Origin: Allacma fusca
Taxonomy: Eukaryota > Arthropoda > Collembola > Symphypleona > Sminthuridae
Length of the DNA stretch: 64,000 nt
NCBI GenBank assembly: GCA_947179485.1
Contig: OX359247.1
Location: 11,260,588 to 11,324,587 of the forward strand
Direction: 5' to 3'
The position numbers were made by a program, and so were the translations under genes. A model generated the notes under the pieces. That model had not been told where the DNA came from. It did not search any database and saw only the letters and a list, made by a program, of their open reading frames with translations. Positions 1 to 64,000 of this stretch are shown one piece after another. Numbering within the stretch: the first letter of the stretch is position 1; every line of letters begins with the position of its first letter.

Positions 1-3000
1 TGCTCAATTTTTGTAAGTCCTATCCAGATCTATGGATTACTCCCAAAAATATGTAACTTTTTAAGCGTTATTGCCGTAAAGTTCAACTTTAGGAAATTTA
101 TGTACACATGAGTTGTCAAAATTGCTTAAAAATCTCATTGACAGTGGACAGTCCAATCGTTGTAGTATAGAGGCGGTTTGTTGAATATATCTATATATAT
201 GTACATAGTACGTTTATGAGACTAAAGGAGTCTGGTTCTCACTCTAAATTCTCACGCTGGCAGGGTTATGTATGTATATATTGAATATTGATAAATATGT
301 GATTGCGCTTGCATGCAATCTCAATTGACATAATCAAAACAAATGTTCAATTTAATTTGATTACCAGATATTTTATTCTATTTTCGTAATTTAGTATAAC
401 ACTTCAACTTGCAAAATATGGGTACTGGTACTTGAATACGTACATGGATACTTTTCATTTTCTCTTTTTTGGCCTACTTTAGTGCAGTCTTGCCGCTTCT
501 TGGTGGTGCATTATGTTTCATGTAGTTTCAAGTTTCATTACTATTCCTGTACGTATTCACGTAGCAAATGTACTGGGTGACCGCGTATCCTTCCGCGATT
601 GAGTAAGGTTATAATTATGAATATTTGTATTTGTCTGTGGTTGTTTTCCCAGTGTCTATTGTACCAGGAAAATTGTATAGTAAGTGTAATGTGTACCTTA
701 CAATCTCAAAAATTTTGTCAAGTTTTTGTGTCATTAATTATCTAACAAGTACGTTGCTACTAATAATTAAATAAAAATGTTGGTTGTTGATGTTTGGGAC
801 GAAAAAAAATGTACGTATTAAACGAGCTTTGAAATTCGATGCTAATAATTTTTGTAGTTTTGTGCCAATTATTCTTGCGCTGTTAGTAATATTTATACAG
901 CATGAACTAATCAGTAGTGATCGTACTCTGTAACATACTTGAGTATAGATGAGCTGCATATACTTATGCAATAATAACGCAGTACATTTGCAAACACTAG
1001 TTTCTGCCAAACTTTCTCCTTTTCTCAATATTTTATTTGTCTGAATAATTATTATCACTTTTGTAGATGGAGTTCCGTGAGTCACGCATCTAGCTGTACA
1101 CTGCAAATACTAGTTTTGAGTTTTTCACCTTTCTTTTTTATTTTCACTGAATTCTTGTAAGTGTTACTTTAAGGTGTAGAGATTTGAATTTGTAAGATAT
1201 TGTTGAAGCTTTTAGCATCGTGACTATCCACTGCATTATGTAGAGTAGAGTAGTGTGTTCATAAATTGTAGTTATACTAACAATAATTGCCCCTACTCCA
1301 CTCAAGTAAGTATTTTATTTGTAGTGCATAGCTTGCATTGAAAAATTTAGTTCGCTAAGATAGGAGTTAGCGAGGGTAGCCAAAACAAATATCTGCGAGA
1401 CAAAAGGGGTTATTCTCGAAAGAGTTTCATATTGTAACTTCAGTTGTAAGTCTTATGTTACGTTACAAGTTAAGTTACAATGGTTGAAAAAAATACAATC
1501 TCAGGGGAAAAATTAAAAACATTGCCAACGTTCGATAACAGTAACATTTATAAATATAATTACATATTTCGAGAATAATCCTCTAGCGCTATACAATTCT
1601 TTTTTATTCAAGTGCTTTTAATCTTCTTAAGTCTGTTAAAAGATAATTATTATTGCATTAATCAAGTTAATCAAATTAATGCCATCATACATCTTCCAGT
1701 ATGCATGTGACGTTCACACTTATTATACACACTCACCTTTTCGAATGTACTTCCAAATGTGTATCAATGTACATACATACATGCGTGTTTACACACACTG
1801 CTATGCTTCAATGCAGCCTGGGTCGGGTAGCTATTTTCCTAGTTTGAGCAAAGTTTTCTCTATTACTTTCCCTCGACAAATGTAATGTATCCTGCTTGTG
1901 TTTGGGTCTAATGATGTAGGGATTCTCTATGTTTGTAGGGCTGTGTATACGCAGGACTTGAGTAAAAGTATACTACAGTCACTAACACATGATTACCATG
2001 ATATGACTTGACTTTAGTGTCTGCCTGTCAAGTTGACAAACAAATTATTTCATTTTCCTATCCACATTTCCGGCTGGCATCATTTAACGTTACTTGGCAT
2101 TACTTGTCTCTTCAGGGTCGCTAAATTTCGTACATGAACAACTACAACTACCTCTAGACTCACACAACTACAGTAATTACATTTATCTATCATTCCATGG
2201 TGGCACTCGTGTACTAGCTACATTCTGACTGTTGTCTCGTGCTAGTTACGTCTACACGGTACATTTTTCTCGACATGTCCCGACATTTTGTTTTAACTTT
2301 GTGATTATTATGTAGCATTATCGTTTGAAATTATGTTTGAGTTAGGTAAGTAATTTTCTCTGGGATTCTGTATTACACATAATTACTTGTATATTTTTTT
2401 ACAAACTTTCGTGGTGAATTTGTACATGAATAGATATAGACAGTAATAGTGTCATGTGTACGGTAGAAGTGACCGGTGGCCGGTCTTAGCTTTCCCCACT
2501 GTATACTATGCCTTGACATATACGGGGAATGCTTTAATCCTTCGAGACTTACAAAAGTTGGCGTGATTCAATTTGCTCTAGAATTATCTTCCGAATCAGC
2601 TTGTTTACACTGTCCGTATTATATGCATGTGGCTGAAAGGATTTCCAACCATACAGTCAACATGAGTGCTGATAAGCTTGCGGGGAGAATGAGTTTTAGA
2701 TCAGTTCAAGTACATATGCCATGCAAGTTCTCCCAGAGGTTCGCTATTTCTGTCTCGTCAGAGCTGGGTTCCTGGGTATTTTCAGCTGAAGATTCTAGTT
2801 CCACGATTTCTTCCCATTTTAAATATTCCAACTACATATATGTAGGTATCAAGAAATGGTTAATTTATTACAGCGGGTAGGAAACACCATACAAAATCAT
2901 GAATGTAGTTTTTGGGAAATTGTTTTATATTTAACAAGTAGAGGCTCAAGAAGTATAGTCACTGAAGGAGTTCATCACTTGTAGACTTTGAGTCACTAGT

Positions 3001-3880
3001 GTCAAGTTCTTTTCAGCATTATGAACGGTTCGTGATCATAACAGCGAATAAAATCAAATATTTGCTCTACAACTTGGCAAGCTTAATTCTCGGCCTTTTC
3101 CATATACTGAATGGTGTAATTACAGTGTACATATATTTTAGATGTCAAGGATGATGACACATGCTTCCTACATTCTACGGTCACTGTGTACATAATATGC
3201 AATTGAATTAATCTTCAGTGCGTGAAAACTACACTTTAGATGGGTATTAAGTTTTGTAGGTGGAGATGCTGGGAATTAGAATGAGCTCGAGTAATTTTGG
3301 GCAACACGTGGGGAAAAACTTAAGTCTTACATCAACTCTTGTAATAGTGGAACTCAAAATGCTCGTGTCTCACAACCATATAATGTATCATGTATCTCCC
3401 TTGAAATGTTTAATGTGTTCATGGAAGAATTGCTGTGCAGACATCCTACTGCCAGCAATCATCCATTGCATGAAGTCTCGTGCCTTGTCCTCCGTTAAAG
3501 TGCTCAAAGGGGAACTTTGTGAACACTTAAGCCAGTGTAAATATTATATTATCCTTAATTATTTCTTATGTTCGTTAGGAAATGGTAGAAAATGTGAGAG
3601 TCAAGTGTAAATTTCTTCTTACTTTCGTAGTTCGTTCTGACTTGCATCCACATATGTATTCTTAGCAAGTTTCAAAGACATAATTATATCTATATAGGAC
3701 ATACATATGCACGTAAACGGAGGAAGGCATTTCTCAGGTGAAACAATACAGGTCTTAGCAATGTGACCGAAATGGAAGTCCCATCACCATAGTTTGTTTC
3801 AACTTTAAGTGCTCTCTGTTTTTCTCCTCAAGTTTCTTCTTTCAGCTATGTATTTGATACTTCAATTCCAGGCAGTCTAT
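1..3880. other. Non-coding DNA, no gene recognised
   Basis: No exon with acceptable splice sites and recognisable protein was found on either strand. The longest frames, at 2476-2880 and 3260-3610, have no domain, no low-complexity protein pattern and no plausible splice context. Short TACATA/TATGTA tracts occur, for example near 1770. This may be intron of the EHBP1 gene lying to the right, or intergenic DNA. The last four bases (CTAT, 3877-3880) are the target duplication of the retroelement that follows. Confidence 0.6.
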
Positions 3881-4152
3881 TGTAGGATTGTAAAATGTAT
3901 GAGTGAAATAGTGTAGGGTGGCTCAGTGGTAGAGAGTAGTAAAGATAGGTCAAGTTATGTCAAGAGCTAAACACGGAATGACCTCCCTTAATTTATTCAA
4001 CAGAATAGATTGTAGTCATTTAGTTAGCTAAGCATCGTGTAGTAAGTATTGGTGAATATCTTTCATAATATTATAATTCATTATTTCTAAAACTAGCAAT
4101 AATTGTTTGACTCAATAATAACAACTATAGTTATTCTAATAATGTCGTAACA
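3881..4152 (-). repeat. 3' LTR of the retrotransposon
   Basis: This 272-bp copy matches 6796-7067 throughout by eye. It begins TGTAGG and ends GTAACA on the plus strand. It carries TGGCTCAGTGG at 3919-3929, which fits the tRNA A-box pattern, in antisense to the element. Confidence 0.92.
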
Positions 4153-4164
4153 CTTCTCCTTCCC
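4153..4164 (-). other. Polypurine tract of the retrotransposon
   Basis: Twelve purines on the minus strand (GGGAAGGAGAAG) lie directly against the start of the 3' LTR. This is where plus-strand DNA synthesis of LTR elements is primed. The exact fit to the LTR edge supports the boundaries given. Confidence 0.75.
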
Positions 4165-4294
4165 GGGGTGGGGTGTTTTGAGACTGGGACATCTCTCCGT
4201 CATGGGGTGTTATAGGTCAATCACTTATTGCTGTAGGTTTCTGGTCATAGCAATGGATTGGAAATTAACTAATTGACGTTTATTCTGGTAGAAG

Positions 4295-5035
4295 TCATGG
4301 TGTTCTTGATTGCATTGTTATCCATTGTCTGAAGGCATAGCAGTCACGTAGTTTGTGATTGCCAGTATTACAGAATGAACAAGTTGGTGGTAATGTTGTG
4401 TTTGAGGGTTGGTATTGGTAATTTGGTAAATTGGAGGTAGGGTAATTCTTGTATTCTGTACAGTGGTTGCTAAAGTGTCTTCGTTGCTGTAAGTCCTTTC
4501 TTGGGAAGCTGACATGTCTTTTATTGCAGTTGTTCTTATGATGGTATTTATGTTGGTTATTCCATCTCAGTTGTTTGCTCAGTTCTCTGAAACTATTTGT
4601 TTGGGGAAGACTGCAAAAATTATTGGGAGATGAGGAGTAATTAATTATTCGCTTGCTGGATTTTGCATTCTTGAATGCTGTGCGGGGTAGTGTGGGAATT
4701 TTGATCATGTGTCGGTATAGTTCTTCTAGAACAGGCGTTTGATGTTGGGAGTTAGAGATGTTTTTCTTGGCAGTAGAATGAATTCGGTGGTGTCGTGGAT
4801 CAGATCCTTGTCGCGGGAAGTAACGGGGATAATCTGGGGTATATGGAGAGTTGGGGAACGTTTTGGGAATAAGGGATAACGAAGGCGGATGTTTCCGTTT
4901 TCGTGGGGGAGTGGGAGGACTATCAAATACAATTGACATTAATGGGATGAGTTTTGGGTTGGTTCTAGGATTGCTGATACGGTGGGAGGTTTCCGTGATG
5001 ACTTGTTGTGTAGCCTGATGATCTCCCTTCTTCAC
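4295..5035 (-). CDS. Second gag-like frame of the LTR element
   Basis: This frame of 246 residues lies downstream of the main gag frame on the same strand. It is basic and rich in Pro, Asn, Gln and His, with a proline-arginine patch (PPTPPRKRKHPP) near residues 40-52. Its end carries CSFCNTGNHKLRDC, a CX2CX4HX4C zinc knuckle followed by YAFRQW. The knuckle closely resembles the one in the upstream frame. The rest matches nothing I recognise. It is part of a retroelement, not a host gene. Confidence 0.6.
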   Translation of the reverse strand: MKKGDHQATQQVITETSHRISNPRTNPKLIPLMSIVFDSPPTPPRKRKHPPSLSLIPKTFPNSPYTPDYPRYFPRQGSDPRHHRIHSTAKKNISNSQHQTPVLEELYRHMIKIPTLPRTAFKNAKSSKRIINYSSSPNNFCSLPQTNSFRELSKQLRWNNQHKYHHKNNCNKRHVSFPRKDLQQRRHFSNHCTEYKNYPTSNLPNYQYQPSNTTLPPTCSFCNTGNHKLRDCYAFRQWITMQSRTP

Positions 5036-5043
5036 CAGGCGAT

Positions 5044-6018
5044 TTAGTTTTCCGATCGCCAGTATTGGTCCTCATTTGAAGGGTAGTGGTCACTGATTGA
5101 ATCGTAGATTGTATTTAGATGATTAAGTTGATTTGGGCTGTGATTAGGAAATTGTTGGTCGAGTTGTCCAAATTGTTGTTGAGTTGTAGGGTCGTTTCGT
5201 CGTTGATAGTTATTATTTGGTTTGCTGGTAACGATATTAGTATCATTTAGCCATCGTTTGAACGTATAGCAGTGGCGTAGTTGGTGGGTGTTTGTATTAC
5301 AGAATGGACAAGTGTGGGATGTAGTTGTAGTTGTTTGGGGTAGTTCAGCTGGTATCTGGTCTGTCGGTATATGCATATTCAGAGTTTGAAGTTGTGGTTG
5401 ACTAGTGTTTCTTATTGGGAATTCATAAAGTTTGGCCATGTCTGTTGGATGTTGTTGTTGCAGAAGTTGAGCGTTGTGGGATTGTAATTTAGAGGTATAG
5501 AAATCTAATTGTTTTTGAAATTGTTCAATGGTACCGTCAGCGCCAAGTTTTAGTTGTAAATTCCAGGCCAGATCTTGAGGTAGTCCTTGGTATAGGTAGT
5601 CGAGTTTACAGGAGTCAGTCATTGTAGGGTCCATACGTTTAAAGATACTTAATTTCTTGTAAATGTAATCGCGAGTGTTGTCTGTTTCCGCATGAAATAC
5701 AGTGGTTGAATTTTCTGCTGTAGCAATGGCTTTATCGTCTTTTTCTGAAAATGCATTCTGGATTTGTTCTTCAAATTCCTTGAAACGTAGTTGGGAGTTA
5801 GCAATATTTAAATTCTCTAGAAAATTGTCGTTGGAAAAATTCCACCAATGTAGAGCAGTTCCTTTGAGTAGATAATCCATATTTTCGAATTTCCATTTGT
5901 CAGTCAGTTTGAAATGGGTACATCGGTAGTTTAAGGATTTCAGCCAAGTTTTGCATGATGATTGTCCATCGTAGGTGGGAATGTTGGAGAATATTTCGTT
6001 CGGTAAGAATGAAGTCAT
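5044..6018 (-). CDS. Gag-like capsid/nucleocapsid protein of the LTR element
   Basis: This frame of 324 residues starts at the first Met after the leader. The N-terminal part resembles Ty3-type gag: IPTYDGQSSCKTWLKSLNYR is like the common 'YDG...W' opening, followed by a helical capsid-like stretch with LLKGTALHWW and LYQGLPQDLAWNL. A Gln-rich segment follows. A zinc knuckle CPFCNTNTHQLRHC (CX2CX4HX4C) lies near residues 238-251 and would bind the element's RNA. The likely role is forming the particle in which the element's RNA is packaged. The family assignment is by pattern only. Confidence 0.75.
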   Translation of the reverse strand: MTSFLPNEIFSNIPTYDGQSSCKTWLKSLNYRCTHFKLTDKWKFENMDYLLKGTALHWWNFSNDNFLENLNIANSQLRFKEFEEQIQNAFSEKDDKAIATAENSTTVFHAETDNTRDYIYKKLSIFKRMDPTMTDSCKLDYLYQGLPQDLAWNLQLKLGADGTIEQFQKQLDFYTSKLQSHNAQLLQQQHPTDMAKLYEFPIRNTSQPQLQTLNMHIPTDQIPAELPQTTTTTSHTCPFCNTNTHQLRHCYTFKRWLNDTNIVTSKPNNNYQRRNDPTTQQQFGQLDQQFPNHSPNQLNHLNTIYDSISDHYPSNEDQYWRSEN

Positions 6019-6218
6019 GGTTAATATCTATTACTGACTGTCAGGATTATGTTCATGAGGACTATGGGGTTGGCAGTGAGATTTTCCGGTCGCGGCGACT
6101 TCCACCGTTAAAAATAATGTTTAAAAAAAATTGAGCAGGGATTTGTTCAGCTGATATCACTTGTTATTTATATTTCTCAAATTTTATCATTAATAAAAAG
6201 AAATCAGAGTTTCTGAAA

Positions 6219-6316
6219 TTTTTGAAAAATTTTGGCAGGGGTTTCCCCAATTAGTACACTTTTAAAAAAATCAAAGTTTTTGAAAATTAGGGAAATTTTT
6301 GGCAGGGGTTTCCCTG
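6219..6316 (-). repeat. Two-copy leader repeat around GGCAGGGGTTTCCC
   Basis: GGCAGGGGTTTCCC occurs at 6234-6247 and again at 6301-6314, each preceded by a T-rich run containing TTTTTGAAAA. The offset is 67 bp. The pair lies in the leader between gag and the GGTC array. No function is evident. Confidence 0.6.
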
Positions 6317-6377
6317 ATTTTGACACTTTTTCAAAAATAAATATGATTTTGAAGATGATTGGGGTAGTTCAACTACT

Positions 6378-6603
6378 GGTCAGACACTAAAGGTCAACGC
6401 AGGTCAGAACTTCGATACTCTGATCAAACACAGGTCAGACGGTAAAGTCAACACTGGTCGGATCAATTTTTTAATTTTTATTCACTAAAATCAACTGCAG
6501 GTCGGACTGTAAGTCAACACTGGTCAGATTTGTGAATTATTCACGCAGGTCAAACTGAGAGATATTTAACACTGGTCTAATTTGTTTAAAATTAATGTAG
6601 GTT
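6378..6603. repeat. Degenerate GGTC-cored repeat array in the element leader
   Basis: About ten cores of GGTC (the last GGTT) lie at 6378, 6392, 6402, 6433, 6456, 6500, 6522, 6548, 6574 and 6600. The last five are spaced 22-26 bp apart. The fuller motif is close to RTCAACRCWGGTCAGAY, as at 6448-6464 and 6514-6530. Several copies contain AGGTCA, the nuclear-receptor half-site. The array sits in the 5' leader between the 5' LTR and gag, the same place where the gypsy element of Drosophila carries its Su(Hw) insulator repeats. Confidence 0.7.
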
Positions 6604-6795
6604 AAATTTTGAAACGTTCAAAAATTAAAAGTATGTATTTGAGTGAGTGAGAGTGAGGGAAATGTGCGTTATGTGGGTGTGTAAAAAAATGTGGATTTTG
6701 TCTCCGGGTGGGGGAGGGAGGAGTGTGCACTTTTAGTAAAAATAACAATAAAATTTACTACAAGATGAGAGGAACGGTCACAAACACCGGCGCCT

Positions 6796-7067
6796 TGTAG
6801 GATTGTAAAATGTATGAGTGAAATAGTGTAGGGTGGCTCAGTGGTAGAGAGTAGTAAAGATAGGTCAAGTTATGTCAAGAGCTAAACACGGAATGACCTC
6901 CCTTAATTTATTCAACAGAATAGATTGTAGTCATTTAGTTAGCTAAGCATCGTGTAGTAAGTATTGGTGAATATCTTTCATAATATTATAATTCATTATT
7001 TCTAAAACTAGCAATAATTGTTTGACTCAATAATAACAACTATAGTTATTCTAATAATGTCGTAACA
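6796..7067 (-). repeat. 5' LTR of the retrotransposon
   Basis: This 272-bp copy matches 3881-4152. Because the element reads on the minus strand, this right-hand copy is the 5' LTR and should hold the promoter. The target duplication CTAT follows at 7068-7071. Confidence 0.92.
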
Positions 7068-10000
7068 CTATAGTCATAGGCGGGTCTAACGGGAAATAAC
7101 CAGAGCTGACAGTGCTTCCTCCCATCTCATCGGACAGATTGTTTTAGTTGGAACTCACTGGTTGGTGTCAGTGAGTAATATTACTGTCAATTGCAGGGGT
7201 ACCTTAGTGGGTATTTGTATGTTGAAGAAAGGATTGAGCCGTATTGTGTACTTACAAATTGATCAGGAGCAGTCCTTGTTGGTAGAAGTGGTTTCAATGG
7301 CATCTTGAGAGATAGACTTGCATACAGTACTAGAAGAATGTGAAGGAGTGAGTTAATTGTATAATATTAAGGAGGGAGTGAGTAGAGCGTAAATAGAGTG
7401 AAAGCATTCAATTTCATTGTGTGGACGTCATAAATTTTTGTTGAAGTTGAGGAGTAGGAAGAGAAAAGGACGTGAGGGCTCGAGTGAAGGAGAAAAGGGA
7501 AAAATTACATAGAGACGTAATTTTTTTCCAGAAGAGCGAGGAAGCAGGGAATCGTCACTTACTTAATGGTTGTTGCGGCTTTCCTTGCTCCGCTGGTTGT
7601 TTGTTCTCGTGCTCGTTCTCTCTCATTTTTCTCTTCCACTCCTGTCACTACTACGTACATATATACTGTAGAGTCAGTTGGCCCTTTTGTGCTTATAAAG
7701 TTTACATGGATGGGGGATGAGCTTCGTGCTTGTGTGTACTTTTGATGGGAGAGGGGCAAGACAATTTATGTTTGCATAGATATTCCTGCTGACGAGTTAC
7801 GATTAGGTGTGGTTAAAAGGTTTCCACGTGCGAGTTTAGGAGCTCCAACTATTTTGACCAGTTCTTGAACTCCCAGCTGCCTTTGGAAGAAGCGAAGCTC
7901 ATGCTGGGGTAGTGTTTCTACATCTTCTCAAAGATTGTGCTTGGCAGTACAGTATAAGAATAGAATACTACATTAATTAGCATTGATAGGAATTAACTGA
8001 AAAGTTTGACCCGGGGAAATTTTTATATTTAATATTTATTTACATTTTAAATATTTGTTGTGTTTAGCTCACGTCCTATTATCGTGGTTAATTTGAAGAA
8101 ACATGTAATTATGTATAATCCTATATTTACGTATGTTTATGTAACCTCTGTATACATGTATATTTGTCTGAATTCTGACTATGAGATGGTTTGGAAATTT
8201 TCAGTAGTTACAGCAAGCTGGGTTGGAACTCCCTAGCCTTTGACCACCTGGGGGGTCAGCACCGCTGAGTTTTGCAGTTCCGGCCGGAAATTGAACTAAT
8301 CGTAAATACTTGAGCATGTCCAAGTAGATACATATTCTAGTGACTATTCATATAGGGTAGTTTCCCAGTCTCAATATGGAACTGTCCACTGTTAAGTGTG
8401 GAGCTGAAATTGCTAGAATAGGTATCCTAGATTCAATGGCGTATAATCATAAAATACTGGAGCTGTATTTTGCTGCTATTTTACTTGCCGGGGGAATGTA
8501 AAATAAAGTTTTTTCTTTCCTTTTTTATGCTTATACCATATAGCTAAAATTGCTGTCGGGGGTTCGACGTTTCCGCTAACAATTACAAGACTATTTTATA
8601 GGAAGCCTTTTCCATCCGTAAAGTAAGCATTGTTCAAGGGTTTGTGAGTTAATGGAGGAGAAAGGAAAGTTTCTAGTTTGATTTTAGTTTTTAACTTACT
8701 GAGCAAGCTTGGAAGGAGATGGAGAGGAGGATGGGGAAGTAAGGGAGGAGAGATCTGAAACTATCTGTTCCTGAAAGTGTACATTGAGGTTTCTACCGTG
8801 ATGAGACTTGATGTCTCCATTTAAGTGACAACTATGACTCCCACTGTTCACTGTATTTACAGCTTCCAAGCACGAAAGAATTTAGCTTTTTGGTTGTTGG
8901 AATGGGAGCGTGGGGTTGAGCTTGTCTCTGTGTATCTATCTATCCGCAGTAGCGTACGGATGCACATGTGGGAATATGAGCCCACTTTGTATACATATGT
9001 AGATCTACATATATGTAAGCCCTGTTGCAACATTCAGAACTCACAAAGTGCATAATTAACCCGACCATAATGTTAGTTGTTGTAATGGGTTCTCCATTTC
9101 CATTAATGTCCACTTGATGTACTTAATAAATTATTGCGAAAGTTAAAATCATGCTTAGATTTTCCATTTGGAGTTTTATTATTACCTTTGTGGATTTGTG
9201 GCTGGCACTCTGGTCGTAGTTTCTGCCTAATTTCTGTCGGATTTAATTTTAATAATTGAGAAAACCGATTGGTGAGGTCTGTATCAATTGTTGTTGTGGA
9301 TTCAAAATTGCAGATGTGTGTATATAAATAAGCACATAAATGTGTTTTTGTGGAGAGAATTAAAAGTGGATGTATTTTGAATTGGTTCTGTCAAGGAAAT
9401 AGAGAAAGGGGGCTCCCAGATGATTCCTTTCGTTGATTTCTCAGTTTTCGTCGAATGTGAATGGAATGACATTGGAAATGTTTACCTTCACTTTTCCATG
9501 GTATCTTTTCAAGTAAATTAGTTCTGTCAAAATCATAAAATTTTGTTGTGTCATGTTACTATTATCTTAGGACCCCTGGAACAACTCTTGGTTGTTTTCC
9601 TGCCAGTTTAGTCCCTTCACTGAGTTTTATACGGTATAGATGATAACTTTATTCCTAGCGTTAATTGATTGCGTAAAATCTCACTTTAACACTATTTTTT
9701 GGGCTGAGACTAATTTCTTCTTTATAATCTCTCCATTTTGAAAAAGTTGTTAGTTAATTCTGACTTTCTTTCAGGTTTGCTACCATTTTCCCCCTAATAT
9801 TAGTGTAATCAAACAAAATTAATTATAGAAAATCTGGGAAAAAAATGCCTCTAAACTTTGGACTTTGGTTAAGTTAAAATCCTTTGGCTTAGAGAGGTGC
9901 GATGATATTACCCACCTTTTATTTTAAAATTGAGCCAAGCCATTTTCCCGTTTGTTTTACAGTACTCACTTAAATAAGTATCTACAACTTTCAAAAGGTA

Positions 10001-11580
10001 CATTTTTTTGATGAGTTCCACAAAATCATCAACAGCACACGTTCTCTATGGAACTGTACTTACAGTAAGCTTGGATGCTTACTTGTGTACTCCGGGAATC
10101 AATTGTACTCTCCCGATATATCTGTAATATTGCACATGGGGATTAATTCATTTGCATTGCTTCAGTATGCCCAGTGAGAGCATTCCTACGGTCTGTACAA
10201 ATTATATGTATATATTTGTAAATAGTCACTCCACTCGGAAACCATGCCTATAAAGTCAGGAGAAAATTCTCGTGTTCGCGATCAGCAGCTAATCCTTCTT
10301 TCGCCCACCTAGGTTCTGCTAGACTGAATCCGATTTTCGTCTGATTCAAATTGAACGTGACACGAGGAAATAGTGGGGGTAGTCCTTGTTTCGGCTTGCC
10401 ATCACATTTCCTTGTCCTTTAAGCCATGCATTATCTCGGTCTGGTGATAAAATAGGAAAAATGGGCCCTGTACTTGCTTATTTGAGATGCTTACGAGTCC
10501 GCCTTGTCTCAGGACCGAAGCTATATAATGGCACTTTAGAACGAAACGAATTTTCTCCGGATTTACTCTAAGGCCTCAGCCCTATTTCAGGTACCCACGT
10601 TTTTCATCTTATTTGTTCCTCCTGTGAACAGGTTGGTCATTCTGTAGCATGGAGTTAGTATAAAATCCGAGTTTCTGTATCTGTCCTTACTTATGTATGT
10701 ATGTACTTCCTGGATTCCCTCAGTTATTTCCGTATTATTTCATGATGTTGTTTCCTACTACTACGTATGTACAGTATTGATTGCAATGATGCTACTAGTG
10801 CAAGTAAAAGTTTTGAAAGCCCCTATTTTTTGCCACACACCGGAGAGATTGAATTTTTGAAGCGTATAATTTTCCCTGCCCAGAAATGAGACCGGCGTCT
10901 GTCTTTATGCATATGGATTGGTGGGAATTGGTATGTATTGTAATTCAGAGTGGGGGGGGGAGGAAATGGTTACCGATTTGTTGCTCCATTGAATTTGCAA
11001 TATTTTGATCCATGCCAATATGTCAAGTTATTACACATGGATGGAACTGGAGGGTGATGTCTGAGGTTGAGGAGTTGATTAAAGTCGGAAGGTAGGAAGA
11101 AACCTGGGGTTTCTACTTTATCATGAATGTCTTCTTTTAACACATTTGAAACACTTTGGCGTCCGCCATAGGTATTCATTGGGTTTCGTAGTTTACGACG
11201 ACAAGGCTGAGTCTTGTTTCAGACTACGTTGGTATTTTGGGATTTCCAGAATAGTAGAACTCCCAATGAACATTGTCCCTATCGTAAATGTATTGAGGAG
11301 ACTGGTGAAAGTTTTGTTTGTATTTTGACTGTGATAAGTACATACGGCCAAACTTGTTTTATATACTATCCCAAGTTCATACGTAAATACATAGATACAT
11401 AGTCTTCCATGCATATGAAATAATATAATATAGGACTCCCATACATACATATTTAGTGAGAGTATGAAAGGATTTGTTCCTTGTTTCTGTTCAGACATAT
11501 ATTGTGTTGGGAACGAGAGGGAGATAATGTACTCGAGTAGGGGTTAGCCAGTTGAGCCTCTTTGGCATGGTGTAGTTCGG

Positions 11581-11616
11581 GAGGAGAGAGAGAGAGAGAG
11601 AGAGAGAGAAAGAAAG
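11581..11616. repeat. (GA)n microsatellite
   Basis: About 14 GA units run uninterrupted and decay into GAAAGAAAG. Confidence 0.95.
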
Positions 11617-14600
11617 CGTAATATGAGAGGAGGTCGAGAGATCGGGAGAGTAAGCTGTCTAAGCTAAGTCGAAGAAACAGTCTGTGATATTGGATTCAAG
11701 TTGTCATTCAGAGCGTCATGCGACCATTTGTTACACGACGATGGAATCATCCAAAGTTGACTCTGGAGGATATGAAATGACACTACTGACTCACTCCTCC
11801 CTACATATCTTCTTCCACTCAGCCCTGTAGTACACAGACTCTTCCACTCCTTCACAACACACATGTATGGAAGTCATCTATGTGAATCTATGTATGCATG
11901 TATTCTTATACTTATATTTCCTACGTATCTATAGGTATGTAGTTCAATCGAACTTAACGTACCTATTTGCGTCTGAAGATGTGTGTGTGTGTTTTTTTCT
12001 GTCTATACCCAAGTGTACTGTACGTATGTATAATTATAAGATGTGCATGTCTATGGTTATGTGGAGTCGTACGTGGGATATTTTCCTCCAGTGGTCCTGC
12101 ATAGTATCGGCGCATATCGACGGAAAAAAATGCTTTCTCCACGAGCCCTGAGTTAAATTGTACTGCAAGGACCGATGTCTTTAAGTCCTCTTCCTCTCGT
12201 CTCCCTTTCTCTCTCTCAAGAATGTTAAATTTGTGTGCTGAAAGAAGTTTTGGGCTTGAATGTGAAAGTATATCACCTCACATACAAATACGAGAGTAAT
12301 GCATTTTTCAGGGTGCACGTTGGTCTCGGTTGTCGACTTGCTCGTAGATGTCTAAAACATGATGATATTGCGTACACGTTGAAGCACCCCAATTCAAACG
12401 GAACAACTGTTCTATATAATCTAATAATGTTTAATATATGTACACGCACTCTGGCTCCATGTACAGGAGTGGAAGAAAAACCTACTTGAATTTTATTTTC
12501 AACTATTTTATTCCACTACTGTTCCCATTCCATCGTCTAGTTATGTCCTTGTTTATGTAGTATCTATGTATGTGTGGAGTTGACGGAGTCTTCCTATGAA
12601 TAGATACAGATATGTGTATCAAGTAGAATATATGTTGGTCCGATGCGCATCATTTACATAAATAGAACAATCGAACATACACACATATACATATTCATGA
12701 ATTGTAGTTTCTTCTGACATTTCTTATGTTGTTGTGAGCAAGAGCCAGCCCATATTTCATATGAGGAGGGGAAAATGGCTCTGTTCTGTCTTGTTTAGTG
12801 AGACCTATACATGCTCCACAATCTTATGACTCTGGAGCACGTCAGGTTGTCCATTTTTGTATGTTTTCCGCACGTGAATTTGCTCCCGTTGTAAAAGTTT
12901 GATGATGCACACTTTCAGCAACTTCTTTAGAGGTTCATACTGTTTCACTCAAGCTCCTCAGGGTGTTTAACGTCTCCGTGCATGGACACATTTGAGGGTC
13001 ATATTTCCGAATATTAGGCATCTAGGGCCAAAGCAAGTTTGCTCACACCTACATACGTGTTTAAGGATGTGCTTATAAATATAATATTTGTTTGTTTTTT
13101 TTTTGCAAAAACATTGTACGTGTAGAATAGTGCTCTTGTTGTGGAATTACTATAATCATTGATTGAGCTTTCTGTTAATTGCTTCCTAATGTTGTGACAT
13201 TAATAGATTGAAGGGATCCACTGTACAACTGTCAGAGTCAGAAGGTTTCCAAATTTATTTTGTCATAGTCGTGTAGGATCTTTAATTGAGCCATATGCCT
13301 TACTGGGAGATCCGTTTTGTGTAGCTAATGAAATAATGAAATCCAGGATTGATTTAGTTGGAGATTCGGTGCGAAAATTGAGTTACTAAAATGGGATTGG
13401 AATTTCCCATCTATTTTATTTTTCTATTAGTATATGCATATTTGAATGAAATAAATTATTGTAATAGGATCTATAGCTGTCAGTATTAGAGGAAGGAGGA
13501 TTTGTAAATGTAGCTTAAGCCTGAGCGGAATATTCATAAATATGCTATCTTCCTACTAGCTTCACATAGTCTTTGGACCTACTGACTTGAAATATGAGCT
13601 TGTGTAGTTTCTTAAGTCAAAGTCAGTGAAGTCAGTGAAAGCAGCTTGTTTTGCTACTCACGGGAACCATATACATGGATATACTTTCTAATAGAATTAT
13701 TTTGTAGGCCGTCCATCCAAGCAGTTTACACTTTGGCTCGCTTGTGTTCTTCATGTAGTACTTTACTGTTGTATCCCAATCCTTTAAAAGGACCATAAAT
13801 TCATTCATAAAAATACGTAAGACCCTTAATCAGAACAAGTTACTACTTTCTCCGAGATTATTATTATCTATCTCTCGTCTGGAATATTTTGATTGCGCAC
13901 AAGAGCGTAGCGTAAGGTATGTATATACTTAATCCATAGGAAGTTATTTACTTGTATTTATTTCTCCGACTCTGCCCTGGTAGTTCGTCTATTTTCCCAG
14001 GTAATACGTGAGCTACAAGTAAATAAGCCCTGTGAACGTATAGATATATAGTATTTTATTCTTTCACACAGGAGAAACTATAGTAGGCTGGCATGCAGAG
14101 GATGCCCCGCTTACCTTCCCTGCTGCACGTACTTAATCGAATATAAAATTAGAATTTATGGTGCACATGTATACTTACTCCTCCTGTGTATTCTAGCTTC
14201 GGAACTCGTGTAATGAGTAAATAAGACTTGGATTGAAATCAAATGAACTGGAAATAGTCCATGCGTATAGTTACTTTATGGTTATAGTTAGGCTTGCTCT
14301 TCATATAGATACTGGTTTCGTGCGAATGATTGTCAGGGACATGGAAGGGGCTCCAACAATAAGTACGTATATATGGATCTCATCCACGATGTTTACTGGA
14401 TGTGTCTCTCTGTAAACTTACCACCACAGCTTTAGATTTTTCCCTATTGTTTGCTAGAGTAGACCGTCATAGTTGACTGTGTTGCATTGCAGCAATTGAA
14501 GACCGGTAGTGAGGACTAAAGTGAATGCCAAGATTGACTGTTGCGTGCTCTCATTGATTTTTGAGGAGGCAGCGAGGAAAAATTGGTGAATTGTGAACTT

Positions 14601-14968
14601 GGCTACCGACGTGCCAGTGTCTTACGAACTCTGTCTTTCTCTCCCTCACGTACATACATATGTACGTACAATGGGGATGGCACCGGAGCTCGTCAGTCTT
14701 TCTCTTAAGTGCCTTCGTGTTTACCGACCGAGCATACGCTGGAATAAACTTGAATTTTGTCGGGGAAAATTATCCTGGTGAAGTAGCTCTTTCTATTTAT
14801 ATGTTTCCGTATCGTACGTGCGGATAGGGACTTTCCATACACTGGCCTACTCGTACAGTTTGTTGACTTGAGGTGAAGCCAGGGGAAGAGTGTTACCTGC
14901 ACAGTAGTGTTGATAGTGCGTGTGAATAAATTGATTGGATGTTTCTTCCGTTGTATAAATATATATTC

Positions 14969-14993
14969 TATATATATATATATATATATATAT
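14969..14993. repeat. (TA)n microsatellite
   Basis: About 12 uninterrupted TA units, preceded by an imperfect ATATAT stretch. Confidence 0.95.
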
Positions 14994-16656
14994 TGTGTGG
15001 AGATAACAGAAACTCACTAATAATCGTCAGAATCACTTTGGAACCAGAAAGAAATTGTTCAATTAAGCGTTCTCCCGTGAAACCGCGTATGTATTTACTT
15101 ACCTAGACCTACACATGCACATACATAAACGTAGGCACACAGTGTGTATTGTATGTACATATGTGCATACTGCATGATTCCTAGCACAGTCAGTACATCC
15201 TTAGGAGTTGTCCAACATCTATCCATAAATTATCGGTTAGCTTCCGCACAATCGAACATGTACGAATCATTAGGTAATGTATGTATTACAAGTCCACTAG
15301 CTCCTAGTCGTTTCAGTTGGTCAGGCTGTAACTTGTCCAAGGAGTTAATACCCTTTTATTTGAGGGCATGGGAATGGATAAGATTTTTGGTGGTAAATAT
15401 GGACGGACGCACGAATGTCCATAAAACACACGTGTATTGGCAATTACGTATTTATAATATTATCTCTAGATATATATACCCTTTGGAAGGAGCTGACTGA
15501 GTGAGCTGGGGAGTAGGAGCATATTTAATTAGCTTCATAGTGAACCAAGTGTGTGTTCATTGCTGTAATAGCATGTTATTACAGACCTGTTGGCTCTACC
15601 ACAGTCACAACATCCCAAACGGTGAATGAGGAAGAAACCACATGAAACCCCCTTGAGCCAGAGTGTTGGTCGGTTTCATGTGTCCACTTGATAAATTGCT
15701 CAAGCTGTGCTCTTCATGTTTACCACTCTCTCCCGCTGCTGCTGATGGGTCCGATTGAGAACTATATTTATTATTCTCGTCAATGAGCTTTTCTTCTGTG
15801 TACATTGGTTAGGATTGATTCGTTCTTTCGACTCCTGGGTCTCTGTGTACCAAGTGCCATTGGCTGTAGCGGTAGGTAAATCCGAGTGATATTTTTGTAA
15901 GTAAAAAAAAAGTGTATTCCAGCAGGAGAGTCAGGGGCAGGGATAGGGAATATTTCCTGAGATTGAATGCCGTTTTTCCTTTCCTTGTTTGAGCTTTCAT
16001 TTTGTACGGTGAATTCGGCTTTGTGCGTGTTCCGTACTTACATACATATGTAGTGGATCTTCTCTCGATAGACGTTGAGTTACATGGGGATGGGAATGCT
16101 TTGGGTAGCCAGGAGCAACCTCTCTCTTTTATATAAATTTTCAAGTGTTCTGCTTCCTTTAAAAGGCGGGAGGGATAAGGTAAAAGAATCGTTTTCTTCT
16201 TTCATGTCTTTCAATGTCTGTGTGTTGAATGGAAATCCAATGTTGTTGCTGATTTCTCTTAAGCATCGGGTATCGGATCTTCATCTCTCTGTCTAGAGTC
16301 GAGGGATGGGAGTGAGCATATCTGAGGAGCTCACCTTGTTTGGCCTTTCCAAGCACTCCCTATTGAAGGGATAAGATACGGGTACAATAACCGTCAGAAT
16401 TAAACCGATTGGGCTCTTTCATTCATGGCACTCCTTGCATGCTACCACGGTAACTTTTATTGGATTCCTGGTCATTTCCTATATTGCTTTCTTCGGTAGT
16501 TGCATTTCCTATACGTGGAGATCCGAAGAGGAGAAAGGGTTTAGGATTGACGTTTAAGTGCGATTAATCGCAAAATGACCACGTGTTTCGGCTTTCCTCC
16601 CGTTTTTCTCCTTATGGTGACTCTACTAGCCTAGGTTTGGTTTTAAATCTTATATT

Positions 16657-16683
16657 TGTGTGTGAGTGTGTGTGTGTGTGTGT
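16657..16683. repeat. (GT)n microsatellite
   Basis: A GT run of about 13 units with one GA interruption. Confidence 0.9.
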
Positions 16684-19274
16684 AGTCAAGAGGTATGTAG
16701 ACATGTATGTATGTATGCGTGAGTTACCTCTGTTGTTCTTGTGGATTGCCCTTAGTGTCATTAAGGGAAATATTGGCTAATAAAGGGTAAATTTTTGATC
16801 CTTTCCCCCCGTCCGCAGTAAAACATCAGTATTGATGAGAGTTGGGGCTGGAATGGTTGAGGGAGTCCAAACTGTCCAGGGGTAATCTCCTGTTTAAAAT
16901 GAGTATTTGCTATAGTTTGTTCATATAGAAGAGATCGGGAATTCACCTTCGAAAACAGATATAGGAAGTAAAGTTTACTTTTAAAATGAAGCCGAATAAT
17001 AGATACCTAAGTCTATGATGTTATTTTCTTGTTCCGGTCCTTGAGTTTAAATTCGTGAGTTCCTTTGGGATTTTTCCTTGGGCATGGAATTACCTATGGA
17101 CTTACTATTTTCATTTTTTTTGGAGGGGTTATTTGATTTTGATGCAGCTCAAGCTCTAGTCAAATTGAGAAAGTTTTTGAAATAGTTTGAATTAAGTGGT
17201 TGTTTGAGTGTGGCCTTTCGTCATGGTGTTTTATGAGCAGCTGCTCATTACAAGGAAAAATAACGTTAGAATTATTATTATACCTTGGAACTTCCAAGAG
17301 CATTTCATTCCTTTCCAATTTTTGATCCCGCTAGCATCAATAATTCATTTCTATTACTTTTATATCCGCATGTTCTAATTCAAAGTCTCAAGTTATCTCG
17401 ACGGGATCTCCCAGCCGAACATGATTTGTGTTATAAAGTGGGAAAAGTTCCTGAAAGGAACGTAGAGAGTATGGGAAGCTTTTTAGTCTCTAATATATGC
17501 CTGTATTATCCCTCGGTTGAAATTCCGTTGGAAGAGAAGTTGTTGTTATTGCAATGTTGTTTTTGGAGCATGTGTGTATTTATCTGTTGTATGCATAAAA
17601 ATGTGTGTGCGAACTGTTCTTCATGACTTCATGCAATGAGAAATTGGAAGACAACGGGATATGAAACGGGAGAACACAGTTTATAAATCATGCATCCATG
17701 TTATACATATTTACTTAGCTTACAATGATTTATTTTGAAGTGTAGTATTCAATTTATGTTTCTCTTTGTATATAATGTCTAGTTTGTGCTAGCATCGTGG
17801 TCGTAGAGCATTTGAAGTTAAATTGGCTTTGAAATCTTAACAGTTATTGTAGTTACAATGGGAAGAACAACACTGAAGGCCTTGTACGAAACGCCGAACC
17901 TCCCAAACTTTGGATAAGAAATAGAACTCAGACTGTAGTATAACATACAATTAGCTAAGATTTTCCCTTGGCATCCACCCCGCGAGCACGTAACCAAGTA
18001 GAGTAATGACTTTTGTAACGTATTTAATTTTACGCACAGTATCTACGCACAGATTGAAGTTGTATCTGCCAGGAAATGACATTAACTTTGATAATTTGTT
18101 TAGTTTTTTTTTTTTGCGAGTATGTCTCCTGGCTTTTTGGCTTGAGCAGAATGCCGTGGCGTATTTTTCTCGTTAGCGAAAGGATGTATGTATGTATGTA
18201 CGGACATATGCATGCAATTGTACAGGGAGTGAGTGAGGGAGAAAGTGTGCAGGGAAAAAGTGCCAGTGGAACATACATACATACGTATGTACATGTTTTG
18301 GTGTGAGTACGCTGAGAGTCGACGTTGCTTTTGCTGACTTGCTTGCGCGCACCAAACGAGATCAAACTTTCCAACTCGGTGTTACTTTTTGTAGATTCAA
18401 CTTTCTCTCTTTCACTCTTGGTTTTCACACTGTATCCGAAAAGCTGTTGGAAAGATCACAGAAACTTTCACACTGTCTTTCCTCTTCAACTCTGAAATAT
18501 TTTGACTTCCCTCGTGTGTCTGGGTTGTACAGGGTAAGTCTACACCTATGTTTAGCTTTGTAATCTTCGGTCAACATAATTAAAGACACTTGGATGAGTT
18601 TTGTGATCAAGGTGAGAGTGACGAGGGATTTGAAAGGAAGACGTTTTTATTAGGTAGGTGTCCAGTCATATACAGGCACAGTTTCTTCAAATCTTTTCAA
18701 TCCTTTCTTTCTTCTTTCGGTGCTTCTTTAGTTTCGGATTTTATTAAAATACTTATTTTATAATTTAATTGTCTGTGTAGTACAGTAAACTCTCATGTCT
18801 CGCCACGAGATTTTTTTTTTCTTTTTTGAGTGTAGACTTGGATTAGTTTGGAGGATATTGAACTGTTGTAAAGATAAGGATTCTGTGTTATCGTCCCTGA
18901 GGTTGGCACTGAATTGCATGCAAATTGAATAGAACATTTGGTCACTTTCGGGCATTTCCGCTTCACATTCACGACATCCGAAATGTAAAACTTGATGTCT
19001 TTTGTGCGTTCGGGAGAGGACAGGTAACATTAATAACGCGGTTGAGGGACGGAGCATATGTCAGTACAGTTACACTTTGAGCTCCGAATTCTGGTTTCTT
19101 CATGAATGTGTGGATTACGGACTGGTGACGGGCGGCTGCCTACTTTTTCCAACGGAGTCTCAATGAGGGAAGGGAAAAGTAGTGCTAAAGCTTAAGGTAT
19201 AGTGTTTTTCTAATGCACACACAGTCCGCATTTAAACCTTGGAGGAAATTTGAGGATCGATATTAGGAAGAAGC

Positions 19275-19275
19275 T

Positions 19276-19306
<31 letters not shown>

Positions 19307-19350
19307 GTATGTGTGTGTGTATGTGTGTGTGTATGTGTGTGTGTGTGTAT
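19275..19350. repeat. Compound (GT)n/(GTAT)n microsatellite
   Basis: A 76-bp run of GT broken at intervals by GTAT units, the longest simple repeat in the left half of the window. Confidence 0.95.
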
Positions 19351-22300
19351 AGGGTTATAGAGTAGTGGGGAATGTCGTTGTTATGTATGTAGTGGCAATA
19401 ATATTTCATAGCTTTCCTCCCTCTATTAAGCTTTTGTTCGTCCTAGGGACTATTAAGAACGGTGTAATTGTAAGCATATTGCATGCCAGGGAGAGTAATA
19501 TATTTCGGGTAACAGCGAATTCATGGTATTTAATGTGCCACATGGATGTTCAGTGATGACCGACTTTTTCGGTAATTATTGGTTACACAGCGTTTTGTTA
19601 CTTGACTGTGCTTGTTCAGCTTGAGGGATATGTGTGGGACGGGACGAGCATGGTGTGTACGTACGACTTGGGGAAGCTATTATTCCTTTTGTTCTTTCTT
19701 TGGAATTCAAGTGCGTGCGAGGAAATCCTCAGTACAATGGGACGGGGAATTATTCTCACAAGTTTTGTCTTTTGTATTCCATTCAACCTACTGGCATGGT
19801 GTTACTATATAGCTTGGTTGCCTTGCCGGGTTGGGCTTCCTCATGCTTTCTCCATTGGTGGGAGCATCTCCAAGTCGGAGTTTCTCAAATCAATTCAGAG
19901 ACGAAAGGGCATTAGTTATAATTGCATTGCTTGTATTCCAACTTTCCTTTACATTTATTCAATTTCTTCCCTTCAGTTAATTATCTCTGGACTAATTTCG
20001 TTTGCGGAATGATATCATATTATTGCATTAGGTCGGTAATTCAATGAGGCGTTGAAAAACTGGAAGGTACATGGGGAAATGGTACTATGGTCTTCGGGAC
20101 TGCTGGGGATTGGGAAGAAAATTAATTGGCATGATTTCTTGTGATTTTCTAGTGATAATACCGAAAATAAATCACCCGCTGGAAAGAAAGAAGGGAAAAC
20201 TGTTTCAGATTCCATTGGCAGCGCTCGCGGTGACCGGAGTAGCTTAAAACCATTGAATTTGAAGGATCCTAATTATGTAAGTGTCTACTATCTGTACACA
20301 TGTAGTTCAGGGAAACAGTACCTGGGACCGCGTACTACTTTCTATATGTACATACGTATGTAGTTGTATGTATTGTAGTTAAAAATAATTATTCTATTTA
20401 CTACCTCACATGTGATAATAGGAACTACAGAGCATATTTATCTCATTGTATACGTACGGGTCTTCACTTTTCGCATTGCACATTACCCTGTATGTAATTA
20501 TGATGGTTGGGTACGATTTCATACATTTGCACAATTGCCTGAGAGCCCCGCCTGGAAGTCCTTTCATAATTCATAAGAGATCTGACAAACTGGTACTTAG
20601 CGTATTAGCAGGCTGGAGGAATTGATGGGATGAGATACTGAATGAAAAGTTCTGGAGTGGAAAGATGCAAAAATGTAGTGGTTGGTGGTAACGGGAGTTG
20701 TGATGCCCATTAATCATTAAATGAGTCCGTCTCGCATAAAACAATTCATCGATCGTGGGAGCTTGTTTTCAGCATCTTCTCTTACCCGACTACCAGGGGC
20801 CTCGTCTTTTTATTTCCTTTAGTGCTTGAAATATTTCCTGGGTTTTTTGGCACCTTTCACCTGCATGGGCATTATCATATTGAAGTTTACTAGAGGGAAC
20901 GGAATTTGTTCCCCTCACATATAAAACTCCGAAGGTTGGGGAAAGAGAGAGAAGGCGTAATTCTTAACTTGGGAGACTTTCACAGAGATGTACATACATA
21001 CATACATAGCCCTGTAACGTGTACCCCAGTTTCTGGTAGATACTTCACTACCTTTTTACTCTTCTTCCATTTCTTTGCTTGAGATCCTCCACATTTCTCA
21101 TTCTATATTGAATATTCAACATAAATCTTGGGTCCAAGGACGATAAACTGTAAAGTTTTGTCAAGGATGAGCGCTATTCAAGAACTGCGGTCTTCCTCAT
21201 TTCCATATGAATATCTTCCATTGCCTTCTGGAGCGTGTGTGTATATATATATCTGTATATAGCGTAAATAATTCTTCTTCCCATTTGGTGGGATGTATTG
21301 GATGTTACTGTACTGTGATGCGGACAAAAAAAAACTGGTGTTTAGTGAAGACATGGGGGGAAGCCTGAAAAATTACTTCCTTCCAATTTTAGCCATTTAT
21401 TACTGTAGCGTGTGAAGTGAGGTCATGGGCTTTGGATCCCTAAGCCGTAGAACTGCGACGTCGTTTATGGGTTTAACGAGGATTAGTCAAGATGAAGAGT
21501 GTATGCAAATGAGTTAGGAACAAAAAGGAATGAGTTCTTTTGTTTGCTCAGAATATGGTAACAACACGTTTAATTCAAGAGATTAAATTCTTTGGTTGGG
21601 CTGCCTTCAGTATTTCTTTTCTTCACATTATTTACATTTGAGTTCCTCCTGGATTTTGGCATGTTACACACATTTCCAATCTTCCCCTAGTTTATTTTCA
21701 TTGCAAGGAGCTATACATGTTAATGTAACTTAAAGGTTATTGTTCTTTTTCGTAGCGTTTTTCAATCTATGTTCAGTCACAGCCTCTGTTGCGTGCTTAC
21801 TTATGTACTCTGTGATTATAGTTTTAACCTAGAGTACTTTTATCTACATAGTTTTTTTTATGAGGTGGGTGCGGGGACTGTGCCATGGTTTTAAGAACCG
21901 CAAAATTTTCATTTGAAAGTAATTTTGAACCTGACTTTCATGCTGATCAGAATTTTTCCGTCGTGTTTGTTTGTCCATAGATATTTATGTACAGCTTATA
22001 CAGTACTAGGATTTAGACCTATACGGCACTCTCAGCTCAACTTACTGCGTCAGTTATTTTGGCTGACGTACTTAACTCCACGTTGCTCCTGGAAACACTT
22101 CCTGTCAAGCTGATGCTTGTGATATTATCATAATCATGGGCATTGGAGGGTAAGGAAAGTGTGTACGAAAGTTGTGGGGATAGTGGAGTTTAATATGCTT
22201 ATTCTCTCCACTCTGTATACTGGGGAAATAGGGAAGCACGTGGAAATTTCCTCTATGCCGTTACCCTGGTATGAATGTAAATTAGACTCTATCTATACGT

Positions 22301-25300
22301 AGAGGGACATATAGGTGTAACTCTCTACAATGGGTAAAGTTTTAGACATTGTGGGTGTATCTACATATATGTACATACTTATGTAAATGTGTTTTTCATC
22401 ATGTTTATGTTTTACATATTGCTTACTCTTGGTGTGTTCCAAATTATGTGAGGAAAATAAGGAGGGCATGTGCTGGAGAGAGTGATTCAGACGGAGGGGT
22501 TATTAGTCAGGGAAAGAGAAAAACCTGAGAGTACAGTGGGAGAACGGGATTTTTTAAATCCATAGGGTCGAGATTCTTGTCTCTGTCCTTGTGTAAAGAT
22601 AGTGCGCGGCACGCCTACACATTACGCATTTTCCACACTGTTTGTTGTGGATTGTCTCATTATTTTGGAAACCGCTCCATCCTACATTTATATCTCTGTG
22701 ATTACTTGTTTGTGTATTATTACCAAACCTGCTAAGGTCTCTGAAATATGTTCCCTGCCAAGGGGCTGTTATGTTAACCATGGGAGTTTAGACTCGTATA
22801 TTCACATCAAGGAAAATGAGCTGTAGGACTGTGAAATTCGATGTGTCTTCTGTGATTTAAATTGTATTACTCAGCCCAGGAAGTTTCCTGTGCCTTTATG
22901 TCTATAGTCATGGTATATAGTACATTTTGTGGTTTTTATTCACGTATGTACATGACATGCATGCGTATGTATGCATGTACATGAATCTGAAGTTATACCT
23001 CTGCCAAATTAGTCAGCACTACTACTGGAGGAATTGAGTCCGAAAATGTATGCCGTGTTTGTAAATTATGGTTGTCGTCACTGCCTTTATGAAATGTGAA
23101 TAGTGCTTATTAGCGTAATTATATTGTTGGGAGGGGAGGGAGGCTTCCAGGGAGAAAATGTGCGTATGAGAGGTGGTTTTGTGGTCTGGTGTGTTAAATA
23201 ACACTCGCACTCGATTTTTCACTGGTAGTGTGGTTTTCAAGCCTTTAGTACTACTACAGTAGTCGGAGCTTGGGAACGTACAGTATACAGATATCTAGTG
23301 AGTATTGCTCTGTCTCCATTTCTAGGATTCTTCACGGTGGCATGGAGTTGAGCTTGTTGGTAAATCCTCATGAAATCATAAAGCATTCATTTTGGTTAGT
23401 CTAATGAGACCAATGTTGGTTTCCAAATGTGTACTCATTTTGAATCATGAATGATTCCGTAATTGAGTTATACTACGAGGGTGGTATGTTACCTGTCAAG
23501 GATTTAAAATGGCTTAGTGAGCCTCAGAAACTTGATATGGAATAAGGTACTTCCGTTTGGTATCATGTTCTTACATATGTTGGTTCCCCTCATGTATGTA
23601 TATACATATGTAGTAGTTCATTTTCAGGCTTATTTTACTCCTGCTCGGAGACATGAGTTAAAGATGTAGAGGGGGAACTTTGAGAGTAATTTATATTTTC
23701 CTCATTGAACCGTATGTATTTGTAGGTTTGTCCCTGCTGGCTCGGCTCTGCTCTAATCAAGTTGATAATTAGGTTTGCGCTAGATTTATTTTAATGTTCA
23801 CGTTTTGATTTCTAAATCAAATAAAGACCTGGTGGTATTTTTATTTAGAATTGCAATTTTTACGCATTTACCGTAGAGTAAGTAGAAAATTACATATATC
23901 TAATAATAATTCTCTGTAATTCACAGTAAATTAGTCAATTTGTTTGAATTTCCCAGGAAACGTTTTTAGTAGCAAAAATAGGGCTAAGGCATCTACGGTA
24001 GACGGTCTCCCAAATGTTTTTAAACGTGAATTATCTCGCAATTAGTGTGGAGAAATACTCTGCAATAAAAATTCTCTCGTTTATTTTAATTTCAGGAAAA
24101 CTAATTAGCTTTTTAGGAAGTGATATAAATATAAATGAAATTTTACAACCTTTTACGCTAACAGTGTGTATGAATTGAGTTCACACTAGGACGTAGTGCG
24201 CTTGGTAAACGTAAAGACCGGATCTATGCATCGAGCATTCCTTTCTTCATTTCCCTAGAGGCTAAAGTAGGAATAAATATAAGAACTTGGTTGGTGGTGG
24301 AAACTGTGGTGCTCTGTCCACCAGTTCAGATGTGAGTACATACATGTACATACATACATACATACGTAGGGAAAACAGAAAATAGAAAAGGAGAAACGCG
24401 TTTGTTCTTAGCACTCAAGTTATACTATTGGGACGCAACAGTAGTTCACTTCAACTTCCAGCCCTTTCTCCGCGTACTTTTGTGTCCGCAATTAAATTTT
24501 GAGTTGTAAAAAACAGGAACTTAAAATAAATAAGGTACAAGGTAAAGCGTTTCTTTTGTAAACACATATAAATGACTGAATGAAGACATGGGAAAGAACA
24601 CTTTACCATACATATGTATAAATGACTTTCCACTAATAAAAACTATCTATCTATTAGAAGATTTAAAAATTATATTAAAGTGCTTGCATTACTAATGTTT
24701 TTGGGAAATTATATTAAATTAAATTTTCTATGTGAGGTATACAATTTTATTGTGAGACTTATACAGAGATGGTGAAAATAAATTACAGCTATTGGGAGAT
24801 TTGCAGAAAATAAAAGAACCTTATTCATAAAGATACTTTCTTTACATCCAAGTGTAAGGGGGAACGGTAAGAAAGACTGGGATGAAATTATATGTAATAA
24901 TTATTGTAGATTTCTTTTATCTCTAGACCTACTGCACCGTGAATGTTCCCCCCTTGAATACAAAACTATGATGTATATTGGAAAAATGTGCATTGCACTG
25001 GTGGAAATGATCCCAGACACATATCCCACCAAAAGGGAGACAAATCTTGTGGAAATAATGCCATCAGTGAGCTTGCGAGCCATGAGTAGAGTTTCTGTGT
25101 TCAATATATTGTTGACCGCGAGCAATATAAGTTGCTCGTGGAATTTGTGAGATGTGTTCGTGTGTGTGCTTGGGTGCATACATTGATGAGATGGGGATGC
25201 GTGAGATGCTTAAGATGGACGCGAGCCTGTACAGTCCGATGGTATCAACTTCCTTCGTCCTTCTTGGATGCCTGGTCAGTACTTGCAACCATATAGAGAA

Positions 25301-28300
25301 ATTGCCAGTGGTCGTCGCTCCTTCCTTTGAGTCATTTCCCTTATTAATTTATTGCTGAATTTGCTAAGTCCTGGATGCGTATAGTACAAGTGAATGGACT
25401 ACTCTCTCCACTTCCTCATCACATTCAACTCCTCGAGGCTCACGTAAAGAGCCGGCATGTCAGAATTCAGCAAATAGTATCTCGTACACGTTTACTACTA
25501 CTACTACAGGTTTCATATATTGCATTTCAGGTCTTCAGCAATTCTTGCTTCTGTTTCAGCACTACAGTCATTAAGTGTTTGTAGAAATTTGGGGAATGTG
25601 GGGTACAATTATCTATATATATCCGTGTACTCAGAGTGTTGATGACAACAGGAAATTGACAGGGAAGTTGAAATTTTGTAATAATCCGTGTACTTACTTT
25701 GGGAGAGGAATTCCTGGAGATTCATTTTAATGGACACTCCCATGTCCGATCCTCGGGATCCCCATCCTCCCTGATTGTCTGAATTCATGAAGCTCCCATT
25801 AGTTGATGTGTGGTTTTAGGAAGGAATTTATGCTAATTGGGAAGGTCTCCTGTGTTGTGCTGGACTAATGAAGGCAGTTATGCGAATGTTTACACTCCTC
25901 CTGGCATCTCTCATTATTATTTTAGGCTGAATTCTTACCTCTATAAGTACTAATTAATGTTATGTAGCCTTCGTGTAGTTTTCCTGATACTTCACAGTTT
26001 CGGGGATAGTAAACTGTGGAGGAGATAGATGAAAGGTGAAAATGTCGGGTCTTATATGGAACATATCTCTTGTCCTGCAGAAATAATACAGGGAGCACCT
26101 CCTACAGTAATGATGACTGAGTCCGATGGTAAAAGTAGCTGGATATTTATGAAGAGTAGGGAGGAAGTGGAAAACTGAAATTTAATGAGAGGGGAAAGGT
26201 TTTATGCATTCCAGGGAAGTCGCGCTAGGAGAACAGCTAGAAGAATAGAAAGAGGAAGTTGGGTCACCTTATCTACGGGCGGAGAGAATTTAGTAGGAGG
26301 ATTCTGCCTGTCTCTGTCAAATAATTTGTAATTCACCCAGCCTCGTGTGATTACATCGTACAGCACTGATTTTATTCTGAGAACAAGTACGGACTTGTAA
26401 AATGCTCCTAAGAATCACCAACTATGGTAGCAACTATGAGCAATATTCTTAGTTTTTGGGGTTCTTGTCTCCCAGGTTCATAACGTGTGAGGGAGTCGGG
26501 AGCCGGGAACACTCCCAGTGAGTGTATACATGTATATTATGCTCTTCTCCCGGGAAGTTACATGTAAGGACAACGTACACGAGATGTACGAAAGGAGAGA
26601 ATCTTGAGTTCACCAGTGCCACTGGTGGTGTGGTGTGTGTCATGGAATGATCTACGAAAAAGGGGGGAAGAGCTCTGCCGTAGTGGAATTTAGGATGTGA
26701 TAAACCTTGAAGAATATAGCGACTCGTGTGAAGTATCAGGAGAAAGAGAGGGAATTGTATGAAAGTCCAAGGGAGAAAACAGAGGTGATTATTCTTGTCG
26801 GGGTCTCAAAGTGAATCCTCACGGCTTAATTGACTTCACTTCTATAGCCATAGAAAAATTCTCAATTTTCTCAACTCACCTTAGGTCTTCCAGCACGTAC
26901 ATACCTCCCTGGGATTTCTGACTTCAGCATTCTTCAGAGAATCTTCCTCCCTCCTCCTTTCTCCTCCTCAAGACTCACACGGAATTCTTTTTTTTTTTTC
27001 AGGAGGAATTTAATAATTTATTCTCTGTAATTTGCATGACGAGACGAGGGAAAAGGGGGATTTTTTTCTCCGCAAAACGACTTCAGATCTTTCATGATCT
27101 AGATACTCGCTTCCACCTATTCCTCCAAGTAAATGCATTTAACTCTGTGCAAACCCATGAGCTGATTGAATTATTCTTGATTCTGCTTTTGTTTCCCTTA
27201 AATGCCTATGCTTCCCATGCTGAATCCTCCCACTCCAGAATATTCAGTTGAAGTTTTTGTCTAAACAACTTCGTTAACCCCAAACATTAACTGGAAGGAA
27301 GAGTTGCGAAAGGAGAATCTTTTTTTATTTTTTGCTTGAGCTCAACAGCTCTACTATATCTCCAAGGTATAATAATTGTGTTTCAAGTAGATATATGTTT
27401 GTAAAGTGCAATTTGGAAGTTCATGAGGCACGAGAGCGGGGAGAGATACGGAAGGAGGGAAGTGGACGATATTTGTACATGGTTTTCATGTATAGATATA
27501 ATGAGATCCTCCACACGTTACTGGAAGAATGAGAAGTGGGAGTCTGAAATGACAAAAAAACTGTAAAAACGACCGTAGGAAAGGCGAGTTTGGAGGCACA
27601 AGAGGATGCTGAAGCCGCTGGTGTATTCTCGTCTTTTGTGTAATGTAAAGTAAATGTAGCCTGGAGAAAATATGACAAAAGAGGAGCAAGTTACATTACT
27701 ACTTATAAACTGTGTCGAGATAGAGCTCATTTTCCATGTAAGAGCCGTGCCTGGAAACTGAATCTATATCTACTTATTTTGGAAGCACCGTGTAAGGAAC
27801 AATAAGACTATATAGGAGACAAGTGCATGTAGAGCATGTTACCTTAATGGAGAAATCGTACTGTTTACTGTGCATATGTACATACGAGGGACTCTCAGGA
27901 CATACATACATACTTTCGTAGGGTAGTTGGAAGCACATATGTGCACAAGTGTAAAAGTTTTTCATTTCTTGGGCCGTGGTTGGTGCTTCCTAAAAGAACA
28001 AGTGCCTTAATAGTTGGTTTGGGAAAGAGAAACAACCATGTAATTTCCGCTTGAACGATCCTTCGATCTTGCTCCGTTTTTTTTTATCTTGAGGGTTTAA
28101 TATCATCTATTCTGTCGTCTCTAGTGGCGCAAATTGTCTTTTCCCTCGGAGTCGTCTTCCAGGATATATCCTATATACTCCAGAGTTCTTTCCAGACTCG
28201 GACTTAATTCACCTCCATTGTTTTGCACTTGGTACCCAAAGTGAGAATTTCACTGTGGGGGTGTATCTCCTCATTTTTAACCTTAGATTTGTATGCATGT

Positions 28301-28330
28301 CGATGGATCATGCTTCTGTGGTTGTGTATG

Positions 28331-28378
28331 TAGATACATACATACATACATACATATATATATAATTACATATGTGGA
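28331..28378. repeat. (TACA)n/(TA)n tract
   Basis: Several ATAC units run into a TA run and end in TACATATGT, typical of the dispersed tracts in this window. Confidence 0.85.
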
Positions 28379-29086
28379 AGGAAGTCTGGCAGTAACTGCT
28401 TTGCATGTAGGTACATATGTACCCAGTAGGAAATTACATATGTATGTATTTGCACTAATGCGGTAAGTTCTTGGTCTGGACGCACGAGTAGGACTGAAAG
28501 TATAAGGTTGTTAGTTGTTAGGTTGGATTACAGAACAGCTGACACTAAAGGAACACGGTAGGATATACATACAACATGGTCGAGGAAAAAATTCGGGATC
28601 GGGGAACGTCTAATGTTTGTGCGTTGAGTCAGTGTTGTGATGGAATGCAATGTAAAAGGGAGCTATAAAATTACACGTGTTGGTTTTGGTTTCCTCGTCC
28701 GCTCTATCCCATTCACCGCAAATTTAATTTACTGCGGGACAACTAAATAGAGATAGGATAAAATGCTTTATAAGGGCTATAAACAACAGGAAAAAACCAA
28801 CCACTGTCTCTCCTGTCTGCACACTACCTTGCTAAATCTTTCCTGACATGAAAATCTCGGGTATATTGTGTGGTCCTTGGAAGAATTCGACATGGGGGCT
28901 AACTAACTGTGTGAGTGTGGGCCATCATTTGATGCTAAAATTGATGAAATGGTTGTACGATTTAGAAGAAACTAAATTCACCATATTTGACGTTTATTTC
29001 ACATAACCCCATCCATTCCAGCTCATGTACAAATAGTGGAAGGGGGGCTGTAGGACATGGAAGTGTAAATAAAATAAGGAGAGTTA

Positions 29087-29108
29087 CATACATACATATG
29101 TATGTATG
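29087..29108. repeat. 22-bp perfect palindrome of the TACATATGTA class
   Basis: The 11-bp arms meet at CATATG (29095-29100) and match exactly on both strands. It is one of the most symmetrical of many TACATA/TATGTA tracts. Confidence 0.85.
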
Positions 29109-29686
29109 CATCTCGTGAAATTTGCATCCAGGTGGAAATACTGTACACAACCAACCACTTTCGGCAATGTTTAATGTTCTTGTAAAAGTCGGAACTTGGG
29201 ATTTGTTATTTGGATTTGCTTTCCGTGTGGAGGTTATATGTGAATGTGGAAGGTCCGAAGTGGGAGATGTTGGTGTTAGTAGACCAACGGCCGTTTATTT
29301 TCATTGTCACTATTTATTGCATTTTAGAGAGGGTCATTAAATTGCGTGGAATTCCTCTCCTCCCGGCAGTCTGTCGTGTTAAAAGTACATACGTATTTGC
29401 ATGGTGGAAATGAATGGCCACTTTGCGATCTTCTTGATGTAGCACCTCCCGCTATTTTTACTAGGAGTGAAATGGGCTCAGATATGTTTGCCTTTATTCT
29501 CCCAGGATTTATTCGTTTATTTTTATTGTGGGCTTTTATTTAGTTACTGTAATGTTTCTCTAAGGTTAGCCCAACACATGCACAAAATTTACTTATATAT
29601 ATGTACGCACATGGATGTCTAGAATGTGAATGACGGCTGGTAATACAACACGTCTGTAATATCTTTCCCTTGTTTTGTAAACATAG

Positions 29687-29871
29687 GTTGAGAAAGTCCC
29701 AGTAACAGGAGCCGGGATGGTTGGGACATCAAATCTAAGCCAAGATCTTCTGATGTGGTGTAAGGAAGTCACCAAGGGTTATCGGGGGGTCAAGGTAACT
29801 AACATGACTACTTCGTGGCGAAATGGTTTGGCCTTCTGTGCCCTGATTCATCGGTTTCATCCTGAATTGAT
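29687..29871 (+). CDS. EHBP1 exon: first half of CH domain
   Basis: The acceptor is TAAACATAG and the donor GTAAGT. It enters in phase 0 (GTT GAG AAA...) and ends two bases into a codon. It encodes the start of the CH domain, including the WCKEVT and [19 protein letters not shown] motifs. It is the first exon that can be recognised in the window. Confidence 0.92.
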
Positions 29872-32800
29872 GTAAGTTTCCATGTCATTATGAGTGCTGA
29901 TTTTTTGATACCTCCGAATCACGTTTTCGCTCAGAAAAGACGTCAGTTATTACAAGTATGGGTGTGTACTTTGTATGCACAAAGCTGTAAAAAGAAATTT
30001 TGGAAGAATATTTGAAGTAAACTGTAACCTGAGCGGAGGTGATGTAATCTGGTGTTTTTGTATGTAGGAGCTTTTGCAATGAAATATTGGATTTATCAAA
30101 GTTTTTTATGTGATAACCATTAGTTTAGATATTGATGTGATGCCCTGTATTTGATTTGGTTTTTAGAGACTTCGATAAGTTGTCTCCACATGATATTAAA
30201 GGGAATTGCAAGACCGCCTTTGATGCAGCAGAATCCCTGGGTATTCCAAAAGTTATTGATCCGTCTGAGATGATGTTATTGCCCGTCCCGGATAAGTTGA
30301 CTGTTATGACTTATTTATTTCAGCTCAGGACCCATTTTACAGGTGAATTATTCCTTTTTCTTACATTTATGACTTGACTATATACACTGTAATTTTTCTC
30401 CCATTCCTAGTCTGGTTGTGTCCAGTATGTACATACGTAACGCAATATCTGTAAAATTATCTCTCGCCAACTGACACTACCAACTACCAACTGTCGTTTG
30501 TACACGGAAAGAAGTAGATCTTGTGGATGTAGTGCGCTACCCGCACGCATCCCCTACTACTTTCCCGTTTTACGATCACCGGCCGCAAAAACTGGTCCAT
30601 AAAGCTTTCCATTTCAATTCGTCTTATATCATTTCCGGATGGGGTTGAGTTCCAAAGATGTGAAAGAATGAAAATCCTGACACACATACTAATGATAAAA
30701 TGCACCTCCCATTCCTCTTCCACACACAGCTGTATCTGACAAATACAGTTTAAGTTTATTTTTATCCTTGAATATGTTTCGGTTTTGTGAATAGCATACT
30801 ATTTTTTTCAAACTCGTAAGGAAATTACTTGAGATTATTTTTCAATGATAACAAAATTATTTTCCAGGTTGTCTCCTTGAGGTTCAAAATATCGGTGCAA
30901 CATCATCCGAGACATCTTATGTAATAGGACAGAAAGAAAATGAAGAGGACAATGCCCTAACAAAGAAGATATTTCAACAGGAAATTTTAAATATGAAAAA
31001 TAAAGCGGATAACAACCGAAGTTCCAGCTCAAGTCGGGAAGGGAGTGTTGGAGCCGAAAGCACGAATTCTAATAATAGTACAAATCGAAATCGTTTAATG
31101 AGTAGCTTGAGTAGTGGAGGATTAATAACGAATAATGCCAATAGTGACAGTAGCAAACATGAAGTTCCTTCAAGAAAGTCCGTTAGTCATAGTAATTCTA
31201 CGTCATCCGTCTTATCAGCCATTGGAGCAAGATCAACTTCTCCGGACAAAAACAGTCAAGGCAATGCCAGCTCACCGATGTCCATACAAAACTTTTTCAA
31301 TAAATTTAATTCCGCTGGCCCAGAAAAACGGGAAAAGTCATTGTCACCCACCTCTGGGAAGAGCAGCATTTTGGGCCGACTCAATGAAATAAAAAATAAC
31401 TTGGCAAACAACAACAGCAGCAAGGTTAGTTTTTAAAGCTTTATTCAGTTTGTTTATACTTGTTTTAAGGATTCAAGAATATACTTGTTAGCTTTACGTT
31501 CGTCTCATGCTTAATCTATTAGAATAGTTTTCCAGAAAAAAATATTTATTCCTGTCGTAAGAAATTGTTTATTTTTGGAAAAATAATTAGACCGCTAGCC
31601 AAACATCACCAAGTGACCACCGGCCACCTCTTATGACCAGGAGGCAATACACTGATCCCTTAGGTTCAGACGATGAGGATGATACAGCTAAGTCTGAAAC
31701 GCCAAGAAGAAGCAGCGAACCTGTTACTCCTGTTCATAGGGTAAGTTACATACAATTTGAGAAAAGAGAACCTTAAGAAATATATTTAATAATAATTGTA
31801 TAGCGGTAGATTTTCTTGGCATGGTAAAAATTTACTCATGTGGTTACAACAAAATTTTATAGGCAACAATCGGCGTCCCAGATCCAGAAGCTCCTGGGTT
31901 GTTGGATTTATCTCCTACAAGAAAGGATAACCAAAATAGTCAACAAGTAAGTGTTTAAGTTTAAATATCTCTATTTTGTATTCGATACAATTATTTCTGA
32001 ACCATCCATTGGTCGTAAGTTGGCACTTTAAAATTTTATGAATCACTGAAAGTAGTTTCCTATATGAAATTAGGTTTTTGACATTCAGATGAATAAATGG
32101 AGCACCAGTTTTTGAGCTTTTTATTAGATTCTTAAGTTAAGGAGCACCAGTGAGGAAAGTAGAGTAGCAGATAAGCTTTAATAAACAGAGTTAGTTGCTA
32201 TATGTAGTATAAAATGTAACTATTTAACTTCATTGAATGTACATGTTGTTGTAAATGGAAAATGGCTGAATTCATTACAATTGTTTGTTGTTTCTACTTT
32301 CAACATTATTTTTCAAACTATAATTTTTTTCTGTATGAAGTAGCATCTAATTTGTTTTATTCAGTATGAGAAGAATGATGTTCAGGCTTGGATTAGTTGA
32401 AACCTTCACACATTCTCTGAATTAGTTACAAAGAATAATAAGTCCATGCTAATAATAAGCTATTGCTAGGCTTGCTCATTTCCATGTTAATGATCATTGT
32501 GTTTGAGGTAAATAAAATATTCATGAATTATGTAAGTGATATTGAATACAAGGCTGGTGGAATGCATTGTGGTTACTATTGAACAGAAATTGTTGGCTCG
32601 TCACGAAGAGCTACGGGAAAGAGCAAGGCTTATGCTATTGGATCACTCGAAGAGAGACGGTTCGACTAAAGGATCCCCAAGTTCGAAGCCATCCACACCG
32701 GTAAGTGGTGAAACTGTTGAAATTTACAGAAGGGTAAATGGGCAGGCTTCTCAAGGCTGTAAATATTTGATTTTTCTGTTCCATATAAAGGTGTAGAAAG

Positions 32801-35800
32801 TGTTCTCGACTACATGCATGTGTTTGCAATAATAATGAAGTTCTCTGGTTCAAGAATATACCATTCATGTTGAAAGGTTGAGGCTGTGCTAGGGCCTTTG
32901 TCAACATGAGATTTTAGTGGAGTCGTAAAAAATACCCCTGGAGTAAATGTGGATTAGAATAGAGCCTTTGTTTCAAGGCATCTTGTGTTTACTTTTTTAT
33001 TGATTGTTTCAATCGTTATTTGCTCTCTACAGAATTCGCAAGACGAAAAAGAACGTCAACAGCAGTTGAGGGAAAGAGCCCGTCGACTTATTGCAGAAGC
33101 TCGCCAAGGTGTGATAAGTCCTGGCATGGACATGTCAAGGTCAAGTAGTCATTCTGGAAACGATACTCCTTCGGGTACACCTTCATCTCAGAGAAGCCTG
33201 GACAGTCCAGGGAGGTCTATCGTATCTACTGATGCCAAAAATGTTTGTGATAATAGAAATAAGGTAAACATTTTGTGTGTCTCAAACTTGCTCAATTATT
33301 ACCGTTACATGAAAATGAAAACAGATCGTAGTGAAGTTTGTAATTTCGATACTATGGAATGAATTGTAAAGCAGTAAATAATTTATGTCACTGATGTGTT
33401 GTCAGGAACTGAATGGAAACTTCTCAAGCGCCAATACGAGTGAAGTCAGTCGGAACTTGGTGGCAGAAAATATTTCTACTCCCGGTTCGGTGCTATCTGA
33501 CATAAATAATAAGAATGTTCCATCCACAGCTTTGAACAACTCTTCAAAATCATCAAAATTAAAATCCTTCCATACGATTTTGGATAAGCTGTCGCCTGAA
33601 CGAGAAATACAACCGAAAGTTGTGAGTTAATTAGTGTATATCTATATTTATATTCGTTTAAATACATATATTTCGAAAATATTTTGATAAATTACTTCCA
33701 TTACGTTTTGAAAACCAAATTATTTTAAATAGGTTGCTCGTAGGACAAAATCTTACATCCAAAATGAACTAGATGCTCTCGAAAGAGAACAGGAACAGAT
33801 TGATGAGCAAGCTAGAGTTTTGGAGCAACAGTTGCGAACTGTCATGAAAGATGGTATGCAAAATTATTTGTTGTCAGAATCTCTTTGCAAAGTGTCTTTC
33901 AGCCAATTATAACTTTGTGTTTTGTGTAATTAGGAAATATGGATGAAGAGGATGCGTTGATGTGCGAATGGTTTACACTTGTTAACAAGAAGAATGCTCT
34001 AATAAGGCGCCAGATGCAGTTAAATATCTTGTAAGGGCTGCTAAATTTTTTTAAATCATTTTTACATTGTTTTGAAGTTATGTGCTTAATTTTGAGGTAA
34101 GTAAATGTAATGAGTGATGGCTAAAAGGCACAAAAACTCAGTTTTCAAGAAGCGTTTAACGAACAAATGTTTTTAGGAAAAAGAGCAGCACGTATAATTG
34201 GTTCTGTGAAGAATGTAGGATTCCGAAATTTTTGGATGTCGATATTGTAGCTGTCATTTTATGAAGTTTTTATTTCCAGAGAGTCGAGGGTTTTTCTTTA
34301 GTTAGTGTGTCTAATGGATTCCCTGTGTACGTACTCCATAGTAGTATTTTATCGGGTAGAATTTTTTATTGAAAAGAATGCGTGTACATTATTATTTGTG
34401 GTATTATGTTATCCCAGTTTTCATTGAAATATTGTTATTCATCATACTTGAACAGCTGTGGCGTGATACACGAATTCATCCATTTTACTCAATGAAATGG
34501 AAATACGAGATTTGATATAGAAACATTTTATCGGTATTCACATGTCATGTTTTGACAACAAATCAAGTTTTTTCTACGACCTATTAGTTCCTTACAGATG
34601 GAATATATGATAAACTATAGGCTTGCCATCTTATACATTTTTGAGAAACTCGTGAACAACTCGTGTGTTCAGGTGTCGTCTGCACCCAAATACTTATTTA
34701 GTCTGAAACTCCTTTATGGGTAGCCATTGGTACTACTACTTGTTTCGAGATGCTAAGTGTGTCTTTAATTTCTAAAAAAAATTGTGCTGTCATGTGATTA
34801 GGATCTCCCACGTTGAAATTAGGGGAAAGTTAGAATGCGGTTCTTAATGCATCAAAATTATGCTGGTTTTCGTAGATATTTGTATCCAATGGATCGTATA
34901 AATCGTATGTTGTATCTAGAAAGTCATTTGCACAAGTGAAAAAATATTATATATTTCCTTTAAAACATTCTGACGCTCATCTTCTGTTTTTGAGCTATGA
35001 ATCTCAAAATTAGTGACTTGTTATGACAAAGAGGATCGACGTAATTACAATGGGTGTTTGTCGTTTTTAGTAACATCAGAATATCCCTTATTTTACAGCC
35101 CTGTCTTTTCAAATACCAGTAAGGTTTTGAAATCAGACCAAATGATGTATTGAAATCGTCAGATTTTAGAATCGTAACTTGAGCTACAGATCTGAACATT
35201 TATTAGCTAATTTAACATTAATTTCTAAACTTTTTAGCCAGAAAATTAGGATGTTGTTAGAATTGCTCTGTGCCAAGAACTAACAAGAATATACCCTTAG
35301 ATAGATGCAGGCATAACAAGAGCAGTAAGTGCTCCCTTTAAGGTTAAGTTTATGATTCTCACCTTGTCTTTAAACAGTTGGCACTTATTCACGTACATTA
35401 CACACCTCTTCTAGTGAGCCACTTGACTCAATACGAGTTTATCAGTGATCGATCTGAGATTGAAACCAGTCATCAACAAGAAAAGAGTGTTTCAACATGA
35501 GTAATATTACTAAGGTTTATTTGCTGGAAATATTCTCATTCATTCACTGGATATGTATGTTTAAAAGTAGACGTATGTAGCTGTGTGCTCATGCTCCCAT
35601 TTCCCAAACTGATAAAATCTTGGAATGAGAGAGTGTTGCAGCCTTTGAAAGTAACCATTTTTAACCCAGCCTTTATTCCTTGCTATTGTTGAGAGCAGAA
35701 GCCACTGCATACCTTCAAGTTAGATATGCATAGGTGTACTGGAAGGTGAACTTATAAGTATGTATATCAAGTTGTGGAATTCGAATGAAGCAAGGTGGAA

Positions 35801-38800
35801 TGGGTAGTTCCAGTAAGTGGTTTTTCAGCACGATGTATTTAGAATAGACAGCCTGTCAAATCATTCCTGTGGTTAACAATGTGATGTGTATACCTGCCTT
35901 TTTATGAAGTGTAAGATTTTTTACTTCAGTTTGTTCACTTTAAGGAAGATGTGAGAATATATTGCACAAACGATGATTATTTAGAATTTCTCAAGAAATA
36001 CTATTGTTGCTTGTAAGGCTCTGTCTTTGAATGTCTTGAAATTAAACTCCTTCGACAGTTTGGTGGTTCACACCCTTGCATCTTACAAATGCTATTGTCG
36101 GGGTCTCAAATGAGTTGTATAAACATTATTTGCGCTTGATCTACTGAATAGAAAGAATGGACCCACCACACAGGAAAGTATACTTTTACGAAATATCTCT
36201 CGAATGTTTTGCAGTTCGTTGGTGTTTGAAGTGAAAAAAACCAGTTCGCAGTTCATAATAAAGATTTCACGTCGGTTCACATCAAAGATGGAATCAATAG
36301 AAAACCGGCTTTCATGTTGGGAGTATATCGCGGAACATGAAATAAAAATTAAATAAAAAGAATACAAAGGATTGGATGGGAGGTATGAATGTTATAGGTT
36401 ATAGTACTATTCACGTGTAAACTTGCATGTCTCGTTTCTCTATTAAATACTGTACTACTGGGAAGAATTGGGAGTTGTTAGAGTGTCTGTATGTTACATC
36501 AAGTATGTATGTATATACATGGTGTGTTATATTCACGTGCTCACGCGTGGTTTCCCAGAGTTTTTAATAGACGGGAATCTTTTCCCTCCTTTCGGTTGGG
36601 TTGGCTCCGTCGTTTCTTCTTTAATTTATGTGATAGAGTTCAGTCGGAAGAACTTTCTTTAAGCTGGTTTGGTGGTTGGACTTAAGCCTATCTGTCATCG
36701 TTTCTCCATTAGAAGTTTTCAAGTCATTTAGATTCTTCCAGTTCCTTTCCTTGGATAAAGTTGATTCCACTGGAATGAACCAGGCAACTTGTTCATCAAC
36801 TCGTAGACTCTTCCTGACTCTTGCCCGTGGAGTTTACCGAATCTGTATTCCTATTTCATAACTTTCTTTCTTCAGCATGTATAGTTACTCTTTAAGTTTT
36901 CCTATTAAATAGCTGGTATACATACACACATTGAAGTAATCGATATAGTATTTATATGTGTACAAATGTACCCTGCAATTAGATATAATTAAATACATCT
37001 ATTTATATACATACATATGCACATATTATTATGTATGTATGTGCTGTGCTCATGCACCTTTCTTTTGCTGGTATCGTAAATACAAATACATGGAAGGAAT
37101 ACGTATGTATTTATCCTTTGAGGAGTATCTTCAGTTATTTGAAGTACTATTAATAGACTGTATTCGTGAGAGTATTTTCATAGGTGTTTGTATAAATGAT
37201 ATCCAAAGTAGTGAGAATATGCTGAAAATATTGGAATATTATAATGGCGTGTGGAGTCTGAAATACTTGCTGCGGATTAGAAAATTTTCGGATTAGATTT
37301 CAATAATTACAATTTTGCTTAATTCCTTGAGACCCTCAACGGGAAAAAATTGGGCTTTAGGCATAAATCATGGAGTAGTAAGGCATTTTGTAAAAGTGGA
37401 GTAAAGGTAATGGGACTAGAACATAAAATTGTGAAAGTAGGGAAGCTGGTTTCTCTGTCGGAAGATGGAGCGCCGGGATGAATCTGTGTGTGCAGGAAGG
37501 AGATGTGAGGGAGTCTGAAACTTTACATTCTGACAATAAGTGGGATTTAGACATGGGAGAAAAGTGCTTGCTGTTCAGGGAGTATCTATGTAGTAGCTTC
37601 CTGCTGAGTGGTTTCTGATGCGAGCTGTGACTGACTCTATAGTAGCATGTTCGTTAAATCTAAAAGATTCTTTACCGTTTTAATTCCACCCTCACAATAA
37701 TGTCCGTTCCATTCATTATTATTCTTTGGAGCAAAAAAAAAACTGTTTCATTCATCTCATCGTTTGTTGTATGCATAGGAATTTGTCAATGCAGTCATTG
37801 AGATCTGTAGACGTCAATTGTGAGCCCAGCAGTTTTAAACGTGGGGTGGATAAAAGACGGAGAGATTATATTTTGCATTGTAATTTCTATAAATCTTTTC
37901 CTTCCCCGACTACATGCTGTGGCGTGGTTCGGTAACATTTCACATTACGCTTGGATTGACATTTTTTCTCAATGGAGAAATTCAAAATGTACCAAGATGA
38001 AAACTTGAATTGTTCAAGTTGATGCCGTGCTTTCTAGTTTTAGCATTGTTACGCCTGAAATGTACGTTTTTACCAAAGCATAAACTGCAAATTCGAAATT
38101 GTATGTATGTATTGTATCAATTCTATGGTGTAAATTATTGTAGCGTATGAATCTGTTTTTTTTCCTTTTCAGAGAGAAAGAGGAGGACTTGGAGAGCAAA
38201 TATGAGCAGTTGAATGCGGAGCTGAGACGAATTCTTGCAAAGGATGGTAAGACATTTTATTATTCTCAAGTTTTTCTTCCCAGTATGTAATTACATATAT
38301 TCTAGCAGAATAATCGTGAGAATATCTCCTTATGTGATATTCAGACTTTTTAATTTTTATGAAACGCACTTGGATAAAATTTCATGAAATACATAGTACA
38401 GTAATAAATTTAAAGTTTGCAGTGTCCACAATTCCAGTAGCCTGTAAAAGTAGAAGTCAATTTAGCTTAATTTTTTTATGTTATGTGCAAGTCATCTACT
38501 ACTAGGTGCAAAAAAGGCTACTTCTCCCAGTGTTCAATACTCAATAGGGAAAAATGTTTGGAACATGCTGAGACCGTTTATAAAACACGGGGGTTTATGA
38601 ACTTCATTCTTGAAAAACTACTTGGTTGTAAATAAATAACTGGCTTAAAGAAGACGTAGACTGTAGTCATGGTGCAGTGACCCAATATCTCTGTGACATT
38701 AGCATAATTTTAAAGGTGGCCATTTCCAGTTGATTATAAGGGTGATTGAAGTTGGGTCTACTAATGTTACGGGTGTAAACGGATATGCAGCATAAAGGAA

Positions 38801-41800
38801 GAAGAAATGCAAGTGAGTCTACTACATAATTAGGATTACACAGTAAAATCGGATTTGTTTGAAAGGGTTCGCATAAAGCACGGGGATATATGTAAATAGA
38901 CGTGTGAAAGAATACAGGGGATTTACCTTAGCATCCATGGTTATATCTTTTAATGCTAATCATAATAGCGGTTTAGTTAAAAGATCCCAGTGATAATGAG
39001 GCTTTAAATTTTCCGGGCATTTTATTTTTACGAGTCTTTTAAGACCATGTTTACTTTTTCAGTGTCATATCGTATGACTCATATATGCATGAGGGTTGAT
39101 TTGCTTATAGCCTATCCTGTATCCCCGACCGCGTACAGTCTTCGAGAAACAAAATTATTCTAATAGGGGTTGACCATATACCCCAAATTTTTACATAGGA
39201 GATTACCCTTGACCGGTCAGCTGTAATTTGACCATCCAGCTGCATTAGACTGCAACTGTGCCTCCTTACGTGAGCAGTTGTCTTTGTTAAGGAGAGACGA
39301 AAAACTCATATAAGATAGATAGATATAGTTATGTGAATTCGGTGCGAACATCGGATGCACTGGTTATGATATATGAAATGCATTATCATTATACTTACAA
39401 CAATTAGCTGGTCGGTCTCTTAAAGAGACACCCATTTAATTTGACTGTCCGGATGGCATGTCGTGGTTAGTTTGTTTTTTTTTCCTTGGTGAGTTTCCTC
39501 TCCTTCCACTTCGTCTTCGTCGTTGTTGGACAATTACTTGGGCCGGGACTGAAAGCCAAATGCTGGGCATGGCATTGTGCAACTGTGGAAGAGCAGAACA
39601 TTACTCAGCAATGCATGATGACTTTAATCCGCTTATCGTTGCGCTCTCTCGCCAGACTTGCGACCGAGCTTAGCGTTCACGTTAACTTTCTGTGGTTTAT
39701 TATTATATACAGTTTAAGAGTTGGTTGAGAAAAAAATTATGGCATTATCTATCAGGGAGATGGAGGATTGTATGAGGAGAGAACTCACAATTCAAATTAT
39801 TTATCACTTTTTCTTCACAAAGATATGGTCCACAATATTTTTTCTCCCTTATTGGGTACGCTACAATTTTGAGGTTCGTTAAATCTTTTAGTGTTTGTTT
39901 GGCATTTTTGTATTTTTCTTTAATAAAATGTCCGTTTCAAAATATGCGACTCCACTATTACCACTCCACATAGCCATTATCGGTACAGGGCCATGAAGCC
40001 TTTATCCCTTTCTCTGGGCTCCTTGGACAAGTTTTTATTGGGTTGAAATTCCCGTCGGATGTAACAATTGAAATTTTTTTTTTGGGTGTGTGTGTACGTA
40101 ATCAAGGATTATTTTTCGTAAAGGATGGATGTTGTTGGGAGTAATGTAGTTATTTTGTAGAATATTTTTGAAGCGAAGAGAAGACGAGCATATCAGTTGT
40201 AATGTTTTCAGCTTGAAAAGATATTGGGGCTTATGAACATGTTCCGTGAATGTGAAGGGGATAAGCGGAAGGTTATTTGAGTTGAGCTTATGGCAAAGTT
40301 GAAAAATTCATGCAGATTCGTTATAATTCCATCTTTGTGAGAGAAAATTGAGTCTGAAAAGATGTTTTCATCGTATATTTTGTTATCTCATTATAATTTT
40401 CTTGTAAGCTCTGCATTGTTATTTACTTTTTGATATTTTCTTGTCTCTTAAGTCGTCAAAGGCAGTGTGGAGCTTTCTATCAGTATATCCCTGCTACCTT
40501 GTTTGTAGTGTTGTCCTACTGGAGGAGTAATATAATGTAACTAGTAGTCGTCGACACCGGGCCCATTCTAATGTGAAGTAATGGGAGAAGAAGAGATAAT
40601 CCAAGATTAAAATATGTTGGGAGAAGACGATGGAGAGGAGGAAAGAGATATCGAGGAAGTATTGGTGGAAAAGTATTTGATGGGATCAGAAAGGTTGTGA
40701 AAGAAAACGTTTAAGAAATCCATTTAAAAATTTTTCGGGAAAGATTTCCTTTCGTCCCGCTCTCCTCCGAGTACTTACTTGTGTATTGCCAGGATTTTCC
40801 TTTTAAGTATGTACTGGAGCGTGGGGTATGCTTTATGATTGCAGTGTGTTCTTTGAAGTCATGCAATATTATCCACATAGTATGTACGCTTTAATAATAA
40901 TAACAACAAGTCTCGACACAACTGCGTGGATGTGGAAACGAAAGGATTATCCATAGAATTACAGTTGCTTTGCTGGATCCCTTATACACACTACTCCGTC
41001 AGTCTCCCAATTTTCAGGGGCTGCCTCCTTAAATGCATGCTTTTGGTACATTCTGTAGAAATGTGATCTGCAAGGTATGTGTGCATGCCGTGGTCAGCCA
41101 TGGGTGCGACAAATATGAAAGTTTCATTATTGTAATATTCCTGGTCTGCAATTATGCTACAATGATTATTACTACAGCCCATTTAAAGGTATAGACGCCT
41201 TGACAAAATTTCAAAAAGTACAGTTGGATTTCAGAAATATGATGCATTTTTAATGGGATCGCCGGAGCAAGTTCTAAGATGTAGAGTTTTGCCGACGAGA
41301 GGTTGCTTAAGTATTTGATCTTCGTCCATTTGAAAGAATACAATATTTTTGCATTTTAAAGTAATTTGTTATGGTGCCTGTTTATAGTTATTATGTACAA
41401 TTATTATGTATATTCAGTTTATTAATTTGAAGAGATTTGTAATTATTCCTTTTGTGAAAATGGGCGGCAGATGATTGTACATAATATACTGTAAGTATGC
41501 GTGTATTTGTATTGAAATGAAATGATCATTGCTTATTTTTGTTTGAGGTTAAAAGAGCTCGTGAAATATTTACGGGTGTAGGAAATACATTTCAGTGGCT
41601 GCTGCAAAGAGCACACTCCCGAGGTCTTATGGGTGGGTTCTTATCCTAGTAGTGGAGTGAAATATGTATCTAAAAAGCATGGGGCAAGAGAGAAGTGCCA
41701 GCATAAAAAAGTTGGACATGGATGACAAGAAAATAGTGTTTTGATGTGGTGGAGAACGTAAGCTGAGCGCTTGTGTAGTGGTCGATGATTGCCATTGGGT

Positions 41801-42045
41801 AGAAAGAAAACCTTGTTTATTCGCTTGAATTGAGTCGGTCAGTGGAAGAGATTTACTGTGAGGCTGTCGGGGAGGATAAGCTTAACCTGCAGGCCCGTTC
41901 TCTTTGGTGAAGCTCTTTGGTCCATTATCATCTTGTTTGTTATCGACCATGTTGAAAGTCAAGAACAAAAAGGAACAGGATTTGTCTTTTCATTTGTCAT
42001 TCCTTCCCTGACTCAAACATGGAAACGCAGTTAGGAACATAAAAG

Positions 42046-42082
<37 letters not shown>

Positions 42083-45000
42083 AGGAAAAAAAATCTTTTT
42101 TATTTTCTTTTCGATCATCATCTCTCTCCTGCTCCGACGTTGTTTTCAAATACTATCGGGATAACTGTTGCGAAAGACATTGGTAGTGTTCCGAGCGTAA
42201 AGCTATAGTCTTCCTGTAGATCACTGTCTTCATGTTGTAATATACCCAAATACCGCATCTCTCAACCATGCCTTCACAGTCACTTGTTTCAGTACGAAAA
42301 AAAAATCAGAAGTACTAGAAGTAGTAGATAGCTTTGGGAGTTGAACATGCTGAACTCACATCCGTTGTTCTGAAAATTTGAGCCGTGGAAATGCCTTGTC
42401 CTTATTAAGGTTTCAAATTCCTAGGAAAATGTGAAATTACTTTGAAATATCAGCTCGTTCGTTACTCGCACGGAGCATCTACATACATAAATTTCAATTG
42501 AAAGAGCGGTGCGGAGTAATGCTCCTGAAATCGGTGTAATCATTTTAATTTAATTTAAAATATCTATGGGAGTCCAGAATTTTTTAATATTCCATACGAT
42601 CCTGATTCTAGTATCTATTTAGGTTTCGGTACATACATACCTACGTCTGTTGTCAGCATGGAATTTTATGTTGATGCAAGTACGAAGGCAGGGACTACAT
42701 CATCTCTGGAATTACTAAAGGGTGTTTACATGCATACATACCTCCTGGTAGTTGATAATAGGGATGGAGGAAATGTGGATGGGAGATGGGAAAGTTTGGG
42801 AACAAGCAAGGAACAGAGGCAAAGAGTCAAGAGAGTATAGAAGGAGTAGTAGACGGAAGCTACTTTCCATTTCTATCTTGCTTTTGCACACTCCCTCTCG
42901 CTCCATTCTGATTGCCAATCAGAAATTCTTAAGCGGCTTATGTTCCACTGCCTTGCGTTCTGGTGCCCCTAACTTTAACTCCCCCGTTTGACTGACTCAA
43001 CTCATCTATGCTGAAGAGAGAGGGATAGCTCGAGAGAGAGAGAGAGAGAGAGAGTGGAGTCAATTCTTCTAGAGAAATAATATAGTATATAGACTGTTCC
43101 TGTTTTTTCCACTCTGTCCCTTTTTCTTCTCTCTCCCTCTCTCTCTCTCTCTCTCCTCTTAACCAGAGAGTTGAACCTCTTAAAATTTCGACTCCTCTAC
43201 TAGGTCTCTACTATTACGAATAGAAGATTTTTTTTATTTAAATACATACATACATGCCAAGATCAGATGACTCCCGGACCACTGCACTGGGAACCCTGGA
43301 TGTCATATTTGAGATAACGCAAAGGAATTCTGTGCTACTGGAACTGGTCACTTCGGATTTAAATTCAGTATGAGTGACATGAAAATCTCCTAGACATTTG
43401 ACAATTATCCTCCTCTTTTAGCCTGGTAGCTTTTACGTGCATAGTTATTTAATGTTCCAAGCATTCAGAGCCGAGAAGGAGTGGTTTGATTTGAGAAATT
43501 TTGATACTGCAGAGCTTTTAAAATCATTTTGTTACTCCAAGCTTGGAATGATAACAATAATATTTAATCGACGAAATCTTTACACACCAGAGTACCTTTA
43601 TGGTTAATACTGCTACATATGTATGTAGCTCGGGCCTGTAATGTTTGTCTTTAAAGCGTCCCTGCTCGCAAGCACCTGAGTATTTGTATCACTTGTCCTG
43701 TAGTAGTAGTACCTTCAAGTGGTGTTTTTAATCTTCTTTGGATTTTTTTTTCTCATCCAGAAGTGATAAGCACGTTCTGTGATGTGCAGTCAGATCCTTG
43801 TACTTACGCATATAATAAGGGTTATTAACTTTTCACTACTTGGTACATATTTTTTTCACCTTTCCTTGGAACTAATTTATTGTAACGGAAGTAATGCAAA
43901 AGGGCTAATAAACCCTTAAAACACTACAACTAATTACATTACAGCGATGTACTTTAAAGACGCCGTCCATATTATATTCCTTAGAGCCGTTGGCTCTTGT
44001 GTACATATTTTAAATTATTTAAACACCAAATAAATATATACATAGTAGCCCAGCTATGTATATATTTAATAAGCTGCATTTTCTAATAGTAAAAGAAAAT
44101 ATACTCGTGTAATCTTGAGACCAGGGTTGTATTCATCGAGGTATTAAAAGTATGTATTTTAAAATCGTATTGTTGGAATGGCTCTACCCAAGGCATAAGC
44201 CATGGAGAAGGATGGTAGTAAAAGTTACAATAATGACAAACATTTTTTATCTTAGGCTCGAACTGAATGAAAAGTGATGCCATTAATGCTGGAAAAGCTT
44301 ATTGAAATGTGGGGTTGAATATGTATCTATACTTCTTGAGTGGAGGGAACGAGTGGGTTATGATAAATCTGGGGTATTATCATGGACGGTGAGACGACTT
44401 AAAGGTGTTAGAGCTCCACTATGACCATTACACTCCCTGCATACATCTATTTATGTAATACTGGAGACATGGTAAAGAGTGACTGGCTACAAACATTATT
44501 TGGAAAGTATTGCATACCTTATGATATTTCAGAGCTATTTTACAAGTTTTATCTCTTATGATCCCTTGAAAATGTCCTCTGATGCTCTTTTAGTCTTACG
44601 TGTATACATGTATCATTGGTCTCGGATTATACTTATAGCCCTCTCCTTCCTATCCTCGTACATATCGGCTGGACTGTTTAAGTCTCTGTTACTACCATTA
44701 CTGCCAAAGTATGTGTTTGTTGAGCACTCCTTATTGCAGATGCCGTAAATCGGCTATATGGTTTGTCTTATTAAAATGTATCTTACGCCCAGTGTCTATC
44801 TGTAGGTTTTATATCCGCTTATAATGCTCTTTGCTGGAAGTAAGCCTCTCGGAGTCCTCATCGACTTTACTGTGAAACGAACATGGAGAGAGAGAGAGAG
44901 AGAGTTCTGTGTATTTTGTATTATGGAGCTTTTCACTTTACTATATATAGTTTGGTGCCTTTAAACACTCAGGTTTGTCTCTTGCTCACATTGCATTGTC

Positions 45001-48000
45001 GAAGGTTTCAGTTCACTTCAAAACTGACTCTCTCACTTGCCTGCCGCTTCTCTTTTCTCTCATTTTCACCTTTGACTTCCTTCACGGTATTATTAGGGAC
45101 GGGCCTTGACTTCCTTTTCCTGAATTGTTGGTTCACGTCAGGGGACGCCGCATATTTGTTGAGAACAGTTCCTGGAGACTTACAAATACTTGTGAGACGA
45201 CCTAATTGTGATGTGTGGAAAGAGTTGGAAGTGTGGTAATGTGAAGGTGCGGAAAAGTCGTGGGGACAGTACTATGAACCTACGGGATAGAAAGTTTTTA
45301 TCATTTTTTTTTTGTTTTGAGCAGTCGTACATTAGAGACCCGTTTGTGCGTGCATGTCTAGTGTGTGGTTAAGAGATGAGGTGGTTGTGTGGAAGTACCG
45401 GGAAATGCCTTTGGAAAGTACCCGACATTGTCTACACGGATCGACCAACTTGCTAAGTGGTTCTTGAAAGTTTGTACACCATTCCCTGAAGTTCTACTAC
45501 TGACGTTTATATATAATTATGTATGTAGTATGTATCTACATACGGAACCAGCTGACTATCAGCATTAGGAGCTTTGCCTCATTGCTGTGGACTGTGGAGT
45601 CACCGTGCATATCTGTAGAGACTACATCTCCATCTACAATGTACATACATACGTACATGTGAGAGGGGAAACTCCTGTTTCCTACAAGTGGCATTTAATG
45701 ATGAGTTTGTTCATGGGCGGAGTGGTGAAAAGGTGCACTTTTTCTGTATACTACTCCACACACACACACACACACACACACATGTGTGTGTACTTACAAG
45801 GAACTTTCTCCTTGTACCATTTCCAGTCCAAATACTACACAGGAGAAGGGAATAATTCTGTCCGTATTTGTTCAGGAACTTGTGCCGGATATAAGTACCG
45901 CTTGTAAGTATCTGTGTATGTTTGCCATGCTCATGAATTATAGGAGAGATACATACATGCATCCAGAAGTGATGGAGTAGTGTCGCGTTTGGAAGGAATT
46001 GCGTAGGGAAGAGAGAAGGCAAGGAATAATAGCGTGTGGAAATGCTGAGGATACTTGAGCCAACTGGATGTGAGGGTTGTCCTCGGTTGGAATTCCATGT
46101 ATTGCTGCACTTTTGCTGGTTCCTCTGTGGTTCCGCTCTCTTTGTATTGTATGTATGCAGGGAGAGATATGATTTGGTATGAGGGTTCATATAGATTGAG
46201 TGTATTTATACTGTACGTATGTATGTATGTAACACTGTGTGTAGCAAACTTAGTTCAGTTAGACCTGTGTGTGTGTGTGTGTGTGTGTGGAGAAATGTGA
46301 TACTTTATGTAATCATGTCAAAGTCGTAATCGGGCCCCATAAGTTCGTTGTATGTCTACAGTACGTTCTATAGTAGTTCCTTACTAGTGTTTTTATTCTA
46401 CTTGATCTTAATGTTTAATACTCTCAAGTAGTTGGACTACCAGTCTGTGAGGTAGCATTTACCACTCTAACTAGTATATGGACTTATGTAGGGAAGGACA
46501 CTGAATATTCTCAGGGAATTTGCAACTCGTATTTGTATAGATATATGTACATACATAGGGGCAAGTTATCAGAGAGGCAAGGGCAGGCAGAAATAAGGGT
46601 TTGAAATTTATGAATATATTTGTTGGATGATAAGGTAAAGACTGTTGTGGTGCACAGTACAGTAAGTATGTATGTAGGAGCAGAGTGAAAGCCCTGGATG
46701 GGAGGGAAGGCTTGTATTGTAAGCATGTACATGACTTTACTAGAAAAGAGAGAAATGTGATGTCGGGAAATTTTCATTTTTCTCTGTCAAATTACAAATG
46801 GGAATGTCAGACTTGAAAAATTTGTCTCCTATGGAAGTCTGATTTGTTTGACTTTTATTTTGTGGCAGAGCTCGCAAAAACAGAGTCGGATCGGGTCCGA
46901 GAAGCCCTGCTCCTGGAAGAACTTGTCACTGTTGTCAACAAAAGAGATGAACTTGTCACTCATTGGGATGACCAGGAACGAGCGTAAGTTCAATTTATAT
47001 TTTTATTTTAAATTCCCATCAAGTAGTAGTATACTAACTCATACACATATAATATCTGTAGTTGTTAAGTGCATGATGTAATTGTCAGTGAATGTAAAGG
47101 AACAGAACTCACTTTAATTCCCTGGAATATAAATCTGTATCTTTGAAAACTATTAGAGAGAAGAGTTTTGAAATGTAAACATTTTAGAGGATTTCGGTTG
47201 TTCGATGTATTGGGTATACTTGAGCATTTATTAAAATTGGGCAGGACTCTGTTTGTTCACAATATGGGAATGGAAGTTGTAGAAAAAAAAAGACCGTCAG
47301 TTTAATAGTAAAGCAAACCTCAGCTGTGTATACAAATACAGAGGAAGAAGCTCCTATTCTTGGAGTAAAAAGATACACATGGGAAGATACTCCCTCATTT
47401 CATCCCTCGTGGACTCATTTAGCACGCTTGTCATATGATTTTCTGTGCTTACTTTCCTTTCTGACTCAATTGAACCATGACTATCGTCTTATGACATTGG
47501 AACAGGGAGTTTACAGGGGTTTCTTCCTTTCTCTCTTTCTTTCCCTACTTCTCCCTCCCCCTTTGATTGTCTCTTGCCTTCTAATGTAAAGGCTTTCAAT
47601 TTAAACAATTTTTATTCCCATAAAAAAGACTCACCCGTCTCATTTCTTTTGATTCTTTATTTTTTTCAGTGCTAAACATAGGAAGACATATTCTTGAAGA
47701 GGTAACTGATTCTTACATTATAGCCAGGCTTACAGTTTCTAGCCTGAGGGGGGAAAACCATATAGTTTCCGTGCTGTCTTGTACTACTACTCCTTTTGTG
47801 CTTCTGTTTTGATCAGCTCCATTGTTTGATGAGATGAAAAAAGTTGTATTCTTTCATTAGGGATGATTTCATGTCTTCAGGGCTGTAATCATCTAGCTAG
47901 TACATAAGTACATCCAGGGGTAGTAAAAGTACATTCACATTTAAATTTCTTAGCGTTCGGCCCATCCTAATGTTGATATCTTACTCATGATCTCTTCCTC

Positions 48001-49004
48001 ACTTAGTTATTATTTGCTAGTGTAATTTCCTGATTATGTGGAGAGATATGTAACTAATTTATGAGTTATTTCGTTTCATGTAGATAGATACTGTATATCT
48101 ACGCGTGACTTACAAATACGGAAGGATGCTAAGCTAGGCCCGGGGGGTTGGGGACGTATTAAAGTTAAATTAAATAAGTGCATGAATAGGCTCTACAACT
48201 ACTTCCACGTGATGGCTGGAGGATTACGTTTTTCTGTTTCTTGGGATTCTTGTCTCCTCTCGGGCAGGAGCTGTAATATTCAGGTTACCATGGGACAATG
48301 AGAAAGTAATTGTGACAATTTAGCCCCCATTTCCCGATATGTAATATCTACTTTATAAAATTGTTTCCTACGGTAGTATTCATTTTCAGTATCTATGTAT
48401 CTACATACTTTCAAAAAAAATGGTTAGTGCTTATGTACATATGTATATGTCACATTGTAAGTATTTAGTTTTCAGTTGTGTTTGGGGAGGTAGTACAATT
48501 TGAGTTTGTAAGTTTGAAAAATGGTGGCTGGGAAAAGGCAGGCAATTGGTCTATGACAGTCGCAGGTGACATGGAAGGGATTTGAGAGCCGGACAGGAGC
48601 AGCAGCGGGAGTTAGAGCAATGTGTAGTGTAGAAATGTGACTCTCGTATGGCTTGGTGGATGTACATGGGATGTGAAGGAGAAAATGAACAAGAGTAGAA
48701 AAGGAGGAATGAGGACAAAGGCCTAAACCGGATTAGAGCTTTTAAAACCGGAAACGTGAAATATTGTGATTTATGAAATGACATTACCCGTGGGGTTTAA
48801 CTTCTCTAATGGACACTGTCATCCCAGGCAAAGGCACCTCGACTCACGGTTTTTACCGTCTGTATCACAAAAAACTAGTATTTCTCCCTGTCAGCATTGT
48901 GAAATCTATTCCGGTGAAATATAGGAGCTAATTTTCCATGTCTGTCAACCCATGGAACTCTCTTGGGAGTGTACATGCATACTTTAGCTCTGGCCTGGTG
49001 TGTG

Positions 49005-49050
<46 letters not shown>

Positions 49051-52000
49051 TATGCAATAAAATATTAGTAGTTATTTTACGTTTGCGTAGTGTGAACACT
49101 ATTATTGGTACTCCCTACAAATGTAGAGGTCTCATGGGAGTTTTAGTCTTTGTACGGTTGTCAAGTCATTGTGGTACTATAAATTGCAAGTTTTACCGTG
49201 ACTTTTTTAAATGTAAATATCCAAGGCTGAGAGTACCATAGGAAAAATTGCATGCACATGATGTGAATTTATGTCTGCCATTTTATTTATCATCCGCCCT
49301 GTGAGAATATATCAAAGCCGAGAGGAGAGGAGAGGTGAGAGGAGTGGAGAAGGGAATAAAATTATTGTATGTAAAATTGTTGTATGGTTGAGGCTATAGC
49401 TGATTTGGTTTGGAGTGACTGCAATTTTTGTATTTTAATTTCTGCCATGTACTACATATGTACACCATTGACTATTGAAATACATACACCAGGTTTATAA
49501 ATTATGACTTTCATAATAATTTCGGACACTCCCCCAATTCAAAAATTCGTCATGAGGAGTCTGAATAAGACTATGAGATGAGGTAGTACGTGTTACATTT
49601 ATTTGTGTACGGTACTACAAATATGTAGTATTTAGGTTCAAATACCTTGAGGAATTTTACGTCCTACATATTTGGAGATTTTTTATGTCCTGTAATTTAC
49701 ATACGACAACTGTTGTACAGTTTCTTTCCTAATTATTATTGTTGGTTTTATCATTACTTAATTAACGAAACCTCAGTTCACCTTTGGTAAATTGAAGCAC
49801 AGGTTAGAAAACTCCAGGGAGACAGCCCGACAAATGAAATCTACATACATACGTTTTGTAGTAAGCATGCATGCATGCATGCATGATGTATTCCAAGGTG
49901 TTTACAAAGAATTCAAACTGAGAGAGGTGAAATTCTCTGTCTTGGACTTGTAAGGGTGTTTTACCATCATCATCCCTGGCAGTTGTAGCTACATTATTTA
50001 TGTTCCCAACTTTTGGCCCTGGTAATCATGTATGGTTTCGATTAGGAAAGCCATACAAGTCTGTGTCCATTCTGGTTTTCTCGGAAACGTGCAGGGAACG
50101 AAGGATATAGTTTTATTTCTAATGTAGTAAGTGATTGGTAAAGCATTTATGTATTTCCAGATAATGTCATGTAAGAAATTCAATACAGCTTGCATACTGT
50201 TATAGGAATGGTGAGAGGATGGAGGATGAGAGGAAAGGTATAAAAGGGTGTCTGGCTGGACAGGAGACATGGATGAGGTTGTAGCCAGTATGATGCTTGT
50301 ATTATATGAGGACGACAGCAAGGACAGGGAAGGTGCGTGATAGCTTGTATTTCCACGCAGTAAGGATAAGTAATCAGATTAAGTAATTGATTTCTATTGT
50401 GAGAGGAGACAAGGAAACGCATTAGAGTTTTGTATGCTTTCACTTGTTTTCCGGAGTGAATTTTCTCGGATTTTCTCATACTCCCCTTGTATCAGGAGGT
50501 TATTTTTTCCCTCTTGTTTATTAGCCGGAAAAAAAATGCATTTTTTCTTTTAAATTATTTGGGATTTTGTAATAATTGTGTCTGCCTATTTAATATTTTT
50601 ATTAATGATTTTGTACAGGGTTCAATAAAACATTTACATCCTAGTACCTTGCCCATACATATATGAGGGACAAATATTCAAAACATACGATTTTCCTATT
50701 TTCAAACAAATTGTTTTTTTTCTTTTTTGTTACAAAACCTTTTTCTAAAATTTGTATCATTGACCTAGGTCAATGCAAAAGGCATAATAAAAAATAGTTT
50801 GCTTTTTTAATCCAGGTACAGGAAAGCAGTTATTTTCTTATACCCTTTATACACTTAAAAATTCATGTATGTTACCCAGTACTTACATATTTGTGGTCAA
50901 TGAGAAAATGTAAGAGAAAATATTTTTAAAATGGCATGTAAAATATGCTGATTTTAAATCCCAGTGTTCGTATGTACGTATTGTTTCATATTTCTGTAGA
51001 AAGTACAAAATTGAAACTACTTTAAAGTGCTAATTGGCTTGTGCACGGTGATAGAAGGTTTAACGAGCAGAAAATGAACTGATTCTATTGTTGACAGTCT
51101 GAATGGGTCCTAGAGGGAAATCAGGAAATGCACGTAAATACATAAATTGAGGGAGAGTGTAGCAGCGGAACTGTAACACTCAAGTGTGGGGATAAAAGAG
51201 CAACAAGGAAATCGAATCAAGTTGGAATTGAACTAGGGATTGCCTCCTCTAATTTGCTACATGCTCACAGACGGAGTGGCATGATTTGTTTTGTATTTCC
51301 TATTCATTATCTCCCTGCCAATTGGATTTTGTTAGTGAGTGAGAGTATCTGTGCATGCGTTTGTAAAAAGTTTGTCGAGAGTGTGTGTGGCGTCGTGTGG
51401 CACGACAGGAGAGATCTTCATCCACCAGGGTTTCATTCTATACCCTACCATACAGCAACTTTCTGTCGGAAACTGTAATGCCTAATGTACGTATTAAGCC
51501 AATATCTTCCTGAAGGTGTCAACTTACTTATTTATAAAACAAAATGATTATACTGGTGGGAGCGTTTTGTGTACCAAGTTTAATTTTCATACATGTGTAG
51601 ATACATTTTCATATATAGACGTGCACATCAAGTTGCCTAATTGGGTATTAGGATTCCCACTTTAGGTTATTTCTCGTATTACTAGCATGGGGGGGGGTGG
51701 GTTGCTCTCCTGATGTTACGTGTATTTTGGATCGGAAATCCTTGAACTTGGTTTTGAATGAGGGCTTGAATGAATGAATGGTGTTTATACAGGCTATATG
51801 GAGTAGCATTTTTAGGATTACAGAAGTCATCCGGATTGAATGTTTTCCTCGTCTTATGGATTTTTCAAGGTGTACCAGGCCGGGTGCCAAGTAGGATTAG
51901 CCCCTAATGATTAGGGGCAGTATTTATGTTAAGTATTATTTTTGGGGCTGGCTTGGCTCAAGTTCAGAATAAACACTTTACACCCAGACAACAAATCACG

Positions 52001-55000
52001 CCTATTATTTTTAATTAATACTTCATACACCTCAGAGTTTCAGATTGGACAATATTTAACATTAAATTACATTTGGCATGCTTGTCTGGATAAAATTTCT
52101 ATTCTTTATCACCTGAGCCTTCCTCAATGGTGACAGAGACCTTTGATTTTAATTCCTATTGTGTTACCATAATTGAAAATGTTCTTTATTATGAAAAAAG
52201 ATACATTACTCTAATAATTGTTCCTATTAAGTAAGTTTTTCAGATATTCTAAAATGAAAGTGCCTCTCAAGGCCTACTGTTACATGATTGAGTGCTCAGG
52301 AAAAGCCTGGAAAAGAGCAGCAATTACTTAAAATTTCCAGGGCACACGAATTAATAGATGGAGATGATTTGCGTGGTTTTTCATTCATCTGTAGGGATTA
52401 TTATGGTATGGGAGCGTGAGCACACTTACTAGTCTTACGATTGTATGAGGCTTGCATTTGATTCCTATTCTTACAACTATAGACTCTATACATGAGGAGT
52501 GTGACCCATCGAGGTCATGTTTCGGCCTATGGGACCCCCTCGCACGTGATTCGTATTATCTTCCCATTTAGTACCCTGATTTTTAGTGACATGTTACCAG
52601 ATACATACAGGAGTGCATGGGGGGAGCCTTCAGGAGTCTGAACGTGTGTCAGAAAAGTAAACCCCACGCAGGATATGAAGTCTTATTTTTTCCAGAGCAT
52701 TTCAACGTTTTCTCTAATTACATACACGAATATAGAGATACAGAGTGTGCCTATTATGCTCTCTCTCTCTCTCTACAGATTCAGGGCACCTCTGGATCAT
52801 CATGTACTGTCCATGGCATTGTGCTTTTATTAGACTGTAGGATCCAGAAAGGGAACCCTCCTTGTTAAAACATTGTGAATATTTGATAACTTTTGTGTGA
52901 AGCGATGGTGTTGCTACTCCGCAGATACTCTTTCTAAAACTCATTTAATCAATGTTTGGTAACGTGTGTACATACATATACAGTACATAAAGATGTATCT
53001 CTGTAGTTTTTTAGCTTTGTATTCAATATACATACCCATGTTGGAACTATGGATGCTTAAAAGTTTCCGGAGAATGTAAGTAGTGTTGATGGATGAGAAC
53101 TTGTTGGGAAAGTTTTTACTACTCTTGAAACGTTCGTACTTATTTATGAGAGTTGGATAATGGGTAACATTGATTTCTCACTCGTATACCATAATACACT
53201 TGACGGGAAAAGCTACGATGCCATAGGCTCAAGGGTGTAAGTTTTTTGAGTGAGTACAGTCAATCTCTTTCTCTTTTTCCTTCGTTTCACACACACACAC
53301 ACACACAGAAAGACACACACACTTGTCGATGGTGTTTGTGCTTGGGAGCCGTGACGAGGGATCTGAGTCGCGTACACATGTTGTTTTTACTGTAAATTGA
53401 AATCACACATTATTCACACACTGTATCTACTATCCCACTGGCATGAACTTGCTTTACATTCTGTCGTAAGTGCAGCTTTTACTTGTATGTATCTATTTGT
53501 TGCTTCACGACCCATCCTTATCTTCGTACGCCAATGAATTCGTATTAATTTTATTTAGTGCTTTGAGGTCATGTGCAAACAAGCTGGGAAACTGGGAGTG
53601 ATTATTATTATTGTGGGAGATTTTTGTCTATTCATTATAGACTTTTCAATTTTCCCTAGTTTTTAGTAATCTGCTTGGTTGCTTTTTGAATTATTTAATT
53701 CGTTTCTGAGGTAGAAATGCTCTACTTCTGTTTATGTTGATGTTTTTTTTGTACAGTTTTTATTTTTCTACATACTATTGCTTTAGAACAAGGAAAGGTA
53801 CTTTTTGAAATATTCATGAGTATATTGGTTGTAGATACATAGTTGGGCTCAGATAGTTATATGTACTGTAGAAATAGAATTTTCTTGTGTGCTGTGCTGT
53901 AAACATAGACGGAAGAAATGAACTAATTCTGATGCTATGTAAAGGGAAAGAAAATGGTCAAAGTTTGATGTTGTTCGTGTACCTACACATATGTACATAT
54001 CCACAAAAATATGCATGTACTATTGTGTCTCCGAAGGTATATAGTTCTGTGCACATTTGAGACTGGAGATGGTGCTTGAAAGATTCATGTTGATGTATTG
54101 ATCTGCACATTGCGTTTTCTCATCAAGTTATTCTACAGCGCGTACGCTAAGCGGATTATTTTCGCATCTATTCAGTAGACGACGGGGCTCTGACGACATG
54201 CATGTATATTTATAGAGGACAACATTGGGGCCTCTCTGCCTTGACACTAGGCTATATACTCTTTCAACTTGAGTTATATTGTAGTACCTATAATTCCTTG
54301 AAATTCTACCTCGTTTTATGTGTCATTCTTTAAGGATTCTCCCTCTTTTAGCCTTATACACCTTTATGCAAACCTTTTAGCATGGAAATATGTGGCCCGG
54401 CTCCCGGCATACATACAAATATGTTTGTATGGACTGCACAGGCACACATCCATGCAGGAGGAATGCACAAAGAGGGTAACATTGGTCTCGTTTTCATAGC
54501 ACTTGTATTATTGTAATTCTCGATATAGCTACTTGTATTGTCAAACCATTGTAAATATACGGAGGTACGCATTGTGTGAGGAGATGCCTGAGTACGGATA
54601 CACATTGATAGAATCAGCAGCTTGAATTCATCGATATGAATTTGTTAGGGGAAGCATTACTAATGTGCGGGCTCCTACACATAAATATATGTACATACAG
54701 TGTCTATGTACGTACGTGCTTCTCTACTAAATGGAGTTTTACGGAGTCCGTCCGTGTGTCTAGTTTTTAACTTTGATACATGTAGCGTAAGAATTTTGAT
54801 GGGATTGAAGTTTCAATTTTTCCGGTTATTTTGAGTTTCGGGAGAGTCTTCCGATTTCCTCCTGAAAAGAGGGGGTGCAAGAGCAAACACTTTTATACAG
54901 AGCATCAATGTCTACTTTGGTATAATTATATAGATGTAGTTTCTAGATACCTTTCTAGAACCATAATGTTTTTGTTTAGAGGCGGAGAATTAAAATTTAA

Positions 55001-55116
55001 TGAAATTATTATTTTGATTTAATTTCAGAATCGAAGATGATGAAGAAATCGAAAAGGATGTTAGTCATCTGGAAATTTCCCGTACTTCTGCGAAGGAGAA
55101 TTGCACTTTGCAATAA
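29687..55116 (+). CDS. EH-domain-binding protein 1, 3' part (13 coding exons, CH domain to stop)
   Basis: EHBP1 links endocytic-recycling EHD proteins and Rab8/Rab10-type GTPases to actin and membranes. Coding exons: 29687-29871, 30167-30342, 30868-31424, 31591-31740, 31863-31946, 32587-32700, 33033-33263, 33406-33621, 33733-33853, 33934-34030, 38173-38246, 46869-46983, 55029-55116. All introns are GT-AG and the phases join without a break to give 735 residues plus stop. Residues about 14-118 are a calponin-homology domain ([54 protein letters not shown]) nearly matching vertebrate EHBP1. Residues 121-571 are a Ser/Asn-rich linker with two charged helices ([22 protein letters not shown]). Residues about 572-715 are the bMERB Rab-binding domain ([32 protein letters not shown]). 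The protein ends ENCTLQ, a CaaX box like the CVLQ end of human EHBP1. The start and the N-terminal C2 domain are not identified, so the entry is 5'-partial. The identification rests on family sequence recalled from memory. Confidence 0.93.
30167..30342 (+). CDS. EHBP1 exon: second half of CH domain
   Basis: The acceptor is GGTTTTTAG and the donor is GTGAAT. It completes the split Ile codon and encodes [20 protein letters not shown] through [15 protein letters not shown], closing the CH fold. It ends one base into a Gly codon. Confidence 0.93.
30343..30867 (+). other. EHBP1 intron, 525 bp
   Basis: The intron begins GTGAAT and ends TTTTCCAG. A minus-strand frame at 30484-30723 has no recognisable content. 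Nothing else was seen. Confidence 0.8.
30868..31424 (+). CDS. EHBP1 exon: post-CH segment and Ser/Asn-rich linker
   Basis: This is the largest exon seen, 557 bp. It starts with [21 protein letters not shown], which lines up with the conserved 'VVQIE...STYKVG' segment after the CH domain in vertebrates. About 150 residues of low-complexity Ser/Asn sequence follow ([40 protein letters not shown]). The donor is AAG|GTTAGT and the exon ends in phase 0. Confidence 0.9.
31591..31740 (+). CDS. EHBP1 exon: linker with acidic stretch
   Basis: This exon of 150 bp is in phase 0 at both ends. It encodes [34 protein letters not shown] and SEPVTPVHR. The 'RRQ-TDP' and DDEDD patch resembles the RQTESDPDAD segment of human EHBP1. 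The donor is AGG|GTAAGT. Confidence 0.88.
31863..31946 (+). CDS. EHBP1 exon: short linker exon
   Basis: This 84-bp exon is in phase 0 at both ends, with acceptor TTTTATAG and donor CAA|GTAAGT. It encodes [20 protein letters not shown] and a short polar tail. No domain is known here. Confidence 0.82.
31947..32586 (+). other. EHBP1 intron, 640 bp
   Basis: This is AT-rich with no repeats of note. The acceptor has a weak pyrimidine tract (GGTTACTATTGAACAG), which could favour regulated splicing of the next exon. Confidence 0.75.
32587..32700 (+). CDS. EHBP1 exon: first LRERAR helix
   Basis: This 114-bp exon is in phase 0 at both ends. It encodes [20 protein letters not shown] then SKRDG and a Ser/Pro tail. 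It matches the RLLSRQEELKERARVLLEQA segment of human EHBP1. The donor is CCG|GTAAGT. Confidence 0.92.
32701..33032 (+). other. EHBP1 intron, 332 bp
   Basis: It begins GTAAGT and ends TGCTCTCTACAG. Nothing else was recognised in it. Confidence 0.8.
33033..33263 (+). CDS. EHBP1 exon: second LRERAR helix
   Basis: This 231-bp exon is in phase 0 at both ends. It encodes [20 protein letters not shown] then RQGV, almost the same as DEERRRQLRERARQLIAEAR in human EHBP1. A Ser/Gly/Thr-rich stretch follows ([20 protein letters not shown]). The donor is AAG|GTAAAC. Confidence 0.93.
33406..33621 (+). CDS. EHBP1 exon: linker before bMERB
   Basis: This 216-bp exon is in phase 0 at both ends. It encodes a Ser/Asn-rich segment ending [19 protein letters not shown]. 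No known domain is present. The donor is GTT|GTGAGT. Confidence 0.87.
33733..33853 (+). CDS. EHBP1 exon: start of bMERB domain
   Basis: It encodes [20 protein letters not shown], then [18 protein letters not shown], the first helix of the bMERB coiled domain. It aligns with SQYVVGELAALENEQKQIDT of human EHBP1. The donor is G|GTATGC in phase 1. Confidence 0.94.
33934..34030 (+). CDS. EHBP1 exon: bMERB core
   Basis: It encodes [20 protein letters not shown], then [12 protein letters not shown]. This is the most conserved part of the bMERB domain (human: [20 protein letters not shown]). It is separated from the previous exon by only 80 bp of intron. The donor is CTT|GTAAGG, two bases into a Leu codon. 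Confidence 0.95.
34031..38172 (+). other. EHBP1 intron, 4142 bp
   Basis: It begins GTAAGG and ends TTTTTCCTTTTCAG. The first 2 kb, to about 36100, is AT-rich and almost free of TACATA tracts and microsatellites, unlike most of the window. Short frames at 36958-37296 and elsewhere are low complexity. No nested gene was recognised. Confidence 0.75.
38173..38246 (+). CDS. EHBP1 exon: bMERB middle helix
   Basis: This 74-bp exon completes the split Leu codon and encodes [20 protein letters not shown] then LAKD. It aligns with EKEHDLERRYELLNRELRAM of human EHBP1. The acceptor is CCTTTTCAG and the donor is G|GTAAGA. It is too short to be seen as a stand-alone frame. Confidence 0.94.
42049..42079. 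repeat. (GA)n microsatellite
   Basis: About 15 uninterrupted GA units inside an EHBP1 intron. Confidence 0.95.
43032..43159. repeat. Paired (GA)n and (CT)n tracts
   Basis: A GA run at 43032-43054 is followed after 72 bp by a CT-rich run at 43127-43159. The two are complementary and could pair into a stem of more than 20 bp in the EHBP1 pre-mRNA. Confidence 0.85.
44885..44904. repeat. (GA)n microsatellite
   Basis: Ten GA units inside an EHBP1 intron. Confidence 0.9.
45757..45791. repeat. (CA)n tract ending in TGTGTGTG
   Basis: About 13 CA units turn directly into TGTGTGTG, giving a self-complementary end. Confidence 0.9.
46266..46289. repeat. (GT)n microsatellite
   Basis: Twelve GT units inside an EHBP1 intron. 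Confidence 0.9.
46869..46983 (+). CDS. EHBP1 exon: bMERB final helix
   Basis: This 115-bp exon encodes [20 protein letters not shown], then [19 protein letters not shown]. It aligns with human LLLDELVALVNKRDALVRDL. The acceptor is TTTTGTGGCAG and the donor is GC|GTAAGT. Confidence 0.95.
48998..49049. repeat. (GT)n microsatellite
   Basis: A 52-bp GT run with one GC interruption near its start, among the longest simple repeats in the window. It produces spurious poly-His-Thr and poly-Val-Cys frames on its two strands. Confidence 0.95.
49865..49885. repeat. (GCAT)n microsatellite
   Basis: Five ATGC units in tandem, self-complementary throughout. Confidence 0.85.
50758..50775. promoter_or_regulatory. 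18-bp perfect palindrome with everted AGGTCA half-sites
   Basis: CATTGACCTAGGTCAATG reads the same on both strands and contains TGACCT and AGGTCA back to back. AGGTCA is the nuclear-receptor half-site. It lies in an AT-rich, repeat-poor part of the last EHBP1 intron. Binding is inference; one such palindrome in 64 kb is not far from chance. Confidence 0.3.
51815..51918. promoter_or_regulatory. Cluster of GGATTA sites and a TAAT inverted repeat
   Basis: GGATTA occurs at 51815-51820 and 51894-51899, and GGATTG at 51833-51838. GGATTA (TAATCC) is the binding core of K50 homeodomains such as Otx and Bicoid. Directly after the second site lies GCCCCTAAT-G-ATTAGGGGC (51900-51918), two exact 9-bp arms around one base. 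The cluster is in the last EHBP1 intron, about 11 kb from the Otx exon. A regulatory role is inferred. Confidence 0.35.
53288..53322. repeat. (CA)n microsatellite
   Basis: Two CA runs separated by GAAAGA. Confidence 0.9.
55029..55116 (+). CDS. EHBP1 last coding exon with CaaX box
   Basis: The acceptor is TTTAATTTCAG. It encodes [20 protein letters not shown] then AKENCTLQ and the stop TAA at 55114-55116. The acidic run and the Cys-aliphatic-aliphatic-Gln ending parallel the human end (EEEDEHLE... KCVLQ). CTLQ should be prenylated, anchoring the protein on membranes; this is known for the family and inferred here. Confidence 0.93.
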
Positions 55117-55418
55117 GCCTGTGCAGGTGACAATTGTGCACAGATGATTTGTAGGATCGGAAATGTTGTCACGCTTGGAATCATGCATACATATTCATAC
55201 ATGCACCTTTGTATGTTCTTAAGTAGAAATGATATTCCTTTAGAGAAATGTTGTGCTGAAGTGGATCAGAAATATAAAGTAGATCTTACATACAGCCCCT
55301 TTTTATAGGACGTGTGTATCCCTTTTCCACAGGAGTTTTAGTATTGAATCACAGGGAATAATAGTAGGAGATTTGTACTTTTGAATCATCACTTGAGTTA
55401 AAACAGTTGTTGTTATAT

Positions 55419-55424
55419 AATAAA
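55419..55424 (+). other. Possible EHBP1 polyadenylation signal
   Basis: AATAAA lies 303 bases after the stop codon, with a T-rich stretch about 15 bases downstream. Other copies farther on are equally possible. Confidence 0.25.
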
Positions 55425-58400
55425 TTAAGGAATCCTGTTTTTGACGCCAAAATTTAGTAACTATTTGGCTTTTTGCATTGTCATTTTGTATGCAGAGCTC
55501 ACTTGGAGCCATTTCCTATTGCAATATTCCCTAGACTTTTACGAAATCCAGACGTATTTTTCAGTTGTAATTTAAAACTATTGTTAAATTTAATTTTTGT
55601 GTTTTTAATGGTTCGTTATAAATTGTGAGTATGATTTCACAAGGAATTTATTATGTTTTTTTAAATACTCGAAAAGACCTTCTGACTGTAAGTTTTATTG
55701 ATGGGGAAACAAGAGATCGTCAAAGGAGAAACTCTATTATGAAGGGTCAGTGTAATGAGCTCGGAGTTGTAGAAGTAAAGTAGTGATTGATGACGGTTAG
55801 AGAATTCTAGATTAAGGAGAAGAAGATATCCCATACACACATCAATTATTGTATATGTAGATACGTATTTATAATTCATTGCATGCTGAAAGCATATCTC
55901 TCGATGATACACTACGAGGGGAAGGGGTAGGAAGCGACTTTGGCCATGTACTTACAATTTTGTAATTTATTATAATAATATAATTACTTAAAATATCTCT
56001 TAATTATTAATCATATATTATTGACGTTAATGAGTAAGCGTATCACTAGATTGCTGTGAAAAAAGCCTCTGTAACCTAGACATGTGGGTGAACAATCCAG
56101 GGAGACTTACCGTATGGTTCTCGCATTTAGTTATAAAATAAGTCTTAAGCGGTCGTAATGCTTTTCTAATTTTGTTTGATATTCTCTATGAAACCTTAAC
56201 TTCTGATATACAATTTTATCGGAAGAAACTGCCTCGCTTTTAATAACCGAAAGTTAACTTTATCAGTTAAATATTTTTGAAGTGTCATCGCTTTTACTTT
56301 CTGTCACTTTAGTTGAGTAAGTTACTGTAAAAAAAATTGAACTTTAATGTCCGCATTGTTGATAGTTCACATGCATCACAGATGTATGTCATAAGGAAGC
56401 GTATGCAATACTTAAGGTTGTACAGACAAGGAAGGGGTCCACATATTTTCAAAGTGGTTGAAATTGAGGAAATCATTTCATAACTTGGGGTTAATGTAAT
56501 TAAATATGTAATTACATGTGGGGTGAAATCATAGAATTTAATGGGACAGCAAAATGTTCATTGTTTTAGTCTGCTTCAAAGTCCACAATAGATTATAAGT
56601 ATCATAGAGACTCCTGGTAAGATGCATTTTGCTGAATATCGGTTACCTGTTTATTATTTCATGTACATACTGTTTACACACAATCATGCATGGAAAACTT
56701 TAATGCCATTGGTACCGTATTGCAATTTCATTGTCCAACTCTAACCGGATCATAAGCCATAAATATTGTGAATTGTTTGGAAACGAAATGGATATTATTT
56801 TTGAAAAAGTCATAACTGTAGGGTTAAGTATTACCAGTAATTCTGACATGTGTTTACAGTATGTACGATTGTATTATCTGATTTAGTAAAAGTAATCATG
56901 CTGAGAACGACAAGCTGTAAAACCTGTATTTGTAAATCCGTATTTGAGTACGGCGTTTACTAAATCGAATTCGCTAAAAACGTTCTTAATTAGTCCTGTC
57001 CTTCAATATCTCCCTTTGAAGCAAAGCAGGCTGTACAGATAGATTTTTTCCAGCTAGCGATTTGAGTCTTTTTAACATCTAATAAAATTCCTAGTATTCT
57101 CTTTATGAGCTATTTTTACTCTACTATTCTAAGTAATTAATTACCTGCGAGTAGTTTTTGTATCCTTTGGTAAATACGTAGTTTCTTACTATCTGTAGAC
57201 ACTAGGTCCAGTTATATTGAATTATTAAAATTTTGCTACTCGACAAACTTCAAAGCTGTGTAATTGAGATGTGTCTATTTGTGAGTAGGATTAATTTAGA
57301 ACATTTATTGTTTTTCGTTTGTACTTTGTTTTAGTTTTGTACTTCTATTCCAGGATGGAACGTGTATAGCTTACAATTTTAGAGCGAACATGCAATGCAT
57401 TACGAAAATACTTTTAGGATTATTTTAAGCCATTTCTTATTGTTAGCTTAAGTATTTGTGTGTGATTGTGCCGTACGCGCCTTTATTTGATAATACTAAG
57501 TCCATTGCATTATAGAGAAAAAAAATTATACGCGGATACCTACTATGAAATCTAAGTTTTAATGCATTTGATAATCATGGAAAAAGAGTTGGCGCATTTC
57601 TCGTTCTTGACTATTGTTACTGCCTATTATCAATTTGCAAATAGAATGTGTAACTTTATTGTGATTAGAAGAACCCATGCTACCAAATATTGGTAAGGTC
57701 GGATGAAATTTTGAGAGGATGAGGTCCTGTATAGTGTTGCATGTTGATTATTGGGGGAGAAGAATGGAGGCGAAAAAAACCTTCTTGGATTACAAGAACA
57801 CATCACTTTAACAAGCCATAAAAAATTCCATGTGATGTAAAGATCGCAATCAAATAAGATAGCTAATTGTAAGTTATTGGGATCGAAGTCAGGTAAAAGA
57901 AAAATGTTGAAATGACATGAAGTAATCCATGGTGACGTCAAATAAAAGGGTACTAATAAACTCCTGTTGTAGTAGTAGCTATATGTAGTATGAATTGAAA
58001 TCTTTGGGAAAAAATGTCTAACAATAGATACTTTTTAGCACAATATACCGAATGATTGTACCTTCGCTACCTATAATTATTTTTAGCAACACATGAATTA
58101 AAAATAAGTTTCCACAACTTATGGAAGACACGATTTTCCCTTGCACTGAATCACACCAGCCATTATTTAGCGTTTAGTGAGTAAGAAGCAACGAATTTTT
58201 AACGTACTATAGAAAAAACTATAGTGTTGTAAAGATATTGTATTGTAAAGGCGCATTTACACACACAAAAATGCGAAAAATAACAGCCCTTGTAAGCGTT
58301 TGCAAGATACGAAATAAAATACACTGATATATAACCAAACTGGTAAAAGTTTTTTTTATTGATCGCATAGATATACATACATAGATTCTACAGATGGAGC

Positions 58401-59526
58401 CATCACTTCGTACATGGTCATCCCTCACTATTAATTTAATGGTTTATTAATTAAGTACTGACAGCTGAACAATACTGCGGAAAAATGGGGTTCGAAGTTG
58501 TGGTCGTTTAGGGAATTGGTATTATCATCTTTATGTACAGGAAACAGTACGGGGTCCCATCGGGGCTCAAATTGAAAAAGAACTAATTTTTGCTTCATTC
58601 ATTCCTATTTTGGAATAACTAATTGGAATTTAATACACCACGACAGATTCGCTCGGTTTTATACTTGTGGATGCTCCTTGGGACTTAGAGAATCAGGGGT
58701 TTCGGATTTCATCTCCTATTCATGTGACTGGGAGGAAAGTAACTACCAGAGGCTTATACATATGTGTATGGGGATATACAATGTATTATGTAGGACGTGC
58801 AGTCTTTTGTCATAAGTATGTATTTCCGTGGCTCCGTATTTAGGCCGTTGGAGCTTCCTGATTTACAGTCCTGTCTCATGCCCTTTCTGATTCCCCAAGG
58901 GGTAAATGTAAAATAACAGATTTGGAGGAGCTATCTTCCCTATATCTTTCAAGCGGTACATTGTATTTTCTCTGATCTAGACTGATTGTTTTTATCTCGA
59001 CTGTGTCCGTCAAAATATTGAGGGTAAGTACTAATGACTAGATTTTAGACTGCTATTACGTAATATGCATGTACTCACAATTCCGGAAATTTTTGCTACT
59101 ATTTGTTTTTTTGTTGATAGTTTGGATTTCAGCACAGTCCAGATATCCTCCCCCAAAACTACCAGCAAAATTTGAATCATCGGAAGTTGATACATTTATC
59201 TACCTAATTGCATCTACATATACTATATAGAAATAAAATCCATATGAATATGATTACAGCACTACATACGAATCTAGTAGTTGAGCGATTGAGAAGAAAG
59301 TCATCGAAAATAATTACTTATGGGTAACTTCGGCTACGCTTGGACTCATACTATACGGGGATCTCGTTGGAGCATAAAGCTGTTCACATGTGAGGACGAG
59401 ACAGAAATGTTGCAGACAAAAAAGGCACAGTGAATACAATAGAATTTGCGAGAGACTCATTTTATCAGCCAGATTAATCTGGACGAGAATGATGTTCCTC
59501 CACGATTGAGCTGAATTGATACTCTC

Positions 59527-59529
<3 letters not shown>

Positions 59530-59560
<31 letters not shown>
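59530..59560. repeat. (CT)n microsatellite
   Basis: About 15 uninterrupted CT units between the two genes. Confidence 0.95.
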
Positions 59561-59561
<1 letters not shown>

Positions 59562-62534
59562 GAGTCTGTGGGCTCATTGCAGCATAATCATCAAATCAAC
59601 TGTACACAGTTTGTATCTTTTCCCCTGCTCGGTTTGGGCAGATATGTAGATATATGAGGGTGTCTGGGAGGGTACGCTCCATTCCGTACCACTTGAACGA
59701 TAAGCAGTCATCATGATGGGCATATCTTGATACCGCATCACATCTGCCTTCGTGTCCTGGTTTTTCTGTGGGCACGTGCCCATACTCGTTGCCGCCTTCT
59801 TTCCTTATTGCATATCCAAAGAATATGCTACTCATTTGCTTCAGAAATGGTCCATGGTATGGTCATGTGTGTACATGTAGATACGTAATTATATCCAACG
59901 TACTTACTAAAATCACAATTTGATTTTGTTTGTCGCCCGTGTATCCAATCAGGTAGAAACTCAGCTCGGGGTCATAATGCATAGTATCCACAAAATATAT
60001 GTATGTTCGTCCATATTTACAATATGGAGTGTCAAAGAGGAGGTATTGCATGCATGTGCTAATGAATTGAAACCATAGCTTGAAGCACTATCCTCCAGCT
60101 ATTTGTATAATTCTCATAGATACGTTCCTTGATGCTGAGTGTAGTATGAACCCAGGTTCCCATTGGAAAGCAACCTATGATTTCGTTTAGGTAAGATGAA
60201 TTCCATTCCGACTAAAAGCATTTCCCTCATAGCAACGTGACTGCCAACAAATTGAGACTCCTATCATAACGGTCTGGATTCATTTTCAAGCAGAGCAAAA
60301 GAGCCCGCGAGGAAGGTTTGTACAAGAAAGTAATATCTGTACAAATTTGTTGGATGTGTTTTGCTCTTACGGAAATAAAAAGGGTACTACACAAAAATGT
60401 CTCAATCTTTTACCCGCCTTGGTTACCAGGGATTCTGAGGACTATCATAGGGCAGAAATAAATATTAATGTAGGTGTACTATACACATATGTACATAGGA
60501 GGAATCAAAATGCGAAAGAGCTACCCGTTTGAGAGAACGCTGGAAATCTAAGAAAGGGAAAAAATGATGAAAAGGACAAAAAAAAAGATGGGGAAGGAAG
60601 GGTTGAGCTCCAGTCGATCCATTTACCAATCCTTTCAAAACTGTACCCTGGGCTTCCTTCCTCCCGTAAAAATAACCATCCCATTCCATAGCAACAGCGA
60701 ACTGTGTCTTCCAAGCCTCTGGAGTCTCACTCACACTGTATCTTACTTTTTTTTCCCTCTACTGTATCTCCATCCTCCCTGAAACTTTCAGACCTTGTGG
60801 GAAAGTCTAATCCAATGAGAGTCAACTCAGTCTACGGTAAATAATAGGAAGAGAAATCTGTCGCAATTCTCCTCTTATCAACAAAACTTTGGCCCATTTC
60901 CCATTCTACATAAATAATTACATCTGTCATACAAATTTAAGTCAATACTGTGGATTATTCCAAAGCAATTTGTCAAGGTGCTCAAAGGAAGTTTGCACAA
61001 GGAGTAGGTATTGTATTGTATAGTTGAAAATGTTCAAATGAGAAAAAATGTCCGTCAGACGAGCAGGGCTTTTCGATGCAATTTGTTTTTATTCTTTTGT
61101 TTTTGCAGGTTTATCATACAGTAATAATAATTACTCTTTAATATCAAATACAAGGAAGGACTTTGTAGTTAAACGGATCATGTTAAACAGAAATATATAC
61201 GTGTACTTAAGTTAATATTACATACGTAACTTATAAGAAATTACAATGATTTTTCAATTTATTGATATCATCACTTTGAAGATCATCTCCATCGCATCGA
61301 CTTAACACGATCTGTATTTGCACTCTCTTTTAGTAGTTTCTATTATTAGAACATCCATACTTGTACTCACTATGTATGTACTTCCCCTACACTTACAATA
61401 ATTACATAGGTCTAGCATGGCCCTTACTCCTACAAATTAAAACAGTGTAGTTTTACAAATACTCACGGACACATTTACTCCTGCAATTTTATCATATTTA
61501 TATACGACCATAATTTATGTAATAATTTAAGGTTACAATCTTTTCATTCCTTGAAATGTTCTAGGTTTTAATTTTTTCTCAAAATGTATCAGTGTATTAC
61601 TTTACATATCCTTAATGTATGTATGTATGTACTGTTCAAATGGGAAAGGTCCAGGGAGTTCTCAGAATAATACTAATTAATTCGTGTGTGGTAAATACTC
61701 ACATCGTGCTAGGAGTGTTGTTTACCTGGCCATGCATTGTTTTTGAAATTTAAATGTATATATCTAAAAATTATTCAAGTTTTGAATTAAGTTCTGGCAT
61801 AAAATCTGCAATAATTAGCATTGCTATGAGTAGATTGAATGATGCGAGGTATAAAACCCTCGACGACAAGTCCTTACAAGTCTTAGGGGGAAGGATGACT
61901 TTCCTGGGACAATGGTAATAAATAATTGGGATTAAGTCCAGAAAAATGAGGACTTGGGGCTGAAAATGAGAAAATGGCCAGTGACAAGTACCTATCTGTA
62001 AGAGAGTAGAGCAATAGGGGAGGAAAACCTGAAAAATATTGCCATATAAACATGACTAAGAAACTGAAAATTTCCTGTGTACATGGGGCTTAAGCCCTTA
62101 TCTTATCGTGAGATTTATGTTTGGAGTAATTCCGCATAAAATGTTCTCCACGATAATTCTAAACATGATTTGCATGTGTAATATATGTCGTACAATAAAT
62201 TAGTTTTGATGATATGCTCCAAGTCTTACTTAGTTCATTGTAACATGGCGAAAGTAAATCCTACTATTAATTACGCTAATGCGACCATAAGGAAGTAATG
62301 GAATGAGATGATGTACCAGTGGTAGTAGGAACTGTAGGAACAAGCCCAAAACTCATTACATTAACAAGCATTCCCTCATTCCCTCACCTGAAATCTTCAG
62401 ATGCCCCTATCCCTGTATATACATATCTATGTATATACAAGTTACCCCTCATATAATGGACTATACTTTGAATTGAAGGCTCTTTCTCCTAAAGCTATTT
62501 CCGACTCCCCTCAAATCCAACCTGATGAGTTACG

Positions 62535-62579
62535 CACACACAGACACACACACACACACACAGCCACAGCCACACACAT
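62535..62579. repeat. (CA)n microsatellite
   Basis: CA runs interrupted by CAGA and CAGC units, close to the 3' end of the Otx gene. Confidence 0.9.
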
Positions 62580-62847
62580 AAATGCTACACTCAGTGTCAC
62601 CTCACTGGTTGCAGAACTGGTTGCAGATTTTAAGGACTTTTCTTTTGACAGTATACTGATGAGCCTGTACTTCCTATTTGTGTAATTTGGGTGAACGTGC
62701 CTCATATGTATAACTCCGGTCAGGCCAGCTACAATGGATATAGTTTAACTTTTGCAGGACTAAATCCACATATCTACTGATAGAGACATGGGTATTGAAG
62801 ATGGTAGGAATTCCTAGGTATATATAATACAAGTGTAGTATATTTTT

Positions 62848-62853
62848 TTTATT
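62848..62853 (-). other. Possible Otx polyadenylation signal
   Basis: AATAAA on the minus strand lies 44 bases after the Otx stop codon. If used, the 3' UTR would be very short; more distal signals exist. Confidence 0.25.
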
Positions 62854-62897
62854 GAGAGGCTAAAAGACCAGGAAAACCCCAAATGTCCCAGAGGAAC

Positions 62898-63215
62898 TCA
62901 TAATACTTGAAAGCTTTGATATTTCCAACTTTTGTCAGCATTGTAATCCAGGCAATCAGAGGATACGAGAGTTATGCTCGAATGATTATTCACAGGAGTC
63001 ACCGGTGTGACTGGCGTAGATCGCATTGCTGATGATCCTACGGGTGAGGCAGTTGGGAGCAACACCATTGTTGAGGCTCCGGCTACTACCACTCCTCCTC
63101 CTCCTCCTCCTGCCGACGAAGATGATGATGAGGATGAGGACGAGGAACAGGGGAGAGCTTGAGTACTCATCACCTGATTGCTCATTTGCCCGTAACTTGA
63201 CATAGACGAGTGTAC
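62898..63215 (-). CDS. Otx/orthodenticle homeobox protein, C-terminal exon (partial)
   Basis: This exon of 318 bp reads on the minus strand to a TGA at 62898-62900. Its acceptor is TTCTCTGTGTGTGTAG and it opens in phase 0 with VHSSMSSYGQMSNQVMSTQA. It encodes 105 residues: an 11-Ser run and a 6-Gly run near residues 24-41, a TPV triplet repeat (STPVTPVTPVNNH), then the tail DCLDYNADKSWKYQSFQVL. The tail matches the conserved Otx ending (DCLDYKDQ..SSWKFQVL in vertebrate OTX2), with extra residues between WK and FQVL. Otx proteins are K50 paired-class homeodomain transcription factors that pattern the head and anterior brain. The homeodomain is not in the window and must be encoded to the right of 64000. 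The tail was recognised from memory; the neighbouring EHBP1 gene supports it. An unrelated Ser-rich protein is unlikely given the tail. Confidence 0.82.
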   Translation of the reverse strand, partial: VHSSMSSYGQMSNQVMSTQALPCSSSSSSSSSSSAGGGGGGVVVAGASTMVLLPTASPVGSSAMRSTPVTPVTPVNNHSSITLVSSDCLDYNADKSWKYQSFQVL

Positions 63216-64000
63216 CTACACACACAGAGAATTCAGATGGACTCATCCACCCTCAATTTCCTAATCCTCTCCCAGTCGTTTATTTTTTTTTACATATACG
63301 CCAATGTTAACTTTCACTAAAAGAAAAGTCATTTCCAATAGCTACGATTTTTTCCCCATTCCACACAGCAGTATTGCCCCTCTATGCTTTCATCCTTCTG
63401 AAGTTTCTTGTAACATTCCCGCATTCCAGTGTGTAATTAGTGTTTTGTATAATTATCTATACTGTAGTCTACAATACAATTTTGCAATCCATAGCCTTTT
63501 ATCTTTCATGTTAGAAAACTACATACTGGGCACTACAATGGCTGATTAATTACCATCAATGACATTGTTCCTCCTCGCATACATACATCTGCATATGTAT
63601 TGTACTGTAAAGTATAAATGCGTACAGGCTTGTAAATAAAATCCAGACAAAAAAATGAATACTGACCCAGCGTTTACAAGGGAGCACAATCGCAATTTTT
63701 TGAGTTACTACGTTACAAGGAAGTGTGTCCAAAAACTCCAGTAAATCCCACTGGGTTCTTATTTTGACAAACGTGGTTCCTACGCTCTGACACTAATTAA
63801 TTAGCTAGCGACTGGCCAATCCAAACAAACTTGTTAGTAGAGACATGAACAACTGTATCAGGTAACTACATTTACTCTCATGCATACACATAATTACATA
63901 ACATACCCCATGCAACGGCCTCCATTACTATGATTAATTGCAATTATTATACCTGGATTTTTTTTAAAAATAAACACTGCACTCCAAACGGCATACTCTT
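63216..64000 (-). other. Otx intron (partial), nothing else recognised
   Basis: Reading leftward on the minus strand, this is the intron before the last Otx exon, with its pyrimidine-rich acceptor at 63216-63231. No homeobox or other exon was found up to the window edge. The plus-strand frame at 63304-63549 has no domain. Confidence 0.65.

Follow-up and report, generated by a model that had tools for sequence, protein, structure and literature searches.

EHBP1 and Otx lie side by side in a springtail as in human, a linkage that was very probably inherited

In the springtail Allacma fusca, the trafficking gene EHBP1 is followed by two copies of the head-patterning gene Otx, and EHBP1 and Otx are convergent. 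Adjacency of EHBP1 and Otx is common to this springtail, where we find it in the stretch analyzed here, and to human, where it is documented in published papers, so that two lineages are compared. We consider the linkage in the two very probably homologous, that is, inherited, and we hold with moderate confidence that the inherited neighbour pair has been kept together by a genomic regulatory block. The analysis is based on a window of 64,000 nucleotides from chromosome 3 of Allacma fusca, near 11.3 Mb, and on the sequence to either side of it. All positions are those of the window, with negative positions to its left and positions above 64,000 to its right (Table 1).

The first-pass annotation of this DNA had recognized 13 EHBP1 exons on the plus strand, which extend from 29687 to 55116. 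All 12 introns between them are GT-AG with consistent phases, and the spliced exons read through in one frame for 735 codons up to a stop, with the C-terminus CTLQ. The exons therefore stand as they had been read, and a probable fourteenth exon in the window (exon 6 in Table 1) had been overlooked. The full gene model has 19 exons (18/18 introns are GT-AG), encodes 1,115 residues with NT-C2, CH and bMERB domains and a CaaX box, and spans 59.5 kb. Its start codon is at position -4417, 4.4 kb left of the window, and the first five modelled exons are all located on that side. Exons 1-4 encode the NT-C2 domain and what comes after it, and exon 5 (-1388 to -956) was found via its codon score and splice sites, with phases that fit its neighbours. 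In a 199-kb control sequence, one candidate scored above exon 6 (19.2, with the same phases as exon 6) and one more scored past 10. Because a control candidate outscored it, exon 6 is regarded as probable and not as certain. If exon 6 is real, the intron that precedes it runs from -955 to 20152 and, at 21.1 kb, would be a candidate host of long-range elements.

Table 1 Positions of the modelled features of the EHBP1-Otx locus, in window coordinates
Feature	Position	Strand	Basis
Main part of the 21.1-kb EHBP1 intron (if exon 6 is real)	1-20152	+	Gene model
EHBP1 exon 6 (linker), probable	20153-20276	+	Codon score of 16.4, borders AG/GT, phase in agreement with both neighbours
EHBP1 exon 7, CH domain first half	29687-29871	+	CH match, spliced frame
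EHBP1 exon 8, CH domain second half	30167-30342	+	CH match, spliced frame
EHBP1 exon 9, serine-rich linker	30868-31424	+	Spliced frame
EHBP1 exon 10	31591-31740	+	Spliced frame
EHBP1 exon 11	31863-31946	+	Spliced frame
EHBP1 exon 12	32587-32700	+	Spliced frame
EHBP1 exon 13	33033-33263	+	Spliced frame
EHBP1 exon 14	33406-33621	+	Spliced frame
EHBP1 exon 15, bMERB start	33733-33853	+	Spliced frame, bMERB match
EHBP1 exon 16, bMERB	33934-34030	+	Spliced frame, bMERB match
EHBP1 exon 17, bMERB	38173-38246	+	Spliced frame
EHBP1 exon 18, bMERB end	46869-46983	+	Spliced frame
EHBP1 last exon, CaaX box CTLQ and stop	55029-55116	+	Spliced frame
Gap between converging EHBP1 and OtxA	55117-62897	.	7,781 bp
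OtxA last coding exon, Otx tail motif and stop	62898-63215	-	In-frame splice to homeodomain exons
OtxA other four exons (right of window)	65377-65190, 68554-68029, 69942-69788, 73295-73202	-	Spliced frame

The identity of EHBP1 was evaluated from its domains. Based on Pfam, the protein has an N-terminal C2 domain (PF10358, residues 12-154, 9.2e-15, 55.0 bits against a cut-off of 25.2), a single central CH domain (PF00307, 1.3e-25, one stretch) and a C-terminal bMERB domain that covers positions 1-134 of the 134 in the profile (PF12130, 7.8e-37), and it ends in a CaaX box, CTLQ followed by the stop. Among PDB sequences, the CH domain matches best to 6zsh (1.2e-47) and 2d89 (5.4e-47), both of which are EHBP1, with alpha-actinin 3 the next family at 5.9e-29. 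The best match of the bMERB domain is likewise EHBP1 (3.1e-36), and its best match outside EHBP1 is MICAL3 (4.2e-14). The PDB matches of the two domains rule out a CH domain that comes from alpha-actinin or MICAL instead of EHBP1. Vertebrate EHBP1 proteins bind EH domains through NPF motifs. No NPF motif was found among the 1,115 modelled residues, a model from which linker exons may be missing; on the plus strand between -6000 and 29700, two stop-free stretches of at least 25 amino acids include NPF, and neither is part of the model.

The first-pass annotation had also read the minus-strand exon at 63215-62898, which ends SDCLDYNADKSWKYQSFQVL-stop, as the C-terminal exon of one Otx gene converging on EHBP1. 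Taken alone, this exon has no Pfam match and is only weakly similar to an OTX2 probe (E 0.34). The sequence right of position 64,000, where a homeodomain spliced to this exon had been anticipated, was checked, and a homeodomain does splice to it in frame. The exon is thus the last of a complete gene, OtxA, whose five exons splice in frame to encode 426 aa with the N-terminus MSYLKPSPYAMNGL. The OtxA homeodomain, which lies 4.0-5.9 kb past the right end of the window, is complete and has lysine 50, and its top PDB match is OTX2 (5.6e-36), followed by CRX (1.9e-33). A paired-like gene other than Otx was considered and is ruled out by OTX2 as the top match of the homeodomain.

While the assignment to Otx holds, the assumption of a single copy does not. 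A second intact gene, OtxB (108999-103569, three exons, 381 residues), is located in tandem on the same strand, 30.3 kb beyond OtxA to the right. OtxA and OtxB both have a paired-like homeodomain with lysine 50 (VWFKNRRAKC; PF00046, 5e-21 and 6.6e-21), and their homeodomain regions are equal at 55 of 58 residues and differ at three. Significant local alignment between the two proteins is limited to the N-terminal half, and for this reason the duplication does not look recent. Vertebrate Otx proteins have an N-terminal motif, MSYLK..PYA(M/V)NGL, and a C-terminal tail, DCLDY..SWKFQVL. The corresponding termini are MSYLKPSPYAMNGL and DCLDYNADKSWKYQSFQVL in OtxA, and MAYLKSSYPAMNGL and ECMDSYGATEKYQVL in OtxB, where the match is weaker. 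The string WKFQVL was not found in the Otx literature among the matches listed. Neither protein matches the central TF_Otx region of Pfam (PF03529) at E 0.01; this region is not required for membership in Otx. The presence of two Otx paralogues within one arthropod resembles otd1 and otd2 of insects and crustaceans, for which the insect and crustacean duplications are inferred to be independent (PMC4084641). The word "tandem" is absent from the main text of the same paper.

The stop codons of EHBP1 and OtxA are separated by 7,781 bp, in agreement with the approximately 7.8 kb first given for this interval. Within the gap, from 55.2 to 62.8 kb, no exon candidate on either strand is above the codon-scan threshold. 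The OtxA start codon is on the far side of that gene, 18 kb past the EHBP1 stop. Each Otx gene has a flank of ~30 kb with few or no recognized exons; between OtxA and OtxB the codon scan gives candidates only near 84.4 kb, and these score about as exon 6 of EHBP1 does. The next open reading frame with a Pfam domain to the right of OtxB, at 137524, encodes an NAD(P)-binding domain. The codon scan, which was trained on few exons, overlooked this Pfam-recognized frame, and we therefore describe the Otx flanks as exon-poor and not as proven empty. Of six open reading frames in the left flank, none has a Pfam family above the cut-off.

It is highly improbable that this arrangement is an artefact of assembly or annotation, with Otx or EHBP1 exons misassigned or misjoined. 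Nothing was found in favour of such an error, and both genes continue past the window and are completed in frame in the neighbouring sequence. The complete spliced gene models rule out misassigned exons. The published assembly (392.8 Mb in 95 scaffolds) was produced from HiFi and Hi-C data and has a QV of 58.7 (PMC10427803).

For human, the first-pass annotation had stated that EHBP1 and OTX1 are adjacent at 2p15, and this is borne out by two published sources. OTX1 is flanked by EHBP1 and WDPCP, at a distance of ~3.6 kb from EHBP1 based on the positions given (PMC4159299), and the gene order is TMEM17, EHBP1, OTX1 (PMC5426703). Two 5' UTR variants in PMC4159299, one with a garbled coordinate, are read by us as placing OTX1 on the plus strand. 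Thus, EHBP1 and Otx are immediate neighbours in both genomes, separated by ~3.6 kb in human and 7.8 kb in the springtail. The loci differ in that the springtail Otx is a tandem pair, and in that WDPCP lies beyond OTX1 whereas the NAD(P)-binding frame is the next one recognized beyond OtxB. Human EHBP1 we take to be in plus orientation. On this assumption Otx is 3' of EHBP1 in both genomes, but the human genes would have the same direction, with the OTX1 promoter facing the 3' end of EHBP1, whereas the springtail pair converges. A difference in the relative orientation of EHBP1 and Otx, which had been asserted earlier, is therefore likely, given a human OTX1 strand read from data that include the garbled coordinate and an EHBP1 strand that is assumed.

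By our own estimate, the adjacency of a named pair would arise by chance with a frequency of order 1e-4 in a genome of ~20,000 genes, and of less than 1e-3 if the neighbours of all three human Otx-family genes are allowed for. These values argue against an independent origin, in which EHBP1 and Otx were brought together separately in springtails and in vertebrates. We regard such an origin as improbable, although it would fit with the differing orientation (under the assumed strand of human EHBP1) and with a pair that is presumably split in Drosophila, and although the comparison spans two lineages only.

A literature search, outside the scope of which most subscription journals fall, returned no report of EHBP1-Otx linkage across phyla. 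The EHBP1 publications found are, judged by title, mostly on human genetics and medicine; others cover human loci screened in flies, the genetics of livestock, and network pharmacology. The main catalogue of ancient metazoan microsyntenic pairs is that of Irimia et al. 2012, and it is possible that the EHBP1-Otx pair is already in its list. The likeness to such pairs consists in adjacency across phyla with a developmental regulator as one of the partners, and we file EHBP1-Otx as a further case of a known type, in which a developmental gene is accompanied by a bystander. Pax1/9, Foxa, Tbx2/3 and Egr are the examples of ancient microsynteny named in the available text of PMC13317027, and Otx is not among them there. 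Even if the pair has been catalogued, the flip and the tandem Otx genes of the springtail add something to it.

Evidence for regulatory elements in EHBP1 comes from vertebrates. PMC3436827 counts 15 ultraconserved noncoding elements in the introns and UTRs of human EHBP1, and a trafficking gene thereby appears among the 20 top genes tabled there. Fugu and Tetraodon each have two copies of EHBP1, and the elements retained in these fishes are all confined to one of the copies (9-0-0 and 7-0-0, respectively). OTX is nowhere mentioned in that paper, which thus does not say that the elements in EHBP1 act on OTX1. Two further reports concern SNPs located in EHBP1 introns. The first, rs11688816, acts as a cis-eQTL for OTX1 and not for EHBP1 (PMC5897035), and for the second, rs721048, modelling gives a contact with an enhancer that is assigned to EHBP1 as well as to OTX1 (PMC8851830). 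Because this enhancer is assigned to EHBP1 too, the gene may be more than just a bystander. OTX1 belongs to the 17 stringent human genomic regulatory blocks that predict TAD boundaries (PMC5585340). The springtail pair is similar to blocks with bystanders in that source, such as IRX3/FTO, in which a developmental transcription factor has as its neighbour an unrelated gene whose introns are long, and differs from that case in that, for FTO, an enhancer in the bystander intron is stated to drive the target.

On the springtail side, we counted Otx-type sites using five motifs, which cover few of the possible ones, in six regions, with expectations from 100 first-order resamples. TAATCC is not enriched in the EHBP1 introns (33 observed, 35.4 expected). 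Several of the five motifs are depleted, most strongly TAATCT in the same introns (21 observed, 53.3 expected, z -4.1). There are seven TAATCC sites in the gap between EHBP1 and OtxA, where 5.7 are expected, and six in the 33-kb left flank, where 20.7 are expected. The density of TAATCC is higher in the EHBP1 introns than in the left flank (two-sided binomial test, uncorrected P = 0.004), but nothing is drawn from this difference because the flank is itself below expectation. The first-pass annotation had suggested that Otx enhancers lie within EHBP1 introns. Enhancers inside EHBP1 are plausible, and the observations that suggest them, the ultraconserved elements, the eQTL and the modelled contact, come from the vertebrate side only; for the springtail, the TAATCC count, a crude measure, is null.

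We propose that the common ancestor of arthropods and vertebrates would already have had EHBP1, as a bystander, next to Otx, as a developmental target, and that the lineages to springtail and human would both have kept them so. In the ancestry of the springtail, Otx would have undergone a tandem duplication, and in one of the two lineages its orientation relative to EHBP1 would have been reversed. A genomic regulatory block, with some Otx enhancers located in or across EHBP1, is the likeliest cause of the persistence of the pair. A break between the two genes would then sever Otx from its enhancers, and the linkage would be kept for that reason. Regulatory constraint as the cause of the kept linkage is, in our assessment, fairly likely, where it had seemed only slightly better than even before the table of ultraconserved elements in PMC3436827 was taken into account. 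We put forward only tentatively, and with more doubt than belief, a block as old as the bilaterians and so far unreported as such, in which enhancers for the head expression of Otx would have been in EHBP1 introns since before the arthropod-vertebrate split and would have survived both the flip and the tandem duplication.

The same adjacency could result from neutral inheritance, in which ancestral neighbours were never separated and no enhancer ties them. The long exon-poor flanks could carry the Otx genes' own enhancers, Otx-type sites are not enriched in the springtail EHBP1 introns, and the changed relative orientation means that rearrangements do occur at EHBP1-Otx. On general grounds, however, direct adjacency seldom lasts from the arthropod-vertebrate split onwards unless it is constrained, and the ultraconserved elements within human EHBP1 and the intronic eQTL for OTX1 also argue against such an account, which we consider rather unlikely.

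In weighing the regulatory block, we counted against it the 18 kb between the EHBP1 stop and the OtxA start, and the ~30-kb Otx flanks in which the genes could hold enhancers of their own. The null TAATCC count, the comparison of two lineages only and the presumed split in Drosophila were counted in the same way.

Otx has a role in patterning the anterior brain of many animals, and what is at stake is how much of its regulatory wiring they have in common. If the neighbour has been kept since arthropods and vertebrates shared an ancestor, the EHBP1 introns would be a small, defined place in which to seek shared Otx enhancers. The ultraconserved elements of human EHBP1, and the obesity-associated SNP in an EHBP1 intron that tracks OTX1 expression, would gain an evolutionary reading. 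Together, the flip and the tandem pair of Otx genes permit a test of whether it is the linkage or the orientation that is constrained. The arthropod nature of the genome also shows in what we take to be its Hox cluster, located elsewhere, with homeodomains that we read as those of abd-A, Ubx, Antp, ftz and Scr.

OtxA, the Otx gene that converges on EHBP1, is followed further to the right by a tandem copy, which is likewise a complete Otx gene. Two otd paralogues are also known in insects and crustaceans, as described in passages of PMC4084641. Upstream of OtxA, four TAATCC-type sites occur within approximately 200 bp, and three of the four are contained in a short repeated phrase. This cluster is possibly an Otx autoregulatory element, or possibly no more than a repeat. 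Between the two Otx genes the codon scan returned candidates on both strands; these may belong to a small gene, be a single exon, or have arisen by chance. A survey of homeobox genes across the genome identified, on another contig, an open frame of 1,964 residues with three homeodomain matches, which resembles a zfh-type gene.

Features of the EHBP1-Otx region and related loci (window coordinates unless a contig is named; negative values, left flank; values >64000, right flank)
Feature	Position	Strand
Second complete Otx gene	108999-103569	minus
TAATCC-type cluster	77891-78081	
Codon-scan candidates	~84370-84560	both
EHBP1 exon, probable	20153-20276	plus
Two gag-like ORFs	4295-6027	minus
ORF cluster (L021, L022)	about -57 to -40 kb	
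Three-homeodomain open frame	G000 C9:21150038-21152008	plus

Within EHBP1 itself, the probable exon tabulated here was absent from the first-pass annotation. Human EHBP1 is described in sections of PMC3436827 as containing 15 ultraconserved noncoding elements, with a winner-takes-all retention of such elements between the pufferfish EHBP1 copies.

The 21-kb intron of the springtail EHBP1 holds two long, overlapping ORFs that resemble a retroelement gag. A zinc knuckle (C-X2-C-X4-H-X4-C) is present in both, and neither has a Pfam match at an E-value of 0.1. To the left of the window, a separate cluster of ORFs gave matches below the Pfam cut-off to an integrase core (2.6e-5), to an Adeno_IVa2-like ATPase (0.001) and, for one ORF, to the endonuclease/exonuclease/phosphatase family (3e-5). 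On these similarities the cluster may be a Polinton/Maverick-type element. Simple repeats of the TATG/CATA type are common at many places in the window, and in noncoding DNA they read as YICMYVCMY-like ORF stretches.

Chromosome 3 of Allacma fusca carries a heterozygous inversion from ~5 to 45 Mb, according to portions of PMC10427803. The EHBP1-Otx block falls inside this interval (the window is at 11.26-11.32 Mb), distant from its given ends.
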